IMG/VR virus record: IMGVR_UViG_3300043427_002233
Coordinates: 1 to 64,000 of that record
Source: a virus
Strand: one strand, 5' to 3'
Length of the DNA stretch: 64,000 nucleotides
Shown here: positions 1 through 64,000 of the stretch, one piece after another
Layout: every line of letters starts with the position of its first letter
Position numbering within the stretch: the first letter of the stretch is position 1
The notes under the pieces: generated by a model
Databases searched by the model: none
What the model saw: only the letters and a program-made list of their open reading frames with translations
Told to the model about the DNA's origin: nothing
Made by a program: the position numbers and the translations under genes

Positions 1-3000
1 GAGCGGTAATTTCGTCAAACTGAGAGGCTTTGTTTAAAGATTCTTCAAGAGAGTCAGACTTAAAATCAAATAGATCCATAAATCTTCTTGAGTTTAGTTT
101 TTGTTTAATGTCATTTTCAAAAGAACCAAATGATGTTTCAACAAATTCAGTATCATAGCCAAGACTTAATCGATTATCATTTTCATTTACAGCAACACCT
201 GTGACAGATAAAGGAGCATATACTTTGGGATTATAACCAAACAAAGCAACTCGTTCGTTTATATTTTTTGCTTTAGCCGCAGAGTTTAAAATATACTTTA
301 AGGCTCTAACTTCTGATTGTCTTAAAGTGGTACCAGTTGAAGAGTTTTTATTTGTATTAATAGAACTTAATCTCTTTAGTTGTGTATTAGTATAACGTTT
401 TGCATCACTATCAAATTGCATATTAGTAGAACCAATGAGGTTTGTGTAATTCGATAAAGTATTTTGGAAATCATTTGGTTTTCTCTTTTCACTAAATTCC
501 GATGGGGCAAAGTTCTTTGTCTTTACTTGTTGAATAATACCTTCAATAATATCACCAGTCTTCTGATCAATAAACGAAGAACCATAGTTTTGAGGAACCG
601 TTTCGATTAAAGCATCACGTAAGTTTACAGCTTCAAATCCATCATACAATGAAGATCCAACACCCATGCCAACGTTAAGGATCTTTAGTAAAGAGGCATC
701 AACAGCGTCGTTGGACTTAATAAAGCTAATAGGTTTAAAACCAGCCTTATCTTTATTACTCATATTGTGAGCATTTATAATATAATTTAAATATTCTAAG
801 TTCGACATATAACCAAAAGTATTATCAAAAACTAAAGAACCTTTATATTTATTATTAAAAATAGTATTTTCTAATCTTCTAGCAATTAAACGTTCGTTTT
901 TGCCAGCTGGTCTAAATTGACCATCAACAGAATTGTAACCGCCAACTTGTCTTTGGAAACCTTCATTCTTAGAGAGACCTTTTATTTCATCAATAGATTT
1001 AATAATACGTCCGTTTTCAGAGTCAAAGAAAGTAGAGTATAAATTGTCAGATAGAATAATTTGTTCCATGTCATTAAGCTTAGGGTAAAGGTTTTGAATT
1101 GAACCATTGTAATAAGTATCAATAATATACCAGAAGTTCTTTATGGAATCTATAGAACCTAAGTCAAATTCTTTGGCATAAGAAGCAAACTTTAAGGTAA
1201 TTTCATTTTGCGATAAACCAGAATATTTCAGAGCAATAAAATTAATTAAGCTTCCATGTAAGTAAGCGGCGTTGTTTCCAATAAGAGTTGGTTGATTTAA
1301 AACATCTAAAGCTTTTGATCCTTTGCTTATAAGTTCGGATGAGAACGTAATCTTAGTTGGATCATTTGAATCCACTTTAATAAGTGAATTGCCAAATAAG
1401 ACATTACCAAAAATGTTTCGTTTACTAGTTGAAAGGATAATGTCATCAACATTATTAGTCTTTCTTCTTGTTTCAAAACCAACTTGTGTAAGTTGCATAG
1501 GAACTTCTTTGAAGATAGCATAAGCAGCTTGACTTGGATCTTTGGTTTCTTGATTAGAACGATCATAGTAAGTAACGTTATCTTTATTAAAGAATTTACC
1601 AACTAAAGGAGTAAAGTTTTTATAGTCAATACCATCTGAACTATAAACAAAATCTACAGCTTTATCAAAAGATTTTATAACCTTACCTAAAGCTGTTTCT
1701 GATTTCACGGCTCCACCTAAGGTGGATTTAAAGTTTTTAGTTCCTGGAACAATAAACTTTGTTCCGGGTTCAAAGTCTGTTGTTTTAACAAATAATAATT
1801 TAGAGCTTCCATTTTTAAGTTGTTCATAGTTTATAAACTTATAACCCGCAGGAATAACTTCACCATTTGATAAAGTAATTGAGTTTTTAAGGACATCATC
1901 TTTATTATCTAATAAGATCTTAACTAACTTTTTGTCAACACTATTAACTGAATACATAAAAGCTTTTACAGATTTTAGTGATTCAAGGGAATCTTCGTTA
2001 TAGAGATAAACGTCTTGCGCTTTAATTGGTAATGAGTCTTGGAACATTTCTTTGTCAAAGACTACCATTATATTAGAATGAATGTCAGCTCTAAAACCTT
2101 CTTCATCTGTAATACCAGCAACAGATTCGTGATACCTAATATTAGAATCGACATCTTCACCTAAGTTTTTATTAGCAAGATCTTCAAGTTTTTGTAAACC
2201 TCTTAGCAAATCTTCTTTACGTCCTGCAGAGGAACCCGAGGATGCCCAGAAGTTACCTTTAGAATAATTAGCAAGCTTTTCAAATACATTGTTTTGCAAT
2301 AAGGAAAGATCAAAGATGTTTTCTACACCTTCGATACCTAAAGTTTTAGCGTAGTTTTGCAATAAACCAACATTAAAGTTTTCTTTTTCTTGCAGTATAT
2401 CTTTATCTAATTCTGTAAAAGCTTGGTAAGATTTAACATACTCGTCACCAAACTCTTTAGATTCCATTATCAAAGCATCAAGTTTTGTAAGGTAGGAAAG
2501 TATATCTACCACTGTAGCTTTTTCATCAGATATCCCTTTTAAAAGAATCTTAAAGTCATTTTCATTAATGAATAATTCTTTTCTATTAAAGGATTCAGTT
2601 ATTTCAGAAACAAGGTTTTGTTTAAACTGAGATAGGTTAGCTAAAATATATTCTTGAGATTCTTCGGTTAAACCAGCAACGGAATAATTCAGTAAGAACT
2701 TAACATCTTTACCCTTAAAGTTTTCTGCAATTCTATTTTTTAAGTTAGCATAATAACCTGTAGAAGTATCAGCTATTGCTTGAGCTCCAAAGTTTCTTGT
2801 CTTAGCAAATGATAAAGCTTTAAATGCTCTTAAGTTTTCTTCTGAGTTATCCTGCGTATTAGATGTGTAATAGAATTTACCAGCACCAACAAGGAATACG
2901 TTTAAATCATATTCTTGAAGCCATGCGTATTTAAGAATATCATCCGCAATTTTGTCAATATCTTTTTCGCCAATAAGTTTCATATCAGCTTTGTCATTAG

Positions 3001-6000
3001 ACAACCAATTAATAAGTTCTTGTTTACGTTCTGATCTCAAGACATCAAAAGTTTTTTTACCTTTGCTTAAAACAAAACGATCTGAATCTTTCTTTGATTT
3101 ATTATTGATCCAGCTCGTAAAGATCTGATTACCATATTTTAAAGTGAGTTTTAAAACAACATCGTTTTCAATACTCTTTGGATTATTAAGCTTAAGAATA
3201 CTTCTTGAGATTAGATCATTACCTTTTCTTAAATACTTAAATAGCCTTGAATTAAATTCAGCACTTCCCTTTGTTGGACTTAAGATTGAAATGTTATCAC
3301 CATCAACGTCACCTGCTAAGACGGCAAACAATGTATCGGTGTTCATTAAGAATGAAGTACGTCTATTCTCTGGTGTGTCAGCAAGAATCTTTACTTTAAG
3401 TGATGCAATGCTACCAATCTTATCAACAGGGTGTCTCATGACGTTAAGATAAATATCTCCGCCTTGAGAAACATTAAAGAGAGCTTTAGCATTTTCAACT
3501 GATATACCAGTAGAGTCTTCATATTGTTTAGCTGTCATCCCAATTTCATTAGCACCAATGGATTCGGTATTGCCGTTAGCCATTTCGTATTTCATATTAT
3601 AGTCAGCTTGGTTTACTTGAGAATAGAAAGCAGTGTAATGGAAAGTTGAACCAAATGAACTATTATTAACTAGACCTTTTAAAGTTCGAATAAAATTACT
3701 ATCATCTAATTTTAAACCCTTATCATTAATTCTGTTTCTATATTGAGAATCAGATAGACCTAAGTTTCTTAAGAAGGGAGTAGCAGCTTCATTAAGAATA
3801 ATATCTTGAATAGATTTGTCAAAACCAGAAATAACAGAACCAAATAATGAATCATAATTGTAAGTAAATTTAGTAAGAAGAGAATAACGTTTTTCTTCAT
3901 CGTTAATTTTACCTAGTAAATTATCATCTCTTTCTCTAAGTTGATCAATATAGTTTTGTAGTTTAGAACCATTGTTTGTCTTTTTAAAATCTTCAAAATC
4001 CGCTTTTGAAATAGTTCTTCCAGTAGCGAAACCAAAAGATTTAATTGGAATTTGTTTTGCCATTAGATCAAATAATTGATCTGGATTTAAAGAAAGCAAT
4101 CTTTCATATCCATAAGCAGAAAGAGTTTTACCTGGTTTTTGAGTGACGACTCCATTTTCATCTATGTTGGATTCTTCATTAGGATTTACTTTACCTTGTA
4201 TCTCATCACCAAAAACTTCTTTTAATAAATCAAATATTCTTAACAATGCGGGACGATTTTTATAATCATCTTCAGTTTTATCTAACAGAGTATTGTCATC
4301 ATATTTATTAGAGGAAATAAACTTTTCTGATCTTTCAATAAAATATTCAAAAACAGTAGCGATTTCGTTGCTGTTCTTTTGAATCTTTTCAAAGAAATTA
4401 TAACGATTACCAAGTTCTTCTCTTACGAGTTCTTTTATTTGTTTACGTTTAACTTCTTTTTCAACAGTGTCTAGATAATCTTTAAGTTGAGAAATGATCG
4501 TATTAACTGCCTTATTGAAGTCTGTAAGATTCTTTGGATTAAAAACTTCTTTATAGTTTTTTATAAATTCATTTGTATCATCGGACAAGAAAGTTTTATT
4601 AAGTAACGGAACGTTTTTAACGAGAGTTTCAAGTGGAATGTCTTTTCGTGTAACATTGAGATTAGATAAAAGATCATCCATAACATTAAGAATGTTTGTT
4701 GTAATTCTATTTGCGTTAGAGGTTACAGCCAACAATTTGACTGCAGCTTTAGCGGTAACATCAACGTCGGAATCAGAGACGTGAGCATTTTCATAATTAA
4801 TGTTTAACTTGCGTGCTAAATCAATCAGGGCATAGCCTTGTTGATCTGAATAACTACCAACGTCAAATCTTTGATTAACATAAATGTCACTAAAGATATC
4901 TACTTGACTATTCTTAAAGAATGTATCATTGGCTGGTAAAATACCAGATGCAATTAAAACACCATCTTTTTCTTTTGAACCAAAGTCAAAGTTCTTACCA
5001 TTGAAGCTAATAAGAACTTGTGTGCCATCATAACCAAGCTTTCTAAATTCTCTAACTAAGTAACTACCGCTTGTTAATGGAGATTTTGATATTCCATTGG
5101 TTTTATTGAGGACGATTGAGTCAACATTATCTAAATAATTGTTCCAAACATTTCGAGCAGAATCGCCAAACCTCTTGTAAACTTTAGCATAATATTCAGG
5201 GAATAAGAATTCAATTTGTTTATCTAAATCAGTAAGTTTGGTTAATAAAGCTAATGAAGCCCTATTAATTACTTTGCCTTCATAATAAGCAGGTACAACA
5301 ATACGTTTGATTGTTCCTTCTAATTGTTCATCGTTATCACTTGTTTTTCTAATATCAGGTAAACCTTTATATTTACCGACAGAAACTTCTAATACAAGTG
5401 GAACTTCATTGCCTTTTTTATCGATATAGAATGCTGATTCAACGTCAGAAGCAAACCAATCATTTCTGAGAAGTTCTTCGCTAGTATATTTTTTTCCATT
5501 ATCTGTAGTAAATTCTAATCTGTTTTGTTGAGTAGCACGAGTCATAATGTCGTTAATGTTATTGTCTAACAATAAGAAGTTATGGGTGGCTCCGTCATTT
5601 TTCTTAAGGATATAAAGAGCCATAACGTCTTGAGTAAACTTTTGTAGGGTAAATTCATTACCAAAAATAGATTGGGAAAGTAAATCAATTGCTTCACCAG
5701 CTTGAGATTTACGACCCAATGTTTTATTTTTAAAGGCTTCCATTAAGTTAACAACGTCAATATGTTTGGTACCTTTTTCAATTATTAAGTCAACAACTTT
5801 AAGAACATCATCTCTATAACCATTAGCTTTAGGTAATGACTTTTCGAATTCGTCAGCTGCGACTCTCAAAGTTCTAAGATAATCAGATGGTAATTCATTA
5901 ACATTAATAAAATAAACGGAATCGTTTAATGATTTTTGGACATTGTTTTCTTTAATATTACTTGTACGGTAGTTAGGATTATTTAGATTAATCGTATTCA

Positions 6001-9000
6001 TTGTCTTAGCGTAGTTAAAAGAATCCTTTGGACTACCAACTTGTACGTTTTGTCCGTTAAAGAAAATTTGACGAGCAATACTACGGGCATATTGATGTGG
6101 AATCTTGAGCTTAGTAAGAGCTGTAGTGATCATGTCGTAGCGATCAGATTGAGTTGTATAACGACTTAAAACCGTAGCAAACTTTTCTTGATTAGATTTG
6201 AGAGGAGGCAACTCAGCCAATCTCTTTTGATTTCTTTCATTGTTAACAAATTGATTGACTAATGTTCTCATTTGTCTTTGGTTGTTTTCATCAAGGATCA
6301 TAAAGCGTACTGAGCCAACGGCACTTCTAGAACTGCTTAACAAAGCATCTTTGTCAACTTGGAAAGCAATAATTCTACCAGGTTCAGCAGATACGTAATC
6401 CTTAATATATTGATAAGCGATATAACCAAAGCTATCAGATGAAGCTCCTGATCCAGTAACGGACTTAATTGTATTCGTCTTTGTATCAAAGAAGAAAGTA
6501 TTTGCAAAGAACTTATCATATGTAACACCAGTAGATTGGTTGAGAATTGTAAATGCAATCTTTGTAGCATCTTCAACACCTATCTTAATATTTTGAGCAT
6601 TCATAACTTTATGAACATTCTTAGAAAGTTCAATAATATTAAACATATACTTTCCTAAGAATTCTGAATGTTGTAAGTTTTGGACAAGTCTACTAGCTGT
6701 TAAAGGTGAGTCAACATCTTTCTCGATAGCATTCTTTAAGTTGCTGATTAATGAAATATAAGGATTAGATTTTTGAATGTCAACTCCAGACGCCTTAATC
6801 ATCTTAGCGGCAGCACTTGAAGAAGATACAGGTTTCTTCATTTGGTTGTTTAAAAAATCAGTTAATTGTTTCTTAGATTTTTCGGAATCGTTTTCAAAAT
6901 AAGTTAACACGTTTCTACGTGTAGCTGAAGGTAAGTTTGATAAAGTAATCAAACGTTCTTCAGAATAGAAGTCACTTTCAGTTCTATTCTTAAACATAGC
7001 TTCATGATAGACACTATTATCAAGAATAGTTTTATATTTCTTTTTTAAACTTGAAAGCGAAGAAGCTTTAACACCCTTTGATTTCATAAAAGAAATGATT
7101 TGATCAAATTCATTTTCATCAAGTCGATATAAGTGATCGACAAATATAGACAGCTTTTCTTCTCCAGTAGTATCTGCGGTTGAAACTAAAGATTGAATCT
7201 TAGAGACAACAGGATTAATTTGCCCTTCTTTTGTAGTGGCATTTAAAATCTTAAAGTTTTGATCATAGACCATTGTATTAAAAATTTCAAATACATCTTT
7301 ATTTGTAATCTTAGCTTTAAATTTATTATTAACTCCAAGAGATGCTATTTCATATGAATCGACAATGGCTTTACCTTCAGACTCAGGTCCATAACCCAAA
7401 GCTTGTATATTGTTGACAGAAGCAAAACCATTATTTAAAACCTTTCTATTTAAAATTTTATTTACAGAAGTCACTATTTTATTAATACGAGGGTGATCTG
7501 CTGTATCTAATGTTACAGTTTTCTTGCGGATATCATCTAGAAGAATAGTGAGTTGATCTCCAAGAGATTCTCTAACATCTTTATCGGAAAGAATTTTATT
7601 AAGTTCAGCGTTCTCAGTACCTAGTTCCTTCATGATGCTGTCAGATAGTTGTCTAGCACCTAAAAGGAAACGATTTAACATTTCATAATATATGGTATCT
7701 TTTAATAAAACATCTTCTCCTGTGACTTTTGTATCTCCCATTGTCATAATCTCTTTATATGTTTTATTCTTCAACATATCAACAATTTTGGATTCTAAAC
7801 CAAGGCCACGTTTAATAAATGAAACGGTGTCTAAATAAACATCTCGAATAAACTCTTCACTAAAAACTCCTATTTTGGTTTGGATAAAGTTAACCATATC
7901 ATAACCGGTAGTTTGTAAAGTATTTAAACGAGAGGTATTAGATACGGCAATGTTATCACCTTGAGAGATATTAAGTTCTCTAGTATTAAATTGTTCTTGC
8001 GCAGATATTTTGCTTGATAATTCTAATGGAAGAATAAAACGGAAGTTAACAGTACCATTTTTATTTATATAATCAAAAGCTAATTCTTTAAAGTTATCTT
8101 TAGGAACAACCTGATAAATTTTAAGGTTTCTACCAGATTTATCATCATAGTCTTTAAGATAAACAAAATTATAGAGGTCACCATTATCTTTAAATTCTTT
8201 AATATTATCTTCTGAAAGGATCATTTCAGAAAAGACTAGAGTCTTCTCAAAGATTTTCTTCTTGGAAGTTTTAACAAATTCATCAATAGCATCAATAGTT
8301 TCCATAACAAAGTTATTCTTCTTTAAATTAATATCAATAGAAGAAGCGTTATGATTTAGACGTCTTGCCATAAAGTAAGCTTTAAATAAAGCACCACCGT
8401 TACGACCTTGCTTTAGATTTAAATCCAAAGCATTAAAGATAGATAAGAATTTATTGGAGATAGAGAAATCGGTAGAGCCAACAAACCTAGGGAGCTTTTT
8501 ATCTTTAGCACCAAAAGCAAACTGAGTATTATCATCTATAAAGTTTAAGTTACTTGTACGATTTATAATACTTTCTTTAAGATCTAATGTTTTAATATAG
8601 GCGTCTTCAGCGACATCAGTCCATTTAACGGAGCCTTCATCGCTAAGAGCTTTCAGGAATAAAGCCTTTCCATTTTTTTCGAATTCAATATCAACGGCAT
8701 TGTCTTCATGTTGAGCTTTGAAATAAATACCAGGAATGTTTTCTAAAGTTTCACCAATATCATAGAGCTCATAGTTAAGTCCACGTAGAATCGTTTCTAA
8801 AAGAACACGCTCTTCTGGACTATTGATTCTAATTCTTCCATCAATAAGTTGGAAATTAAATTCAAGAGTACCATTTACTAAACGATCTTTGTATAAATGT
8901 ACTAAGTTTTCGACAGTAAACATTTCTGAATTCAAGTTCAGTTTAGCCCAAGAAACAAACTTCTCACCAAATACTTGAGTAAGTTTAGAATCGGTATCAG

Positions 9001-12000
9001 TTGAAGATAGTATTTGATCTCTTTTGTTAGAAGATTGAGCAGCTTGTAAAAATCTTGCTTGTTCTCTTCCGAGAAGTTCATTGATATTTAAGATAATCTT
9101 ACCACTGGATTTTTGTGAAATAGTATCTTTAATAAAGATTTTTTCATAAAGATCCATTGCTTTTTGAATGTGAAGTTTTTCATCGCCAAGATCAAAAAGC
9201 CTCTTTATATTATCTGGATTACCTAAGACTGTTTCAAGAACTATTTTTTGAAGATTTTTATTTTCATCAAATCTATTTCTGGAAAAACCAGTATTTAGTT
9301 CTTTTTCTGGAATGTTAACAACAACTTCGACTGGTTTAGATTTAAGTTTAAAAACGGGGGCAATAGCTTGGGTAAATGAATCTTTGGTAACAATATTACT
9401 AATTTTTTCGTTTTTATTTGCAGCTTCTGGATCAATTAATTTAATTCTATCTTCAACAACCTTAGCATTATCATAAAAAGGTTTTGCTTCTGACATAAGT
9501 GTATTTTGTAAAGGCATGCCTAAAAAGTCTACAGGTTTAAGTCCTTCATTATAAAAAGCAATGTCCTTGTCATCTGCAATATCATTAGGACTTAAAGCGG
9601 GAAGTTTTAAAGTATCTTGTAAAAACTCTGACATCGCACGTACAACTTTGCTTCTTCCAAAGTTTACAATAATTGGTGTGGATGGTTTATTAACCCAAGA
9701 AGAAAAAGATTTTCGATCTGATGGGTTATAACCATAAGAAAAATACCAACGTTTAGGAACTGCTCCACGTTGTCCAATTGGATTGCTTGCAGTATATTTA
9801 TCACCTTCGCCAGAAGAAAAATAAAAAGGAATTTTAACACCTTTATATTCCACTAACGCAAAAGCTCTATTGCCTTCGACAAAGAAATCTTTTCCATTAA
9901 TACTAACTATTTTAAATTCGCCAGGATAATTTAAATATGTCTTTTCATTTGGTGGAGTTTCTCCAAATAGTTTTTTAGGAACTAATGTTTCTTCTGTAGC
10001 TTGAGCTTTACTTAATACAGCATCTTTACCGGGAGAAAGAACGTCTAATAAAGTTTGATCAAATAAAGAACTAAATATAAGTTTTTCAAGAATAGGTTGG
10101 TCTTTTGTATTAATAACAAAATTTCCACCTATTTTTGTACCAGCAATTTCAACTTGTCTAGACTTTTCAAATCTAGCATTATTAAAATAAGAACGAATAG
10201 AAGGTAAGAATTCAATCAACAAGGAACCAAAGTCAAGTTCATTTCTAGTGTCAGCAAAAGAAGCTTGAGCGTTCAACGTATCTAAGATGCTAATTAAAGA
10301 ACGTATATTCTCCTTTGTAAAAATGACATCATTATTAAGTTCTTCTAATAAAACTTTTGAACCATTTTTTACATACATTAAAAAACCTAAAAGCCGTTTA
10401 ACATTTGGGTTGGAAATATCAAGATTGTCTAAATCAAGATTTTCATCTTTAATTTTCTGTAAACCAATAATAATTTGTGAAACAGCATCACTAAAAGTTC
10501 TAGCATATTTACCAAGAAGTGGTGAACTGTTTCCAAAACTAGAGGTAAGTTTTAACTTTGCAGATGATAAATCAATACCAAAAATTTTTTCTAGTTTGTT
10601 TAAACCATCTAATGTACCTTCGTCAATGGGTTCAACTTTTTCACCACCTGGCAAAACATCACCGACCTTTGGTCCTTGTTTTGTTTGTTCCTCTATAGAT
10701 ACAGCTGGTTTAGAATTATAAATTTCTAAGATCGCATTTTTAAATGAATTAGTATTACCGTAGAAAAGGTTTTCAGTAATAGATTCTGCTTTAGCTTTGA
10801 AGACTAAAGTTTTAATTTGTTGTTCAAGGTTTAAAGTATCTGAATCTTTCCATTCAGATTTGTCAGCATTAACCAACTTTGCACGAACTTCTTGAATTGC
10901 GAGTTTTATATCTTCTGTCGTAAAGTCAAGTGCTTTAAGACGTAAGTCCTGTGTCGACTTGACTTTGCCAAGTAACGCAGCAACAACGGTATTAACGTTT
11001 CTGCCACTAACTTTGATTTCTGCAAAGTTTTGTAACTTGGACAACACAGCTTCGGGTAAAGATTCTGTAAGAACCTTTTGAGCACCGGTTAGGTTTATAA
11101 CAGTATTGACAACAGAGTCATAGAACTCTTTGTCTTCACTGATAGCTTCTTTACTTCCGAGGTTTTCGGAAAGAGTTTTGAAGAAACTTAATAAACGACT
11201 TTTGTCCTCTATAGGGTTTTGCGCGATAAACTTACCGAGTTCTTGTGCAGAGAACCCTTCGCGGCTCGCAATTAATATTTGAAGTTCTGGGCTTAAGTTG
11301 GTGTAGTAGTCTTCGAAGGCCTTGCGAGCCTTGTCTACTACACCTTGATCCCTTGTATTAGGATCGACGCCAGCTTTCGTTTTAAAATCTTGATAGAGAC
11401 GAATACCTTCATTGAGATCAATGGCTTGTTTAATACCGGTTAAATTATTAAGATTTATATTAGGATCGGAATTAAGTTTAGCAAATTCAGTTCCGGAAAG
11501 AATGTAAGATGCGTCAAGTAAAGAAATAAAGTTATTGTTGATAAGTTTGTTTAAGAAACCGCTTGCAACAATATTATCTTCTTTTGAACCAGTATACGCT
11601 TTGCCTTGAATACCTAAGAATAAATCTTTAAATGATAAAGACTTTTCTTTTGAACTTGTGTTATATTTAACACCATATAAACCAACAAGCACTTCGTGTA
11701 ACTTCTTGAAAGTAGTAATTTTTAAACCATCATGGAATGCTGGAATTAAATAAGTACCATCCCGTAATTGATATATAGGTTGGATCATACCAGCTTTTGA
11801 ATCGACTTTAGCTATTTCGGATAACGTATTAAGTAAGCCGACGAGCTTAAGTCGAGCTGCTTGACCTTCAGAACTACCATCAGTTGGTAAATCAATTAAG
11901 GTAAACTTAGCAAGATTATTTGCTTTGCCTTTTCCAATTTGACCAACGTAAGGCATTAATAGTTTAACAAGATCATCGGATAAAACTTCGCCACCTAATT

Positions 12001-14725
12001 TAAATTGTGGCACTTCAACTTCCTTTCCGGAAGCGTCTTTAGTCTTAATGTTTGTAATTTGTAAATGTTCAAGATCAATAAGACCTTTGTCTAAACCACC
12101 AGCTTGACCAAGTTTAATAAAGTTTTCTTTATTCTTGATCAAAGAAGGAACGGTAACTTTCTTTAGAGATTCAAAAGCTCTAGCATTATCAACTAATTTA
12201 AATTTAGCTAAGTTAGCCATTGCTCCTTCAAAGTCATTGACAACTTTTTCAATACTCTTTAGTTTCTTAACATCATAGGTTTTACTAACATGAGAATCTG
12301 GTCCGAAGATATCACCCTTTAAAAGTGCATCTTTTTCGATTGCAAGTTTATTAGCAACGACGGATGTAAAGGTTTCAATAGCAGCTCTAGTACCTAAGAT
12401 GATTTCATTTAAACGGGATTCATTATATTTTCCAATAATTGCATCACGAACAAATGACATATCATTGTCATCTTTAAAAGTATTATGCAAATAATTCATT
12501 GCCTTTTGAATACCCAAGGCAGGATTTTTTTCAGTATCGCGAATGCGGTTAGCTTCTTTAACAGCTAAGCTAATTGTTTCGGCAGCTTTAATATCAGCAT
12601 CATTCTTACTTGCAGCTTTTTGTGTAGAAATTTCTAACATTTTTCCAACAATATCTGAAGAGTAAATGCGGTTTAAGTTACCAACTTGAGCAGCAACACC
12701 AGATGCGCCCATCTGCATATCATTACCACGGAACCCACCCATTAAGTTATTTTTAAATAACCAACCTTGGGTGACAAGGTTTTGTGGATCTAATAAATTA
12801 AGCCATGCTTGTTTGTCGAACATTTTACCAGTAGTAGCCAAAGAACTTTGGGTACCCATCGTTAAAAAGTTTTCCATCATATCCATTGCTGAGTTTGTAA
12901 AGACAAATGATTTACGTTTGCTAGCATCAGCAGCCCAACGTAATAATGAATCTGCGAATGTGTCATCTAAAGCACCAGCAGCTTTAATGTCTGCAGATTT
13001 TTGGAATGTTGATTTCCACCAGTTAGCTAAACGAGTAGTAGCTGGCGTATCACCGACAGATCGTAGCAAGAAGGATAAACCAAAGTTTAAACCAGTCATC
13101 GCTAAAGCACTACCGATAATTTCATTATCATCTAAATCTAAAAATTCTTTAGATGCAGTTAAGGATGCAGTCGTAGTTGTAAAGTCTTTAACGGCTAAAT
13201 AACCAAGACCACGAACAGTGGCTTGAGTTGCAGTTAAGACGGCATTGGATGTACCAGCGCTGTAAACACCTTGTGATAAACCAACGACGCCGTTGATTGC
13301 GTTACCAATGTTTCGTAATCCCCACGTTGTAAATCCTTTAAGTCCACCATACTTAACGACTTCTTTACCTAAAATCTTTTGACCTTCTTTAGAAATACCT
13401 AAAACAACTTCTTTAGTTCCAACGCCAGATAATCCGCCACCAATAGCTGATAGTGCAAACATACCAGCAAGGTAACCGACTGCTCTTGATGTACCACGTC
13501 CAATACCTTCGAAGTCAATCGAACCATCGGCTTTAGTAAATCCAGTTCCAGTAGAATAAACATTATTACCAAACATATATGATCCAGCTTTTGCACCTTC
13601 TACTTCTACGTAGAGATCAGCGAGCTTATCATATTCCCAGTTTCCAGTAAATAAATTTTCAATCGTATCGACAAGACCAACAGTTCCATACATAAATAAA
13701 TCAGCAACGCCAGCGACAGCGCTAAGTGCACCTTGTACAACTTGGTCGCCATAAACGCCAAACATGCCGTCGACTTCAATACGATCTAAAGATCCGTCTT
13801 CGTTGTAATACGAAATAGCTTTTGTGTCTGGAGCATCTGATCCAGCTTCACGAACTTTGTAAAGCATACCATCACGATGTAAGTAGTAATCAATCTTACC
13901 ATCACCGTCTACATCTACAGTAGGATTAAATCCTCTGAGTAAACCAGCTTTATAAAGTTTAATCTTTTCTTCATCCGATTCAACGATAGTATCAAGTTGT
14001 TTAAATTGTTCTTCGAAAAGTTCACGAACTTTTAAAGGGGGTAATTTATTTTTATCACCTAATTGTCCAAGAAAAGAGTTTTGAATATCGAGCGTATTAC
14101 TTTCTGCATACCAAACTTCGTTTTGATAAAGCGTTTGAGCTTGTTGCAAAAGTGATGCGAGATAACTTGGATTATCAATTGGCGAATCATACATCCCTTG
14201 TTTACGCCGATTATACCAATACAAAGAAGAGGTCATATCATGACCATCTGCTTTTAATAAATCTTGTCCATAAGCTTTATACAAAAATGTTTGATAGCCA
14301 AGTTTACCACTTGCAACATCTTGCTCCAGCTTTTTAATTTTTTCTTCGCGTAATAATATTTTTGCGTCGATATCGAATCCGGTTGGAACGAACTTATTCG
14401 TATTATAGTATTCGGTGAATGATTCGTTCGCTTTTAATCCAACAGCCGCACGCAATTCATTGGCTCTAGTTACACCTAACTTTTCGCCATATAATGATTT
14501 GTTTACTTCTGGTAAATTATAAGTTGGCGCGTCACTCACTCGGACTACACCGGATGCGAATTGCACTGCACCATCTTCTCTGGCTCGTTTGATTCCTTCA
14601 TCTTCGAAGCTATTAAGATCGAATTCTACTTTAGGTAGTTCAACTTTAACTTCGGGTGCTGTAACTTTTACAGCGAAGGGATCTTGAGACTTGCCAAATC
14701 GAGGGTCGAAATTCTGACCATCCAT
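1..14725 (-). CDS. Giant two-barrel virion RNA polymerase polyprotein-like protein (3' end beyond window)
   Basis: The frame is open from ATG 14725 (site AGAGGAG) to the left edge, at least 4,908 residues, with the stop outside the window. I checked the frame at the start, at 3310 and at base 2. Residues 3806-3810 read DVDGD. About 40 residues upstream is a segment LNVMRHP...GSIASLKVKIL that matches the beta-prime NRAPTLHRLGIQAFEPVLI region, followed by a spacing like that before NADFDGD. This is the magnesium-binding loop of two-barrel RNA polymerases. I could not place the partner lysine barrel with confidence. The N-terminal part has hydrophobic, glycine-rich stretches near residues 325-350, 413-435 and 533-553, and an EF-hand-like loop at 271-282. 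Single-chain polymerases of crAss-like phages are packaged and injected with the DNA to transcribe early genes; that role is inferred here. Most of the chain has no recognisable family. Candidate promoter -10 TACAAT at 14750-14755. Confidence 0.8.
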   Translation of the reverse strand, partial: MDGQNFDPRFGKSQDPFAVKVTAPEVKVELPKVEFDLNSFEDEGIKRAREDGAVQFASGVVRVSDAPTYNLPEVNKSLYGEKLGVTRANELRAAVGLKANESFTEYYNTNKFVPTGFDIDAKILLREEKIKKLEQDVASGKLGYQTFLYKAYGQDLLKADGHDMTSSLYWYNRRKQGMYDSPIDNPSYLASLLQQAQTLYQNEVWYAESNTLDIQNSFLGQLGDKNKLPPLKVRELFEEQFKQLDTIVESDEEKIKLYKAGLLRGFNPTVDVDGDGKIDYYLHRDGMLYKVREAGSDAPDTKAISYYNEDGSLDRIEVDGMFGVYGDQVVQGALSAVAGVADLFMYGTVGLVDTIENLFTGNWEYDKLADLYVEVEGAKAGSYMFGNNVYSTGTGFTKADGSIDFEGIGRGTSRAVGYLAGMFALSAIGGGLSGVGTKEVVLGISKEGQKILGKEVVKYGGLKGFTTWGLRNIGNAINGVVGLSQGVYSAGTSNAVLTATQATVRGLGYLAVKDFTTTTASLTASKEFLDLDDNEIIGSALAMTGLNFGLSFLLRSVGDTPATTRLANWWKSTFQKSADIKAAGALDDTFADSLLRWAADASKRKSFVFTNSAMDMMENFLTMGTQSSLATTGKMFDKQAWLNLLDPQNLVTQGWLFKNNLMGGFRGNDMQMGASGVAAQVGNLNRIYSSDIVGKMLEISTQKAASKNDADIKAAETISLAVKEANRIRDTEKNPALGIQKAMNYLHNTFKDDNDMSFVRDAIIGKYNESRLNEIILGTRAAIETFTSVVANKLAIEKDALLKGDIFGPDSHVSKTYDVKKLKSIEKVVNDFEGAMANLAKFKLVDNARAFESLKKVTVPSLIKNKENFIKLGQAGGLDKGLIDLEHLQITNIKTKDASGKEVEVPQFKLGGEVLSDDLVKLLMPYVGQIGKGKANNLAKFTLIDLPTDGSSEGQAARLKLVGLLNTLSEIAKVDSKAGMIQPIYQLRDGTYLIPAFHDGLKITTFKKLHEVLVGLYGVKYNTSSKEKSLSFKDLFLGIQGKAYTGSKEDNIVASGFLNKLINNNFISLLDASYILSGTEFAKLNSDPNINLNNLTGIKQAIDLNEGIRLYQDFKTKAGVDPNTRDQGVVDKARKAFEDYYTNLSPELQILIASREGFSAQELGKFIAQNPIEDKSRLLSFFKTLSENLGSKEAISEDKEFYDSVVNTVINLTGAQKVLTESLPEAVLSKLQNFAEIKVSGRNVNTVVAALLGKVKSTQDLRLKALDFTTEDIKLAIQEVRAKLVNADKSEWKDSDTLNLEQQIKTLVFKAKAESITENLFYGNTNSFKNAILEIYNSKPAVSIEEQTKQGPKVGDVLPGGEKVEPIDEGTLDGLNKLEKIFGIDLSSAKLKLTSSFGNSSPLLGKYARTFSDAVSQIIIGLQKIKDENLDLDNLDISNPNVKRLLGFLMYVKNGSKVLLEELNNDVIFTKENIRSLISILDTLNAQASFADTRNELDFGSLLIEFLPSIRSYFNNARFEKSRQVEIAGTKIGGNFVINTKDQPILEKLIFSSLFDQTLLDVLSPGKDAVLSKAQATEETLVPKKLFGETPPNEKTYLNYPGEFKIVSINGKDFFVEGNRAFALVEYKGVKIPFYFSSGEGDKYTASNPIGQRGAVPKRWYFSYGYNPSDRKSFSSWVNKPSTPIIVNFGRSKVVRAMSEFLQDTLKLPALSPNDIADDKDIAFYNEGLKPVDFLGMPLQNTLMSEAKPFYDNAKVVEDRIKLIDPEAANKNEKISNIVTKDSFTQAIAPVFKLKSKPVEVVVNIPEKELNTGFSRNRFDENKNLQKIVLETVLGNPDNIKRLFDLGDEKLHIQKAMDLYEKIFIKDTISQKSSGKIILNINELLGREQARFLQAAQSSNKRDQILSSTDTDSKLTQVFGEKFVSWAKLNLNSEMFTVENLVHLYKDRLVNGTLEFNFQLIDGRIRINSPEERVLLETILRGLNYELYDIGETLENIPGIYFKAQHEDNAVDIEFEKNGKALFLKALSDEGSVKWTDVAEDAYIKTLDLKESIINRTSNLNFIDDNTQFAFGAKDKKLPRFVGSTDFSISNKFLSIFNALDLNLKQGRNGGALFKAYFMARRLNHNASSIDINLKKNNFVMETIDAIDEFVKTSKKKIFEKTLVFSEMILSEDNIKEFKDNGDLYNFVYLKDYDDKSGRNLKIYQVVPKDNFKELAFDYINKNGTVNFRFILPLELSSKISAQEQFNTRELNISQGDNIAVSNTSRLNTLQTTGYDMVNFIQTKIGVFSEEFIRDVYLDTVSFIKRGLGLESKIVDMLKNKTYKEIMTMGDTKVTGEDVLLKDTIYYEMLNRFLLGARQLSDSIMKELGTENAELNKILSDKDVRESLGDQLTILLDDIRKKTVTLDTADHPRINKIVTSVNKILNRKVLNNGFASVNNIQALGYGPESEGKAIVDSYEIASLGVNNKFKAKITNKDVFEIFNTMVYDQNFKILNATTKEGQINPVVSKIQSLVSTADTTGEEKLSIFVDHLYRLDENEFDQIISFMKSKGVKASSLSSLKKKYKTILDNSVYHEAMFKNRTESDFYSEERLITLSNLPSATRRNVLTYFENDSEKSKKQLTDFLNNQMKKPVSSSSAAAKMIKASGVDIQKSNPYISLISNLKNAIEKDVDSPLTASRLVQNLQHSEFLGKYMFNIIELSKNVHKVMNAQNIKIGVEDATKIAFTILNQSTGVTYDKFFANTFFFDTKTNTIKSVTGSGASSDSFGYIAYQYIKDYVSAEPGRIIAFQVDKDALLSSSRSAVGSVRFMILDENNQRQMRTLVNQFVNNERNQKRLAELPPLKSNQEKFATVLSRYTTQSDRYDMITTALTKLKIPHQYARSIARQIFFNGQNVQVGSPKDSFNYAKTMNTINLNNPNYRTSNIKENNVQKSLNDSVYFINVNELPSDYLRTLRVAADEFEKSLPKANGYRDDVLKVVDLIIEKGTKHIDVVNLMEAFKNKTLGRKSQAGEAIDLLSQSIFGNEFTLQKFTQDVMALYILKKNDGATHNFLLLDNNINDIMTRATQQNRLEFTTDNGKKYTSEELLRNDWFASDVESAFYIDKKGNEVPLVLEVSVGKYKGLPDIRKTSDNDEQLEGTIKRIVVPAYYEGKVINRASLALLTKLTDLDKQIEFLFPEYYAKVYKRFGDSARNVWNNYLDNVDSIVLNKTNGISKSPLTSGSYLVREFRKLGYDGTQVLISFNGKNFDFGSKEKDGVLIASGILPANDTFFKNSQVDIFSDIYVNQRFDVGSYSDQQGYALIDLARKLNINYENAHVSDSDVDVTAKAAVKLLAVTSNANRITTNILNVMDDLLSNLNVTRKDIPLETLVKNVPLLNKTFLSDDTNEFIKNYKEVFNPKNLTDFNKAVNTIISQLKDYLDTVEKEVKRKQIKELVREELGNRYNFFEKIQKNSNEIATVFEYFIERSEKFISSNKYDDNTLLDKTEDDYKNRPALLRIFDLLKEVFGDEIQGKVNPNEESNIDENGVVTQKPGKTLSAYGYERLLSLNPDQLFDLMAKQIPIKSFGFATGRTISKADFEDFKKTNNGSKLQNYIDQLRERDDNLLGKINDEEKRYSLLTKFTYNYDSLFGSVISGFDKSIQDIILNEAATPFLRNLGLSDSQYRNRINDKGLKLDDSNFIRTLKGLVNNSSFGSTFHYTAFYSQVNQADYNMKYEMANGNTESIGANEIGMTAKQYEDSTGISVENAKALFNVSQGGDIYLNVMRHPVDKIGSIASLKVKILADTPENRRTSFLMNTDTLFAVLAGDVDGDNISILSPTKGSAEFNSRLFKYLRKGNDLISRSILKLNNPKSIENDVVLKLTLKYGNQIFTSWINNKSKKDSDRFVLSKGKKTFDVLRSERKQELINWLSNDKADMKLIGEKDIDKIADDILKYAWLQEYDLNVFLVGAGKFYYTSNTQDNSEENLRAFKALSFAKTRNFGAQAIADTSTGYYANLKNRIAENFKGKDVKFLLNYSVAGLTEESQEYILANLSQFKQNLVSEITESFNRKELFINENDFKILLKGISDEKATVVDILSYLTKLDALIMESKEFGDEYVKSYQAFTELDKDILQEKENFNVGLLQNYAKTLGIEGVENIFDLSLLQNNVFEKLANYSKGNFWASSGSSAGRKEDLLRGLQKLEDLANKNLGEDVDSNIRYHESVAGITDEEGFRADIHSNIMVVFDKEMFQDSLPIKAQDVYLYNEDSLESLKSVKAFMYSVNSVDKKLVKILLDNKDDVLKNSITLSNGEVIPAGYKFINYEQLKNGSSKLLFVKTTDFEPGTKFIVPGTKNFKSTLGGAVKSETALGKVIKSFDKAVDFVYSSDGIDYKNFTPLVGKFFNKDNVTYYDRSNQETKDPSQAAYAIFKEVPMQLTQVGFETRRKTNNVDDIILSTSKRNIFGNVLFGNSLIKVDSNDPTKITFSSELISKGSKALDVLNQPTLIGNNAAYLHGSLINFIALKYSGLSQNEITLKFASYAKEFDLGSIDSIKNFWYIIDTYYNGSIQNLYPKLNDMEQIILSDNLYSTFFDSENGRIIKSIDEIKGLSKNEGFQRQVGGYNSVDGQFRPAGKNERLIARRLENTIFNNKYKGSLVFDNTFGYMSNLEYLNYIINAHNMSNKDKAGFKPISFIKSNDAVDASLLKILNVGMGVGSSLYDGFEAVNLRDALIETVPQNYGSSFIDQKTGDIIEGIIQQVKTKNFAPSEFSEKRKPNDFQNTLSNYTNLIGSTNMQFDSDAKRYTNTQLKRLSSINTNKNSSTGTTLRQSEVRALKYILNSAAKAKNINERVALFGYNPKVYAPLSVTGVAVNENDNRLSLGYDTEFVETSFGSFENDIKQKLNSRRFMDLFDFKSDSLEESLNKASQFDEITA

Positions 14726-14749
14726 ATTTATAATCTCCTCTAGTTAATT

Positions 14750-14780
14750 ATTGTATCACAAATAAAATAAAAGTGTACAA
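14750..14780 (-). promoter_or_regulatory. Candidate promoter of the giant polymerase gene
   Basis: On the minus strand, TTGTAC (14780-14775) and TACAAT (14755-14750) are separated by 19 bases, 25 bases before the ATG at 14725. The spacing is long and the -35 imperfect, so this is a moderate host-sigma-factor candidate. The leader contains the ribosome site AGAGGAG. Confidence 0.4.
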
Positions 14781-14785
14781 CAAAA

Positions 14786-15394
14786 TTAAATATATTTAAA
14801 TTTTAATTCGGACAACAAACGTTTCTTCGTACCTTTATTCTTATCATTGACATGGCGCCTAAAAGATGATAAGGAAACATCCAGCTCTTCGGCAGCATCT
14901 TTCAAAGATTCATAAACAACCCAGTGTTTATTAAGTAAAACCGCAATTTTCTTACCTCGGTGGCTATGATCGAAAGCTTCACCCGGTGGAACGATCAATA
15001 GATTCTTAAAGCTACAGTTCGTCATCTTCCGGTTACGATGATAGATTTTGGAGTTCGGAACCCACAATCTAGAGAACGTCATCGCCACTAACTTTTTTAA
15101 AGGATATCGACGGTGATCGATAACAACCGCAAGGTATTCTTCACGTTTACTTTGCTTATTACGTTTATACAACTTCGTTGGTAATCTTTTAAAAAGGCTA
15201 GCGACCGGACCATTTTCCTGAAGATCACGTTTCATATACTTCTCCACATAACCTCTGGAGTTAACATAATATAAACAGTGAGCCGTCTCTTTAAAGAGGC
15301 GACGGTAATGTTCCCAATTCAAACGACGATGTTCCTCAAGATCCTTGATGGTATCAATCGTCATGCTGGCAATAAATTCTAATTGTTCTTTCAT
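14786..15394 (-). CDS. HNH-like endonuclease or DNA-binding protein with C-terminal helix-turn-helix
   Basis: 202 residues. The middle of the protein resembles the H-N-N part of HNH homing-type nucleases: YPLKKLVAMTF near 97-107, then H119, N126 and N131 in the context YHRNRKMTNCSFKNL. The usual second histidine next to H119 is not seen, so activity is doubtful. The C-terminus (about 155-190) looks like a NUMOD1-type helix-turn-helix (LKDAAEELDVSLSSFRRHV). Proteins like this are free-standing nucleases or their decayed relatives in phages; DNA binding is the safer guess. It has its own strong promoter and the ATG sits 7 bases after the -10 box with no ribosome site, so the message should be leaderless. 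It lies just upstream of the giant polymerase gene. Confidence 0.6.
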   Translation of the reverse strand: MKEQLEFIASMTIDTIKDLEEHRRLNWEHYRRLFKETAHCLYYVNSRGYVEKYMKRDLQENGPVASLFKRLPTKLYKRNKQSKREEYLAVVIDHRRYPLKKLVAMTFSRLWVPNSKIYHRNRKMTNCSFKNLLIVPPGEAFDHSHRGKKIAVLLNKHWVVYESLKDAAEELDVSLSSFRRHVNDKNKGTKKRLLSELKFKYI

Positions 15395-15401
15395 CTACTT
15401 T

Positions 15402-15431
15402 ATTATAAACACAAAAGAAAACAGTTGTCAA
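15402..15431 (-). promoter_or_regulatory. Consensus sigma-70/A promoter for a leaderless gene
   Basis: Minus strand TTGACA (15431-15426), 18 bases, TATAAT (15407-15402), then 7 bases to ATG 15394. The -35 lies in an inverted repeat GTTGTCA/TGACAAC (15424-15446), which with the T-rich stretch after it could also end transcripts of the upstream gene. The + strand 11-mer CAACTATTTGC at 15429-15439 recurs at the promoter near 39370. Confidence 0.75.
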
Positions 15432-15616
15432 CTATTTGCTGACAACCGTATCGTTCCGCCAAACTCATCTTCTTTTTCATCGACTTCATAGAACCAGTTC
15501 GACATAAACATCGCGGCAGCTTTGAGACGATGTCTCGACGCGAAGCGTCCGGCGAATTTAGTCCGACCATGTCGATCGATTTCATACAGCGAGTAGATCT
15601 TAATCTTCTTGACCAT
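15428..15616 (-). CDS. Small basic protein of unknown function
   Basis: 62 residues, not recognised. It is rich in basic and aromatic residues (KKIKIYSLYEIDRHGR..., ending in SANS). The ATG at 15616 lies 12 bases after AAGGAGG, a slightly long spacing; a GTG overlapping that site leads only to a short blocked frame. A second frame over the same bases (15403-15585) has no ribosome site and is rejected. It is the last of four small genes before the HNH-like gene. Confidence 0.55.
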   Translation of the reverse strand: MVKKIKIYSLYEIDRHGRTKFAGRFASRHRLKAAAMFMSNWFYEVDEKEDEFGGTIRLSANS

Positions 15617-15619
15617 CGG

Positions 15620-15704
15620 GTGCGCTCACCTCCTTGAGTCCCATCATAGCACCACCTGTGGTCAAATCGTTTTGTAAAACGCTTACATTTTCCTGAAAGC
15701 CGTT
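15620..15704 (-). promoter_or_regulatory. Short intergenic stretch with three small palindromes
   Basis: Between two minus-strand genes. It holds CTGAAA/TTTCAG (about 15692-15707, touching the upstream gene end), CGTTTT/AAAACG and ACCAC/GTGGT. They could be operators or RNA hairpins. No T-run typical of a terminator follows them. Confidence 0.3.
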
Positions 15705-15941
15705 TCAGAAATTCATCGTCACGGTTTTCTCGAACAACGCTTTCTCTTCTGGCTTATCCCACTTGATCATCAAGTTGGTACGTAGTTGGCCATAACGAGC
15801 GGTCAGATGCGTCTCTTCATCGACAAAGTTTAAACCGCCGTAACTTCTAAATCCCGATAAAGCCTTATTCACTTCGCTAACAATATGCTCCGGCGAATGC
15901 CCAACTTGAATCAACAAGTCATCCCGAAATAAATAAAACAT
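15705..15941 (-). CDS. Small hypothetical protein
   Basis: 78 residues, not recognised. Mixed alpha/beta composition starting MFYLFRDDLLIQVGHSPEHIV. Its ATG at 15941 overlaps the last base of the upstream stop codon, so it is probably translationally coupled to the 109-residue gene. Part of the small operon driven by the promoter at 16729. Confidence 0.6.
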   Translation of the reverse strand: MFYLFRDDLLIQVGHSPEHIVSEVNKALSGFRSYGGLNFVDEETHLTARYGQLRTNLMIKWDKPEEKALFEKTVTMNF

Positions 15942-16270
15942 TATTTTTTTACTTTCTTCTTAACTGGCTTATCTCCATCCGTATCTCCCCGGGCAACGGT
16001 CCATACCGGTTGATCGTCTAAATGATCAAGCCCATCTTCGAGTTCTGATTTAATATCTTTCCAGGTTCTTAACCCTTCATATTCTTCTTCGATTAATTCA
16101 AATGATTTACCTTCGAAAACAGGGTGAACGAAAGAAATAATAAAGCGAATCTCATTCGTGTTAGCAAGTTCGGCATCGGCTTCGATCTTTACTTGATAGC
16201 CATTCTTCGTTAGATGTTGAGCGATTGAGTTGGCGGATTCCCAGCCAACGACTGAAATTTCTCCGGACAT
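15941..16270 (-). CDS. Hypothetical protein with lysine-rich tail
   Basis: 109 residues, not recognised. The N-terminus (MSGEISVVGWESANSIAQHL) suggests a small alpha/beta domain; the end is a charged KPVKKKVKK tail that could bind nucleic acid. It starts three bases from the end of the upstream zinc-ribbon gene, behind AGGAGG. Confidence 0.6.
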   Translation of the reverse strand: MSGEISVVGWESANSIAQHLTKNGYQVKIEADAELANTNEIRFIISFVHPVFEGKSFELIEEEYEGLRTWKDIKSELEDGLDHLDDQPVWTVARGDTDGDKPVKKKVKK

Positions 16271-16272
16271 AT

Positions 16273-16722
16273 TTAGTCCTCCTTATTTTCTTTATAATAC
16301 TCTTCTATCGCAACGAAGTCAACCATTAAATCTTTATCTAGTTTTTGATTAAGTTCAAGAGCACATTGATCACAGTATGGCGAGATCCAACCCATGGATA
16401 TTTTAGTAGCAGGTTTGCCACAATGAATACAGATATAATAACTCATACGTTCGTATTTTGAGATGACATCATAAACTTCCCTTGATGCACCATGACAATA
16501 GAATCTTAACCCGCCAAACTTTTCTTTGACTTGAGTGATCAGCAACTCTTCACCCTTAAGTGCTGTGGCAATCTCTTCCATCATCTGTTCGCCGAAGGCA
16601 ATCCTCCAGCCACCCGGCATTCCATCTAACCAGGTTACTTTAGTCGATCGGTCATACTTACCGGTCATAAGATTCCTCAAACGAAGGAACGGATATTTTT
16701 TAAGAAGTTCTTTATTATTCAT
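16273..16722 (-). CDS. Zinc-ribbon protein with QVKEKFGGLRFY motif
   Basis: 149 residues. It has two CxxC pairs (C98/C101 and C117/C120), which should bind zinc. Upstream of them is the stretch ITQVKEKFGGLRFYC (about 62-76), which I recognise as a hallmark of a family of short hypothetical proteins found in phages and bacteria; its function is unknown. It is the first gene of a four-gene minus-strand operon. The start codon lies 6 bases after a TATAAT box and has no ribosome site, which predicts a leaderless message. Confidence 0.65.
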   Translation of the reverse strand: MNNKELLKKYPFLRLRNLMTGKYDRSTKVTWLDGMPGGWRIAFGEQMMEEIATALKGEELLITQVKEKFGGLRFYCHGASREVYDVISKYERMSYYICIHCGKPATKISMGWISPYCDQCALELNQKLDKDLMVDFVAIEEYYKENKED

Positions 16723-16728
16723 GGTTCT

Positions 16729-16757
16729 ATTATACTACTTTCTGCATTAATTGTCCT
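16729..16757 (-). promoter_or_regulatory. Promoter of leaderless zinc-ribbon gene
   Basis: Minus strand AGGACA (16757-16752), 17 bases, TATAAT (16734-16729), then six bases to ATG 16722. The -35 keeps GACA. Confidence 0.6.
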
Positions 16758-16854
16758 TTTAAATATGCAGTAATAGGATTATTCTAATATAATAGAAAGG
16801 CATAGTCTAACCCCTAAACCCAAAAATTCTGTGGAGCGTGCTAGTATATATTAT

Positions 16855-16898
16855 TGATGTTGTTAGTACCATTTGTGATTGTGTGATGTTGTTAGTAC
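16855..16898. repeat. 15-bp direct repeat
   Basis: TGATGTTGTTAGTAC occurs at 16855-16869 and 16884-16898, 29 bases apart start to start. The spacing is close to three helical turns minus two bases, so two protein copies could bind one DNA face. Iteron- or operator-like. Confidence 0.55.
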
Positions 16899-17079
16899 TG
16901 TTGTTGTGTTGTGGGGGTGCCTTCCCTACCACCAAACCAAGAAATACTTCCCCCACGTACCCCCAACACTAATAGTAACACTTAACACCCCCAAAAGTAC
17001 TACCCTACCCTATATATATACCATACATATATATATATACTCTCTCTCTACTATTATCCAACGATAATGAATTTGACAG

Positions 17080-17250
17080 AAGCCCTAGTGGCGTATGAAC
17101 GTTTGGGGTTTGATCGTAAGAATTAGATCGGCCCTGTCACTAGAGCCCTATACTAAAGTTTCCCCGAGCAACCGGATGACATTGCGTGTTCAGAACCCTT
17201 ATCGGGATGTCCCCTGGTTTATCGCTCGCAAAGTGATGGTCAAGATATGG
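17080..17250. other. GC-rich stretch with nested stems, possible structured RNA
   Basis: This stretch is clearly richer in G+C than the genome around it. CTAGTG (about 17085) can pair with CACTAG (17138-17143), enclosing GGG/CCC and GATC/GATC pairs. Further on, GACAT/ATGTC encloses CCC/GGG (about 17177-17210). I could not match it to a known RNA family or a tRNA. It may be an RNA or a DNA structure element. Confidence 0.35.
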
Positions 17251-17268
17251 CCATGTAACAATGCGTCT

Positions 17269-17367
17269 CCCCCTGGTCCCCTGATCCCCTACCCTACTTA
17301 TTCCCCTTACCCCCCCCTACCCCCTAGAATAGGCTACCCCTATTCCCCTAGTCCCCCCCACCCCCTA
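17269..17367. repeat. C-tract cluster (G-quadruplex potential on minus strand)
   Basis: At least ten runs of three to seven C lie within 100 bases on the plus strand, separated by short spacers such as TA, TTA or AGT. The minus strand therefore has many G-runs that could form quadruplexes. This is striking in an AT-rich genome. Confidence 0.7.
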
Positions 17368-17742
17368 GTATCATTTGGTACTTTTGAGTGTTACGACTAG
17401 TGTGCAGACGTTATGTCTCACGTGTGTGTGGTGTGTGTGTGGTGTGTGAGGTCTGCTAGTATCTTTAGTTTGATACTTTATGGTGGATCTCATGGAATTG
17501 GGTTAACTCTTTCTATTATATTATCTAGATCATTATGTATGTTTATAATATAGTTTACAGAAAAGTTTTTCTACAGCCCTATTTTTAGGGTAACTCTGGG
17601 GTAAAGCAAGCGTACACTCCATAACTCATTAAATCCATAGTGGGTTATGGTGTGTATGTTTACAGTTATGTCGAGTTATACTTTGGCTAATCTACTTTTG
17701 CCATTTTAACTTTGACTTAATGGAAACGTACACTGCAGAACT

Positions 17743-17756
17743 ACAGTATATACTGT
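17743..17756. promoter_or_regulatory. 14-bp perfect palindrome, candidate operator
   Basis: ACAGTATATACTGT is a perfect palindrome of the size bound by helix-turn-helix dimers. The repeated octamer CGTACACT lies upstream of it (17611-17618 and 17727-17734), and an imperfect inverted repeat CCATAACTCA/TGGGTTATGG lies at 17619-17650. Confidence 0.45.
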
Positions 17757-17812
17757 GTGTTTTATGTAGTGTTTCTTTATTGTTACATTACTTTTAAACT
17801 GAAGTGTATATT

Positions 17813-17896
17813 CCTATTTATATAGGACGCTGGGAAAAAGTTTTCCAATGGGGTTGAGTGCTTACGCCTCAACTTTATTGGTGAGCTTTAAGCTCA
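17813..17896 (+). promoter_or_regulatory. Four-hairpin leader before the first plus-strand gene
   Basis: Consecutive short stems: CCTAT/ATAGG (17813-17826), GGAAAA/TTTTCC (17833-17846), GTTGAG/CTCAAC (17853-17873) and TGAGC/GCTCA (17882-17896). They end just before the ribosome site GAAAGGGG. They could control or stabilise the leader, or serve as hairpin promoter elements for a virion polymerase. Confidence 0.45.
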
Positions 17897-17912
17897 AGAA
17901 AGGGGAATCTAA

Positions 17913-18155
17913 ATGAATACTGAATTAGTTTCAAAGTCATTCAAATTTGAAAACGGTCTTCGCGCTGTTCTTTATGTCGAAGATCATTTTATAAGTTTTG
18001 ATGGCTATGTTCCTGTTGGTTATGGTTGGGCAGGATTATCTTTACTAGGTCTAAAGAGTGAAGTTATTCCTACTTTGATTGAATTAATTAAATCTTTACC
18101 AAGCGATACAACTTACGAACAACTTCAATCTGAAATGAATAAAGTTAATAAATAA
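17913..18155 (+). CDS. Small hypothetical protein, first gene of plus operon
   Basis: 80 residues, not recognised. It begins MNTELVSKSFKFENGLRAVLY and has a glycine/tryptophan-rich centre (VPVGYGWAGLSLLGL); the C-terminus is helical and charged. The ATG follows GAAAGGGG at 7 bases. It follows the control region and the four-hairpin leader, so it is probably expressed early. Confidence 0.6.
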   Translation: MNTELVSKSFKFENGLRAVLYVEDHFISFDGYVPVGYGWAGLSLLGLKSEVIPTLIELIKSLPSDTTYEQLQSEMNKVNK

Positions 18156-18159
18156 CTTT

Positions 18160-18240
18160 GTGAAGTGCATTAGCAATAGTGCACTTTGCTGAGGTATTTA
18201 AACCTCTAGCTGGTTACTCAATGTTAACTTGACCAGCCAT
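18160..18240 (+). promoter_or_regulatory. Three-hairpin intergenic leader
   Basis: Right after the stop codon at 18155 come AAGTGCA/TGCACTT (18163-18186, 10-base loop), GAGGT/ACCTC (18191-18206) and GCTGGT/ACCAGC (18209-18237). No T-run follows, so it is not a simple terminator. AGGAGG and the next ATG follow at once. The layout is like that at 17813-17896. Confidence 0.5.
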
Positions 18241-18256
18241 AAATCAAGGAGGATTT

Positions 18257-18475
18257 ATGAAAAAGATTATTGTCTTTGACGCTAAGGGAAAGGTTGTTAA
18301 AACCAAGTACCTGTTTAAGAGTATCACTACTGGTACTCTTAAATCTTTTACAGCATCCTTACCTCAATGGTGGGCTGCTTACTACATACCTTACAAAAAC
18401 GTAAGGATTTACTATACTAGATGGAAAGGTTTAGAACCGTACTTGTTTGTGCGTGATTCATATAAAAAAATATGA
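18257..18475 (+). CDS. Small basic hypothetical protein
   Basis: 72 residues, basic and aromatic-rich (several W and Y), not recognised. It starts MKKIIVFDAKGKVVKTKYLF, a probable beta-hairpin. The ATG lies 4 bases after AAGGAGG. Its stop codon overlaps the next start as ATGA. Confidence 0.6.
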   Translation: MKKIIVFDAKGKVVKTKYLFKSITTGTLKSFTASLPQWWAAYYIPYKNVRIYYTRWKGLEPYLFVRDSYKKI

Positions 18476-18630
18476 AGATACCTCTTTACCTTTCAAAAAA
18501 AGGCTATGGTTGTTTTAAGTTAGGATCTTATTGGTATCCTACACAAAACAATATTTCTTTTAGTACTTTAAAATTTAAAACCAAAATTAGTTTACTTGGT
18601 TTCTTAGATTTTCATTCTCAAAACTCATAA
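18472..18630 (+). CDS. Tiny hypothetical protein coupled by ATGA overlap
   Basis: 52 residues (MKIPLYLSKKGYGCFKLGSY...LDFHSQNS), not recognised. It has no ribosome site of its own; the ATG overlaps the upstream TGA by four bases, so translation probably restarts from the gene before it. Confidence 0.5.
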   Translation: MKIPLYLSKKGYGCFKLGSYWYPTQNNISFSTLKFKTKISLLGFLDFHSQNS

Positions 18631-18642
18631 ATATTTTGGCTA

Positions 18643-18750
18643 GTGTTGCAATAACCATGCGAAAGCTAAAGACACTACGTGACATTTGTGACGATAGACT
18701 AACGGTGATAGTTAGTCGAGGGCTTTGAAAGGAACCCTGGGTTGCAACAC
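18643..18750 (+). ncRNA. Candidate structured RNA or leader element
   Basis: A perfect 9-bp stem, GTGTTGCAA (18643-18651) with TTGCAACAC (18742-18750), can extend inward by CCA/TGG. It encloses a GC-GAAA-GC tetraloop hairpin (18659-18666), a 7-bp stem GACTAAC/GTTAGTC with a 7-base loop (18697-18717), and a bulged GGG/CCC stem (18720-18737). The element fills the gap between two genes, and the gene after it has no ribosome site. It could be a separate RNA or a translation-controlling leader. No known family fits; a group I intron core was considered and not supported. Confidence 0.5.
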
Positions 18751-18763
18751 CCGAATAATTTGT

Positions 18764-19021
18764 ATGGGTAACTCCAACAAAGTAACGACGTTGATCCGTT
18801 ACACTAAGAAGATCAACATTAGTGATGCCGATAAATCTTTATCGCGCATGCGTCAAGAAGCCAAGGTACGTGATTACCTTTGGTCTGAAGGAGGTTGTTT
18901 TTTAAAGATTTGGAATGGCTTTGAATATGTTGAACGCATGTTTGACATCAAAGAACTTTCTAAAGTCCGTGCTGCTTACTATTACCAAGACACGAAGACT
19001 CTCGTGCTTGAAATCTTTTAA
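18764..19021 (+). CDS. Small hypothetical protein behind a structured leader
   Basis: 85 residues from ATG 18764, not recognised. It is basic and rich in aromatic residues (RYTKKINISDADKSL..., then YLWSEGGCFLKIWNGFEYV). A TTG 13 codons upstream lies inside the stem of the structured element, so I prefer the ATG even though no Shine-Dalgarno sequence precedes it. Start-site access may depend on the RNA fold. Confidence 0.5.
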   Translation: MGNSNKVTTLIRYTKKINISDADKSLSRMRQEAKVRDYLWSEGGCFLKIWNGFEYVERMFDIKELSKVRAAYYYQDTKTLVLEIF

Positions 19022-19037
19022 GGAGGATTTATCTACC

Positions 19038-19586
19038 ATGAATAAACAATCATTTAACCTTGCTCTTCAATTATATACTTCTTTTTTAGAAATTAAAGAA
19101 CCTCTTACGAAAGCTTTTCATGATCAATTTGGTTTTCGTAAAGACTTTGATTTAACACCTTACTATAATCGTTATGTACAGATTTCTTATTCACATAAAC
19201 ATAAACATTACACTTTTATTTTTTTCCCTTTTAGAATTTTTACTCCTTCAATTATTGACACAACTAATCAGTTTACTTCTTTTCAAGCCTCTGAAGTTTA
19301 TGCTTTTGAAAAGAACGATAACGTTGATTTTTGTTGTATTACACCTTCTGGTTATCAAATGGTTAATACTCGTTCTCTAAATTTTCCTTATTTTAATTTT
19401 AAAGATAATTCTTATGCTTTTCACACTCATACTTTTTATGATAAGGTTTCTCATGATTCCTTGAAGTTTCTTTCTACACTTCTTGAATCAATCAATGAAA
19501 ATTCCATCACCGATTGGACCGGTTCTTTTAAATACGTTCCTTTTTTAAAAAATGTTGTTGCTTCAGCTTTGTTAATGCTTTCATAA
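19038..19586 (+). CDS. Hypothetical protein, 182 residues
   Basis: Not recognised. Start at ATG 19038 (MNKQSFNLALQLY) because AGGAGG precedes it; a longer frame from 18915 overlaps the previous gene heavily. It is aromatic-rich with many F, Y and H residues and a central FIFFPFRIF stretch, suggesting a compact beta-rich fold. No signal peptide. Confidence 0.6.
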   Translation: MNKQSFNLALQLYTSFLEIKEPLTKAFHDQFGFRKDFDLTPYYNRYVQISYSHKHKHYTFIFFPFRIFTPSIIDTTNQFTSFQASEVYAFEKNDNVDFCCITPSGYQMVNTRSLNFPYFNFKDNSYAFHTHTFYDKVSHDSLKFLSTLLESINENSITDWTGSFKYVPFLKNVVASALLMLS

Positions 19587-19601
19587 GGAGGTTTTATTAT
19601 T

Positions 19602-19751
19602 ATGAAACAAATCATACTTAATCATCTGGCTGTACTTATGGATAAACTTATTGGAAACTTGGCTACTGACGCAAGTGCTGATAAGAAAGATGCCTACGGA
19701 GTAGTTCTTCTTGAACTTCACCGGCTTGTTAAGGTTATTAAATCATTATGA
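19602..19751 (+). CDS. Tiny helical protein
   Basis: 49 residues (MKQIILNHLAVLMDKLIGNL...), probably two amphipathic helices; function unknown. AAGGAGG lies 11 bases upstream of the ATG. Its stop overlaps the next start as ATGA. Confidence 0.55.
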   Translation: MKQIILNHLAVLMDKLIGNLATDASADKKDAYGVVLLELHRLVKVIKSL

Positions 19752-19897
19752 TTTATTTTTACCTCTGTATTGTATTAAGTGTGTTGTTATTTTTTAGTGC
19801 CGTTTACTACATTATATCGCTACGGTTCTATAAAAGAACTTTGGCTAGATATATAAATTTTTTCATCAGAATAGGAGGTATATCCGATGAAAATTAA
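19748..19897 (+). CDS. Tiny single-pass membrane protein
   Basis: 49 residues. Residues 2-25 (IYFYLCIVLSVLLFFSAVYY) form one clear membrane span, followed by a basic tail (RFYKRTLARY), so the N-terminus probably faces outward. It starts by ATGA overlap with the gene before. Host-membrane action by a small early protein is a guess. Confidence 0.5.
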   Translation: MIYFYLCIVLSVLLFFSAVYYIISLRFYKRTLARYINFFIRIGGISDEN

Positions 19898-20039
19898 ATC
19901 CCGTGGCAACTTAGTCTCATTGTTATCTGACGACAACGAATACGAATACTATGACTCTATCCGAATCAACAAGGTATCTTTGAAAGGAGACCGCCATGAG
20001 AAACTTGCTCGACAAGAACTACGTAATACCGCCAAATAA
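19887..20039 (+). CDS. Tiny charged protein overlapping two neighbours
   Basis: 50 residues (MKIKSRGNLVSLLSDDNEYEYY...), not recognised. AGGAGG sits 8 bases before the ATG. It overlaps the end of the membrane-protein gene by 11 bases and the start of the HELGH gene by 44 bases. Confidence 0.5.
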   Translation: MKIKSRGNLVSLLSDDNEYEYYDSIRINKVSLKGDRHEKLARQELRNTAK

Positions 20040-20751
20040 GTGGACTAAAGAAATGTTTGACTCTATTGTTTCATTTCTTTATACACGAGATGAAAACATT
20101 TTTCACTTGGATCCTAATGGTAAACTTATCATTACTAATCCTGAAGCTGTCTTTGACAAAATGAGATCTCTATTACCACATCCTCGTATTGTTGAGATTT
20201 ATCTTGACCTAGCTACATTACGTAATCTTTTTTCTACTAAGTTTAAGATTAATCTTTCTGTTCTTGTTGATACGATTAGTGATAGATACTCCTCTTTCTT
20301 TAAGTCTGAAATGAAAGCACCTGCTTCCATTGACATGACTACCTCAACTATTATCTTCCGACAAGACAGTATTTTTAAAGCTATCCAAGAAAGATTTTTA
20401 GCTTTTATTGCTGTCAATTTTTCCGACCACTACATTTACCGAAGCGATGTTAGAGATGAATTAATTAACGTTATGTTATGTTTACATCTTTACCTTCTTG
20501 ATCATGAGTTAGGACATTTCTTTTTTAGTCCTAACCACGAACAAAAAGAAAAGATTAAAAGACAATTTATCACAAACAATCCAAAATATGCCGGTCTTGA
20601 TGATGGTACTATCCATCGTATGCTTAACTTTCTTGAAGACATGTATATTGAAGACCGTTTCAAATCTATTATTTATCCAAACGATCCAAAGATTCACCAA
20701 GTTTATGATCTTGGACGATTTTTATTAGGAAGGACAGGATATGCCAAATAA
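19996..20751 (+). CDS. CobT-like metallopeptidase-type protein (HELGH)
   Basis: 251 residues. H170-E-L-G-H174 is the zinc-binding HExxH signature, and NFLEDMYIEDRF (about 211-222) gives the acidic third-ligand motif seen as N-x-LED-x-R-x-E in CobT-like proteins. In that family the HExxH part usually sits at the N-terminus of the same chain as a VWA domain. Here the VWA domain is a separate gene, which overlaps this one by 11 bases. The partner AAA+ ATPase lies two genes further on. The set probably forms a MoxR/CobS-VWA machine that remodels or cleaves a target protein; the target is unknown. Start ATG 19996 follows AAAGGAG. Confidence 0.65.
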   Translation: MRNLLDKNYVIPPNKWTKEMFDSIVSFLYTRDENIFHLDPNGKLIITNPEAVFDKMRSLLPHPRIVEIYLDLATLRNLFSTKFKINLSVLVDTISDRYSSFFKSEMKAPASIDMTTSTIIFRQDSIFKAIQERFLAFIAVNFSDHYIYRSDVRDELINVMLCLHLYLLDHELGHFFFSPNHEQKEKIKRQFITNNPKYAGLDDGTIHRMLNFLEDMYIEDRFKSIIYPNDPKIHQVYDLGRFLLGRTGYAK

Positions 20752-21976
20752 AACTACTGACTTTGGCGATGTTGAATCCGTATTGTATAAATTATTAAAC
20801 ACACGATATGTTTCTTATTCACCTGACTTAACATCATTGTTTTCCAATGTTCTTAATGAACACGACCCTGTTGCTCGTGGTGTGAAATTTCTTGAAGACA
20901 TTGCTACACGCATTGACTTTTCTGAAATTGAAAATCCACCTCAACCTGATGAACCAAATAAACAAACAGTTGATGGTACTGATGGTGAAGGTGATGAAGA
21001 TGGTGCCAACATGTTATCTTCTGCTCTTGAAGACTTAGCTCGTGGTAGAAATGCCGCGCCTAACTTTGGAACCATTAATGAAGAACATTCTCTACACTCA
21101 TTTCAAACACTTAGTGTCTCTCCAAAACATCTTGAGTTTTATCACTCTATCACAGGATCGTTTACCGATTCCTGGCAACAATATTTACGGAGAGATGATG
21201 GAAGAATGCTTTCATTACGCAGTGGTAAGTTTTATAATCGACATGCTTATAAAACTGAACTAACTCCTGCTGTGTTTTACAAAGATGTTAATGTTATTCG
21301 TGAATCTGATCTGAAAGTATTTCTTTTTATTGACACCAGTGGTAGTACTTATACTGACATGGGTGGTAGAAAGAAAGACCTTGATCTTTCCTATTATGAC
21401 ACTGCTGACATTGGCATGGTCTTGAAAGACAAGGACGAACGAAGTGAGGAATCTATATATTCTCTACATAAAACACAGAACATTTCCTCAAGTTATTATA
21501 TGACTACACTTGCACTTGCAATGGGTCATGTACTTAAACTTGGTAATTGTTCTCTCGACTTTTCTTATTTTGATAATCATAATAAGAACATAAAAGACAT
21601 TTCCTATGTCGAAAAAGACTTAGAGAAATTATTTTATGCTAATAAACTTTTAGGCGGTGGTGGTACAGACCTTACCGAAAGTTTTAAGTATCTTGATTTT
21701 TGTATTCCTAATAGCAACAATCGTGACAAGTTGATACTTGTTCTAACTGATGGTGCTATTTCCAGTGAAAAACTTTTACAACAAAAGTTAACAAGCTTTG
21801 CAACGGACTACAATGTTCGTGCTTTGTTTGTTGGTATTGGCGCTCGAATGCCTCAGAGTTTTGCATCAATTCCAAAATATGATGCACTATGTTATGTAGA
21901 TGCGAACGACTTAGTCGCTCGTTTTGCTGGTGATTTTAGCCAGTTTTTACTACACAAATTCTTCTTGGAAGAATAG
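20741..21976 (+). CDS. VWA-domain protein (CobT-like C-terminal half)
   Basis: 411 residues. An acidic linker (about 61-90, with DGTDGEGDEDG) separates an N-terminal helical part from a VWA domain beginning near 190. The MIDAS metal site is visible: D198-T-S-G-S202, then GGGTDL and LVLTDGA further on. This matches the CobT/VWA partner of MoxR/CobS AAA+ ATPases, in which the VWA protein bridges ATPase and substrate. The ATG is inside the end of the HELGH gene, so the two chains are probably made together and act as one protein in two parts. Confidence 0.75.
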   Translation: MPNKTTDFGDVESVLYKLLNTRYVSYSPDLTSLFSNVLNEHDPVARGVKFLEDIATRIDFSEIENPPQPDEPNKQTVDGTDGEGDEDGANMLSSALEDLARGRNAAPNFGTINEEHSLHSFQTLSVSPKHLEFYHSITGSFTDSWQQYLRRDDGRMLSLRSGKFYNRHAYKTELTPAVFYKDVNVIRESDLKVFLFIDTSGSTYTDMGGRKKDLDLSYYDTADIGMVLKDKDERSEESIYSLHKTQNISSSYYMTTLALAMGHVLKLGNCSLDFSYFDNHNKNIKDISYVEKDLEKLFYANKLLGGGGTDLTESFKYLDFCIPNSNNRDKLILVLTDGAISSEKLLQQKLTSFATDYNVRALFVGIGARMPQSFASIPKYDALCYVDANDLVARFAGDFSQFLLHKFFLEE

Positions 21977-21995
21977 AATGAAAGGAGGAAAAACC

Positions 21996-22223
21996 ATGAC
22001 AATTATTAAAGCAGTTAAAGTCGTGTTAACTGATGCTCAAAAATCATTGATTAATGAACGCTATGGCCGTATGGCCTGGCCTATTATTAAAACAATTGAA
22101 AGAGTTGTTGATGCTGAACCATCACGTTCTCTTTCTGAGCTCGTAGAACATGCCATGATATATTTGGATGACCATTTTGGCGGACCAAATCTAGATGGCG
22201 ATGCTGTAAACAACATAGAATAA
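21996..22223 (+). CDS. Small helical hypothetical protein
   Basis: 75 residues from ATG 21996, behind AAAGGAGG; a longer frame overlaps the VWA gene and is less likely. MTIIKAVKVVLTDAQKSLINERYG... reads as three helices. It lies between the VWA and AAA+ genes, so it may be part of that system, but no family is recognised. Confidence 0.55.
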   Translation: MTIIKAVKVVLTDAQKSLINERYGRMAWPIIKTIERVVDAEPSRSLSELVEHAMIYLDDHFGGPNLDGDAVNNIE

Positions 22224-22238
22224 AGGAGGAAAATTTCT

Positions 22239-22748
22239 ATGGCAAAATTAAATTCTGTATCTTTTCTTTTCAATCTACAAAAGCGTATTGACTTGGCTCG
22301 TAAAGACTGGCCATCATCAATGACTTTTAGTTTTTTACCTACTAAAGCAGTTATAAAAAATATTGGTTATGAATCAAGTTCTTTTTCTTTTATTAAAGTA
22401 ACTGATATTATTAACCGAATTCAAAAGGATCCCATTACTGAGAAAGAAGCCTTTGCTTCTGAACTTACTTCTATGTTAGATCAAATCATTTTATCTATGG
22501 AATCTTTATCAGTAAAAATTTTATCTGGTAAAGATGAATCAGATCTAAAATCTAAACGAAACTTCACTGATTTAATTATTGAATCACAAGAAGCTAGTGG
22601 TCCACACTTTGATGGACTACCTCTCCCACATCTCATGTTTGACTTCACAACCTTTTTAGTTATTAATGTTAATAACAACAAAGTTATCTTAGGTATTACT
22701 GTTGATGGTTCTAACAATATATCATCAGCCTATTTTATAGTTCAATAA
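22239..22748 (+). CDS. Hypothetical protein in AAA+/VWA cluster
   Basis: 169 residues, not recognised. The N-terminal half is helical (LQKRIDLARKDW, EKEAFASELTSMLDQII), the C-terminal part looks beta-rich (HLMFDFTTFLVINVNNNKVILGI). Good site AAAGGAGG before ATG 22239. Confidence 0.6.
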   Translation: MAKLNSVSFLFNLQKRIDLARKDWPSSMTFSFLPTKAVIKNIGYESSSFSFIKVTDIINRIQKDPITEKEAFASELTSMLDQIILSMESLSVKILSGKDESDLKSKRNFTDLIIESQEASGPHFDGLPLPHLMFDFTTFLVINVNNNKVILGITVDGSNNISSAYFIVQ

Positions 22749-22761
22749 GGAGGAACTTAAC

Positions 22762-24294
22762 ATGGCAAAACAAACTGTCTATACTAGATTATTTTTATCA
22801 ACTGATAAAACTCGCTTAGTTTTATTAGCTGAGTATCCTAATTTACCATTCGTTAAACTATTTGTTGATGTTCATTCATCAGTTGCTCCGTTCAAAATTA
22901 GTATTGCAAGCGATGGCTCTGAGTTCGATCAAGCTATTGCTTCTTTGTTTGAACCTTCTTTACAAGTTTTCTTTAGTAAAGTATTTGATATTGAACCTAA
23001 TAAAATTGACGTTGCAAAAATTCCTTTATCAACTCTTACTGCTTTACCAGTTGCTACTGAATTGACTTTTGATTTTATTAAAATATTTGATTCGTATTCT
23101 TTACGCAATTATGCATACAAACCAATGCCAAAGACAAAAAAGTATTTGGACAATCTATCTGTTGGTGATTATGTAAAGAAACATTTTGGTTATGAAATCG
23201 TTGATAAGACTTTTACATTACCTGATGTACTTACAGTTAATCCAATGAACCAAGATGCTTGGGAACACCCTGTCATTAAGGCAAATCCTGATAAGTTTAG
23301 ACCTAAAGTTGACAAAGATTTGGTTGAAGTAATTAAATCTGAATCAAAAGAATTTGAATATATTATGAATCACCTTAACAAGACTAATCCTATTTCACCA
23401 AACAAGAACTATTTACTTGTTGGTAAACCTGCTGTTGGTAAATCAGAAACTGTTAGGGCAATTGCACACATTCTTAATTTACCTTACGCAGAATTTACTA
23501 TTACTAAGACTACTGAATTTGCTGATACCTTCGGTAAGATATCTGCAACCATGCCTAATGATTCCAGTAAGTCTTGGGCTTTCTTTGAATCTGACTTGAA
23601 AGCTGTTGCTGAAGCTGGTGGTATTGTCAACTTAGAAGAAGCAACTGCAATGTTAGAATCAAATCAAATTGAAGGTAACAATGTTATCTCTGGTTTAAAT
23701 CGTTACTGCTATGTAGCCGGACATAAAGTTATGGTACATGAGAAAACTATTTTCTTTGGTACCGCTAACGCTGGAATGGGTGGGCTTTCTAAAATGCAAC
23801 CTGCCTTCCTATCAAGATGGGAAGAAATTAATTTTGAAGAACCATCTACAAAGAGTCTTTATAAATACTACAATAAGAAGTATGCTAAATCTCTTGATCC
23901 TATCGTTATCAAAGCTCTCGTCGATCTCACAATTGGTATTGGTGATGTTCTTTCCAACACCGAACAATTTAAGAGAGAAGATCCATTCTGGGGTCCAGCA
24001 CCACGTATTACTAATCGTAATCGTAGCAACCTTATTTATTTATTATTACTTAATCCTACTCTTTCTGTTTCTTCTGTAGTTGAAATGTTTATTCGCAATA
24101 TGATTCACACGAATTATTTTACTACGGAAGTTGTTGACAAAGTTTTAGTTGACTGCGAAAATGTTATTGGTATTTATAACCATACTGTAAAAGAATTTTA
24201 TCATCCAACTCCTTTGCTTACTAGCTTAGGAATCGTTGCAAGAAATTCTACTGGAACTAAATCCAAGAAAGATGAATATGAGGTTGAATTATAA
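22762..24294 (+). CDS. MoxR/CobS-like AAA+ ATPase
   Basis: 510 residues. The Walker A motif GKPAVGKS is at 221-228, Walker B at about 287-293 (GIVNLEE, the last two residues acidic), and a sensor-1 type segment follows (TIFFGTANAG). FLSRWEEINFEEP fits the second-arginine region of MoxR-like proteins. The first 200 residues are a specific N-terminal extension of unknown fold. MoxR-type ATPases work with VWA partners to load metals or remodel complexes, and CobS/CobT-type pairs occur in several tailed phages. The VWA and HELGH genes lie just upstream in the same operon. AAGGAGG precedes ATG 22762. Confidence 0.8.
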   Translation: MAKQTVYTRLFLSTDKTRLVLLAEYPNLPFVKLFVDVHSSVAPFKISIASDGSEFDQAIASLFEPSLQVFFSKVFDIEPNKIDVAKIPLSTLTALPVATELTFDFIKIFDSYSLRNYAYKPMPKTKKYLDNLSVGDYVKKHFGYEIVDKTFTLPDVLTVNPMNQDAWEHPVIKANPDKFRPKVDKDLVEVIKSESKEFEYIMNHLNKTNPISPNKNYLLVGKPAVGKSETVRAIAHILNLPYAEFTITKTTEFADTFGKISATMPNDSSKSWAFFESDLKAVAEAGGIVNLEEATAMLESNQIEGNNVISGLNRYCYVAGHKVMVHEKTIFFGTANAGMGGLSKMQPAFLSRWEEINFEEPSTKSLYKYYNKKYAKSLDPIVIKALVDLTIGIGDVLSNTEQFKREDPFWGPAPRITNRNRSNLIYLLLLNPTLSVSSVVEMFIRNMIHTNYFTTEVVDKVLVDCENVIGIYNHTVKEFYHPTPLLTSLGIVARNSTGTKSKKDEYEVEL

Positions 24295-24668
24295 TGATTA
24301 ATCAAAACTTACCTGCCGTTGTTTACAACAAAGATACTTTTAAAGAATTTACTATCATTAATACACCACTTCGTGTGTATAAGATAGAAGATTATGCTTT
24401 TGTTTATTTTGGTCGACGCTTTCTGACAGAACAAGAACACTTAGTACTTGTTCCATTCGGTATTGATGCTGCTATCCCTCCCTATATGGGGGGTGTCGGC
24501 TATTTACTTGTCAAAGATTCTACATCTATTAGAACTTTGACTTGTAAGCAATGCCAAACGCCATCCGAATCATTAGAAAGTTTTTATATACATGAAGATA
24601 ACTCTGATTACTTATGTCCACATTGTAATGTAGTTAGAATTCCATGGGAGGAAATAAAAAACAAATGA
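24294..24668 (+). CDS. Zinc-ribbon protein
   Basis: 124 residues. Two CxxC pairs near the C-terminus (CKQC and CPHC, about 20 residues apart) should bind zinc. The N-terminal part is probably beta-rich. It starts by overlap with the stop codon of the AAA+ gene, so it is probably made with it. Function unknown. Confidence 0.6.
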   Translation: MINQNLPAVVYNKDTFKEFTIINTPLRVYKIEDYAFVYFGRRFLTEQEHLVLVPFGIDAAIPPYMGGVGYLLVKDSTSIRTLTCKQCQTPSESLESFYIHEDNSDYLCPHCNVVRIPWEEIKNK

Positions 24669-25117
24669 TATTATTTCAATACAACGGACAAGATCATTAT
24701 CTTTATCCTATTGTTTCTGCTCGTTATGCATTTGATACAAGAAGTGTTTACGTTAATCAAACCTATAATGACACTGCATTTTTAAGGATGAAGTTGAACT
24801 TTCCGCACCGCTTAATTGCTGTGCAACATTCTGACTATGTTATACTTCGTAATTTTTATTATGAATTGTGTAACACATTGTTCTCTCCTACTATTACTTA
24901 TCTCAAGGATGCAAGTAAAAATCTTGCTTATTTTAGAGTCACTGCTCCAAAAGAAAAAGGAGGATTATCAATGGAGCTTGACGCTATTGTCCTTGTTGAA
25001 AAGAATTTTGACTACACACAAAGCTATGCTGCAGGTGTTGTGATCAAAAGATTTTTACGGTTTACTAAAGACGGTCTAAAGTTTTTAGAAACCTACTACG
25101 GTTCATTACCATTTTAA
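24665..25117 (+). CDS. Hypothetical protein, 150 residues
   Basis: Not recognised. I choose ATG 24665 because it overlaps the upstream TGA as ATGA and has GGGAGG upstream; an in-frame ATG at 24644 is possible. Beta-rich, tyrosine-rich sequence (YNGQDHYLYPIVSARYAFD). Confidence 0.55.
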   Translation: MILFQYNGQDHYLYPIVSARYAFDTRSVYVNQTYNDTAFLRMKLNFPHRLIAVQHSDYVILRNFYYELCNTLFSPTITYLKDASKNLAYFRVTAPKEKGGLSMELDAIVLVEKNFDYTQSYAAGVVIKRFLRFTKDGLKFLETYYGSLPF

Positions 25118-25129
25118 GGAGGTAACAAA

Positions 25130-25510
25130 ATGAACAAACAAATTATTGGTGTTTTGGCCCAACGTACTTCTGAAGGTTTATCTCTTCAAAAGTATATCCT
25201 TCAATACGAAAGTTACAAATCTTTATATCCTGTAATTAATTGTGATCTATTTGATATTCCAACTCGTTTCATTAAAGGGAAACCTTTTGACATTTATCTA
25301 GATGATGAAGGTTTATTGAAAGGAAAACCTGTTGTCGCTGCATCTGATGATGGTCTTGAGGTACTTGTAGGAAATTTATTTTTCTGCAAGCACAACGATG
25401 ATGGAGGCATCGAATCTCTTACTGATGAAGAAGTCAATCTTATATTGTCATCTATTGAAGAAGACTTTGAAGGTAGTCGTGTTGTTTCTTATGGATTTAA
25501 GGAGGAATAA
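25130..25510 (+). CDS. Acidic hypothetical protein, 126 residues
   Basis: Not recognised. The composition is that of a small acidic globular protein, with LKGKPVVAASDDGLEVLVGNLFFC in the second half and a run of acidic residues near the end (LTDEEVNLILSSIEEDFE). AAGGAGG precedes the ATG. Confidence 0.6.
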   Translation: MNKQIIGVLAQRTSEGLSLQKYILQYESYKSLYPVINCDLFDIPTRFIKGKPFDIYLDDEGLLKGKPVVAASDDGLEVLVGNLFFCKHNDDGGIESLTDEEVNLILSSIEEDFEGSRVVSYGFKEE

Positions 25511-25512
25511 TC

Positions 25513-25830
25513 ATGAGAAAATTTTCTGCTAATCCTAAGTTTACTGGACGTGAAGTTTTGATTACCATTGCTGTTATGTATAACAACAAATGGGACGATA
25601 TGTACAAACATATAAAAGAAAAACGTTTGATTAGTGATGAACAATTTCTTCACGCAATGACTATGTACTCTGGTAAAGTCATGACTATTATTGATCCTGA
25701 CTATCCTGAAATACTTAAGTCTTCTTTTAAGCCACCTTTTGTTATCTTCTTTGATCGTAAAGATCAATTAAAAAATCTCGACTTCTCAAGTCCCGAAATT
25801 ATTTCTAATTTCTTAAAAGGAGGAAATTAA
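25513..25830 (+). CDS. Small hypothetical protein with DprA-like N-terminal pattern
   Basis: 105 residues. The run VMTIIDPDYPEILKSSFKPPFVIFFDRKDQL (about 55-85) resembles the start of DprA/Smf proteins, where a YP..L......PP..L(Y/F)..G segment opens the Rossmann fold. The nucleotide-binding part that would follow is absent, so this is at most a DprA N-terminal-like fragment or a small decoy. AAGGAGG lies before ATG 25513. Confidence 0.5.
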   Translation: MRKFSANPKFTGREVLITIAVMYNNKWDDMYKHIKEKRLISDEQFLHAMTMYSGKVMTIIDPDYPEILKSSFKPPFVIFFDRKDQLKNLDFSSPEIISNFLKGGN

Positions 25831-25831
25831 A

Positions 25832-26191
25832 ATGAAAAAGAAAATTACAAAGTCTAATTTAAATGAAGGTGTTTATGTTAAGATGATTGCTGGCAAAGAT
25901 GAAATACTTAACTTACGTCTTAATGATTTTGAAAATGGTGAACAAGTTAACGAAACTCTTAATGGTATGATTAAGATTATCTCTGCTGCCATCATTGGTA
26001 GTGCTTTGACAATCTTATCTGCTAATGAAATTACTGCATCATCTGAAACCTTACCCGCTCTTGCTGAAAAACTTATCTCAAAGTTTAATGAAGACTCTAA
26101 AGAATTTATGATGACTTCTATTAATGAAACTATGAATAAGCTTAGAAAAAAGAAAGATGAAACTCCATCTGACTTTAATGGTAAGGCCTAA
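25832..26191 (+). CDS. Hypothetical protein, 119 residues
   Basis: Not recognised. A hydrophobic helix (IKIISAAIIGSALTILSA, about 47-64) is followed by a long charged helix. It could be membrane-associated or a helical bundle. AAAGGAGG precedes ATG 25832. Confidence 0.55.
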   Translation: MKKKITKSNLNEGVYVKMIAGKDEILNLRLNDFENGEQVNETLNGMIKIISAAIIGSALTILSANEITASSETLPALAEKLISKFNEDSKEFMMTSINETMNKLRKKKDETPSDFNGKA

Positions 26192-26192
26192 T

Positions 26193-26507
26193 ATGAAACT
26201 ACGTACACTTATTGCGTTTCTTGAAACGCTACCACAAGATTCTACTGTTCATATTTGCGGCACCGATAGATTCTTTATGTATTTTGGTAAAGAAAATAAA
26301 GAAACATTTATTACTTTTGATATTGATGAACTCGACGTTGAAGATTTTAAATCTAATGGTGTCAAAGGATTAAAGTTCTTTGACTCTATTACTGTCTCAA
26401 CACAATACGAAGCTGAATTAAAACGTAAGGCTAATTCAAATGAAGCTCTTGAAGTTTTTAAATCTGCTAAGGCTTTAGAGGATCTTAACATATGGAAAAA
26501 AAAATAA
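26193..26507 (+). CDS. Small hypothetical protein, 104 residues
   Basis: Start at ATG 26193 (MKLRTLIAFLETLPQDSTVH), one base after the upstream stop; the longer in-frame ATG would overlap that gene. It begins like short phage proteins with L..L..LP.d..V, but I cannot name the family. Ends in a charged helix and KKK. Confidence 0.55.
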   Translation: MKLRTLIAFLETLPQDSTVHICGTDRFFMYFGKENKETFITFDIDELDVEDFKSNGVKGLKFFDSITVSTQYEAELKRKANSNEALEVFKSAKALEDLNIWKKK

Positions 26508-26659
26508 ATTACCCTACTTTAGTTGCCGACCTTATCCAAGAATTAGTTGACTTTGGTTATAACGTCAATGACATTATCTTTATACTTACTAACAATGGTA
26601 TGACTGATAAACAAATTAAAGAATGGTATGGTTTACCATTTACAATTGGAGGCAAATAA
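26492..26659 (+). CDS. Tiny helical protein, last gene of plus operon
   Basis: 55 residues (MEKKINYPTLVADLIQELVDFG...). Residues 25-45 (NDIIFILTNNGMTDKQIKEW) read like a helix-turn-helix. It overlaps the previous gene by 16 bases. The stop is 8 bases from the end of the converging chaperonin gene. Confidence 0.5.
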   Translation: MEKKINYPTLVADLIQELVDFGYNVNDIIFILTNNGMTDKQIKEWYGLPFTIGGK

Positions 26660-26679
26660 TATCGCCTCTAATCTTTTTT
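26649..26679 (+). terminator. Probable terminator of plus operon
   Basis: GAGGC (26649-26653) pairs with GCCTC (26664-26668) across a 10-base AT-rich loop, with TTTTTT a few bases later. It spans the meeting point of the plus operon and the chaperonin gene. The stem is short, so it may be leaky. Confidence 0.45.
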
Positions 26680-28170
26680 AATCAGTATGTAGGCACGTAG
26701 GTAGTTTGCTGCGATTGAACTTGCGTTCGTTAAGGATGTTTCGATTGATGCATAGCTATCTACGATGCCTGCTTTAGTTAAGTTTACTTCTTTCTTACTA
26801 ACTACATCTATCGCTATACTATTTTGTAACCCAGCTTCCTTAGTAATCTTTAACCCAGCATTGGATAAAATGGTTAACAACGGTTTACGTAAAACATTAC
26901 TGAGCTCAGGTACCTCGAACGATACGTTCCATAATGCCTTACCCGCTCCGATTGTAATGCCTTTTTTAGTAGCCGTTTTTACCGCTCCGATTGCGTCGTC
27001 TAGCTTCAACTTAATCGTCATGTATTCTGTGACGGTTGGGGCATATATCTTAATCTTTGTTACGCCCGACTCTAGATTGGCTAGCCTACGTGTGATCATG
27101 TTGGCACGGTTCATTCCAGTGGTGTAAGCTTGTTCTTCAAGTTCTTTCTTGTAACTCTTGATACGTTGTAACAAAGCTTTAGCATTGGGTGCTTCTGCCG
27201 TAATCGTCGTTTTCATTTGTTCAATGATAATAGACTTAGCCTTGCCTAACGAATCAAATACAAAGTCAGCTCCACTAACTGCATCCTGTGCTGTTCCGCC
27301 AGTATACGCAGCTACGTCTAAGAAGATCTCTTCTTGGGATACGTCGTTGATGAAGATGATTTGGAATTTGAATTTGTTTTCTGTCAAGGTATCTAATAAT
27401 AACTTTAAAGACTCCGGATTAAATTTGTTTGATACGATGAAGACGAACGGGTGATCGATCTGGTCTTGAGGGATAGAAGCGAAAAACTTCTGGGTATCCA
27501 GCTGTGTGAAGATGCCTTCCTTTAGGACGGCGATGAATGGGTTTTGGTATACGGTCTTCTCACCTTCGTTGCATAACGCTCTGAGTGACTCTGACATGTA
27601 ACCAGCATCTAACGTCATGCCAGATGTGAACTCCACATAAGATTCTTCTTTGATCCGCTCGTGCTCCGTGACTACGTTCATTGTCCCGCCAGACTTGCGA
27701 TATGCTTCAGCTACTAATGCGCCGATGGCCGGGATCTTTGTAACGATCGTTGATAGATTAGCTACCTGATCAATCGTAAGTTTGATGCGATACTTCTTGA
27801 GTTCGTCTTTTGCTTTCGCAACTAGCTCAAGTAGTTTGTCTGCAGCAACCTGCGGGTGTAACCCACGTTTGATCCAAGCTAAGCCTTGCTTGTATAACTC
27901 ATTCGTTAGTAAGACTGTTAAGGTCGTACCATCAAATGCTGTCTTCTCTGTATTGTTGGCAGCTTCAATCATGGAGATGGCTACCATCTTTTCAAATCCC
28001 TCGAAGTCGAATGCTTGCTTGGCCACGGTAACACCGTCGTCAGTTAAGATGGGCCGGCTGAATTCATCTTGAATGACAGCCATCCGACCCTTTGCTCCCA
28101 TCGTTGGGACTACCATGTCTGCGATCTTCTGGAAAGTATCCTTGATGATCTTGATATCTGATGTCTTCAT
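26668..28170 (-). CDS. groEL-like: Phage GroEL-like chaperonin
   Basis: 500 residues, against about 548 for bacterial GroEL. The group I chaperonin ATP-site landmarks are present: TMGAKGR (23-29, for TLGPKGR), TDDGVTVAK (43-51, with D45 at the GroEL D52 place), FDGTT (79-83, with D80 at the D87 place, although the G before it is F), LDDAIGAV for the D398 region, then GAGKAL for GGGVAL. The GGM tail of GroEL is absent. It should form ring-shaped folding chambers in the cytoplasm for phage proteins. Phage chaperonins are known from a few large phages such as EL and AR9. Its ATG overlaps the stop of the 283-residue gene as ATGA, behind GGAGG. A GroES-like gene lies 2.7 kb upstream in the same direction. 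Confidence 0.9.
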   Translation of the reverse strand: MKTSDIKIIKDTFQKIADMVVPTMGAKGRMAVIQDEFSRPILTDDGVTVAKQAFDFEGFEKMVAISMIEAANNTEKTAFDGTTLTVLLTNELYKQGLAWIKRGLHPQVAADKLLELVAKAKDELKKYRIKLTIDQVANLSTIVTKIPAIGALVAEAYRKSGGTMNVVTEHERIKEESYVEFTSGMTLDAGYMSESLRALCNEGEKTVYQNPFIAVLKEGIFTQLDTQKFFASIPQDQIDHPFVFIVSNKFNPESLKLLLDTLTENKFKFQIIFINDVSQEEIFLDVAAYTGGTAQDAVSGADFVFDSLGKAKSIIIEQMKTTITAEAPNAKALLQRIKSYKKELEEQAYTTGMNRANMITRRLANLESGVTKIKIYAPTVTEYMTIKLKLDDAIGAVKTATKKGITIGAGKALWNVSFEVPELSNVLRKPLLTILSNAGLKITKEAGLQNSIAIDVVSKKEVNLTKAGIVDSYASIETSLTNASSIAANYLRAYILIKKD

Positions 28171-29018
28171 TTAGCTGGGCCTCCATATAAATAGGTCGTT
28201 TTCTTTTTAGCACCTTTCTTTGGCATTGGCGCAGCTAACTTACGTCTTGGTTGTTTTTTCATAGGCTTTTTAGCCTCCTTTGTTTTTGGATTATAATCGT
28301 CGTATATAAACCTGTCGTAGGCATCACCATACTCTTTTATGATTTCTTCTGATAACTTCTCTACCTTCTTGGTATTGTATAAGAAGTTGTCTGAGTCTTC
28401 GGTCATCCACTTGTCGTACTGTTCACAACTGTACTCTTGTGTGTTGATTTTCCATGGCTTGCCTTTGTACTCTGATGTAACAAAGCTGGGCTCGTACCAT
28501 TTGATGATCCGATTGTTAGGCTGGAGTGCAAACAGTCCATTGTCTAACATGATCAGGTGGTGAGACTTGTGCTCTTGGAAATCCTCGGCTAATGTTAGAT
28601 CGATACCGGTGTTCTCATTGCTACCCCATTGAAGGGTTAACATGTAAGTACCACCTAGTGTATCGCCGTTCTTCATTAACACATCTACATTTGCATTATA
28701 GACGTAGTTTAACCCAACCAGGGTAAATACCTTAGAGAAGCAATCCCATAGCTGTAATGAGTGGAAAGGATATGTTTTCCATACTTCCTCTGTATCAGGT
28801 AGTTTCCAGCAGATAGCGGAGATGGGAAGCTTGTCTCTCATCATGCCATGTTCTGTAAGAACTTGGAATAGTGCAGCCGATCCTTCGTTGCAGCGGATAG
28901 AAATTAGAATCGCCTTTGTATATTTGCCTACGTATTCTTGGTTATCGGGATCATCAAAGAAGAATCCATCTCTAACCCAGACTTTAATAGGCGGTAAGCT
29001 GGCTTCAATAAACGCCAT
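28167..29018 (-). CDS. Conserved phage protein of unknown function, coupled to GroEL
   Basis: 283 residues. The body (IEASLPPIKVWVRDGFF..., KLPISAICWK, LQLWDCFS) resembles a conserved uncharacterised protein of environmental phages that I recall only by pattern. The C-terminal 40 residues are strongly basic (KKQPRRKLAAPMPKKGAKKK), suggesting nucleic acid or capsid contact. It begins behind AGGAGG and ends by ATGA overlap with the chaperonin gene, so the two are co-translated. It may be a chaperonin client or helper; that is inference from position. Confidence 0.55.
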   Translation of the reverse strand: MAFIEASLPPIKVWVRDGFFFDDPDNQEYVGKYTKAILISIRCNEGSAALFQVLTEHGMMRDKLPISAICWKLPDTEEVWKTYPFHSLQLWDCFSKVFTLVGLNYVYNANVDVLMKNGDTLGGTYMLTLQWGSNENTGIDLTLAEDFQEHKSHHLIMLDNGLFALQPNNRIIKWYEPSFVTSEYKGKPWKINTQEYSCEQYDKWMTEDSDNFLYNTKKVEKLSEEIIKEYGDAYDRFIYDDYNPKTKEAKKPMKKQPRRKLAAPMPKKGAKKKTTYLYGGPAK

Positions 29019-29047
29019 ACACTTTACCTCCTATTGATTAGTATAAC

Positions 29048-29078
29048 AAAAAAGCATACTGATTGCAACAGTACGCTT
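29048..29078 (-). terminator. Intrinsic terminator
   Basis: Minus strand stem AAGCGTACTG/CAGTATGCTT (29078-29069 and 29061-29052; one G-U pair), 7-base loop, then a T-run. It ends the small-protein operon before the 283-residue/GroEL pair, so that pair depends on readthrough or a promoter I could not see. Confidence 0.8.
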
Positions 29079-29086
29079 CATAATTT

Positions 29087-29260
29087 TTACATCTTCTTTA
29101 ATGTCATGGCTAGCCTGGCTCTTTGGCCTAGCTTGCCTGGTTTTTTAGCGGCTTCTTTAAGTTTAGCCGCGGGGATCTTCTCACCCTTCTTGACTCCAAG
29201 TGACTTGCGAAGCGCGCCTGGTTTCTTGATTGCGGATTGAATCCATTTCTTTTCTGCCAT
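29087..29260 (-). CDS. Small basic conserved phage protein (WIQSAIKKPGALRK family)
   Basis: 57 residues, too short for most gene finders. MAEKKWIQSAIKKPGALRKS, then GVKKGEKIPAAKL and QRARLAMTLKK, is a pattern I recognise from many large and marine phages as a tiny lysine-rich conserved protein with no known function. Its ATG shares one base with the upstream stop (TGATG). It is followed by the terminator at 29048-29078. Confidence 0.75.
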   Translation of the reverse strand: MAEKKWIQSAIKKPGALRKSLGVKKGEKIPAAKLKEAAKKPGKLGQRARLAMTLKKM

Positions 29261-29493
29261 CATTGCATCCTACCTTTTTTCTTCTGGATGTTACCAGCTT
29301 CTCGCATCTTAGCCCATGGAATCTTGCGCATGTTTTCGCCGTTGGTAGGAAGTTCACCTTCCTCCATCTCTTCTTCCATGTCTTCTTCCATCTCTTCTTC
29401 GGGATCCATTTCCATTTCCATTTCAAGGATCTCACGGTCAGTGTAACCGTCTTTCTTAAGTAACATCTTTTCTTGTGGTGTAAGTTTCTTCAT
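29260..29493 (-). CDS. Small acidic-repeat protein
   Basis: 77 residues. Residues 20-50 are almost only E, M and D (EMEMEMDPEEEMEEDMEE...), flanked by basic ends (KKLTPQEKMLLKK and KKKGRMQ). This charge layout suggests binding to a basic partner, for example one of the tiny lysine-rich proteins beside it. Confidence 0.6.
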   Translation of the reverse strand: MKKLTPQEKMLLKKDGYTDREILEMEMEMDPEEEMEEDMEEEMEEGELPTNGENMRKIPWAKMREAGNIQKKKGRMQ

Positions 29494-29495
29494 AC

Positions 29496-29741
29496 TTATC
29501 TCCTATACTTCGCAACTTTTTGTGCGATTGATTTTGGTTGTCTTACAAACTGCTTACCGGATTTATTACCAGCTGCCTTGGCTGCATTGGTTGCCGCCTT
29601 CTCTGAGGCTGATAATGCTGACCATGCTTTGTCTGGTAAGTAACGCTTCTTGCCTTCGGATGGTTTACCATCTGATGTACGCCATTTTTGTTTGGTCCAA
29701 GCTACCAGATCTTTCTGGGCTTCCGCTAAACTCTTAGCCAT
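29496..29741 (-). CDS. Small basic protein, DUF5872-like
   Basis: 81 residues. LVAWTKQKWRTSDGKPSEGK...RYLPDKAWSALS resembles the DUF5872-type domain of phages and giant viruses, followed by an alanine/lysine-rich tail. Probably DNA- or virion-associated; function not known. Overlaps the upstream stop by one base. Confidence 0.6.
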   Translation of the reverse strand: MAKSLAEAQKDLVAWTKQKWRTSDGKPSEGKKRYLPDKAWSALSASEKAATNAAKAAGNKSGKQFVRQPKSIAQKVAKYRR

Positions 29742-29917
29742 TACTTGTAACCTCCGCCTTTAGCTTTGTACTGACTAGCCAGTAACTGGGCCTTACGGGC
29801 TGACCATTCACCCGGATCTCCGCCCTTACCTCCATAAAGAATCTTTTTAAATAGTTCTTTACGCATACCTGGCTTGGTATAATTACCAGCCTGATTAACT
29901 TTAGAATCTTTTTTCAT
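29741..29917 (-). CDS. Small conserved phage protein (GNYTKPGMRK family)
   Basis: 58 residues from ATG 29917, which overlaps the upstream TGA as ATGA; a TTG three codons earlier is less likely. KVNQAGNYTKPGMRKELFKKI then PGEWSARKAQLLASQYKAKGGGY is a pattern seen in small proteins of many phages. Basic and glycine-rich at the end; function unknown. Confidence 0.65.
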   Translation of the reverse strand: MKKDSKVNQAGNYTKPGMRKELFKKILYGGKGGDPGEWSARKAQLLASQYKAKGGGYK

Positions 29918-30087
29918 ATCTTGCAAGCTCCATCTTCACAATCTTCTGATATAAAGATATCTTCCATCTTGTTTTCTTTACCGCACTTGATGCACTTAAG
30001 CATGTGAATACCTTTGCGCTCATGTGGAAAAAAATCTGCGCCTCCGCATTGTGGACATACAACTAGCTTGCTATCTTTTTCTACCAT
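29914..30087 (-). CDS. Small zinc-ribbon protein
   Basis: 57 residues. CPQC near residue 11 and CIKC about 24 residues later form a zinc ribbon. The ATG at 30087 (MVEKDSKLVV) overlaps the end of the upstream gene; an earlier TTG is possible. A role in nucleic-acid binding is likely but not shown. Confidence 0.6.
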   Translation of the reverse strand: MVEKDSKLVVCPQCGGADFFPHERKGIHMLKCIKCGKENKMEDIFISEDCEDGACKI

Positions 30088-30359
30088 TTTACTTTGTCCG
30101 CCCAATATGCAGCTGACATCTTACCCTTGCGGATATTAGATGCATGCCGCGCTTTGAATGCTTCCCGTCTTGCTCTGTAAGATGCTGACTCACCAGCTTT
30201 TGCGGGTGATCCTGACACGCCTTGTTGTCCGAAGCGAATCGTTTTAACTTGATCGCCTTCCTTAGCGACAACAACGTGTGACTTAGTGGGATGACTTGGT
30301 GTACGTTTAGGTTGGTTGAACCCAGATACACCAGCATTTTTTAATCTTGAATCTTTCAC
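30081..30359 (-). CDS. Small conserved phage protein (SGFNQPKRTPSHPTKSH family)
   Basis: 92 residues. The start (RLKNAGVSGFNQPKRTPSHP), IRFGQQGVSG and the end RHASNIRKGKMSAAYWADKV match a small protein that recurs across unrelated large phages, often beside the other tiny proteins here. Basic; probably virion- or DNA-associated. Confidence 0.7.
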   Translation of the reverse strand: MKDSRLKNAGVSGFNQPKRTPSHPTKSHVVVAKEGDQVKTIRFGQQGVSGSPAKAGESASYRARREAFKARHASNIRKGKMSAAYWADKVKW

Positions 30360-30547
30360 GATAGTCTCTCCTCTAACTCTTCTTCGAAGTGTTCTTGGAA
30401 CATTTCAAGAGTCATATGTAATATTCTACCATCAATTAGGAAAACTTCAAAAAGATCATCTGACTTTTCCTCTACACTAACAATGGCTTCAGGGTTTAAT
30501 AAAACGAATCGTTCACCTTTACCATCTTTAACTCTAATCTTAATCAT
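30356..30547 (-). CDS. Small hypothetical protein
   Basis: 63 residues, beta-rich then acidic helical (LEMFQEHFEEELEERLS); not recognised. Its stop overlaps the start of the 92-residue gene. Confidence 0.6.
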   Translation of the reverse strand: MIKIRVKDGKGERFVLLNPEAIVSVEEKSDDLFEVFLIDGRILHMTLEMFQEHFEEELEERLS

Positions 30548-30550
30548 AAG

Positions 30551-30916
30551 TTACTCCTTCTTCTTTACGAAGCTTATTTTATATCCGCTAATTGGATAAG
30601 GAGTGTTCATGGCTATGTCTACTTTGTTACGTTTGAGTACGACTTCCTTCTCTAGATTCTTTTCTTTTAAGAATTCATAGAGTTGTTCGAAGTCTTTAAA
30701 GTAATGTTTGTCATCTGAATAAATGTAGTGCTCCGCTAGATAGTAATCTGAATCGTACACATAACTGTGATACTGATCAGTGACTAGCTGCTTGAAGTAC
30801 TCTTCAGGTAACAACTCTTTTACTTTGTTGAAAAGCTTTTGTAGATACGGTATGTCACCTTTGAACTGTGACATGATCTCAAGAAACTTTTCTCGATCGA
30901 TAAAGTAGTTAGGCAT
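30551..30916 (-). CDS. Hypothetical protein, 121 residues
   Basis: Not recognised. Tyrosine-rich helical sequence (YFIDREKFLEIMSQFKG..., YHSYVYDSDYYLAEHYI). It starts inside the end of the GroES-like gene (8-base overlap). Confidence 0.6.
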   Translation of the reverse strand: MPNYFIDREKFLEIMSQFKGDIPYLQKLFNKVKELLPEEYFKQLVTDQYHSYVYDSDYYLAEHYIYSDDKHYFKDFEQLYEFLKEKNLEKEVVLKRNKVDIAMNTPYPISGYKISFVKKKE

Positions 30917-31169
30917 TATCCTCTACCATGATTATATCACTGGCATTCAGAACTGCAAGTTGAATTCCGTCAACGGTAATTTCATTGCTTGCGTAAAGAG
31001 GGAACCAGACGATGGCACCTTTCTTTATTTCTAATTTCGGATCAGCTAAATAGACACTTGCTGTAACCACATCTCGCTTACCTCTAGTTTCCTTGAGGTT
31101 GATACCGTTCTTAAGTTCGACACTGTTCTTAAGTTGAACGATCACGTTATTGTTTAATACTTGTTTCAT
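30909..31169 (-). CDS. groES-like: Phage GroES-like co-chaperonin
   Basis: 86 residues, against about 97 for GroES. NNVIVQLKNSVE fits the first strand, LKNGINL fits the mobile-loop tip that docks on GroEL (GGIVL in GroES), then IKKGAIVWF fits VKVGDIVIF, and VDGIQLAVLNASDIIMV fits the conserved end of GroES (DG..y.il...DIlav). The roof-hairpin region is shortened. It should cap the phage GroEL-like ring, or possibly the host's, as T4 gp31 does. It sits in the small-protein operon upstream of the chaperonin gene. A match by pattern only, but it covers the whole length. Confidence 0.72.
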   Translation of the reverse strand: MKQVLNNNVIVQLKNSVELKNGINLKETRGKRDVVTASVYLADPKLEIKKGAIVWFPLYASNEITVDGIQLAVLNASDIIMVEDNA

Positions 31170-31172
31170 TTT

Positions 31173-33182
31173 TTATCTTCCAACTCTTGTTGAAGTTACT
31201 TCTTTAGGAGAATCTAACCACAACATTAACAACCCAATCATTTTTAATGTTGCCGTATCTCCATCTCTTTCTTTGAATGTTTGAAATGCATCTGATCCTA
31301 TGTTCCAGGTTCCATTTGTTGCTGAAGTATTGAAAACTAATTTACCACCTTGATTAATAAAACCTTTTGTTTTTAAATCGGCAATTTGTGCTGAAGATAA
31401 ATTACCTGTGGAAATTTTTAATCCCCATTCTGAGGTTGATTTACCATCCATATAAAAGCTTTCGAACGAAACTGCTGACGCTGGAATACCATATCGTTGA
31501 CTAAACACCTTTAACGCTGTCTCTTCTTGGTTTTTTCCTCCATTTAAATAATGCATTCTTGTCATAAAATTATTTATTTTTTCTAAAGTATTTTGTGGTG
31601 GATATTCGTTTCCTTGATAAAGCGGTGTCGTTTTTAAATTATTAAAAAAACTCATATCGTTTGCATAGTTCTTAGCTATATCTTCTTTGCTCCAAACTAT
31701 GTCACTTTGTCTTGCGAATTTTTCGTATGCAGAACTAAGATTTTCCCAATCAAAATCTTCTGTATTAAAAGGATTTACAAAATAATCAATTACACTTTCA
31801 GCGTTTTCTGTTGTCCATGTAGTTGGGATGTTTGATGATCCTTCATTAGATGTACTGCTACCCGAACTTGTTGTACCACCATAACCATAACTAATTGTTT
31901 TGCCATCAGACGTTAAAGAAGCTGTGAATGCATCACCGATAATTGCTTGTGCTTCTTCTGTTGTTAATCCAACAGATTCAAAGTAAGCTGCTAATTTATC
32001 ATTACCTTCTTGTGCAATAAATGTAGCAAACCCACCTTGGGTTGGCTCTTCATCATCTTCTAATGTAGCCATGTATGATGCGATAGATGATTGACCAAGG
32101 AATCTAGCATAGCTTTTGAATGCTGAGTCAGCAAATTTAAGTTCTGAGTTATCATCTTTATTTAAGAAGTTATATAAATCTTCTTTAGTAACATCAGCAA
32201 AATTCATCTTGACATATTGTTGTGTAGCAGGATCAATCATGTATGTACCATCATTGTTTCTAGCAATAAACATACTTGGATCGTCACCAATGGATGCTAA
32301 AACTGCATCAAGCTTGGCTTGATTTTGTGCTTCACGTTCCATTGTGATCTGTCCAAACTTTGTAATATCATTTGGATCTAAGTTTTGTTCACCGAACCAT
32401 ACGTCAACTTGATCTAATATCTTTTGCGCACGGTTTTTATCTTCTTCAGTTGAACCCATGTCTGATAATACTGACTGTGCTGCAGTACGTTGATTTAATA
32501 AGTCTCTAATTTCTGGTGACACATAGTAACCAAACATTTGAGCTTCAGTAACTGCCATTTGTTGAGCATCTTGATACAACTTATAAGCTAGGTTTTGTTT
32601 ACCTAAGTCATAGGATAATCTAGCTGCTTCAAGTTGTGTATCCATGCCATACTTTTGTAATTCTTGCGCTCCATACATCTGAGCTTGAATTGAAGCCTTA
32701 AGGTAATCACCTTGACGCTTCTGATCTAACATATAACCGCCAGTCCATCCAGCTTTTTCAGCTGATTGACCGCGCATGTATTCACCTAATGCAAGTTCTG
32801 TTTGACCTTGTTGTCCTTCGGATTGCACTTGTTGAGCACTACGTAACATTGTTTGTTTTGCTTTGTTTAAGTCAACTTTAAATTGTGACTCAGACATTTC
32901 TTGTGCTGTTGATTCCCACGACGAAACTAATGGTGCTGTCTCAGCATAATAATTACCGGATGGTGGTGTTGATCCACCCATAACTCCCGAAATAGGAGCT
33001 GGTGTTTCAACAGCCGGAGCTTCATAACCAGATTCCGGAGCTTCTTGAATAACAGATTGTTCAGGAATCGTAGGAACTCTAGGTGTAATTTCTGTACCTG
33101 TTCCTAGTACTGGAGTAATCTCAGCCTCCGGTGCATTTTGTTTCATGCTTGGCTTTGCTTTTGCTAAAACATCTACTGCCAT
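31173..33182 (-). CDS. Large hypothetical, probably virion-associated protein
   Basis: 669 residues from ATG 33182 (MAVDVLAKAKPSM); the ribosome site GGAGG lies within the end of the upstream gene. An earlier in-frame start would lose it. The first 110 residues are proline-rich and disordered, the middle is a long glutamine/alanine-rich helical region (about 110-330), with a serine/glycine linker near 425-445. This is the build of internal virion or ejection proteins, but no family is recognised. Confidence 0.5.
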   Translation of the reverse strand: MAVDVLAKAKPSMKQNAPEAEITPVLGTGTEITPRVPTIPEQSVIQEAPESGYEAPAVETPAPISGVMGGSTPPSGNYYAETAPLVSSWESTAQEMSESQFKVDLNKAKQTMLRSAQQVQSEGQQGQTELALGEYMRGQSAEKAGWTGGYMLDQKRQGDYLKASIQAQMYGAQELQKYGMDTQLEAARLSYDLGKQNLAYKLYQDAQQMAVTEAQMFGYYVSPEIRDLLNQRTAAQSVLSDMGSTEEDKNRAQKILDQVDVWFGEQNLDPNDITKFGQITMEREAQNQAKLDAVLASIGDDPSMFIARNNDGTYMIDPATQQYVKMNFADVTKEDLYNFLNKDDNSELKFADSAFKSYARFLGQSSIASYMATLEDDEEPTQGGFATFIAQEGNDKLAAYFESVGLTTEEAQAIIGDAFTASLTSDGKTISYGYGGTTSSGSSTSNEGSSNIPTTWTTENAESVIDYFVNPFNTEDFDWENLSSAYEKFARQSDIVWSKEDIAKNYANDMSFFNNLKTTPLYQGNEYPPQNTLEKINNFMTRMHYLNGGKNQEETALKVFSQRYGIPASAVSFESFYMDGKSTSEWGLKISTGNLSSAQIADLKTKGFINQGGKLVFNTSATNGTWNIGSDAFQTFKERDGDTATLKMIGLLMLWLDSPKEVTSTRVGR

Positions 33183-33183
33183 A

Positions 33184-33780
33184 CTATTGTCCTCCACCTA
33201 ATGCAGCCAATAAAGCTGGATCGATTTCTTGCGGTGCGCCTTCTGGCCCAGCTTCGACGGGTGCGCCTTCGGCAGGCCCCATTCCAGCTACCATAGGATT
33301 CTCTGCATCAATACCCATACCTTCAGCTGCAGATACTGGCATCTGAATATTTCCAGGTGATGTAATACGTTTAATAGATTCTCTACCGGATTCTGATAAT
33401 TGACCCAACGATTCTTCGAACTCGGCTTTAGAACCCTTGTCAGTAAAGTCTTTGGTTGCAGGATCATAACCTTGTTGAATGGCTTGATCGATTGCCATCA
33501 TGCCACGTGGTGTCATAATCTGATACTTCTCAGGGTTTTTTTTCATATCAAACAAAAACTTTTCTACATACTTACCAAGTTTCTTTTTAACCTTACCAGG
33601 TTTGACTTGGTTTTCTGGTTCTATTTCAGTGAACAAAGCTTGCTTAGTTTTTGGGTCGATCTCATCTTCAGGCTCGACAGTTACCATGCCTTCTTGATTT
33701 TCCCCGCCATTAATCATAGCCCGTAAAACTTCAGGATCAAATTGTTGGTTGTCTAATTTGGTCTTCTTTTCTTCTTTCAT
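33184..33780 (-). CDS. Hypothetical protein, probably structural
   Basis: 198 residues. Charged helical first half with KKLGKYVEKFLFDMKKNPEKY, then a proline/glycine/alanine-rich C-terminus (about 145-198). It ends one base before the start of the 669-residue gene, so the pair is coupled. Not recognised. Confidence 0.55.
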   Translation of the reverse strand: MKEEKKTKLDNQQFDPEVLRAMINGGENQEGMVTVEPEDEIDPKTKQALFTEIEPENQVKPGKVKKKLGKYVEKFLFDMKKNPEKYQIMTPRGMMAIDQAIQQGYDPATKDFTDKGSKAEFEESLGQLSESGRESIKRITSPGNIQMPVSAAEGMGIDAENPMVAGMGPAEGAPVEAGPEGAPQEIDPALLAALGGGQ

Positions 33781-33781
33781 T

Positions 33782-34015
33782 CTAGATCTCCTTTAATATT
33801 GTTAGATCTTTACGATTGATAAACCCATGTCTATTAGCTAACACCATGAGTATACGATGTGATCTTTTGTTCTCATTGTATTCTCCAGTCTTAACTAAAC
33901 GGATAGCCTGTCTTATGTTGGATTGGAAGATTTCTTCTTTGCTTCTTAAACGTTTACGTTTTTTTCGCAAGGTAATTCTACTAATCTTACTATCTAAGAG
34001 GGCGTTTAAATCCAT
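33782..34015 (-). CDS. Small basic protein, first gene of chaperonin operon
   Basis: 77 residues, very basic (KKRKRLRSKEE), not recognised. The ATG lies six bases after TATAAT with no ribosome site, so the message should be leaderless. It heads the operon that carries the GroES-like and tiny-protein genes. Confidence 0.55.
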   Translation of the reverse strand: MDLNALLDSKISRITLRKKRKRLRSKEEIFQSNIRQAIRLVKTGEYNENKRSHRILMVLANRHGFINRKDLTILKEI

Positions 34016-34021
34016 AAATCA

Positions 34022-34054
34022 ATTATAACACAATCAATTGCAATATGTTATAAT
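34022..34054. promoter_or_regulatory. Divergent pair of extended -10 promoters in an inverted repeat
   Basis: ATTATAACA (34022-34030) and TGTTATAAT (34046-34054) form a perfect 9-bp inverted repeat with a 15-base spacer. Each arm is an extended -10 box (TGnTATAAT). The minus arm lies six bases before ATG 34015, the plus arm seven bases before ATG 34062, so both messages should be leaderless. Confidence 0.7.
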
Positions 34055-34061
34055 GTTTTAT

Positions 34062-34802
34062 ATGTCCAAAACCGAAAGAATATTTCAACCTTTAGTCATA
34101 CAGGATAAGCAAGAGTTTCTATCCTTGCTTAAATCCGGTAAACTTAAGTACTCTAAATATAATATCTTAAACGAACAACAAAAGCTATTCGTTGAGTTAG
34201 TTGTGTTTGGTGGTTACTCCGGTGAGCAGGCTATGAAAGCTATAGATCCTGAGATCCGTAACCCTAAACTCTTAGCTAACCGAATGGCATCTGATCCGGA
34301 TGTGGCCACAACACTTGAAGAGTTGTCTGCTCAGAAGGATAAGAAGTTTATGACTGAGCTATCAGAGGCTCGTGAACTCGCGCTCTCTAAGCTTATGTTC
34401 ATTATGTCTACTACTAAAGACGAAGCATTAGCTGCGGCTGCTGCTAAGACAATCATTGATGCATCTGGCAAAGCTGTTGCTGCTAACGCTAAGAAAGATG
34501 AAGGTGCTGTTGGCCAAGTTAAATTCTCTATTCAAGTTGAGAATGCCTATATGGGTACACAGCCACCGCTAAAAGCTAAAGAAGATCCAGTTATCATAAC
34601 GATTGATGATCAGGAAGCTTCTCGTGTTAAACAAGAAACTCAAGCCGAACTTCAAGAAGTTAAGGCTAAGGTTCGTGAACAAGAAGAGTTACTTAATACT
34701 ACCAAGCAAGCTAACTCTAACCTTCCTGTGAACCCAGATACTGGTTTACCATACACGATCTCTTACGAAGGCGTTAACTCCTATGAAAAAGATGATAACT
34801 AA
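34062..34802 (+). CDS. Possible small terminase subunit
   Basis: 246 residues from ATG 34062 (MSKTERIFQPL). The segment LNEQQKLFVELVVFGGYSGEQAMKAI (about 37-62), then NRMASDPDVATTLEEL, fits the N-terminal helix-turn-helix of small terminase subunits (l..kq..Fv..y...gn...A...aG). A long charged helical stretch follows and could drive ring assembly. It is a plus-strand island in a minus-strand region. The large terminase subunit is not in the window, so pairing is untested. Probably leaderless. Confidence 0.5.
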   Translation: MSKTERIFQPLVIQDKQEFLSLLKSGKLKYSKYNILNEQQKLFVELVVFGGYSGEQAMKAIDPEIRNPKLLANRMASDPDVATTLEELSAQKDKKFMTELSEARELALSKLMFIMSTTKDEALAAAAAKTIIDASGKAVAANAKKDEGAVGQVKFSIQVENAYMGTQPPLKAKEDPVIITIDDQEASRVKQETQAELQEVKAKVREQEELLNTTKQANSNLPVNPDTGLPYTISYEGVNSYEKDDN

Positions 34803-35058
34803 AGCCAAGCTGCTTCTTAAGAATCTATTCTTAACGAAAGAAGGCTGGCTATCATGGATCATAGCTAATGTTATTACGTCACTTCCGTGGGCACTACCTT
34901 TAATCTATGGATTTATTTTTAAAGATGCTAATGCATATGTAATCGCTGCATCTATTTGGACTTTTGTGATGCTACCCATTACACCCTTCTGGGTCTTTAA
35001 CGTTTTGATTGCAACATTCTTTGTACAAAAAGTATTTAAAATAAAAAACCCACAGTGA
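34783..35058 (+). CDS. Small two-to-three-span membrane protein
   Basis: 91 residues. Hydrophobic stretches near 20-42 (WLSWIIANVITSLPWALPLIYGF) and 48-82 suggest two or three membrane spans with a basic N-terminus. It overlaps the upstream gene by 20 bases. A holin is possible from size and build, but holins cannot be called from hydrophobicity alone. Its stop lies inside the bidirectional terminator stem. Confidence 0.5.
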   Translation: MKKMITKAKLLLKNLFLTKEGWLSWIIANVITSLPWALPLIYGFIFKDANAYVIAASIWTFVMLPITPFWVFNVLIATFFVQKVFKIKNPQ

Positions 35059-35163
35059 AGGGGGAGACACTGTGGATCTTTTGAAAGGAGGGGCCATGGA
35101 AATGAATTAACCATGGCTCCCTAGAAAGGAGGTATAGGGGAGAGGTCGCGTCTCTAACCCTAC
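35043..35163 (-). ncRNA. Candidate small RNA with two 16S rRNA anti-Shine-Dalgarno copies
   Basis: About 121 bases on the minus strand between a good promoter (TTGACT, 16 bases, TGTTATAAT; 35197-35170) and an intrinsic terminator (CCACAGTG/CACTGTGG, then TTTTTT; 35075-35043). Two more hairpins lie between. The first, UGUAGGG/CCCUAUA (about 35164-35134), has a G-U pair that works only on this strand. Between the hairpins, predicted single-stranded, are CCUCCUUUC at 35132-35124 and at 35091-35083. The first reads ACCUCCUUUCUAGGG, like the 3' end of Bacillota 16S rRNA and its precursor. It should pair with ribosome sites of mRNAs. On the plus strand the same bases read as ribosome sites, one before a four-codon frame, an alternative reading. 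Confidence 0.55.
35050..35075. terminator. Bidirectional terminator
   Basis: Perfect 8-bp stem CCACAGTG/CACTGTGG with a 10-base loop. On the minus strand it is followed by G and six T; on the plus strand by ATCTTTT, weaker. It would end the candidate small RNA on one side and the plus-strand pair of genes on the other. Confidence 0.75.
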
Positions 35164-35169
35164 ACCATT

Positions 35170-35197
35170 ATTATAACATGTCTTTATTTTAAGTCAA
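35170..35197 (-). promoter_or_regulatory. Promoter of candidate small RNA
   Basis: TTGACT (35197-35192), 16 bases, TATAAT (35175-35170) with TG extension. It overlaps the last codons of the primase-helicase gene and has no protein gene downstream, only the 121-base structured stretch. Confidence 0.65.
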
Positions 35198-37085
35198 TAC
35201 CTAATTCGTTCTTAACATTCGTAACAAAGTTTGTTTGATTTAATGCGTGTCTAAGTGAGTCTGCGCACCATTTTTTATAACTTGAGTACGCAACGTCTTC
35301 AGACATAATTTTAATATCAGTTGGATCTGCTTTCCATTTTTCGTGGAACCAAGACAATACAGATGAGTTATCAATCTTATATTGTTCCATCATATCAACA
35401 ACTTCTTTAGGTGTCGTAAACTCTTTTGTAGTTTTTAATAGACGATGAATTGCGACTACTGCTTTATAGGCTGTATAATCTAATGCTTCTTGTTCCATAA
35501 GCTTTCTTTTAAAGTTCATACCTTCTACTCTACTAACGGCTGTTAAGTCTGCAGTAAATGGTATGATAGTTAACCTTCTATAGAACCCGTATGATTGATC
35601 TGGAGTTCTTGGAAGTTTGTTAGCTGCAAAGAACATCGTGGCAAATAATGATTTAGAATAAGCATCTTTATATTTTTGCTCAACCATAATTTCTTCACCA
35701 GATATAATTGACTTTACGATATCGCTATCATTTAAAGGTGCGCTACTTATATCACCTGCTAATGATGCAAGTTTATTGTTCATAGCTGATGCTCTAAAGT
35801 TATTTGCAAGATCTTTAAATGCTATGGCTGTAGTATTTTCTCTACCTAATACTTCTTTAATAAGATCTAAGAATGTTGATTTACCATTACGTCCTGAACC
35901 CACTAACAAGAATGCTTTTTGTAGTTCGTTTGTTTTTAACATTGAATATCCAATGGCTTCATATAATAACTGTTCGATACTTTGATTACCCTTAGTGGCT
36001 GTATGAAAGAATTCATCGACAGTTTGAGATTTAGCATTTGGATTATAGTTAGCATTGATTTGTATTGATTCTAAACATTCTGGATTCATCGGTTTGAACT
36101 CTAGTGTATTAACATCTAGGATTCCGTTTTTAAATACAACTGTGTATGGGTTCTCATTGAACTTAACAGACTCATCGAATAAATATTGTTCAACGTATTT
36201 TAATGTTTCATCTTTTTGATAGTTTTTTAAACTGGGTATTAATTTAGTCATGTAACCCAACAAATAATCTCTGTCTGTAGAATAAACTTTTTTTCGTTCG
36301 TTATAAAAGTAAAGGTCTTTTGTCGTGCTATCTCTTTTAACATAGCAATTCTTAATAACATAATTGCCTAACCGATCATGGAAGAATTTGTCTTTGTCGA
36401 CAAACTGTTTTACTAATTGTTCTTCACTTATTCTTAATACGTTTTCTAATTCAATATCTGCTAACGGGACTTGACAAAACTCCTGATTAACCATCTGCAC
36501 CACTTCATTCTGCATGATGGTACTAATACCTAATGCTTTTAGCTTACTTAATATGTCTATTAATACTACGTTTACATTGCTTTGTATTGGAAGTTTAATA
36601 CCATCTACAATATTGTTTGAGATCTTTCTTGTTGGTAATAACCATACAGGAAGTGAACTTATGAATTCACCATACTCAATCTTATATTGTGATAGTAAAC
36701 TTGATACGCTATTCGGAACTCTGAATGGTAGTGTGATAACTCTTCCCGCTCCATATGTATTTGCATTGATACCGCAAGCTAATCGGTTAACAGTTGTTGT
36801 TCTATTGAAGTCTGACTTACAGACAATGTATAGTATCTTATCGTTTTTAGTGAAGACAAAGACCGGTTCGTTTTTAGAAATAATTACTGGCAGTATGTTT
36901 ACTTCTTCTGTTTCTATTACCAAGTAACCATGAGGAATAACCCATGACACTTCAAGTGTCGGATCTGAACCAAGATTCTTAACCAATGCACCGTTTGCTT
37001 TGAGTGGCGGTTGGCCAACTCTAGAAACTACGTACATAGATTCTTCTTGACTGTTTACGATGTTGTTGAAATCTCTAAAGTTCAT
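35184..37085 (-). CDS. D5/P4-type SF3 primase-helicase
   Basis: 633 residues from ATG 37085, preceded by AGGAGG at a short distance; a GTG four codons earlier overlaps that site. The C-terminal half holds an SF3 helicase: Walker A GSGRNGKST (396-404), Walker B-type LASLAGDIS (about 439-447) and motif C FFAANKLPRTPD (about 485-496). The preceding 150 residues fit the D5 N-terminal domain. The first 200 residues do not show a clear primase motif, so a primase activity is likely by family but not seen. It should unwind DNA at the replication origin. It heads toward the candidate small RNA and follows the regulator and SSB-like genes. Confidence 0.85.
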   Translation of the reverse strand: MNFRDFNNIVNSQEESMYVVSRVGQPPLKANGALVKNLGSDPTLEVSWVIPHGYLVIETEEVNILPVIISKNEPVFVFTKNDKILYIVCKSDFNRTTTVNRLACGINANTYGAGRVITLPFRVPNSVSSLLSQYKIEYGEFISSLPVWLLPTRKISNNIVDGIKLPIQSNVNVVLIDILSKLKALGISTIMQNEVVQMVNQEFCQVPLADIELENVLRISEEQLVKQFVDKDKFFHDRLGNYVIKNCYVKRDSTTKDLYFYNERKKVYSTDRDYLLGYMTKLIPSLKNYQKDETLKYVEQYLFDESVKFNENPYTVVFKNGILDVNTLEFKPMNPECLESIQINANYNPNAKSQTVDEFFHTATKGNQSIEQLLYEAIGYSMLKTNELQKAFLLVGSGRNGKSTFLDLIKEVLGRENTTAIAFKDLANNFRASAMNNKLASLAGDISSAPLNDSDIVKSIISGEEIMVEQKYKDAYSKSLFATMFFAANKLPRTPDQSYGFYRRLTIIPFTADLTAVSRVEGMNFKRKLMEQEALDYTAYKAVVAIHRLLKTTKEFTTPKEVVDMMEQYKIDNSSVLSWFHEKWKADPTDIKIMSEDVAYSSYKKWCADSLRHALNQTNFVTNVKNELGIDLK

Positions 37086-37118
37086 TTTCCTCCTCACTTT
37101 CCTTAACGACGATTACGC

Positions 37119-37310
37119 TTAAGTTCCAAACAACTCATCAATTGATTTGCCTAGAGACTTAGCAAGTTTATTACAGATAAAGATCGATGGGTTTAGCTTG
37201 TTGTTTTCTATCTTTCGAATAGTCTCCCTGCTTATCCCGCAGATCCTGGCCAGTCCTTCTTGAGAAAGACCGGCACCAATCCTAGCAAGTTTTAATCTGT
37301 TATTATCCAT
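37119..37310 (-). CDS. XRE/Cro-family regulator
   Basis: 63 residues, nearly all one helix-turn-helix domain: LKLARIGAGLSQEGLARICG, then SRETIRKIENNKLNPS, the classical XRE signature, ending IDELFG. The ATG overlaps the upstream TAA (TAATG); a TTG two codons earlier is less likely. It probably dimerises on palindromic operators in this phage. Confidence 0.85.
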   Translation of the reverse strand: MDNNRLKLARIGAGLSQEGLARICGISRETIRKIENNKLNPSIFICNKLAKSLGKSIDELFGT

Positions 37311-37840
37311 TACCAAGGAAGATCTTCATCTTCTTTAATAACTTCTAAGACCGGAACATTCGATTGTGCGGAATTGACAACCGGTTTAAATACTTTAGCA
37401 GGTTGAATTGGAGTGCTTTGTTTAGGCATAGCATCTTGTAATGGTTTATAAGTAATGGTTTGATATTGACGTTTGTCGCCAGTCTTCTTGTCAATACCAT
37501 CTTTAATTCCAAGATCTACTCGTAATGCTTTGTTTAATAAGATTGATTCAATATCAATATTCGTTGGTTCGTTTTCTGCATAAGCGCTACCAACAGCTCG
37601 ACGAAGGTTACGATACTTCCAGCTTAATGGCGAGGTTGCATCGAAGGTAATCTTATCATCAACATAACGATTCTTGTGTTCACCTTCTAAGACTTGCATC
37701 TTTACATATAAGGTGTTAGGAATGTTATCAGCAAGTTTTACTTGTGTGACAGTAACTAAAATATTTCTGCCAACGATCGGTGGGAATTTACCCACATCTT
37801 TGGTTGTGTCTTGTTTACCTTGTGTAATAATTAATGGCAT
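37310..37840 (-). CDS. Single-stranded DNA-binding-like protein
   Basis: 176 residues. A beta-rich core (about 20-110, VTVTQVKLADNIPNTLYVKMQVLEG) suggests an OB fold, followed by a disordered stretch rich in P, Q and V and an acidic tip EDEDLPW, which copies the DDDLPF-type tail of SSB proteins that recruits partners. In family terms it is close to phage DUF669/SSB-type proteins. Context fits: next to the primase-helicase and recombination genes. Confidence 0.65.
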   Translation of the reverse strand: MPLIITQGKQDTTKDVGKFPPIVGRNILVTVTQVKLADNIPNTLYVKMQVLEGEHKNRYVDDKITFDATSPLSWKYRNLRRAVGSAYAENEPTNIDIESILLNKALRVDLGIKDGIDKKTGDKRQYQTITYKPLQDAMPKQSTPIQPAKVFKPVVNSAQSNVPVLEVIKEDEDLPW

Positions 37841-37852
37841 ATTTTTTCCTCC

Positions 37853-38089
37853 TTAATAAGAACCTAATACGTATAACACGCCAACGATATCAATGATACC
37901 CATGACAATAGAAACATAAGACCAAGTATTTTTTGGTGTGTCAATTACACCTAAAATAAGTGCGGCTACACCTAGTGGTAAACCGAATATAATAAATCCA
38001 ACAAACCCTAAGATTGATCCGATCAAACCTTTATTTACTGTTGGTGTAGGAGTTGGCGTAGGCGTAGGAGTTAAGTTTAAGTTATCCAT
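37853..38089 (-). CDS. Small membrane protein with threonine-proline repeat
   Basis: 78 residues. TPTPTPTPTPT at 7-17 is followed by two membrane spans (about 22-45 and 53-76), the build of DUF4190-like proteins of Bacillota. AGGAGG precedes the gene after it. A similar arrangement is common in host genomes, so transfer is possible. Confidence 0.6.
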   Translation of the reverse strand: MDNLNLTPTPTPTPTPTVNKGLIGSILGFVGFIIFGLPLGVAALILGVIDTPKNTWSYVSIVMGIIDIVGVLYVLGSY

Positions 38090-38090
38090 A

Positions 38091-38237
38091 TTACTTTCCT
38101 TCTTTCTTTGTTTGTTGTTTTTCGATTTGCGCTCTAATGTTTTCGACTAAGATACTAACCGTTTCATAAGGTAGTTTGTATAACGAGGCAGCGATAATAT
38201 TTAATTCTTGTTCAGTTAATTCTAAATTGTATTTCAT
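38091..38237 (-). CDS. Tiny helical protein
   Basis: 48 residues from ATG 38237 (MKYNLELTEQELNIIAASLY), behind AGGTGG; the pattern is that of small phage proteins with a TEQEL..i...L helix. Ends in a lysine-rich tail. A longer frame overlaps the upstream gene. Confidence 0.55.
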   Translation of the reverse strand: MKYNLELTEQELNIIAASLYKLPYETVSILVENIRAQIEKQQTKKEGK

Positions 38238-38238
38238 A

Positions 38239-38430
38239 TTACTTGCCACCTTTTTCATCTCTAATAACGGTACCACTTAATATAGTGAATGCTTTTGCTA
38301 AGTTAGATAAAGCATGACCGTATTGTTCAGAGGTTGGATCAAGTGTTTCGATCTTATCGATTAACACATTGACGCTTGACATGATGGAAGAGAACATCTT
38401 TTCTACATTAATTTTGTTTGGTTGGTTCAT
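38239..38430 (-). CDS. Small helical hypothetical protein
   Basis: 63 residues (MNQPNKINVEKMFSSIMSS...), two amphipathic helices, not recognised. It overlaps the end of the ATPase gene by 23 bases. Confidence 0.55.
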   Translation of the reverse strand: MNQPNKINVEKMFSSIMSSVNVLIDKIETLDPTSEQYGHALSNLAKAFTILSGTVIRDEKGGK

Positions 38431-39247
38431 TGGCTTTGCCTTCTTTCTGTGCAGTTAATTTATCTAGCACGTTCTTTTTAAATTTTTCGAATGTAAGATT
38501 TTGAACTTTAGACGGCACCGTAATTTCTTGTGGTTTACGAGTCTTCGTAAGTAAGTAAGGGTGTGCATCTAAATATGTATAATAACGAATTTCATCTTTG
38601 ACTTCATTTGTTTTAGCATCGATAACCTTTTCGGTTTCGACTTTGGTGTACCAAACAAACGATGCCTTAGCACATAAAGCATATGCCGCACCATTCATTA
38701 ATGATGGGATTACTTTATTAAAGGATGCATTTTCTTCATCTTGAATTTCTTTTTGATGAGCGATCACAACAATCAATGCACCAGTCTTCTTGTGTAAGTA
38801 CTTAGCTAAGTTCCAGATTTGTTCGTGGCTTGTTCTAGCTTGGCCCCATAAGTTAAGATTCATTGTATCTTTTTGACTTGATTCCATAAGATACTTCTTC
38901 ATTAAGAATTCAAGTTGAGTAGCACTATCAAACACAATGGTTGAATACGCTACTGGAATCTTAGTTCCTTTGTCATCCATCGTATAACCGTTTTCAACAT
39001 CGGTTAAGATAGAATTTAATTCAAGGAAACTTTGTACGTCTACGACATGAACGTGTTCTGAGTGCGACTTAGAGATCGATCCAGTACCACCTTCTAAAAT
39101 GTCTAAGATAAGCATAGGCTTTTCTTTTGTCTTTGGGAATGTAGATGCTAATACAGTCTTGCCAGTTCCTGGACCACCGTAAATAACGAACACTCCGTCG
39201 ATAGATGTTTCGGCAATAGTCTTACTTCTTTCTGATAAAATACTCAT
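38408..39247 (-). CDS. RecA-fold ATPase (AAA_24/Sak4-type)
   Basis: 279 residues. Walker A GGPGTGKT at 24-31; a hydrophobic strand ending in D near 47-49 (MLILDI) and a second one (TIVFDSATQ) for Walker B; LIVVIAHQKE for the following strand. This is the layout of phage AAA_24 nucleotide-binding proteins, including Sak4-type single-strand annealing helpers. It sits next to a RecB/Cas4-type nuclease and an SSB-like protein, so recombination or replication fork repair is likely. It starts a transcription unit with its own promoter and a 99-base leader; AGGAGG precedes the ATG. Confidence 0.75.
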   Translation of the reverse strand: MSILSERSKTIAETSIDGVFVIYGGPGTGKTVLASTFPKTKEKPMLILDILEGGTGSISKSHSEHVHVVDVQSFLELNSILTDVENGYTMDDKGTKIPVAYSTIVFDSATQLEFLMKKYLMESSQKDTMNLNLWGQARTSHEQIWNLAKYLHKKTGALIVVIAHQKEIQDEENASFNKVIPSLMNGAAYALCAKASFVWYTKVETEKVIDAKTNEVKDEIRYYTYLDAHPYLLTKTRKPQEITVPSKVQNLTFEKFKKNVLDKLTAQKEGKANEPTKQN

Positions 39248-39345
39248 GTAATTTTCCTCCTGTGTATTTTAATTAGCGAACAATGATAGGCAATACTTCT
39301 CAAAAAAAATGCGATGTTATCGATACATTTCTCCTTTCTGTAAAT
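39248..39345 (-). promoter_or_regulatory. Leader with a three-codon frame and small hairpin
   Basis: Downstream of the promoter the minus strand holds AAAGGAG, then ATG-TAT-CGA-TAA, whose last bases are in the short stem CGAT/ATCG, followed by CATTTTTTTT. This looks like a leader frame on a weak terminator ahead of the ATPase gene; an attenuator is possible. Confidence 0.4.
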
Positions 39346-39374
39346 AGTATAACACCGCTCTTTTTATTTGTCAA
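39346..39374 (-). promoter_or_regulatory. Strong promoter of the ATPase unit with upstream repeats
   Basis: TTGACA (39374-39369), 17 bases, TATACT (39351-39346) with TG extension. Just upstream, CAACTATTTGC (plus strand 39375-39385) is repeated in part at 39385-39393 and is identical to 15429-15439 at another promoter. Confidence 0.75.
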
Positions 39375-39391
39375 CAACTATTTGCAACTAT

Positions 39392-40351
39392 TTATTTGCT
39401 TTTTAAATTATCAATAATAATCTTGCGATCAGACTGAGATGGGTTGGCCATGTCTAAGTTACATATATCTTTGAATGGACAGTAGTTACATAAGATGGAT
39501 CTATTTCTTGATGGGCCTGGTTGTGCCTTGATTGTCTTATATGTATTCCACATGTCTTCAAGGTTAGCTCTTACACTTTTACCATCTAATAATTGTACCC
39601 TAATTCTTTGGAATAATGGGTGACCACGTTTTTCAAAGAACTCAATGATGTACTTATATTCAGGAGCATCATCTAATCCAAGCTCTGATAACTTTGCAAG
39701 ATAAGCTTCTTTAGTAACTAACTCAAGCTTCTTCTTGTCTACAGTAGGTTTACCGTTTAAGTTAATGGGCACAGCTTCAAGTCTAGCAATTCTTATCTCA
39801 TCGATCTCTACTGCATTTACTTTTACTCCCAACTTTTCCTCAACATATGGAACATATAATAAAAGTTGTTGGTTATTTGTTACATCGTCCCAAGTATACT
39901 TAAGTGGTTTCAATGTTGTCTTATGATCTCTAATGACAATTAAATTATTTTCTTCGAACACGTGATCAACTACCATTGTTAAGTAATCTTCGTCTTCTAA
40001 CTTTTCTTCAATGTTACCTTCGACCATCAATGTTTTTTCTTTGAACAAATCATTCTTATAGTAATTAATGTAGGATTGAAATACATCTGATAATAAGCCA
40101 GGATCAAGTTGTAACTTACCTTGTCTGCATAACGTATCAAACTCTGTTAATGGTGGAGTTGGATCTTCGCCATTTAAATAAAGTTCAATAGCTTTGTGAA
40201 ATAATTTTCCTGGAATTGTTGATTCAGTTTCTTCCGTTTCAATTTGTTCTACATATTGATAGTGATGTTTCTTTGAACAATTTTGAAATGTTTTTAATCT
40301 ACTAAAACTAAATCGTTTAATATCTTTTTCGTGCTTAACATCTTCACTCAT
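39392..40351 (-). CDS. Cas4/RecB-type PD-(D/E)XK nuclease
   Basis: 319 residues. FSRLKTFQNCSKKHHYQYVEQ opens the protein as in RecB/Cas4 nucleases (first cysteine), LIVIRDHKTT (near 155) is the D-x-K active-site strand, and CNYCPFKDIC near the C-terminus completes a four-cysteine iron-sulphur cluster. Such proteins digest DNA ends for recombination or repair. The pair with the RecA-fold ATPase downstream supports this. Confidence 0.8.
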   Translation of the reverse strand: MSEDVKHEKDIKRFSFSRLKTFQNCSKKHHYQYVEQIETEETESTIPGKLFHKAIELYLNGEDPTPPLTEFDTLCRQGKLQLDPGLLSDVFQSYINYYKNDLFKEKTLMVEGNIEEKLEDEDYLTMVVDHVFEENNLIVIRDHKTTLKPLKYTWDDVTNNQQLLLYVPYVEEKLGVKVNAVEIDEIRIARLEAVPINLNGKPTVDKKKLELVTKEAYLAKLSELGLDDAPEYKYIIEFFEKRGHPLFQRIRVQLLDGKSVRANLEDMWNTYKTIKAQPGPSRNRSILCNYCPFKDICNLDMANPSQSDRKIIIDNLKSK

Positions 40352-40352
40352 A

Positions 40353-40646
40353 TTATTCTTCCTTAATAAAGATACCGTCTACAACTTTACCTTTACGGTT
40401 CTTAATAACATCGTAGGCAGCCTTGACACATTCTTCAATATCAAGATTAAGTTGTAAGGATAAGATTGTCAAGACAACGTAGATATCACCAATCGCATCA
40501 ATGGATTCTGTCATTCTTTTCTTAGCTAGACTAGATGCCAGTTCACCAACTTCTTCTGTGAGCTTAAGCATTTGTTTTGTTGGATCCATTGTCTGTAACC
40601 CACGATCATATGCCCACTTGATAATTAAATTAGTTAGTTCCTTCAT
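40353..40646 (-). CDS. MazG-like nucleotide pyrophosphohydrolase
   Basis: 97 residues, a single domain. E31-E-V-G-E35 and DAIGDIYVVL (about 51-60) are the metal-binding motifs of MazG-type all-alpha NTP pyrophosphohydrolases, which split NTPs or (p)ppGpp-like compounds to monophosphates. Phage MazG may adjust nucleotide pools or blunt starvation signalling. One base separates it from the nuclease gene. Confidence 0.85.
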   Translation of the reverse strand: MKELTNLIIKWAYDRGLQTMDPTKQMLKLTEEVGELASSLAKKRMTESIDAIGDIYVVLTILSLQLNLDIEECVKAAYDVIKNRKGKVVDGIFIKEE

Positions 40647-41076
40647 TTTCGTTTCTCCATTCTAACGTCCATAGACGTTTCTTTTTATCTATAATATATT
40701 TTACATTATTTTTTTTGTGTGCGTAGAACGTACTATCACTACATCCAATAGTTTTAATAGCTTTATAATAGCTCTTAAAATTAAATTCTTTTATTTCTGA
40801 ATCAAACATTGGTTTAGCAATGACTAAGATTGGTTCAATGAATTCAAATCTAAACAATGGTTTAATGGTTTGTTTTCTTAATTCACCAGTCGTAGTAGTT
40901 GGTTGCCAATCATCTGACCGATTCGAATAATGATTTGGTTTAGTTGCTGATAACCTAATGTAATTAATACTACAGCCAGTAGCTTTAGCAGCTTCTTGAA
41001 TACTTTCAACAATTGCTTTTTTATTATCGGTGTTGCGATAAATAATTACTTGCTTCTTACGAGTTAACATTTTCAT
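40630..41076 (-). CDS. NUMOD1-like DNA-binding protein
   Basis: 148 residues. QVIIYRNTDNKKAIVESIQEAAKATGCSINYIRLS is close to the NUMOD1 pattern (a strand, then a helix-turn-helix) found in homing nucleases. A second similar unit (FKSYYKAIKTIGCSDSTFY) follows near 100-120. No nuclease motif is visible, so a free DNA-binding protein or remnant of a homing nuclease is likely. GGAGG precedes ATG 41076. Confidence 0.5.
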   Translation of the reverse strand: MKMLTRKKQVIIYRNTDNKKAIVESIQEAAKATGCSINYIRLSATKPNHYSNRSDDWQPTTTTGELRKQTIKPLFRFEFIEPILVIAKPMFDSEIKEFNFKSYYKAIKTIGCSDSTFYAHKKNNVKYIIDKKKRLWTLEWRNENEGTN

Positions 41077-41293
41077 TTACAATTTCCTCCTGCATTCTTT
41101 TAAAGATTAATGCTACTTCTGTAAACTCCATTTGTAAATGGTAAGCTAATGCTACCACAGTAGATACAGTTGGGTTTGGTTTTTGTTTTTGTAATAACTT
41201 GTAAACCGTTTGTTTTGAAATCATTTCTTTATTAAGTGATTCACAAAAACGATTTACACTTCCGAATTTTTCTTCGATAATTTGTTTGATCAT
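41057..41293 (-). CDS. Helix-turn-helix regulator
   Basis: 78 residues. GSVNRFCESLNKEMISKQTVYKLL then PTVSTVVALAYHLQ fits a divergent XRE-type helix-turn-helix. It overlaps the next gene by 20 bases. With the regulator at 37119 the phage has at least two small regulators near its replication genes. Confidence 0.6.
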   Translation of the reverse strand: MIKQIIEEKFGSVNRFCESLNKEMISKQTVYKLLQKQKPNPTVSTVVALAYHLQMEFTEVALIFKRMQEEIVNENVNS

Positions 41294-41294
41294 A

Positions 41295-41681
41295 TTAAAT
41301 CCTTTCTATTTCGACAATGATTCTATCTTCATTGCCATGTAATTTGGTTGCATATAATTCTGCAACTTGTCTAACTGAATCATAAGCTGTACCTACAAGT
41401 GATCTTGTAACTGAATCAGTAACCATTGTTATGATAGGTAATTTAGTTACAAACTTATTTTCTTTTTGTGTACTAGTTACTCTTCTTGTAGTTCTAATTT
41501 CTAAGTTTACAGCCACTGGTATTTCGTCATGATAATATACATCTCCGCATTGTCTAATGTATTCCATCGTTATTTTTCTTTGGAATAACTTTTGATCTAA
41601 ACCTTTTAATTCTGTGAAGAACTTCTGATCTAAAACAAATCTAACTTTCTTAGCTTGTTTGTTATTCAGATTTTGTTGCAT
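41295..41681 (-). CDS. Hypothetical protein, 128 residues
   Basis: From ATG 41681 (MQQNLNNKQAKKV), behind GGAAAG; an ATG five codons earlier has worse spacing. The size and place would fit a RusA-type resolvase, but the conserved aspartates are not in the right context, so I leave it unnamed. Confidence 0.5.
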   Translation of the reverse strand: MQQNLNNKQAKKVRFVLDQKFFTELKGLDQKLFQRKITMEYIRQCGDVYYHDEIPVAVNLEIRTTRRVTSTQKENKFVTKLPIITMVTDSVTRSLVGTAYDSVRQVAELYATKLHGNEDRIIVEIERI

Positions 41682-42855
41682 AAGCTTTCCAGTCATCCTT
41701 GATGTGTTTGATGTGTGGAATCATTGAGTGGTTGCAGTCCATTAAGGTTCCTGTGCTGTCCACTTCGACTGTAATAATTAGTGCTCCACTATCGTTGCGT
41801 ATGCGTTTACCTTTTTCCCAATCAGATTGTAAGTGCGTGGATGGAACTTCAAAGTACCATACGTTGCGATACCACATACTAATATATTTATGGTGGTGAC
41901 CAACGAAAATCATGTGTGGTTTGTCGCCGCCACTTAAACTATCAAGATACTTCTGACCAGAGTAAGATAACGCATAAGACGAGCCATCTTGTGGGTGAAA
42001 TAATTCCATCTTGCAGTTTGGTGTAAGTTGAATAACAGCTGTATTAATACCTAGATACTGCATATCTTTACGGCTTGCGGCAATACGTTTACCAATGTTT
42101 GCACCACCATTTTGAATATGGAAGTGGTCATGGTTACCAGTAATAAAGAAGGTTGTAATGCCTTCGCGTTCTGGATAGTTACGTATAATGTAATCAGCTT
42201 GATCATCAAATCCAATTGAGTGTAACGAATACATGTGGTCATCTCTTGACTTCTTAAAACCTTCTGAAATATCACCACAGTGGTAGATGTTTGTAATACC
42301 TCTACGTTCTGCTTCGTCATACAAGTAATGTAAGAAAGTTAATTGTTCATTCTTACTACCCAAGTGGCTATCACTAATCACCATAAATGTAAACTTACTT
42401 GTTTCACCAATAGCGTGTTGATATACTTGGCGTTCAGGTATCAAAGATTTTTCTAATGTAAAGATAGGTTCGCCATCATCCCATGCATCTTTGATTTTAT
42501 AGATACCTTCAGATTCAATTTCTTTAACTAAACCTAAGACTTCGTATTTAGATAAACCAAGTTTATCCATAATTTGTGAAAGTTTTGAGTTAGATTGAAT
42601 CATCTTTAGTAAACCTTCTCGTTTCTTTGATGGATCTACTTTTTTAGAATCATCTTTTACTGCACTAAATGTAGGTGCTTTGACATCAAGTCTATCGTAA
42701 CGTTTACGCCAAGAATCCCTTGATACAGATTCATTGAACTCTTTATTCAACGCTTTGAAAGCTTCACCCCATTTAACCTGTGCAAATTTATTTAAGTAAC
42801 CGTGTGCAATGTCTACTAATCTAGCTCTGTCTGCAACTTTTTTAAAATCATACAT
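41662..42855 (-). CDS. Metallophosphoesterase (exonuclease-like) with N-terminal helix-turn-helix
   Basis: 397 residues. The calcineurin-like motifs are complete: S161-D-S-H164, GD at 194-195, G240-N-H-D243 and GHHH near 325. A region at about 84-120 (NSKLSQIMDKLGLSKYEVL) reads as a helix-turn-helix. The family includes Mre11/SbcD nucleases and phage phosphatases, and the replication context favours DNA as the substrate. It ends inside the start of the next gene, so both are probably coupled. AGGAGG precedes the ATG. Confidence 0.8.
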   Translation of the reverse strand: MYDFKKVADRARLVDIAHGYLNKFAQVKWGEAFKALNKEFNESVSRDSWRKRYDRLDVKAPTFSAVKDDSKKVDPSKKREGLLKMIQSNSKLSQIMDKLGLSKYEVLGLVKEIESEGIYKIKDAWDDGEPIFTLEKSLIPERQVYQHAIGETSKFTFMVISDSHLGSKNEQLTFLHYLYDEAERRGITNIYHCGDISEGFKKSRDDHMYSLHSIGFDDQADYIIRNYPEREGITTFFITGNHDHFHIQNGGANIGKRIAASRKDMQYLGINTAVIQLTPNCKMELFHPQDGSSYALSYSGQKYLDSLSGGDKPHMIFVGHHHKYISMWYRNVWYFEVPSTHLQSDWEKGKRIRNDSGALIITVEVDSTGTLMDCNHSMIPHIKHIKDDWKAYATKSE

Positions 42856-42868
42856 GTTTATTTCCTCC

Positions 42869-43045
42869 TTATGTAATGATTACAAATAACTTTACGTATT
42901 CTAATCGATACCTTTTTAACAACATCAATTGTTTTCTTGTAGGTATTCTTACTCTTTCTAATTCTCCAATTCTTCTGTTTAAGAAGAACAGTCTTGCATA
43001 AGTAAGGTGTTTACGATCCAATGATTTCTTGGAGCTCTTGCTCAT
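42869..43045 (-). CDS. Small protein related to the C-terminus of the neighbouring DUF1064 protein
   Basis: 58 residues from ATG 43045, behind AAAGGAA; a longer frame from 43093 overlaps the neighbour more. ARLFFLNRRIGELERVRIPTRKQ matches the end of the DUF1064 protein upstream (ARIAWLNARINELDEMQNPTRAQ); about 15 of 35 residues are the same. A basic helical hairpin is likely; function unknown. Confidence 0.5.
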   Translation of the reverse strand: MSKSSKKSLDRKHLTYARLFFLNRRIGELERVRIPTRKQLMLLKRYRLEYVKLFVIIT

Positions 43046-43568
43046 ACCTACTTTTCCTTTCTTGTTGGGCTCTTGTTGGATTTTGCATTTCATCTAGTTC
43101 GTTGATTCTTGCATTTAACCAAGCAATCCTAGCAAGACGATTCTTAAGTTCTGTTCGTTCTTGTTTGATTTGTTGCCGCTTTGATCTCATTGTTTGTTTA
43201 TATGAATCAAGCTCAACCCATCCCGTAGTTTTAGAATACTTTAGAACCTCCAAGTGTAACGAAGGGTACAAGTATTCAAACATCTTACGGTGGATCTCAA
43301 ATTCGGGTAACACCATACCCTTAACATCGATGATTCTTTCTAAATTTTTAGAAACATCTAAGAATTGAAAATCAGCCTCATAATGCATAGGCTTCCACTT
43401 CTTTCCTTTCTTTTCAAACTCTGGTATAAGCATGAAAAGAGGATGGATCTTAAGATCTTTGATCTCACCCTTTGCAAGACGTTCTTTAAGAATAAGATAA
43501 TAACTGTATTCCATTTCGGAATCAAATCTATATCCGTCTGCATCGACTTTTTTGGCGAAGATTCTCAT
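43011..43568 (-). CDS. DUF1064 PD-(D/E)XK-type protein with C-terminal helical hairpin
   Basis: 185 residues. The first 125 residues (FDSEMEYSYYLILKERLAKG..., YEADFQFLD..., IIDVKGM) match DUF1064, a small nuclease-like fold of phages with a D...(D/E)xK core (D and K of DVKG visible). The last 45 residues form a basic helical hairpin not typical of the family. Its promoter is the consensus pair upstream. It heads the long replication operon. Confidence 0.75.
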   Translation of the reverse strand: MRIFAKKVDADGYRFDSEMEYSYYLILKERLAKGEIKDLKIHPLFMLIPEFEKKGKKWKPMHYEADFQFLDVSKNLERIIDVKGMVLPEFEIHRKMFEYLYPSLHLEVLKYSKTTGWVELDSYKQTMRSKRQQIKQERTELKNRLARIAWLNARINELDEMQNPTRAQQERKSRYEQELQEIIGS

Positions 43569-43593
43569 ATCATCACCTGCCTTTCTAATACAT

Positions 43594-43621
43594 ATTATAT
43601 ATTATATTAGAAAGATGTCAA
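43594..43621 (-). promoter_or_regulatory. Promoter of the replication/recombination operon
   Basis: Minus strand TTGACA (43621-43616), 16 bases, TATAAT (43599-43594), then a 25-base leader with AAAGGCAGGTGA before the DUF1064 gene. Confidence 0.75.
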
Positions 43622-43640
43622 GAGATGTACGCTTTATTTT

Positions 43641-43829
43641 TTAAAGTAAATTTTCTAACTCGTTAATTTCAACTCGCCATTGATTCCGTTGTTGAATTAA
43701 TTCATTTATATTATAAGGTAAAGCTTCCCCTATAAGACTTGCTTCATAGCATTTAATAATCTTATAATCTGTTTCAATAAGGTTTTGTTTTAAATCTCTT
43801 AATCTACCACGTTGTATTGTATTTAACAT
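43641..43829 (-). CDS. Small coiled-coil protein at the end of the virion operon
   Basis: 62 residues, two charged helices (IQRGRLRDLKQNLIETDYKI, QQRNQWRVEINELENLL). It begins one base after the large fibre gene. It may be a fibre-assembly helper or an unrelated helical hairpin like that of the neighbour gene; not recognised. Confidence 0.55.
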   Translation of the reverse strand: MLNTIQRGRLRDLKQNLIETDYKIIKCYEASLIGEALPYNINELIQQRNQWRVEINELENLL

Positions 43830-43830
43830 A

Positions 43831-46800
43831 TTAACCTACCTTTGTTGCTACAATAGCAATCTTTTCTAATGCAACATCACCAGTTCCAGGTGCTGTTGAA
43901 CAAGCGAATTGAAATGATAGTGTTTTGTCAGTTGTTGTTCCTGTATAAAGGAAACCTTTCATAGACCAATAGGTTTCTGTTCTTGACTGAGTGGCTGTTT
44001 GAGTAGTAATACCTAAACTTGTTCCTGATGTAGGAATGTTAATAGAATTGTTTTCCGTTGCAAAAGAACTTGCTGTTGTCGTTTGTTGCCATTCAAAAGC
44101 ACCATCAAATTTAGGAGTTCCTGTATTGTCACTTGTAATAACACTAATTACATTACCTACTAAGTTAGTAGTTGTAGTTTTTGACCACATTCCGTATACC
44201 GTTATAGAATAATAACCACTATGTGGTAACGTAATAGTGTGATATGTAGATGCTGTCGTTGTAGCGTTGGATTCTTTGGTAGACTTATAAGCAGTATATG
44301 TTGGTTTAACCCAAGTTCCGTTTTGTGCTAAGTAAGCGTCTGTGTTTGAATTAAAAGCTAATGTAGTATTTCTTAATAAGCCGCTTTGCGTAACAACAAG
44401 CGAGTCACCACTACTAATAGTTGAAGGACTTGATTGCCACCCTCCACCATTACTTATATTTCCATGGGTGTGATTTGATAAAGCATATGATCCCATACCT
44501 GAAACTAATTGATATGCTGATCCATGGTTACCATCAAGCAAATCAGCATTTAAATTAGTTACTACAGTTGTAGAATCAACTGTTAATGGTGCTGTTCCAG
44601 TAGCTACTGTAGAAGTAAATCTCGTAGCTTTAGCTACACCGTTAACTTCTAGTTTTTCGCCAGGTGATCTAGTACCAATACCAACGTTATTACCGTCAGG
44701 TTGTAATGCTAAGTTTTTATATGCAACTCCATCTTGTACAACTTGTATCGTACCCATGTCGTTACCATCTTCATAGTCTACCCAGACGCGTTTAGTTTCA
44801 GCGTCACCCATTACGTTTAATTGACCTGTAATTCTTGTTGCACCAACAACATGTAATTTAACAGCAGGACTACTCGTTCCAATTCCAACATTACCACCAC
44901 TTGTGATACGCATTTTTTCAGTTCCATCTGTGAAAAAGGTTTGGAATCCACCCCAACCAGCAAAACCAGTTTGGAATCTCATTTGTCCGTTTGTCATTTC
45001 CATCGCAACACTACCATAAATAGAAGAATCATTTTCAATACCAAAACCAACACCTCTAAAAGAACCATTTGTAGCACTTGATACTTTTGCGTAAGTTAAA
45101 CCAGCACCTTTAACTTCAAATAACTGGTTAGGACTCGCTGTCCCAATCCCCACATTACCGTTGGGTAAAATGGTCATCTTTTGAGTAAATGTTCCAGCAC
45201 TTGCAGTTCCAAATTGCAAATTACCACTATTGTTTGCACCACTTCTTTGAGAAGAAATACTTGCGATAACACTATTTGTTCCACTAACAGAATTATTAAA
45301 AACTAAAGCACCAACATCGGTATCGGTTGTTCTTGAACCTTGAACATTCATATAAGCAGTTGGCAATCCTAAACCGACTGCACTAACACTAAATTCTCTA
45401 CCAATACCTAAAATGCTCGGTGCAGTTGTTCCAATCCCAACATTACCATTACCGATAATACGCATTCTTTCAGTTGGAGAACTTGCATTAGGTGCAGTTC
45501 CAAAAGTTATGATACCCTCATCGCTAAATGTACCAATTCTAAATCCAATAGAAGATGTAATAAATTGATTAGCACTACCTGAAGCAACATTGATTTCTCT
45601 TACTAAAGAGTTGGCAGTTGTAAATGCACTTCCGTTTGTTAAGCGTAAATTTCCTGAAGAAATTTGCAACGCTTCAGCAGGACTCGTTGTTCCAATACCA
45701 ACATTACCGTTGGCAAGGATTCTTAATCTTTCCGTTGGATTAGAAGAACCATCTGCTTTCGTTAAGAATCGCATATTAGATGGCACAGTTCCATCACCAT
45801 TAGAAACGATGTCTAATGTCTTAGTAAATGTAGAACCAGCGTCACTTTGATAAGAAGCAAGGAAACCACCAGCACTTGCCGAATATGTCTTTAATGCCGT
45901 ATTACCACTTTCAAATAATTTAATAATACCACCAGCAACTTCAAGTTTGGTAGATGGTGATGTGGAACCAATCCCAACATTACCTGCACTTGTTAAACGC
46001 ATATATTCGGTTAATGCTGTTCCGTTGTAAGTTCTAAACTTAATGTTTGTGTCAGCACCATTGATGTCAGCGTTTCCGTTAAACCAAGTAATTTGCGAAT
46101 GTAAGTTTATTGCTCCACCTACATGTAATAATTGATCTGGTACTGTGGCACCGATCCCTACTCGACCGTTAGAAGTAATTCTCATTACTTCGCTACCACC
46201 TTCAGCAAAAGCTAAAGTATCGGCTGCTGGTCTAAACATCCCTGTGTCTGTATCATTTATGAAAGAAAAAGCCGGAGCGGCAGCAGAATTATCAGATGTT
46301 CTGATCCAACCATTTGTACCACTCAACTCCATTAACGTTGTTTGTTGACCAAATAATAAATTATTATAAAGTTTATTTTGTCCAAATTTTGTTACGGTTG
46401 AACCGGAAGAAGCTAAGTCTGGTCGTGAAAGTTTCCAGTCAATTTGACTTAGGTAACCAATCTTAGATGCTTTTGAAACAACAATAATTTCAATTACCGA
46501 TCTACCAAAATCACTCTCATTAGAAGCTTGAGATATAAAATTTACGTTTGTATTATCATTAACAAAGTTTGAAAAAGTAACTTGTTTCCAACCTATGCCT
46601 TGTGCAGCATAACTATAGTTATAAGTTCTTAAATATTCAGCTTCTGGGGCCCCATCATAATAGTGCGAAAGATAAAATTGACCATACGGATAGCCTATTG
46701 AACTACTAAAATCAGTAAGAACGTTATTACCTGGAGTAATTCTAATTTTAACATATTCCGTCGTTGCTACAGAAACATAACTATCATAATTCCCATCAAA

Positions 46801-47559
46801 TAATTGGCTAGCGGAAACACTTCCTAATGATGGAGAGTCCGTATATTGTGGAACATCTGGGTGTGCATAAACATAGATTGTACTATCAGGTCTAGCAGCT
46901 CCAAAGACAATAGCACCAGTAGAGTTATTATAAGTATACTGAGTGTTTCCTGATGGGGCTGATGCAACTTGTGTTGCCCTTGTTCCACCAGCTGAAATGT
47001 TTAAAAACACAACAACGTTTGTTGGTAATGGTGTTTGATCAAGAGTAAACGTTGTATTGTTAGCTGTCGTATAAGTATAAATAGATCGATAACCAGTATT
47101 TAAAATTGGATAAGTAACTGAGTTGTAAACTTTAAGGTGTCGCGTTGCAGTAACATACCACTTTTTATCAGCAGCATGCATTGCGTTATCAATTGAGTTA
47201 ATGTATAATTTCTTCCCACCAAATGGGTTGGTTGGCATTAATACATCGTTATAAGGGATACCACTGACATCAGGAGGTGTAGCCCACGAACCATCATTAC
47301 GTAAGAACGTTGTTGTTCCAGTCCCTAAGGCAATAGAAGAGCGAACGATCGAATCTGAACCGTTTACAAGAACTAACTTTTGACCCGACGCTACAGCTGT
47401 ATCAGCTGTAATCGTTCCACCGTTAGTTATATTTCCATGAGTATGTGAGGTAGGCGTAAAAGTAGCAGGCTTATTATCAATGTTTGACCAATCAGCAGTA
47501 GGATAAACAACATCGTACGCAGACGATCCTGTCTTCCTGCGAATTTTAACATTCGCCAT
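43831..47559 (-). CDS. Large tail fibre with VGIGTTSP repeats
   Basis: 1,242 residues. The first 25 residues (MANVKIRRKTGSSAYDVVYP) resemble the start of the neighbouring fibre and are probably the virion anchor. SHTHGNI motifs occur near 40 and near 1030. From about 460 to 960 there are seven copies of a beta-strand unit around NGNVGIGTTSP, each about 25-100 residues apart, as in trimeric fibres. The C-terminal 150 residues (YHTITLPHSGYYSITVYGMW...) look like a C1q-type beta-sandwich, probably the receptor-binding tip. The intramolecular chaperone common after such repeats is not seen. Confidence 0.75.
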   Translation of the reverse strand: MANVKIRRKTGSSAYDVVYPTADWSNIDNKPATFTPTSHTHGNITNGGTITADTAVASGQKLVLVNGSDSIVRSSIALGTGTTTFLRNDGSWATPPDVSGIPYNDVLMPTNPFGGKKLYINSIDNAMHAADKKWYVTATRHLKVYNSVTYPILNTGYRSIYTYTTANNTTFTLDQTPLPTNVVVFLNISAGGTRATQVASAPSGNTQYTYNNSTGAIVFGAARPDSTIYVYAHPDVPQYTDSPSLGSVSASQLFDGNYDSYVSVATTEYVKIRITPGNNVLTDFSSSIGYPYGQFYLSHYYDGAPEAEYLRTYNYSYAAQGIGWKQVTFSNFVNDNTNVNFISQASNESDFGRSVIEIIVVSKASKIGYLSQIDWKLSRPDLASSGSTVTKFGQNKLYNNLLFGQQTTLMELSGTNGWIRTSDNSAAAPAFSFINDTDTGMFRPAADTLAFAEGGSEVMRITSNGRVGIGATVPDQLLHVGGAINLHSQITWFNGNADINGADTNIKFRTYNGTALTEYMRLTSAGNVGIGSTSPSTKLEVAGGIIKLFESGNTALKTYSASAGGFLASYQSDAGSTFTKTLDIVSNGDGTVPSNMRFLTKADGSSNPTERLRILANGNVGIGTTSPAEALQISSGNLRLTNGSAFTTANSLVREINVASGSANQFITSSIGFRIGTFSDEGIITFGTAPNASSPTERMRIIGNGNVGIGTTAPSILGIGREFSVSAVGLGLPTAYMNVQGSRTTDTDVGALVFNNSVSGTNSVIASISSQRSGANNSGNLQFGTASAGTFTQKMTILPNGNVGIGTASPNQLFEVKGAGLTYAKVSSATNGSFRGVGFGIENDSSIYGSVAMEMTNGQMRFQTGFAGWGGFQTFFTDGTEKMRITSGGNVGIGTSSPAVKLHVVGATRITGQLNVMGDAETKRVWVDYEDGNDMGTIQVVQDGVAYKNLALQPDGNNVGIGTRSPGEKLEVNGVAKATRFTSTVATGTAPLTVDSTTVVTNLNADLLDGNHGSAYQLVSGMGSYALSNHTHGNISNGGGWQSSPSTISSGDSLVVTQSGLLRNTTLAFNSNTDAYLAQNGTWVKPTYTAYKSTKESNATTTASTYHTITLPHSGYYSITVYGMWSKTTTTNLVGNVISVITSDNTGTPKFDGAFEWQQTTTASSFATENNSINIPTSGTSLGITTQTATQSRTETYWSMKGFLYTGTTTDKTLSFQFACSTAPGTGDVALEKIAIVATKVG

Positions 47560-47562
47560 AAA

Positions 47563-48837
47563 TTACCACCCGTTCGAGGTACTTAAATCATCGTAAATAT
47601 ATGAACCAATTGGAGCTGTAGAATCAGCGGTTGTCTTCGCCAAGTCATAATAAATATTAGGTTTATTACTTATAGAGTTTGTCACTAATGTATCGACTTC
47701 AGAAGTGCTATAGACACCTAAAGATTCTCTAACGGTAATACCACTTTCAGCAACAAAATTTGTTCCGTTACCAACAATAAAGTTACCATCAGTTACAGCT
47801 AATCCAGCGATGTCAGCAAGTTTAGCGCTATAACCTTGGACATTTGTACCAATAACTAAACCCAACGTTGCTCTTTGAGCTGTAGTATCTGCATCATCTA
47901 AGATTGCGCGACCTGCGGCTGTTAATGACATGGTTGTAAATGTATCATTACCATTACCATAAACAAGAGTATCAGCTGCAATAGTCAAACCTGCAAAGTT
48001 TGTCAGTGTCGCATCTAGTGGTTGATATTGTGAGTGAGTGTGTGATGCAGGAGCAATCTTGTTTGTAATAGGTGTGCCAGAATTATATAAATCTGTACCA
48101 TCTACGGTAATATTGTCATATAAGAAGTTTTCTGTAACAACATCAGTATGTCCGTCTTGTAAACCTGTAGCGTTTGTTGTCTCATTATATCGTCCAGCGT
48201 TTTGCGTTGTTCCAACAACTGTAACAATACCGGCGTTTGCAGTTCCAGCATTTTCATAAACGTTATTAATAACAGAAGCAGTAAAAATAATTGCAGCACC
48301 AGAACTAGAACCATCTCCACCTCCGATAGCTTCAATAACAAACCAGTCTCCAGCTTCTAAAACTCCAGATGAAGTAGAGGCTGTACCGCTAGTCCCACCA
48401 TCTGTTGGTCTAAATTGTAAAGTTGCATAAACAGCTGGGTCAGAACCTAATGCTAAGATGCCAGTAAGATCTGAAATAGTACCACCAGTAGTAATTAAAA
48501 AATAATATCCTTTAATACTTCTATCAGCTGAATTAGCCGCATCTCTTGCGGCAATTAATGCAGCCGCTAAAGTTTGTCTCGTACCTTCAGTACCGACGTT
48601 ACCAGTTGTTGAACCATAATATAAAAGACTATCAAACACTGCATCAGGCAATTGAGCGATCGGAATTTTAATATTAGCATCTAAGGTAGCAACACCATTA
48701 GCAACACCTTTTTGAGTTAAAGGAACCTTTGCATCAAGCGCGGTTTGTAATCCATCTACTTGTGAAATAACAGTTGCAGGATAAAGATTCTCATATGTTG
48801 AGGATGCTGTCTTTCTTTTAATTTGAATGTTTGCCAT
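47563..48837 (-). CDS. Second tail fibre sharing the N-terminal anchor
   Basis: 424 residues. The start MANIQIKRKTASSTYENLYP is nearly the same as that of the 1,242-residue fibre. It contains SHTHSQYQPLDATL near 265 and beta-helix-like strands afterwards (LTNFAGLTIAADTLVYGNG). The end (ISNKPNIYYDLAKTT) lacks a receptor-tip domain. It may be a stem or branch protein that pairs with the larger fibre on the tail. Confidence 0.7.
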   Translation of the reverse strand: MANIQIKRKTASSTYENLYPATVISQVDGLQTALDAKVPLTQKGVANGVATLDANIKIPIAQLPDAVFDSLLYYGSTTGNVGTEGTRQTLAAALIAARDAANSADRSIKGYYFLITTGGTISDLTGILALGSDPAVYATLQFRPTDGGTSGTASTSSGVLEAGDWFVIEAIGGGDGSSSGAAIIFTASVINNVYENAGTANAGIVTVVGTTQNAGRYNETTNATGLQDGHTDVVTENFLYDNITVDGTDLYNSGTPITNKIAPASHTHSQYQPLDATLTNFAGLTIAADTLVYGNGNDTFTTMSLTAAGRAILDDADTTAQRATLGLVIGTNVQGYSAKLADIAGLAVTDGNFIVGNGTNFVAESGITVRESLGVYSTSEVDTLVTNSISNKPNIYYDLAKTTADSTAPIGSYIYDDLSTSNGW

Positions 48838-48847
48838 AGTTTATCTC

Positions 48848-49309
48848 CTATTTTTTATTTATTTTTTCAGAAAGTATAGCTTCTGTTTCAATACCTAATT
48901 CCAATGTTCCTTGTAAACCCTTAAGTAAAGAACGAACATTTGTAACGTAAGGATTTAAAAAATCTAAAAGAGCTTTATTTCTGTCCTCTTGTATTTTAAC
49001 ATCTTTTTTTAAATTTTCTAAAACATCAGGTGCTGGTGCAGTCTTCTTGTATGTCTCAAAATCTGATCTTAGTTTTATAAGTTCTTGAGTCTTAGATTCT
49101 AAAGATAAACTCACTTGAGCTAAGTTACTTTTAACGTTTTTATAATCTTGTAAATCTTTCTCTAAAAGATTTTTAACCTTGCCTATCTCGATGATCTCTT
49201 TATCTTTAACGTCAACAGCAGATCTTAAATGACCAAGTTCTTCGATCTTATTATTAAGTTCGATTACCTTTACAATTAATTCTGCTTTAGATAGTTTGTC
49301 AATTTCCAT
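48848..49309 (-). CDS. Coiled-coil protein
   Basis: 153 residues, almost entirely one heptad-rich coiled coil (about 1-125) of L, E and K. Probably a structural rod or an assembly factor for fibres. It is the first gene after the promoter at 49333 and has AAGGAG before its ATG. Confidence 0.6.
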   Translation of the reverse strand: MEIDKLSKAELIVKVIELNNKIEELGHLRSAVDVKDKEIIEIGKVKNLLEKDLQDYKNVKSNLAQVSLSLESKTQELIKLRSDFETYKKTAPAPDVLENLKKDVKIQEDRNKALLDFLNPYVTNVRSLLKGLQGTLELGIETEAILSEKINKK

Positions 49310-49332
49310 TATAATATCTCCTTACTTAAACC

Positions 49333-49341
49333 ATTATAACA
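49333..49341 (-). promoter_or_regulatory. Extended -10 promoter inside the virion operon
   Basis: TGTTATAAT on the minus strand (49341-49333) within AATATGTTATAATG, identical over 14 bases to the plus arm at 34042-34055. No good -35. The leader to ATG 49309 contains AAGGAG. Confidence 0.5.
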
Positions 49342-49343
49342 TA

Positions 49344-50279
49344 TTAGTTAGATACAAAAACACTGTTTTGATTTCCAAATATTGAGTCATCAGACCAAGC
49401 TTTATCTTCTGTAAAGTTACTATAAATATAAGTAACCTCTTTGACCACCCCATTAAATTTCACATAAACCTTATTCTTGGGTTTGATGGGTGTGTATAAT
49501 TTAATATAATTCGCTAAATGGTTACCTTGTTTATCTGTGACAATAACGTTAACAAGAACTGGCGTTCTAGTCTTTAAACCTGTAAAGGTATATTTAATAA
49601 CACCAAGCTTGGAAGATTGATCAAGCGTACCATTCTCACTAAGTACCCTTTGATCAAATGGTTTAAGGTTGCGATAGTTAAGTAACTGAAACTTATATTC
49701 AATATTCTTATTAATATAGTTAAAGTCACTTTCAATACCATAGTCATAATAGATAGAAACTGCTATCTCTTCTAGGCTACGATCGGTATCGTCAGTATCA
49801 AAGCATCTTATATCAAGATGTTTAATTTGTGGAATAGGAACTAAACTACTAATTAACTTTACATTCTCAGACCTTAATAAAATCTCACCTGTTGTAAACA
49901 ACAATGCGTTTGTAACACTATCAGATTTAATAAGGAACCTAAAGTCTCTTATCCAACGTAAATTGTTAAAGGTACTACGGTTTTGATTAGTAATATCAAT
50001 CTTAAAAACAATCTCTTTAAATAGATTAACGTCCTCATTACCGGTCCAAACATTCTCTTCGTTTAAGTTAATCGTATAACGATCAACCCAATAAAAGGTT
50101 GGAGATAATAAATCAACAGCCTTTGTCTTTTCATCTTCTAGATAAAACCTAAGTCCAACATTACTGTTTTGTGGACTATTAGAATACAAAAGGATTGTAA
50201 TAATGGCTTCTTCTTTTTTGATAGAAATATTCTTTACTTCAAAAAAAGTATTAAGTTTATTAATCTTCTGAGCTGCCAT
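49344..50279 (-). CDS. Hypothetical beta-rich virion protein
   Basis: 311 residues from ATG 50279 (MAAQKINKLN), behind AAAGG; earlier starts overlap the site. Long series of beta strands with little helix, as in baseplate or fibre-connector proteins. Not recognised. Confidence 0.55.
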   Translation of the reverse strand: MAAQKINKLNTFFEVKNISIKKEEAIITILLYSNSPQNSNVGLRFYLEDEKTKAVDLLSPTFYWVDRYTINLNEENVWTGNEDVNLFKEIVFKIDITNQNRSTFNNLRWIRDFRFLIKSDSVTNALLFTTGEILLRSENVKLISSLVPIPQIKHLDIRCFDTDDTDRSLEEIAVSIYYDYGIESDFNYINKNIEYKFQLLNYRNLKPFDQRVLSENGTLDQSSKLGVIKYTFTGLKTRTPVLVNVIVTDKQGNHLANYIKLYTPIKPKNKVYVKFNGVVKEVTYIYSNFTEDKAWSDDSIFGNQNSVFVSN

Positions 50280-50922
50280 ACTCATCAACCTTTACATAAA
50301 GTGTATCAGCAGAGGCTCCAGATAATGCGCTTTCAGGTGCAATAGTATTTACAATAATCTTGTTTTCTAACGCCGTGACCCTAGCAGCTAAGGTAAGAAG
50401 GTCAGCTTCTTTAACTAATGAATATAAAGTACCGTTAATATTTACCTTAGGCATTGTCATAAACTCAGCATCTGTAGCAATTAAATAATTAGTATTAAGT
50501 TGTTCATCAACATTATAATTAATTATAATAAGTTCATCAGATGAAATAGCTCTTAACATATATAACTTATTAGCTTTAAGTTCTTTAGCTTTTGCTTGAG
50601 TAACAACGACAGTATTATTAACTAAGCTTTTTTCTATCATAACTTTATATAATTTATTATTAACCGATGTACTGTCAAACCCTTCTGATGGTTGTAATAA
50701 ACTAACAAACTGAAGGTTATCAAAGTTATTTCTTGAATCTGTACCAGTTGGGATAAAGTAAAACACAGTATGTTGATCAATTAGACCAACCTTATGCTTG
50801 ACGAAATGAACGCTAGGATTCGTATTAGCAGCTAAAACAATTTCCCTATAGATATAAGGAGCATACTTAAGAGCATCCGCAGCTTTAGTTAATAAAGTAA
50901 GTTCTTGTGTAGTAAATGGCAT
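50260..50922 (-). CDS. Hypothetical virion protein, 220 residues
   Basis: Helical N-terminus (TTQELTLLTKAADALKYAPYIYR), then a beta-rich body and a heptad stretch near 180-200 (LTLAARVTALENKI), which may form a trimer. It lies among fibre genes and is probably part of the fibre or baseplate. Not recognised. Confidence 0.55.
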   Translation of the reverse strand: MPFTTQELTLLTKAADALKYAPYIYREIVLAANTNPSVHFVKHKVGLIDQHTVFYFIPTGTDSRNNFDNLQFVSLLQPSEGFDSTSVNNKLYKVMIEKSLVNNTVVVTQAKAKELKANKLYMLRAISSDELIIINYNVDEQLNTNYLIATDAEFMTMPKVNINGTLYSLVKEADLLTLAARVTALENKIIVNTIAPESALSGASADTLYVKVDEYGSSED

Positions 50923-50923
50923 G

Positions 50924-51823
50924 TTATTGCACCACCTTGTTTTCCGCCTGTGCTTGTTGTTTTAGCCAGACTTTAAATTCTTGGGTAACTGCTTTTCTAA
51001 ATCGGATATCTTTAAGAGTAATTTTTTGATTCCAATCGTTAGCATACTTAATACTATTATACACCTGAAATAATAAAACAAAGAACTTAGTAATGACCGA
51101 TAACAACGCTGCATCATTAAAAATTAAGGTAACCAAGATCGAGGAAGCAACAGATGTTATTGCAATACCCAAGAATAAACTAGGTAACTTGTCTTTTACG
51201 ATCTTTGTTTCTGTGTCTTTTGTAATGAATTCATTTGGAGATCTATTATCATCTTTAGCATAATAACCACCCAGCACAATTGAGGATGTTAGCTTGTCGA
51301 ATGGGACATTCAGAGAATTCAAATTGTCAACAATCCAAAGATCTGTTAATCTGTTTTCATATTTGGATCGTTTACGACAGTAATGATTCTTCAGCTTTTG
51401 AGCAGGTGTCCCACTGTTCCAAATAAATAAATCTCTATCCTTCACTTTTTTATCCAACTCATAAAGCTTCTTCTTGACATTAAACTCATGTTGAAGTCTT
51501 TTACGTTTAGGGTTAATATACTCAAGGAACCTAGCAAACAAGGTTGGAACGTATTCTTTATCAGCAAAATCTTTAATATCGTTTTCTAATTTAATATATT
51601 CTTTATCATTAGTTTTAAAGTTGTCAACGATCATAAATACTGTTGCTGTTACTGTTGTAATAATAGCAAACGAAGTAATGATTTGATCAACATACCAAGT
51701 ATAGCTTTGTAAGTTACCAAAGTTAATTCCAGAATCTTTGTCAATAAGGGATGTAACCCCAATAAGAACTAATGAAATAGCATAAAGGATAAAGTATTGA
51801 GTCTTTTTGTAGAATTTAATCAT
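50924..51823 (-). CDS. Four-span membrane protein in virion operon
   Basis: 299 residues. Spans near 11-30, 48-68, 220-240 and 242-262 flank a long basic cytoplasmic part (about 70-210, rich in R and K, e.g. INPKRKRLQHEF). Not recognised. Membrane proteins inside a tail operon may serve lysis or DNA entry. Confidence 0.6.
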   Translation of the reverse strand: MIKFYKKTQYFILYAISLVLIGVTSLIDKDSGINFGNLQSYTWYVDQIITSFAIITTVTATVFMIVDNFKTNDKEYIKLENDIKDFADKEYVPTLFARFLEYINPKRKRLQHEFNVKKKLYELDKKVKDRDLFIWNSGTPAQKLKNHYCRKRSKYENRLTDLWIVDNLNSLNVPFDKLTSSIVLGGYYAKDDNRSPNEFITKDTETKIVKDKLPSLFLGIAITSVASSILVTLIFNDAALLSVITKFFVLLFQVYNSIKYANDWNQKITLKDIRFRKAVTQEFKVWLKQQAQAENKVVQ

Positions 51824-51841
51824 AGTTAATCCACCTCAATA

Positions 51842-52315
51842 CTATTGTACAGCAGCTCTATCTTCTTGTAAAGCCTCTTTGATTTCTAGTTTACGTATTT
51901 CTTTTTTAACCTTATAGTCAGCTTGTTCCGAGAACGGCTTCACAAATAAGTAAGCAATGATTTGAGGTATAGCAACCCAGCCTATAATAAACTCTATGTT
52001 ATCAATACCATATCTTGCTAACGCAATAACGCCTAGTGCTAGGATAAACGCCCAAACCTTAGCTAATCCCAATAGAACAACCTTTAAGAGGCTAAATTCC
52101 CAAGACTCGATCCAGGTATAAACTTCCTTTTTAAATTGAAACAGAAGCATAATAGATACGATTAAGAACAACCCAGAGACTTTGATTTCAGCTTCTCTAA
52201 ACGTAAAGAAATCAAACTTAAACCCCATAACAATAAGAGGAATCAAGTAAGCTATAGCAATGAATAACAGTCTTAGCCAAAACCTTTGGCGTTTATACTT
52301 TTTAATGTTATCCAT
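51842..52315 (-). CDS. Four-span membrane protein
   Basis: 157 residues from ATG 52315, five bases after AAAGG. Four hydrophobic stretches, then a charged C-terminal tail (KVKKEIRKLEIKEALQEDR). Holin-like in build but longer than most. It lies between two other membrane-protein genes. Confidence 0.6.
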   Translation of the reverse strand: MDNIKKYKRQRFWLRLLFIAIAYLIPLIVMGFKFDFFTFREAEIKVSGLFLIVSIMLLFQFKKEVYTWIESWEFSLLKVVLLGLAKVWAFILALGVIALARYGIDNIEFIIGWVAIPQIIAYLFVKPFSEQADYKVKKEIRKLEIKEALQEDRAAVQ

Positions 52316-52323
52316 AAGCACCT

Positions 52324-52863
52324 TTATAATTTAATAGAATTAATAATATCAGTTACACTTGCTTCGGTAGCTTTAACTTCTTTTTGAATTGCTTCTGCTT
52401 TTTGTTCGATCACAGCTTCGGCCTTAGCTAAAACAACCTTTGGTTCTGTGGTTTTATTAATGGCTTCAATAATTTTAAGAGTAACTGGTTCTAATTCTAC
52501 ATGACTAATCTTCTTAATTTCATGAGCATAGCCAGCGATTTGTTGTTTGGCTTTATCTAAGAGAACAGGTGAAGCAAGAGATAATGTAACTAACATATCA
52601 GCCATATAGGTTACGACTTCTTTTAGTTCTTTAACTTCTAAGTCAACACCTTTTTTAACCGTAACAATCTCTTGAGTAAGTTTGTCAACTTCTCCGGTTT
52701 TTACTTTAGCGATTGCTCTTGATAATGTATCTCTTGAACGATAGATCATAGCGACAATACCACCGCCAACTAATAAAAATCCTTGAACAATATCCCAAAG
52801 TGAACTAAAGAAGGATACGTCTCCTCCAAATAAGTCAGCTAATAATTGTTGAATTGATTCCAT
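52324..52863 (-). CDS. Single-span membrane protein with coiled coil
   Basis: 179 residues. One span near 21-41 (LWDIVQGFLLVGGGIVAMIY) and a long charged helical remainder. This is the layout of some phage holin/spanin-like or tail-tip membrane proteins. No enzyme motif. Third of three membrane proteins in a row. Confidence 0.6.
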   Translation of the reverse strand: MESIQQLLADLFGGDVSFFSSLWDIVQGFLLVGGGIVAMIYRSRDTLSRAIAKVKTGEVDKLTQEIVTVKKGVDLEVKELKEVVTYMADMLVTLSLASPVLLDKAKQQIAGYAHEIKKISHVELEPVTLKIIEAINKTTEPKVVLAKAEAVIEQKAEAIQKEVKATEASVTDIINSIKL

Positions 52864-52871
52864 AAATCCTC

Positions 52872-53618
52872 CTAGAATAATGCGGTATTCTTATGTGCCG
52901 CATAATCTAATTCAAGTTGTTTAAGTTCGTTGATAATCTTTTCTTGTGTTTTTAGAATAGATTGAATAGCTAACGATTGATTCTTTACAACTTCTAATAA
53001 TAATTGTATCACTTCAAGGGACGACCTACCACTTTCGTCATAAGGGATATTCTTTAAATAAAGAGCAATGGATTCGTTAACAGCGGTAATGCCGTTAATC
53101 TGTTTGACTATATCAGCAAATGGAAATGCTGCAACAAAGTCACCAGTTGATGTAGCAACCGGAACCATGCCAACCTTAATATCTTTTTGATTTAATGGAG
53201 CTATATTCTTTAAAGCACCTGTCCCAATAAGATGACCAATCTCAGATTCAATCTTAATTAACCTGGTATAAAGTTCTTTGATTTCATCCCCGACTTCTCT
53301 TTTAATAGAAAGTGTAATAAGTTCTAGATCAAAAACTAATTCAACTACATTGGTTGATTGAGAAAAAGTAGAATCAATAATTGTAAGATAGAATCTACTA
53401 CCCTTTAAGAAAGGTAAGATATCCTTAGAGATATTTAATTTTGCTTTGTAAATTTCACCTTCACGTTCAAATGGCTTTGTATATACAAGTCCATTAGTTA
53501 GAATTAGATTACCAATAAACTCAGCTTTAATATCTGATTGTAATTTTAAAGTTGTATTAGAAGACTTAATAACTGTATTATCGTAAACAAGGCCTTTTTG
53601 ATATTTAAATATTAACAT
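52872..53618 (-). CDS. Baseplate upper-protein-like (BppU-type) protein
   Basis: 248 residues. The first 110 residues are beta-strands (FKYQKGLVYDNTVIKSSNTTLKL...), the rest helical with a long coiled end (QSLAIQSILKTQEKIINELKQLE). The layout resembles the upper baseplate proteins that hold receptor-binding proteins in phages of Bacillota; similarity is by layout only. Confidence 0.5.
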   Translation of the reverse strand: MLIFKYQKGLVYDNTVIKSSNTTLKLQSDIKAEFIGNLILTNGLVYTKPFEREGEIYKAKLNISKDILPFLKGSRFYLTIIDSTFSQSTNVVELVFDLELITLSIKREVGDEIKELYTRLIKIESEIGHLIGTGALKNIAPLNQKDIKVGMVPVATSTGDFVAAFPFADIVKQINGITAVNESIALYLKNIPYDESGRSSLEVIQLLLEVVKNQSLAIQSILKTQEKIINELKQLELDYAAHKNTALF

Positions 53619-53626
53619 AATACCTC

Positions 53627-56059
53627 CTAGAAGTTAATCTTATAGATTGCGCGAATATAAATAGATGATGTAACAATATCATCAGAGTTCGCAAAAGAAC
53701 CATCCAGATGCCACCTTTTGGTATCAGAAAAAATTAAACCTTCAATAGCGTTCACTATGTTATAGTTTGGTCTAAACTTAGAACTATAGAATTCTAATCT
53801 ATTAGTTGTGTCATTCCAACCTTGTGATGATAAATAAAAATACGAGGCAGAAGTACCTGATAAAGATAGAGTTGTAAAATTACTTTCGTAGAATACATTG
53901 TTGTTTTCAAAACTCCAAACAACATAAAACCTCACATTGTTGCCGATTGTGACTCCTGAATTAAAGTTAATTGTCACACTATTTTCTTGAACTTCTTGAT
54001 TGCCAGACCATAACAAAGTCTTTAGACCACCTAATGTACCACTAAAAGTTGGTGAAGCAAGGTTAGCTTTAAGATCTAAAGCAGCTTGTAGATTTGTTAC
54101 ATCTGAAACGGCATGTGTATGAGATGATGCAGCTTTACCATCCAAAGTAGTTTGTAAGTTTGTAACATTTGCAATTGTATGAGTATGAACTGATGCAGCT
54201 TTGCCATCGATAGCTTCTTGTAAACCAGGAATATCTGCTATTGTTTTACCTTCACCTAATCTTACTTGAAGAATTTGTTGTGCACCACCAACGTAAGCAG
54301 CAACTAAAATTCTTGCATTGGTTAAACCTGTTGGTTCAACGTTTGTTAAACGTCCAGGTGTCGTACCTGCAGCATCAAACCAAAGTTTATTACCTTCGGC
54401 AAAATTATTTATATAATTTAAAGATGATTGTGCTTGAGTTATTTGTCCAAAGTCATAAACATCTACGAATGAATTAGCATTAGCAGCAGCATCTGCAACC
54501 CCCATGATCAAATCAGGGTCAGCGTTACAACTATAGACTGTGTATGTTGTACCACCAAGTGTAACAGTTCTTTGAGTTTGACTAGCATTTGCTATAAGTT
54601 TAAATCCACCCTGAACGTTAACAAATTGAACTAAATTACCTTTTAAAATAGGTTCAATAGCTTTTGCTCTATAAAGTAATTCTGCAGTAAGTGGAAGAGT
54701 AAAAATTGTATTAAGAGTGAATGGATCTAGAGTGACAACTTGTTGAATAGAACCGGTATTTTCAACAATAAAAACATCTCCAACAATTAAAGTTGTTGAA
54801 GTTTCGCCCACAACCCAAGGGTTTGCAGCTGGTAATCCTTCGGTATCTGAAACTCTATAAATTCTATTTCCTCTAACACCGGTATCACCTCTAGGAATAC
54901 TAAATGCTAAATTATAAGTATCTTCAACCGGTTCTGTTACTGTAACGGTAACAGACGATCCTGCATTTCCAGTTGTAGCGCTTGCTGTTAATGTTGGAGC
55001 AGGGCCGGTAACACCTTGTATTTGTCCAATATTCACCCATGCTAATGTCGTTAAATCCCAAAGGTAAACGGTATAAGGGGCAGCTGCACCTACAAACCAA
55101 GCTTCGCCAGTTGTTCCAGTTGCGGGTAAAGCTCCTGTGTTAGCTTTAATCCCTTTAGGAACGAAAGAACCTGTATCACCTTTATCACCTTTTGCACCTT
55201 TAATATTAATAGGATTAATATTAGTTGGTTCAGTGTTAGACCAAGTTAAAAGAATTTCACCATTTGTTTGGGTTTCAATGATTGGATACCAACCATCACT
55301 TCTAATTTGTAAAGTTCTCCAGACCTTATTATCTCTTTCTTCATTTGTGTCAGTACTTAAATATGTTTTAAATTCAAGATATTTAGTCGAAGCATTTGGA
55401 ACTAAATACGGAGTATCTGTGAGATTAGTTCTATATCTAAATTCAATTAAACTTGTAGGACCTGATGGGCCTGTCGGACCAGCTAAACCCACAAGATTTG
55501 TAAGAAGTTGCCAAGCACCGTTTGATTTCAAATAAAGATTAAAGCTAGCTGTTTGAATAAAAATATCGCCATCAACACCTTGATTACTTGTTGGATTAGA
55601 TGAACCAGTTAAAATAGTCTTACCATTAAGACCGTTAGTACCGTTTGTTCCGGCCGCTCCAGGGCTTCCAGCTTGACCAGCTGCACCTCTAATAATAACG
55701 CCTGTGTTAACGCCATTTAAAGTAATTAAACCATTAGCATCGATACTCATATTTGCTGGACTAAATAAAGTTTCGATTAAAACTTGAGAGTTATTAGCGA
55801 TTAAAGTTTCATATTTTGTTTTAAGATCAACAAATACAGCTAATAAAGATTCAAAGTTTTCAGCAGTTAATAAAACATTATTGATCTGATTAACAATTGC
55901 TGTAAGTTGATTTTGAAAGACCAAGATCTTAGCGTCAACGTTATTGTTCCAATACTGAGCGTTAGATAAAAACGTTTCTAAATTATTTACAAACGTTACA
56001 ATTTCATTAAGTTTAGAACTTGTAATTTCTTGACCGAATTTAAATTTTTGAATTGGCAT
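53627..56059 (-). CDS. Collagen-like tail fibre
   Basis: 810 residues. Start PIQKFKFGQEITSSKLNEIVTFVN, then helices, then short Gly-X-Y runs: GAAGQAGSPGAAGTNGTNG near 125-145, GLAGPTGPSGPTS near 190 and GAKGDKGDTGSF near 285. SVHTHTI and SSHTHAV (about 630-655) are metal- or trimer-type motifs of fibre stems. The C-terminal 170 residues are a beta-sandwich tip. Collagen-like triplets form triple-helical stems. It starts 13 bases after the tail-hub gene and has its own AGGAG site. Confidence 0.75.
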   Translation of the reverse strand: MPIQKFKFGQEITSSKLNEIVTFVNNLETFLSNAQYWNNNVDAKILVFQNQLTAIVNQINNVLLTAENFESLLAVFVDLKTKYETLIANNSQVLIETLFSPANMSIDANGLITLNGVNTGVIIRGAAGQAGSPGAAGTNGTNGLNGKTILTGSSNPTSNQGVDGDIFIQTASFNLYLKSNGAWQLLTNLVGLAGPTGPSGPTSLIEFRYRTNLTDTPYLVPNASTKYLEFKTYLSTDTNEERDNKVWRTLQIRSDGWYPIIETQTNGEILLTWSNTEPTNINPINIKGAKGDKGDTGSFVPKGIKANTGALPATGTTGEAWFVGAAAPYTVYLWDLTTLAWVNIGQIQGVTGPAPTLTASATTGNAGSSVTVTVTEPVEDTYNLAFSIPRGDTGVRGNRIYRVSDTEGLPAANPWVVGETSTTLIVGDVFIVENTGSIQQVVTLDPFTLNTIFTLPLTAELLYRAKAIEPILKGNLVQFVNVQGGFKLIANASQTQRTVTLGGTTYTVYSCNADPDLIMGVADAAANANSFVDVYDFGQITQAQSSLNYINNFAEGNKLWFDAAGTTPGRLTNVEPTGLTNARILVAAYVGGAQQILQVRLGEGKTIADIPGLQEAIDGKAASVHTHTIANVTNLQTTLDGKAASSHTHAVSDVTNLQAALDLKANLASPTFSGTLGGLKTLLWSGNQEVQENSVTINFNSGVTIGNNVRFYVVWSFENNNVFYESNFTTLSLSGTSASYFYLSSQGWNDTTNRLEFYSSKFRPNYNIVNAIEGLIFSDTKRWHLDGSFANSDDIVTSSIYIRAIYKINF

Positions 56060-56072
56060 TTTTATCTCCTCG

Positions 56073-58982
56073 TCATTCTATATCATACCATATATCGCCA
56101 TTAGTTGCTTCAACCGGTTCATCTTGACTGATAAATAATCTAGTGCCACCCAATTGTGAATTTGTTTCAACTTTATTATATTGTCTAACACTTTCTAAAA
56201 GAGTAGAATCTTTAGTTAAAATTCTAAAGTCGTCACCCTTACGGACGATATCTTTGTAAAGCCCATATGGATTTTGATCAGGTATATCAACTGTAGTGTA
56301 GTTAAATGTGACGCTAGAGAATGAAAACTCACTTTCAGATTTGCTTGATACAAGTAATTCTATAAGTAAGAATGGAAACTTGTAAGTAGAGTTAACAACC
56401 TTACTATCAATAATTGGGCTATCAAGCTTCAACGTATTGTTATTATAAAGATCTCCAACTCTTAAAGTCTTTTTATCTTGGATAAGTGGTTTGTTTTTCC
56501 ACTCTAAAATTTTATGACCTGCTTCATTAAACCCTTCAACTTCAATATCAATTTCTGAATATTGATTTCGATTATAAAAGAAAGTAGTATTATCTAGCAA
56601 TTTATACATCTTTGGTTTTTCAAGATCATATGCCTTTAGTCTAATATGGCATGGATAAATGGTATCAAAGTCTTTATAGTTAACATCATTCATTGTGACA
56701 AGAGTATTGTTATATAAATAAATAGGATTGTTCTTTACATATATCAGATGATCAGTATTAAAAAGATCTGATTCATCTCTGAGCCATGGGAAGTAAACCT
56801 TATTATCAGCTCTATAACCAAGTTTAAAATACATCTTTAAACGAACAGCTGGATAGACATTAGTAATAGAACCATCTGATTCTACAATATTTTTTTCATG
56901 CCACATAATAGCATAATAGTCTTCAGTTATTTCACTAGTGCAGTTGTTATCATTCCATGGTATCGTTACGTTTTTGTTTTCAAACTTAACCTTATCATTT
57001 GCAGAGTAAAGATTTACTTTATCTTGATCTAATTCACCAGCTTGAATATAATAAATTGTATTAAAGTGTTTAAATAACAACATATTCTCAGCAACTTGAA
57101 CAGTGGCTGGGTTATCGCAAGATACATTTGGAGATATTGTGACACGTCTATATGGAGAATAATACTGATCTGTCTCTACATCGTCTCCATTTCCTTTGAC
57201 CAAGTGAATAGATCCACCAACAGAAGAACTATTGGCAAATGCAATGATGAATCCAGAGAATGCAATGACTTTTACCAACGCTTCATTCTTATTTGTTTTA
57301 AATGAAAGGCCACCTCTTAGCGTTATATAAGTAGGATTATTAATTACAGTCTTAAACCATTCACCAGAATTCATAGCATCATCATAGAAACAGAACTTAT
57401 TGCCATCAGCGTGAACTTTTGTACATGAATGAATTGTTTTAAACAAACCACTAGGCTTTATATTTATATCGTAAAGAACACTAGCTGCTTGTCCAAAGAA
57501 AGAACCGTCGATCTTGTTTATCTTAAAGTCAACGATTTTCTCTCCGTTGATATCAATTAACTCCTCTGATATATAAGAAACATTTGTTGTAGCGGTAGGT
57601 GATTCGTCCACTTCAAAGCTCTTTGCAAACGATACCCTGTATTTGTAAGTCATAGCATCATCAACAGTAATAGTAGAGTAATCAAGTTTATAAACAGAAT
57701 CAACATATTCGTTGTTAATAAATGTTTTGGTACTATAGAAGTTATCTTCAAACCTTACGATAGTTCTCCATTGATTATTAACCAGCTTTTCCCATCTAAA
57801 ATAATATTCATTGATATCTTCATTAGCTGCTAATGTCATGATTGGTTTTAGAATAAAAGAAGCTTTACCATTAACAACACTATAAAGAGGAATTAAAGCA
57901 CCAATAGAAGTAATGGCTTGATCAAACTCAGATTGCAAAGCTAAATCTGGGTATGGTGAAAGATAGTTATTACCTATTTGATTGAGAACAATACTATTTA
58001 AAAGCTTTGGTGATATAACGTAAGCTAATAATTTTCCATTGGTATCTGGATAGATGTTGACGATTCTTGTACCAGTAGCTAGGTAAAGAACATTATTAAA
58101 TGTTCCTCCCTCTACTTTTTTCACATTCTGAAAAATAAGAGTTTCATCTATGTCATTTAACAATTCGAACCTGTTGTCAAAAGCTACGTTATAACCCCTA
58201 ACTAAATGTTCTTCAACACATTCATAATATGAATTACCATAAAGAACTAATTGACCTTTAAAGTATTTAATAAAGTTAGGTTCCCATGTAATAATATTAT
58301 TAAATTGAGATTCACCTATCAAAGTCTTAAGGCTTTCTGTATTTTTAAGTAACCATTTAGCAGAAGTGTCGGGTTTAACAAATGTAATTGTTAAAAAATC
58401 AGTGTTTGGTTCACCAATAAATCTGTAATATTTATTATCATATAAAAAATAATTATCTAGTTCAATAATAAAATTTTCAATTAATCTATTAAATTCACCA
58501 ATATATTTTAAACCGTTATCTTTTTCAATAACATAACCATTATGTAATACGGTTGTTGGTAAACTAGATGCTCTATATCTTTCAAGACCTACTGTTAAGT
58601 TTGTAGGATCGTGGATTAATGAGCGGCTATAATCAGAGAATTTTATTGGTAATTGAACTACTTCAATTTCTGTGTTTGGAGAATAAATACCATAATATAA
58701 CTTCCCATCGGCCGCTATAATAAGATAAGTAACGTTGGTTGTAAACAATGAAATACCTTGAACGTTCTTTATATCTTCTTTAGCAATGATGGTACTTAAT
58801 ATCTTAGCACCTTTTCTTTTTACTATGCCGCCAGAAAGATAATGAACATTTAATGCATCTCTTAATTCATTCGGATTGAGATGTTCGTTACTAGGATCGA
58901 GGTTAATACCACCAGTAAAAGACCTGTATGTAACAGGTTCGTCCGATACATATAAAGGATATTTTTTTACAATTGCCGGCAT
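56073..58982 (-). CDS. Tail hub / stabilisation protein (P22 gp10- or T7 tubular B-like)
   Basis: 969 residues. The first 60 residues (YRSFTGGINLDPSNEHLNPNELRDALN, then GGIVKRKGAK) carry the pattern of podovirus tail tube/stabilisation proteins: GGin...l...E..d..N, then G....R.G. The rest is long and all-beta with repeated strands, as in the propeller-like hub (the muzzle in crAss-like phages). It is located after the connector gene and ahead of the fibres, as expected for the last conduit part of a short tail. Confidence 0.7.
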   Translation of the reverse strand: MPAIVKKYPLYVSDEPVTYRSFTGGINLDPSNEHLNPNELRDALNVHYLSGGIVKRKGAKILSTIIAKEDIKNVQGISLFTTNVTYLIIAADGKLYYGIYSPNTEIEVVQLPIKFSDYSRSLIHDPTNLTVGLERYRASSLPTTVLHNGYVIEKDNGLKYIGEFNRLIENFIIELDNYFLYDNKYYRFIGEPNTDFLTITFVKPDTSAKWLLKNTESLKTLIGESQFNNIITWEPNFIKYFKGQLVLYGNSYYECVEEHLVRGYNVAFDNRFELLNDIDETLIFQNVKKVEGGTFNNVLYLATGTRIVNIYPDTNGKLLAYVISPKLLNSIVLNQIGNNYLSPYPDLALQSEFDQAITSIGALIPLYSVVNGKASFILKPIMTLAANEDINEYYFRWEKLVNNQWRTIVRFEDNFYSTKTFINNEYVDSVYKLDYSTITVDDAMTYKYRVSFAKSFEVDESPTATTNVSYISEELIDINGEKIVDFKINKIDGSFFGQAASVLYDINIKPSGLFKTIHSCTKVHADGNKFCFYDDAMNSGEWFKTVINNPTYITLRGGLSFKTNKNEALVKVIAFSGFIIAFANSSSVGGSIHLVKGNGDDVETDQYYSPYRRVTISPNVSCDNPATVQVAENMLLFKHFNTIYYIQAGELDQDKVNLYSANDKVKFENKNVTIPWNDNNCTSEITEDYYAIMWHEKNIVESDGSITNVYPAVRLKMYFKLGYRADNKVYFPWLRDESDLFNTDHLIYVKNNPIYLYNNTLVTMNDVNYKDFDTIYPCHIRLKAYDLEKPKMYKLLDNTTFFYNRNQYSEIDIEVEGFNEAGHKILEWKNKPLIQDKKTLRVGDLYNNNTLKLDSPIIDSKVVNSTYKFPFLLIELLVSSKSESEFSFSSVTFNYTTVDIPDQNPYGLYKDIVRKGDDFRILTKDSTLLESVRQYNKVETNSQLGGTRLFISQDEPVEATNGDIWYDIE

Positions 58983-58984
58983 GA

Positions 58985-59686
58985 TTATTCCTCTACGTGA
59001 ACAATAGAATCTTCTTCAAAAAACTCATCTTCATAAGCTAACTCGTGTGTAATATCTTCTACATAATATTTATAGTTGTTAAGATACATCTGGATTTTTT
59101 CAGTGTCCTTAACAAATCTAGAGTAATAAAAATAGGCAGAATAAAACACTAGTGCATCTTCAAATTCTTCACGAATATCGATGTCAACGTTTTCTAGGTT
59201 CTGTTCATCTGAGAGGGATTCGGTAATTGTTGGAGCAATTAACTTGGAATAATAACCAAACTTAAAGTTTACAATAGCACCTAATTCTAGATCATATTCG
59301 ATGATAAGACGATCGTCTTTGATGTAAAAGATTGCACGATTACTACCAATCCAACTTCTAAATCTATTCATATACCAGTTCTTCTGAACATTTGGGTTAC
59401 TCAAAGAATATCGCTTTGCTACAATACCATATTGTGGCAAGAAGATCTTAGTATAAAGAACTTTCCTAACTTGTGAAACAGGAATCTTAATTTCAATATA
59501 ACCAACTTCATTAACAACGACATCAGTTTGAGCAATATTATCGAACGTAATTTCTTTAAACAAACGATATCCTCTTGAGGTTAAATCAGCCATACAGTTA
59601 GATATGGCGGTTTGTAAAGACCCAATGGTAAGAATGTCTAAACCAGTTGTTTCGATAACTCTTTCGTATAATCGTTTTAGTTTCAT
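58985..59686 (-). CDS. Head-tail connector / adaptor protein
   Basis: 233 residues. LQTAISNCMADLTSRGYRLFKEITF, VQKNWYMNRFRSWIGSN and an acidic helical C-terminus fit the gp4/tubular-A class of ring adaptors that sit under the portal in podoviruses. ATGA overlap with the gene before it. The order capsid, connector, hub supports it. Confidence 0.6.
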   Translation of the reverse strand: MKLKRLYERVIETTGLDILTIGSLQTAISNCMADLTSRGYRLFKEITFDNIAQTDVVVNEVGYIEIKIPVSQVRKVLYTKIFLPQYGIVAKRYSLSNPNVQKNWYMNRFRSWIGSNRAIFYIKDDRLIIEYDLELGAIVNFKFGYYSKLIAPTITESLSDEQNLENVDIDIREEFEDALVFYSAYFYYSRFVKDTEKIQMYLNNYKYYVEDITHELAYEDEFFEEDSIVHVEE

Positions 59687-60057
59687 AGTTTAGTTCCTAG
59701 TGTCCTTTCGACTACGTTCATTGCAGTATTATCCTGTAGTCTCTTTTCTTCAGATTGTTCTAACCGATAGTTTGTTTTTTCTCTTCGATCTTGAACCTCT
59801 TTTATAAATTGTTTAAGGTTATTGGCTTTATAATCATTTATTAAAAAACCATTAACCATTTCTGGTTCAAGGCTAACGTTAAAGGAAATGTTATTAATCT
59901 TGTAGTTTTCTACTGAATGTACCTCATGTGTTCCTTTTAGAACATTATAAGCTACAAAGATATCTCCCTTAGACAATTTTAACATACGAGTTGAAATATT
60001 GTGAGCATTAGCAAATCGTAGTTCTGGCTGAAACCGTATGACATCTAAATAATTCAT
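59683..60057 (-). CDS. Small head-completion-type protein
   Basis: 124 residues from ATG 60057. The ATG two codons upstream touches the -10 box and cannot be in the transcript made there. Helical at the end, beta in the centre. Its position between the capsid and connector genes suggests a head-completion or connector-ring protein; no family recognised. Probably leaderless from the promoter just upstream. Confidence 0.55.
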   Translation of the reverse strand: MNYLDVIRFQPELRFANAHNISTRMLKLSKGDIFVAYNVLKGTHEVHSVENYKINNISFNVSLEPEMVNGFLINDYKANNLKQFIKEVQDRREKTNYRLEQSEEKRLQDNTAMNVVERTLGTKL

Positions 60058-60063
60058 ATACAT

Positions 60064-60072
60064 ATTATAACA
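60064..60072 (-). promoter_or_regulatory. Extended -10 promoter after the capsid terminator
   Basis: TGTTATAAT (60072-60064) directly follows the T-run of the capsid terminator. ATG 60057 lies six bases downstream. The likely -35 window falls in the loop of the terminator stem and is weak. Confidence 0.6.
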
Positions 60073-60102
60073 AAAAAAAGCCCACTAAGTTAATAGCGGG
60101 CT
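60072..60102 (-). terminator. Intrinsic terminator after the capsid gene
   Basis: Stem AGCCCGCTA/TAGTGGGCT (60102-60094 and 60087-60079; one G-U pair), 6-base loop, then eight T. It should cap high-level capsid messages before the connector genes. Confidence 0.85.
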
Positions 60103-60125
60103 CTTTCTTTAGTTAAAGAATAGTA

Positions 60126-61721
60126 TTAGTTACCAGCTGGGATTTCGTCTGTAAAGACTGGTGCCGCAACAGTATTAACGACTTTAACTTCTTGAACACC
60201 TTGATCCCAAGTGACGGCTTCGCCAACTCCAGGAGTCTTAGCATTTAGAATAATTGCGTGTGCTCTCCATGCATCTAAATACATGTCAGCATACTTGTTC
60301 ATGATACCTTCATAAAGTTCGGTACCAGGACGGCGTTGTAACACGCCTTCTTTTTCACCATTGGTGATCCAGGTGAAATCACGACGGACTAATTCACCAA
60401 TCTTGGTGGTGTCTAACATATAGACGTTATTGTCGCGAGCATATTTATCTTTGACTAACGTGAAGTTGTCAAACTTAATATCCGCACGGCCACCTAATTG
60501 GAAACCAGTACCCGCTGAATCTAGCGAGTATTGTTTGAATTGATATAAAGCACGTTCAACCGAGGAGATAATCCGGTGGGTTGAAGCGACAAGGTTAACA
60601 CCAGTTGCTTCTGGAGAAGTCAACATAATGTGGTCTGCCATATCGCGTAAAACTTCTTCGGTAAGGTATTGTGTACCACCTAAGTTAAGTTGCGTGTTCT
60701 TTAATGAAGCAAATACTTCACGATCAACACCGAAGATTGGTTCGGATTGATCAACTAAAATGTTGTGTAAACCAGTATATTCTGGTTGGACAACACCGTC
60801 ATCAACGATTTGACGGGAATAAACTTTGATACCAGCTTGTACAGCAGTAACGTTAGCGATAGAAGCAAAGAAGTCTGCCCATGCACCAACTACGCGTGTG
60901 CCGGCTGGGTTCGTAATTGCTCTACGGAGAAGTTTGTCAGCAATAAAGATAACAACTTCTTCATGGATACCAACGTTTGACTTTTGCCAGATACGTCCGA
61001 TCCAACGATATTCATAAGCAGTAGCACCTTGAGCAGGAGTTGCGACCGTTTGTTCGATCATTAAACCCATACCTGGTAATACTGAATGGGAGTTACCCAT
61101 TTTGAATTTTAAGACTTTGATTGCACCAGCATTGGCGTAGAACGTATTGTGTTCGGAACCACGTGCGTATGCAGGTCCAGTGCCGGATCCAGTAATCGTG
61201 GATAAAGCAAGATAGTTAGTACCATCAACTGTAGCGGTAATAGCACCGATTAAACCAGCTTTAGAACCATAAGTGAAACGTTGTAACGTATGCTTAATGT
61301 TCATTTGCATGCGGTCTAAGGAGTCTTTGACGACGTCTAATAAAGAGCCATCGCCAGTACCTTTTAAGATAGCTTCATCAGTAACAGCAAAGGTAGCCAT
61401 TAACTTGACGGTATCGAATTCGGCTTCAACCGTTTCAACACCTTTATTAAAGAATTGATCGAATCCTAATTCGTAACGGTCAGCAGATGCGCCCATTGCA
61501 CGAACGTTATCCGTGATACCTAAAGCAAATGCTTTATATTTCTTTTTACCAGAGATAGTGTCTTTGGATAACTTATTGATTAAAGCTTCCATGACTGAGA
61601 ATTCGTTGCGAAGACCTTCTTGATATTCTAATTTTAAGAAGTCTTCAATTACGTTTTTGCTGCTAAAGCCGCCTGAGCCTAAGGCCAAGCCGGACGTTAC
61701 AGCATTTGGTGTGTATGCCAT
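60126..61721 (-). CDS. Major capsid protein (HK97-like)
   Basis: 531 residues. The helical start (VTSGLALGSGGFSSKNVIEDFLKLEY), SVMEALINKLSKDTISGKKKY and the following long alpha/beta body fit the HK97 fold of podovirus and crAss-like capsids; position between scaffold and connector genes, a preceding AGGAGG and a strong terminator after it agree with a highly made protein. The alanine/valine-rich end (VNTVAAPVFTDEIPAGN) is loose. It forms the icosahedral shell. Confidence 0.8.
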   Translation of the reverse strand: MAYTPNAVTSGLALGSGGFSSKNVIEDFLKLEYQEGLRNEFSVMEALINKLSKDTISGKKKYKAFALGITDNVRAMGASADRYELGFDQFFNKGVETVEAEFDTVKLMATFAVTDEAILKGTGDGSLLDVVKDSLDRMQMNIKHTLQRFTYGSKAGLIGAITATVDGTNYLALSTITGSGTGPAYARGSEHNTFYANAGAIKVLKFKMGNSHSVLPGMGLMIEQTVATPAQGATAYEYRWIGRIWQKSNVGIHEEVVIFIADKLLRRAITNPAGTRVVGAWADFFASIANVTAVQAGIKVYSRQIVDDGVVQPEYTGLHNILVDQSEPIFGVDREVFASLKNTQLNLGGTQYLTEEVLRDMADHIMLTSPEATGVNLVASTHRIISSVERALYQFKQYSLDSAGTGFQLGGRADIKFDNFTLVKDKYARDNNVYMLDTTKIGELVRRDFTWITNGEKEGVLQRRPGTELYEGIMNKYADMYLDAWRAHAIILNAKTPGVGEAVTWDQGVQEVKVVNTVAAPVFTDEIPAGN

Positions 61722-61752
61722 ATATGTTTCCTCCTACAGAAACAGTTTGAGA

Positions 61753-62388
61753 TTATTGAAACTTATTGCCGCCAGCTCCATTGAATCTCGTCTTAAGTGC
61801 ACTGAATGCATCTTTTGTATTTTTAACTTGTTGTCCAGTTTCAGGTACAGCGGAAGGCGTACCATCTTTAGGACTAATGATCGGCGGAGTGTTTTTTAAT
61901 GTTTGCTCTTGAACTGAACTAATAGTTTTTCCATTTGTTTGTGCGATGGGTGTTTCGGTAGGAGTACCGCTCTTGCCAATCTTATGGATTGCATGTTCTT
62001 TGTTCTTTAAAGCTCTTGCGTACAATAAATCAAACGCATCAACTACAAATCCTTGAGTCGTGTTGCTCTTTTTCATATTAACCTTTAAGAAGGCTAACAG
62101 GTCTGGAAACACTGCATCAAATTCTTCTTTTTTAAAACTCTTAAGAATTTCTACAGTAGCTTCTGCAACAGTATCATCTCGCATCTTACGTTCGATATAG
62201 GCTTGTACACTTGGATCTACAGCTGGTGCACTTGGTTGTTGTGGCGCATTGCTCATTTGAGCGCGACTCGACTCCAACTGAGTGATGTAGCTATTTTGAT
62301 CCTTCACTTGTTTTTCTCTCTTGTCTAGATCTTTTTTCAAAGCTTCTAGTTGCTTTTCTAATTCGTCTACGGATTTTTCTAATGGCAT
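61753..62388 (-). CDS. Probable scaffold protein
   Basis: 211 residues. A coiled coil at about 5-45 (VDELEKQLEALKKDLDKREK), a proline-rich linker and a small helical end with FSALKTRFNGAGG form the usual layout of capsid scaffolds with a C-terminal coat-binding piece. Located between portal and capsid genes. AGGAGG precedes the ATG. Confidence 0.7.
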   Translation of the reverse strand: MPLEKSVDELEKQLEALKKDLDKREKQVKDQNSYITQLESSRAQMSNAPQQPSAPAVDPSVQAYIERKMRDDTVAEATVEILKSFKKEEFDAVFPDLLAFLKVNMKKSNTTQGFVVDAFDLLYARALKNKEHAIHKIGKSGTPTETPIAQTNGKTISSVQEQTLKNTPPIISPKDGTPSAVPETGQQVKNTKDAFSALKTRFNGAGGNKFQ

Positions 62389-62429
62389 AAATTACCTCCT
62401 AGAGCTGTTTTGCTTTAATGATCTTGGCG

Positions 62430-64000
62430 TTACCGCTGTTTCATTGCATTCTTGGCTGCTTGTAAGTTTGCCGGATTCATCTGTTGCGACTGTGATTGTT
62501 CGCTTGATAACTTCTCATGCTGTTCAATGTGCATAGCTAGCGCATCCATTAACTGTTTATACAGTTCAGGATTTTCTTCTTCAAGCTTTCTTACCGCCGG
62601 AGAGATTCGGAATAAGTTGTGCTCAACTAAGTGCTGGCCATGATTATGGAATTTCTCAACAGTTGGAACTTCCATCTTGTGCATGATCTTAGCATTTTCT
62701 TCATCGACCAAGTCGTGAGTTGATCTTTCCAGAGGATCTAATGTATCTTGGAGATAAGTAGCTCTCATAGAATTAAGAACTTCTAACTTGGCAATGTAGG
62801 ACATACCAGAGTTTGGGGCGAACATTCCTAGCCCCATAGCCTGTTGCATCTTCTTGTCGATTGTTTGATCGCTTTGCATCAGGAATTCCCTATTTACAAT
62901 AGCGAGGTTCTCGGCATAGATACCTTTTAGACTATATTGATAAGCCTTTAAATCGGCTTTAGCAACCTTAAGTTTTTCAAACAAGACTTCTTCTCTGTCT
63001 TGTTCTAGATAGACAACTTTCTTAAAGACTTTAATTAAAGCTTCAGAAAGATTATCTAATGCGTTGACAAGTTTATTCTCATCAGATTCTGACATCTTGT
63101 CAACAACTCCGTCAGTTCTTAAATTACCACGGCTTGCACCATAGGCTGTGATCTGAGATAATCCAGCTGCTACAAGCATATCATCTTCTAAAGTTCTGAG
63201 ATAATTAATAAATTCTGCAGAAAGTTTATCTTTTTGCACAGCAACAGGTTGTCTAGCATTTCTCTTTAAGCCAATTAGTTTACCAGGTTTAGTAGAAAAA
63301 CTGTTCTTGTTGATTAAAGAACCTTCCCAATAATACATTTGTCCGATCGCAATATGGTTAACATATTCTAAGTATCTGTTCTTAACCGCGTTATACGTTT
63401 CTTGAATCGGAATAATTTGTTGATAAACGGTAACCCCGACAGTATGATGAGGTACAGTTTGTAAAGCAACAAAGTCGAAAGGAATCTTTCTTTGACCGTT
63501 CACACCATTAGCAAATGGTAGAACATCGTCCCAAAGCACCTTTTCGTTGCAAATAATAATATACCTACCCTTAGGATATAATGCATCAGGCTTCTTATAA
63601 TATTCAAAGATATAAGCATATTCAATATCAGTTGATGCGAGATAACCTATATCAGAATACTTAGGATACGTAGGTAAATTGAATTCAGTGATGTCTTCTT
63701 TTTGTGCGTCAAAACCCCAACGTTTCTTAATATATTCCAACGGGAACGGTCTACGATGGACGAGTTCATTAACTTCATCCATAGATTCAACATGCCAGTT
63801 ATTAATAAAAACTTCATGTAAAGGTACAGCTAAAATAAATACTTTACCTTCTTTAATAGTAATATGGCCCTTTTCGCCACTACCTGTTTCAATATCTACT
63901 TGTGCAATTTCATCACCATCAGACCAATCGATACCAGTCTTAAACCATTCAAGACCATAGACATCAGCGTGTTTTACAGCTAAGTTAAATTTATCTTTAA
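62430..64000 (-). CDS. Portal protein (5' part beyond right edge)
   Basis: The frame is open to the right edge; at least 523 residues are in the window. An in-frame ATG at 63782 is internal, because 72 codons upstream of it continue with protein-like sequence (HADVYGLEWFKTGIDWSD...). Features of podovirus portals are seen: YGASRGNLRTDGVVDKMSES, long helices and NSMRATYLQDTLDPLERSTHDL, with a glutamine-rich tail (EQSQSQQMNPANLQAAKNAM). It forms the twelve-part DNA gate at the tail vertex. The genes for scaffold, capsid and connectors follow. Confidence 0.75.
   Translation of the reverse strand, partial: KDKFNLAVKHADVYGLEWFKTGIDWSDGDEIAQVDIETGSGEKGHITIKEGKVFILAVPLHEVFINNWHVESMDEVNELVHRRPFPLEYIKKRWGFDAQKEDITEFNLPTYPKYSDIGYLASTDIEYAYIFEYYKKPDALYPKGRYIIICNEKVLWDDVLPFANGVNGQRKIPFDFVALQTVPHHTVGVTVYQQIIPIQETYNAVKNRYLEYVNHIAIGQMYYWEGSLINKNSFSTKPGKLIGLKRNARQPVAVQKDKLSAEFINYLRTLEDDMLVAAGLSQITAYGASRGNLRTDGVVDKMSESDENKLVNALDNLSEALIKVFKKVVYLEQDREEVLFEKLKVAKADLKAYQYSLKGIYAENLAIVNREFLMQSDQTIDKKMQQAMGLGMFAPNSGMSYIAKLEVLNSMRATYLQDTLDPLERSTHDLVDEENAKIMHKMEVPTVEKFHNHGQHLVEHNLFRISPAVRKLEEENPELYKQLMDALAMHIEQHEKLSSEQSQSQQMNPANLQAAKNAMKQR

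Follow-up and report, generated by a model that had tools for sequence, protein, structure and literature searches.

The stretch of DNA analysed here (the window, 64,000 nt) corresponds to positions 1-64000 in a 70,202-base virus record of IMG/VR, and it raises the question of whether one phage can start some of its messages directly on the initiation codon and others behind a conventional leader. An earlier note had claimed that five ATGs stand 6-7 nt after a TATAAT box with no ribosome site, and all five boxes are present as described (Table 1; genes are called by the positions of their starts). Upstream of these five starts no Shine-Dalgarno (SD) site of at least 5 bases occurs in the usual place, with chance matches of 3-4 nt at most, and many inner genes carry AGGAG to AAGGAGGTG, which agrees with the strong inner sites that the note had reported. 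Judging from the sequence, we consider it very probable that each of the five starts is preceded by an ordinary promoter of the sigma-70 type (with an extended -10 in three cases), so close that transcription would begin on the A of the ATG or at most one base away. The resulting mRNAs would have no 5' leader, so that the ribosome would start the first gene of each unit on a 5'-terminal AUG, and most downstream genes of each unit would use SD sites. The leaderless reading is well supported for four of the predicted genes and likely for the fifth, 16722.

The window reads in the standard bacterial code and encodes a terminase, a weak portal match, a DUF5906-type primase, a Sak4-like recombinase, an exonuclease, a Cpn60 chaperonin and one giant gene. 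The chaperonin, a phage-encoded protein of the Cpn60/GroEL type at 26668-28170 (-), is 75% identical to its counterpart in a syntenic genome, IMGVR_UViG_3300035670_000211 (62,132 bases; G001 hereafter, the window genome being G000). G001 is the sole independent relative found, with shared proteins 23-87% identical. A second record is nearly identical to G000 over the parts compared and therefore provides no independent evidence. Beyond these two, viral scans returned only a weak terminase match and distant homologues of 16722, and GenBank phages gave protein matches of less than 60% identity or none. A pattern scan for the host found a relative of the terminase or portal in no genome contig; recognition of the promoters by the host is assumed.

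Table 1. Predicted features of the window and matching G001 sites (elements on the coding strand, 5' to 3'; gap, nt from -10 to ATG).
Feature	Position	Strand	Elements and remarks	Gap
Predicted leaderless gene 15394, 202 aa	14786..15394	-	TTGACA-18-TATAAT (15431-15402)-AAAGTAG-ATG	7
Its orthologue	G001 45787	-	TTGACG-18-TATAAT-AAAAGT-ATG	6
Terminator-like hairpin, 12 bp	15421..15449	-	3' arm contains -35 TTGACA of 15394 promoter	
Predicted leaderless gene 16722, 149 aa	16273..16722	-	AGGACA-17-TATAAT-AGAACC-ATG	6
Predicted leaderless gene 34015, 77 aa, basic	33782..34015	-	ATAACA-18-TGTTATAAT-TGATTT-ATG	6
Its orthologue	G001 949	-	TGATATACT-TGGAAT-ATG	6
Gap between divergent starts 34015/34062, 46 bp	34016..34061		two promoters overlapping head to head	
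Predicted leaderless gene 34062, 246 aa	34062..34802	+	ATAACA-18-TGTTATAAT-GTTTTAT-ATG	7
Its orthologue	G001 1190	+	TGATATACT-TAGTTAT-ATG; N-terminus conserved from Met1	7
Predicted leaderless gene 60057, 124 aa	59683..60057	-	TTAACT-18-TGTTATAAT-ATGTAT-ATG	6
Its orthologue	G001 21791	-	TGTTATAAT-TGTTTT-ATG	6
Terminator-like hairpin + T-run closing upstream unit	60064..60105	-	runs directly into TGTTATAAT	
SD-led giant gene, start 14725	2..14755	-	TACAAT; AGAGGAG	24
SD-led unit start 43568	43011..43606	-	TATAAT twice; GGCAGGTGATG	25 and 32
SD-led gene 49309	48848..49341	-	TGTTATAAT; AAGGAG	23
sRNA candidate, ~120 nt	35042..35163	-	hairpin, ACCUCCUUUCU, hairpin, CCUCCUUUC, terminator hairpin + T-run	
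sRNA promoter	35170..35197	-	TTGACT-16-TGTTATAAT, 11/12 consensus	
sRNA candidate locus, window	35042..35197	-		
sRNA candidate locus, L013	2172..2281	-		

With -35 elements at 17-18 nt spacing, all five putative promoters match 10-12 of the 12 sigma-70 consensus bases. That of 15394 matches all 12, host recognition of the consensus being assumed. The extended -10 (TGn) is found at 34015, 34062 and 60057 and at their orthologues; 15394 and 16722 lack it, but their -35 elements agree with the consensus at 6/6 and 4/6 bases. The -35 of the 34015 promoter and that of the 34062 promoter (both ATAACA) are each the complement of TGTTAT in the other. Terminator-like hairpins are fused to the next promoter at 15402-15449 and 60064-60105 (-); the T-rich tail of the former hairpin forms the spacer of the 15394 promoter. 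The product of 15394 has a weak HNH-endonuclease match (PHROG 959, E=1e-5) and that of 34062 a weak match to the terminase small subunit; structure predictions were poor (pLDDT 53 for the 34062 product and 48 for the 60057 product). Other starts were considered for three of the genes. Met11 of 15394 was rejected, as it is not conserved in the G001 orthologue. Met19 of 16722, which has GAGGA upstream, is disfavoured by a distant homologue (L032) whose similarity begins at residue 2. For 60057 there is an alternative in-frame ATG at 60063, and both the N-terminus in G001 and the promoter spacing support 60057.

Exact TATAAT at 6-7 nt precedes 5 of the 74 called starts, and among the remaining 2,311 ATGs also 5 (Fisher p=5.6e-6), the starts having been called by a simple script that partly credits the TATAAT signal; in four of the five predicted leaderless genes the ORF offers no earlier ATG. 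Allowing one mismatch (5/6 matches) weakens the enrichment (p=0.0096). Regardless of starts, TATAAT followed by ATG at 4-12 nt occurs 22 times in the window against 14.3 expected. It is therefore the position of TATAAT, and not its mere presence, that is significant, as the counts alone are only mildly enriched and the starts strongly so.

Conservation in G001 carries more weight than this enrichment, because of the credit given to the signal in start calling. Orthologues in G001 exist for four of the five genes (none was found there for 16722), and each of the four retains a -10 (TATAAT or TATACT) 6-7 nt before the matching start. The -10 agrees between the phages at 5-6 of 6 bases, as against 6-10 of 25 flanking noncoding bases, which is near random. 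At the orthologues of 34015 and 34062 both hexamers read TATACT, with the TGn kept. When the four G001 upstream regions were shuffled 200,000 times, TATAAT or TATACT never stood at this place in three or more of them. The four orthologous proteins align from the predicted ATGs, the 15394 pair being weakly conserved over the first residues. From the layout, the enrichment at starts and the conservation at these four starts we infer where exactly transcription starts and how translation is initiated.

It might be argued that the boxes are inactive, with transcripts starting further upstream and translation proceeding without an SD site or from internal starts. Such SD-less starts on leadered mRNAs do exist, and the internal ATG at codon 19 of 16722 would offer a place for one of the latter, but the L032 homologue aligns upstream of that codon, the spacing is conserved amid diverged flanks, four N-termini are conserved from the predicted ATG, and transcripts arriving from upstream would be ended by the hairpins before 60057 and 15394. 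We regard this account as very improbable. Somewhat less improbable, though still unlikely, is that leaderlessness is a by-product of compaction, in which promoters squeezed between terminators or divergent genes have no room for a leader. The crowding is real in G000, where the -35 of 15394 lies within a terminator arm and 34015 and 34062 share 46 bp, and in both phages the promoter of 60057 sits directly against a terminator-like hairpin (the 60 nt upstream fold at -23.1 kcal/mol in G000 and -22.1 kcal/mol in G001, with the hairpin-to--10 junction present in each). In G001, however, the orthologues of 34015 and 34062 are 240 bp apart and 45787 is more than 100 bp from the nearest called ORF, and the 6-7 nt spacing is kept. 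Since these roomy gaps retain it, a shortage of space does not explain the short spacing, and compaction accounts at most for the local layout in G000. Under the preferred reading, that of promoters starting transcription on the start codon, a read-through mRNA from an upstream unit would translate a leaderless gene poorly, so expression of each such gene should depend on its own promoter.

A rule that the first gene of a unit must be leaderless is not supported, however. The earlier note's generalization to operon-first genes was too broad, because SD-led genes make up about half of the promoter-proximal ones. At 14725, 29018, 43568, 49309, 64950 and probably 16270, a -10-like element stands 21-32 nt upstream of the start and an SD site is present. 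This second layout, next to that with a -10 at 6-7 nt and no SD, would give leaders of ~15-25 nt. It too recurs in G001: the counterpart of 14725 has TATAAT at 24 nt and AGGAG, that of 43568 (at 11053) has identical spacing, and a similar counterpart of 64950 lies at 26682. The note's proposal that one phage uses two translation modes is supported as a prediction, both layouts being found in the sequence. The gene starting at 14725 is the giant one, and it apparently spans the record ends (window 2-14725 (-) plus L009 6558-10202 (-)), which suggests a circular or circularly permuted genome; it totals ~6,100 aa (~5,600 aa in G001) and has no match in Pfam.

The motif TGTTATAAT (TGn plus TATAAT, an extended -10) is indeed common to three of the leaderless units, but does not mark them. 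A scan of the full window finds 5 copies against 2.0 expected, a count reached by 7 of 100 shuffles. Of these, three stand before leaderless candidates, the copy at 49333 before the SD-led gene 49309, and that at 35170 before an sRNA candidate. With a near-chance count and one copy before an SD-led gene, its use as a marker of unit starts was rejected.

Leaderless starts are a known but minority mode of initiation, and phages mixing both modes are already known. In TA-led genes across bacteria the -10 lies ~12 bp before the start, counted from its first T, and the SD is absent (Zheng et al. 2011, PMC3160421). The phage sites resemble these, with a -10 12-13 bp upstream by its first T (6-7 by its last base) and no SD, and in both cases the leaderless genes are a minority beside SD-led ones. 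They differ in having a strong TATAAT or TATACT at promoter-proximal genes, where the bacterial genes have a loose TANNNT. In Deinococcus-Thermus, -10-motif genes have the motif 6-7 bp from the ORF, and its promoter action was shown by mutation in D. radiodurans (PMC12340547). The Thermus phage phiYS40 makes leadered and leaderless transcripts, most of the middle and late ones being leaderless (reviewed, PMC3594737). The present phage likewise combines leaderless and SD-led promoter-proximal genes, here at the level of sequence; a shift of the host's IF2/IF3 has been associated with phiYS40, whereas here only about five units are affected. The pair 34015/34062 recalls cI and cro of PY54, which, like lambda cI, have leaderless mRNAs (PMC4488713), in that divergent phage neighbours are each (here by prediction) transcribed from the AUG. 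The PY54 and lambda genes are repressors of temperate phages, however, and 34062 resembles, if weakly, a terminase small subunit, with no function assigned to 34015.

The earlier note had also supposed that a phage RNA could titrate ribosome sites. What stands of this is a candidate RNA, with an anti-SD linker that is conserved, in the convergent gap after the primase (Table 1); its one putative tie to the leaderless genes is that these have no SD for it to bind. Single-stranded ACCUCCUUUCU, identical in many bacteria to the anti-SD at the 3' end of 16S rRNA, lies at 35133-35123 between hairpins 1 and 2, and a second motif, CCUCCUUUC, at 35091-35083. G001 keeps the layout with different stems and an identical 11-nt linker, and has TGCTATAAT where the promoter of the sRNA candidate stands in G000. 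The comparison used an alignment with flanks and separate folds, as sequence-only alignment of the trimmed pair misplaced the linker. Both RNAs are far stabler than shuffles (MFE -48.2, z -6.5 in G000; -43.2, z -7.2 in G001), and the linker has an unpaired probability of 0.96-1.0 in both phages. Among 20,000 shuffles of either gap, 4 and 2 contained the 11-mer. The sRNA has no Rfam match at gathering score, and blastn of the locus against phages returned only short, chance-level matches at the promoter end.

Anti-SD motifs are known in the sRNAs alpha-r14, from rhizobia, and NfeR1 (PMC10746234, PMC3927594). Like alpha-r14, the phage RNA has three hairpins and a conserved, unpaired anti-SD motif amid highly diverged stems. 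The alpha-r14 type, however, carries CCUCCUCCC in each of its three hairpin loops; the phage candidate does not have CCUCCUCCC in its three loops, bears ACCUCCUUUCU in a linker instead, and is phage-borne, unlike alpha-r14. This anti-SD RNA is a more unusual part of the system than the leaderless genes.

Such an RNA may mask SD sites and thereby favour the leaderless units. Taken further, the phage would shift the cell to leaderless translation, with the sRNA (35163-35042, (-)) pairing with SDs and the leaderless units escaping. Architecture conserved between the phages, with the identical linker unpaired in each, speaks for this, as do the predicted duplex energies, whose medians at other called starts are -10.0 and -9.8 kcal/mol and which at leaderless 5' ends are -2.0 to -6.1 kcal/mol, near random (-3.6 and -3.3). 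The weak pairing of leaderless ends, though, simply follows from their having no SD; most genes of the phage are SD-led and would thus be affected too, the RNA would need an abundance rivalling that of SD sites, and the leaderless genes form no obvious functional class. We find such a shift clearly improbable, and slightly more so an RNA-based mode switch in which the RNA would dampen SD-led translation and the units would have been kept leaderless so as to be translated under SD masking. Either would supplement, not replace, the explanation by leaderless promoters. If the RNA does act on SD-led translation, the phage would offer a concrete setting in which to ask under what conditions leaderless mRNAs are favoured, something usually studied via drugs or altered initiation factors. 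The leaderless units themselves would show a known mode of initiation cleanly, and conserved, in an uncultured phage, and would improve the annotation of start sites.

About 1.1 kb without convincing ORFs (window 16779-17872; G001 47282-48343) is 71% identical between the phages. It has no match in Rfam, shares a run of ~68 identical bases with G001, and is a candidate for a large structured RNA or a replication origin.

Follow-up and report, generated by a model that had tools for sequence, protein, structure and literature searches.

Directly downstream of the primase/helicase gene (35184..37097, minus), which served as the synteny anchor in this analysis, the window, that is, the whole stretch of 64,000 nucleotides analyzed here from the 70.2 kb virus record IMGVR_UViG_3300043427_002233, contains a putative small-RNA gene on the same strand. 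Its promoter (TTGACT-16-TATAAT with an extended TG, 35197-35170 minus) scores 11 of 12 and is thus near-consensus for sigma-70. The -35 element, TTGACT (35192..35197), overlaps the 3' end of the primase gene, with the promoter running across the primase stop codon, and the -10 element, TATAAT, lies at 35170..35175, one base downstream of the TG. Only seven promoter sites with a TTG-anchored -35 and a score of at least 11/12 occur in the entire 70-kb genome, this promoter among them. The predicted RNA, which probably starts near 35162-35164, spans about 121 nt, from ~35164 to ~35043, and is predicted to fold into the 5' hairpin 1 (35133..35164), a first linker, ACCUCCUUUCUA (35122..35133), hairpin 2 (GGGAGCCAUGG...CCAUGGCCCC, 35089..35122), a second linker, CCUCCUUUC (35083..35091), preceded by CAUGG, and an intrinsic terminator hairpin with a U tract (35043..35082). 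A convergent gene for a probable membrane protein of 91 aa (34783..35058, plus), conserved in the related phage G001, ends inside the terminator.

Linker 1 is identical to 12 nt of the 3' tail of Bacillota 16S rRNA, which we take to be GGAUCACCUCCUUUCUAAGGA. This linker is predicted to be fully open (probability of being unpaired 1.0 for CCUCCUUU) and linker 2 to be partly buried in stem 2 (0.64), so that an open ACCUCCUUUCU separates the two hairpins and a half-open CCUCCUUUC separates hairpin 2 from the strong terminator. There are three copies of CCTCCTTTC in the window, two of them inside the RNA, compared to 0.40 expected by chance, and none of 100 shuffles reaches three. The three hairpins of the minus-strand RNA have a predicted energy of -48.5 kcal/mol (z = -6.14), against -46.5 kcal/mol (z = -4.78) for the plus strand, on which a weaker hairpin forms after the convergent gene. 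The first-pass annotation had favored the minus strand on account of a G-U pair, and this argument holds because 15 pairs form in the terminator stem of the minus strand, against 8 in that of the plus strand. The discrete minus-strand small-RNA gene proposed there is likewise borne out as a prediction by the promoter, the three hairpins and strong terminator within ~121 nt, and the fold z-score of -6.1. As a sequence unit, the element is confirmed to be real.

A peptide-coding role was considered and rejected: the open reading frame 34905-35114, which starts in hairpin 2, has no counterpart at the G001 RNA, where, as read by eye, the short frame that begins at the AUG of hairpin 2 is unrelated. 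A tRNA/tmRNA search of the window gave none, and Rfam 15 at the gathering threshold yielded no family at these RNAs, the only matches being tRNAs in the relatives. Beside terS in G001, the segment L002:9080-9200 combines a T-arm with an ACCA-like stretch (GGACAGGGGTTCGACTCCCCTCTTCTCCACCA) and draws no tRNA/tmRNA call; it is possibly a degenerate or permuted tRNA-like RNA, and a similar T-arm is found behind the primase gene of G008.

The primase-end locus in related phages

Searches with the primase and the terminase identified a set of related phages, with terminase identities to the window phage of 99% (G002, 20 kb), 87% (G001, IMGVR 3300035670_000211), 72% (G003 and G005), 68% (G008, a contig from a Bacilli metagenome-assembled genome, MAG), 64% (G009, an Acholeplasmatales rumen MAG contig, and G006, 50 kb), 63% (G007) and 60% (G004); no match to the primase was found in G002 and G006. 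Going by the two MAG contigs, the host may be one of the Bacilli or an Acholeplasma-like bacterium, although the binning of phage contigs is unreliable, and a search of the putative host MAG assemblies did not find the 16S tail. Other features of these genomes include a single gene of more than 18 kb that wraps round the record (66558-70202 and 2-14725, minus), its parts measuring 1214 and 4908 aa (the G001 homologue has 5604 aa, and G007 an ORF of 5251 aa), and a GroEL-like chaperonin gene (26668-28170, minus; PHROG 5725), 75% identical to that of G001 and adjoining a ferredoxin-annotated PHROG gene (28167-29018).

A small-RNA unit lies directly behind the primase gene in seven of the eight related phages that have this gene. 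G001, G003, G004, G005, G007 and G009 all show a sigma-70-like promoter at or near the primase end, a short structured RNA and a terminator (promoters at stop codons, and the weak G004 RNAs, were identified by eye), and no unit in the equivalent arrangement was found behind the primase of G008. The G001 unit consists of a hairpin, UCACCUCCUUUCU, a second hairpin and the terminator, and the G005 unit of a hairpin, a long linker with CACCUCCUUU, and the terminator; the predicted probability that the 16S-like motif is unpaired is 1.0 in the window phage and G001, and 0.99 in G005. The sequence around the motif is almost entirely different: the 5' hairpins of the G001, G005, G004, G007 and G009 RNAs are of unrelated sequence, the flanking hairpins of the window, G001 and G005 RNAs have almost nothing in common, and the only 8-mers common to the window and G001 RNAs come from the -10 box, the motif and the terminator base, with the motif being the longest common stretch once the -10 box and terminator base are set aside. 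Stems that are rebuilt while the motif stays are what would be expected from selection on an open anti-Shine-Dalgarno (anti-SD) stretch.

The mimicry of the 16S tail posited in the first-pass annotation thus stands, 10-13 nt being kept in G001 and G005 at the same locus and in G007 at another, amid differing stems, loops and flanks. Its duplication is a different matter: the window RNA does contain two copies, but the doubled motif is not conserved, the relatives with the motif having one copy. Nor are the CCUCC linkers themselves kept across relatives, as had been anticipated. The G003 RNA reads UUUACUCUCC, with CCUCC lost, and at the primase locus G004, G007 and G009 have another, conserved structured RNA on the minus strand (L126:3919-4027, L147:14901-15018 and L143:3354-3459, respectively), with the linkers CUCUUGGUU...GUCUUGUU...AUCUUCAA; this comes close to what that annotation had itself named as counting against it, namely, relatives that retain the hairpins and lose the linkers. 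A covariance model of the latter RNA recovered no clear further member, the best additional hit being L118:10272-10362 (minus; 29.1 bits, E 0.0018). The family of small RNAs as a whole has too few members for covariation statistics. Given the loss of CCUCC in G003 and the different linker kept in G004, G007 and G009, the locus is steadier than the linker. Judging from these sequences, the primase end is a small-RNA locus with an evolving pairing region, of which the anti-SD version is one state.

Copies of the 16S rRNA tail at other loci and in other phages

The exact match to the 16S tail extends over 12 nt in the window RNA, 13 in G001, 10 in G005 and 11 in G007, and in each case none of 300 dinucleotide shuffles equals it; all these RNAs were picked partly by motif or position, except for the G007 unit, which lies at a second locus and came from a motif-blind scan of non-coding DNA for promoters followed by terminators. 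This G007 RNA is ~68 nt long, its promoter scores 12/12 and sits where the gene 49336-50712 ends, and it is made up of a hairpin, CCUCCUUUCUAUAA and the terminator, with CCUCCUUUCUA as its 16S-like stretch. The weaker, 6-nt versions in G004 are not significant (88/300 and 102/300 shuffles). In G004 (~23750), G007 (~54785) and G009 (~43265), a second small-RNA unit, on the plus strand and convergent with the first, is found at the 3' end of terS, with the promoter TTGATA-17/18-TATAAT and pyrimidine linkers. The G009 unit behind terS carries CUCCUUUCU, a 9-nt match to the tail (6/300 shuffles).

Beyond these relatives, a scan of IMG/VR for TTGACA-N16-18-TATAAT-N18-48-CCTCCTTTC gave 65 stretches, among which the second-locus unit of G007 was recovered (L207). 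Three others, L170, L173 and L208, pass the filter and consist of a hairpin, an open CCUCCUUUC and a terminator, and L194, L164 and L172 are alike in anatomy by eye. Among perfect promoters on phage contigs, a terminator follows in 13 of 40 cases with CCTCCTTTC compared to 3 of 52 other promoters (p 0.0015), whereas a terminator together with a 5' hairpin is not significantly more frequent (4/40 vs 2/52, p 0.40); the case for spread to unrelated phages is built on this terminator count and our reading of the loci. Rfam, applied at 15 of the IMG/VR loci, has no family that covers the units. Apart from its hairpin-CUCCUUUC-terminator unit, the L170 contig encodes two type II hammerhead ribozymes (9559-9623 and 8907-8972).

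Another pattern, TATAAT with ACCTCCTTTCT and a T-run, matched 78 IMG/VR loci, and only L023, on the G001 contig, has the anatomy seen in the window; most of these loci were rejected, as they look like opposite-strand SDs or coding sequence. In two groups of related contigs, the L154-like (L154, L155, L157, L159, L175, L182) and the L152-like (L152, L165, L167, L168), a perfect promoter precedes an SD-led gene, and a long hairpin immediately before the SD and start codon holds CCUCCUUUC in its loop (L154, L159, L152 and L168 were read, the other members being grouped by equal scores). This placement suggests cis control, which makes these hairpins candidate cis-acting anti-SD leaders.

Candidate targets and modes of action

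We consider it likely that the RNA is a phage-encoded, trans-acting anti-SD sRNA that blocks translation initiation. We infer that the host sigma-70 polymerase would use the dedicated promoter at the primase end to make the ~121-nt RNA and would stop at the intrinsic terminator. The stable hairpins are predicted to hold the 16S-tail copy ACCUCCUUUCU single-stranded; the open stretch would then pair with purine-rich SDs of mRNAs, above all long ones of the AGAAAGGAGGU type, and such pairing, by analogy with characterised sRNAs, may block 30S binding and/or trigger decay. Anti-SD sRNAs are independent genes with their own promoter and intrinsic terminator and have a single-stranded SD-complementary stretch between hairpins, and both features are predicted here. 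The targets probably differ between the relatives, because the linkers differ enough.

A narrower function, in which linker 2 together with CAUGG would repress a single operon by pairing with the stretch from SD to start codon in the gene 19996-20751 and, less strongly, in 21924-22223, appears unlikely. The phage's own gene 19996-20751 does provide the best match among ~640 start regions from eight phages (-26.2 kcal/mol, the next being -23.0), and 21924-22223, in the same operon, ranks fourth (-21.5), but the start codons in this ranking are machine-assigned, the relatives lack linker 2, and the pairing region lies partly within stem 2 and the terminator stem. Moreover, the ranks of orthologous start regions across the relatives reveal no consistent target group, with no orthologue consistently on top. 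Ahead of the Sak4-like gene, the segment 39374-39300 (minus) combines an 11/12 promoter, a strong SD, a three-codon ORF (AUG UAU CGA UAA), a small hairpin and eight T; it is possibly a short leader or SD-bearing RNA and could pair with linker 1.

Somewhat more doubtful is a global effect, whereby broad masking of SDs would shut down translation of the host and of SD-led genes while leaderless phage mRNAs continue. Such a role fits a match with the 16S tail proper that reaches approximately to the mature end, as well as changes in translation signals. Five genes of the window phage are leaderless candidates, with starts 6-7 nt after the -10 box: 14786-15394, 16273-16722, 33782-34015, 34038-34802, which, from its sequence and position, we take to be terS-like, and 59683-60063. 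Two of these, the terS-like gene and 59683-60063, are apparently leaderless in G001 as well as in the window phage, whereas in other relatives terS has SDs of -7.9 to -14.9 and the homologues of 59683-60063 have SDs of -9.4 to -12.4, except for a weak one (-5.8) in G008. Across 19 shared genes, the SDs of the window phage are weaker by 2.8 kcal/mol than those of the G003, G004, G005, G007 and G009 orthologues (p 0.005). The escape of leaderless genes that was originally envisaged extends, however, to only about five genes, because an SD precedes the majority of phage genes: the anti-SD energy reaches -6 or better at 65% of first starts, compared to 6% in the background, and major structural genes are among those with strong SDs. 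Furthermore, the SD difference is not significant in G001 (1.6 kcal/mol, p 0.23), which belongs to one lineage with the window phage; G005, G007 and G009 combine such RNAs with strong SDs; SDs are weaker by 1.3 kcal/mol (p 0.08) in G008, where no such RNA was seen; and a very high copy number would be needed. That the window/G001 lineage turned two or more SD-led genes leaderless, with weaker SDs in the window phage, is suggestive only, because this is one lineage with machine-assigned starts. We are equally skeptical of the broadest version, a general SD-masking decoy that biases translation, to which the window/G001 lineage would have adapted by way of leaderless genes and weaker SDs, and which would have arisen in many unrelated phages. 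Leaderless mRNAs are also favored by the stress ribosomes that result when the nuclease MazF cuts rRNA and removes the anti-SD, a nuclease-based system without a mimic RNA.

It is highly improbable that the RNA titrates a 16S 3'-end-binding protein, such as Era or a 16S-maturation enzyme, and so impairs 30S assembly: its open stretch does reproduce the binding site, but Era needs GAUCA just before CCUCC, where the RNAs have UAUACCUCC, CUCACCUCC and AACACCUCC. Just as remote is a mere bidirectional terminator with a chance promoter and pyrimidine runs: the hairpin does have convergent genes on either side and a weaker plus-strand form, but the promoter recurs at the primase end in seven phages, the motif is open in three phages here and present at another locus in a fourth, and the fold z-score is -6.1.

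Relation to known small RNAs

The trans-acting anti-SD sRNA that we favor has close counterparts in bacteria. The streptococcal csRNAs are short and terminator-ended, with an anti-SD unpaired between stem-loops, and have been proposed to block translation initiation (PMC3091779). The phage RNA is predicted to have the same open anti-SD between stem-loops and the same terminator end, but it belongs to a phage and contains a 10-13-nt copy of the 16S tail, whereas csRNAs are chromosomal, with one on a plasmid. Their promoters are CiaR-controlled; a plain sigma-70 promoter fits the phage RNA. Furthermore, the open region of csRNAs includes, besides the anti-SD, a CAU (or anti-GUG/UUG) directed at the start codon (PMC3091779); CAU is absent beside linker 1 and from the G001 RNA, G005 has CAUUAACACCUCC, and the CAUGG at linker 2 lies in a stem. 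Open C-rich regions also characterize RoxS/RsaE, FsrA and CsfG of Bacillota, and those of RoxS and FsrA have been shown to pair with ribosome-binding sites (PMC8216469, PMC9266662), but these are chromosomal regulators with a C-rich motif rather than a copy of the 16S tail. The best sub-threshold Rfam matches are anti-SD-type sRNAs as well, ar14, with CCUCCUCCC loops (RF02344, 23.6 bits vs a gathering threshold of 58.8), and anti-hemB (RF02837, 21.0 vs 49.5 bits). These alphaproteobacterial and Burkholderia RNAs resemble the phage RNA in their hairpins, open CCUCC-type motif and terminator, but are unrelated to it in sequence and hosts. The phage RNA has the anatomy of csRNAs and C-rich sRNAs and, by the tests made, is a member of none of these families.

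Among phages, the consulted part of a phage sRNA review describes DicF, sar, c4, STnc6030, AgvB and PAK_P4as15 as encoded RNAs that act on mRNAs or sRNAs; they act on particular targets, and no copy of the 16S tail is described for them there (PMC12197685). No phage RNA with such a copy appears in that part of the review or in our full-text literature searches, in which coverage of subscription journals is thin, so that this absence is weak evidence. The first-pass annotation had considered the design to be undescribed; given that anti-SD linkers are already known in bacterial csRNAs, RoxS/FsrA and ar14, the novelty is confined to their occurrence in a phage. As far as the literature found goes, this RNA, if confirmed, would be the first from a phage to be organized around a copy of the ribosomal anti-Shine-Dalgarno tail, and would represent a simple, RNA-only route for a virus to retune host translation. 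The appearance of this design at several loci, in unrelated phages too, suggests that a class of such RNAs has been overlooked.
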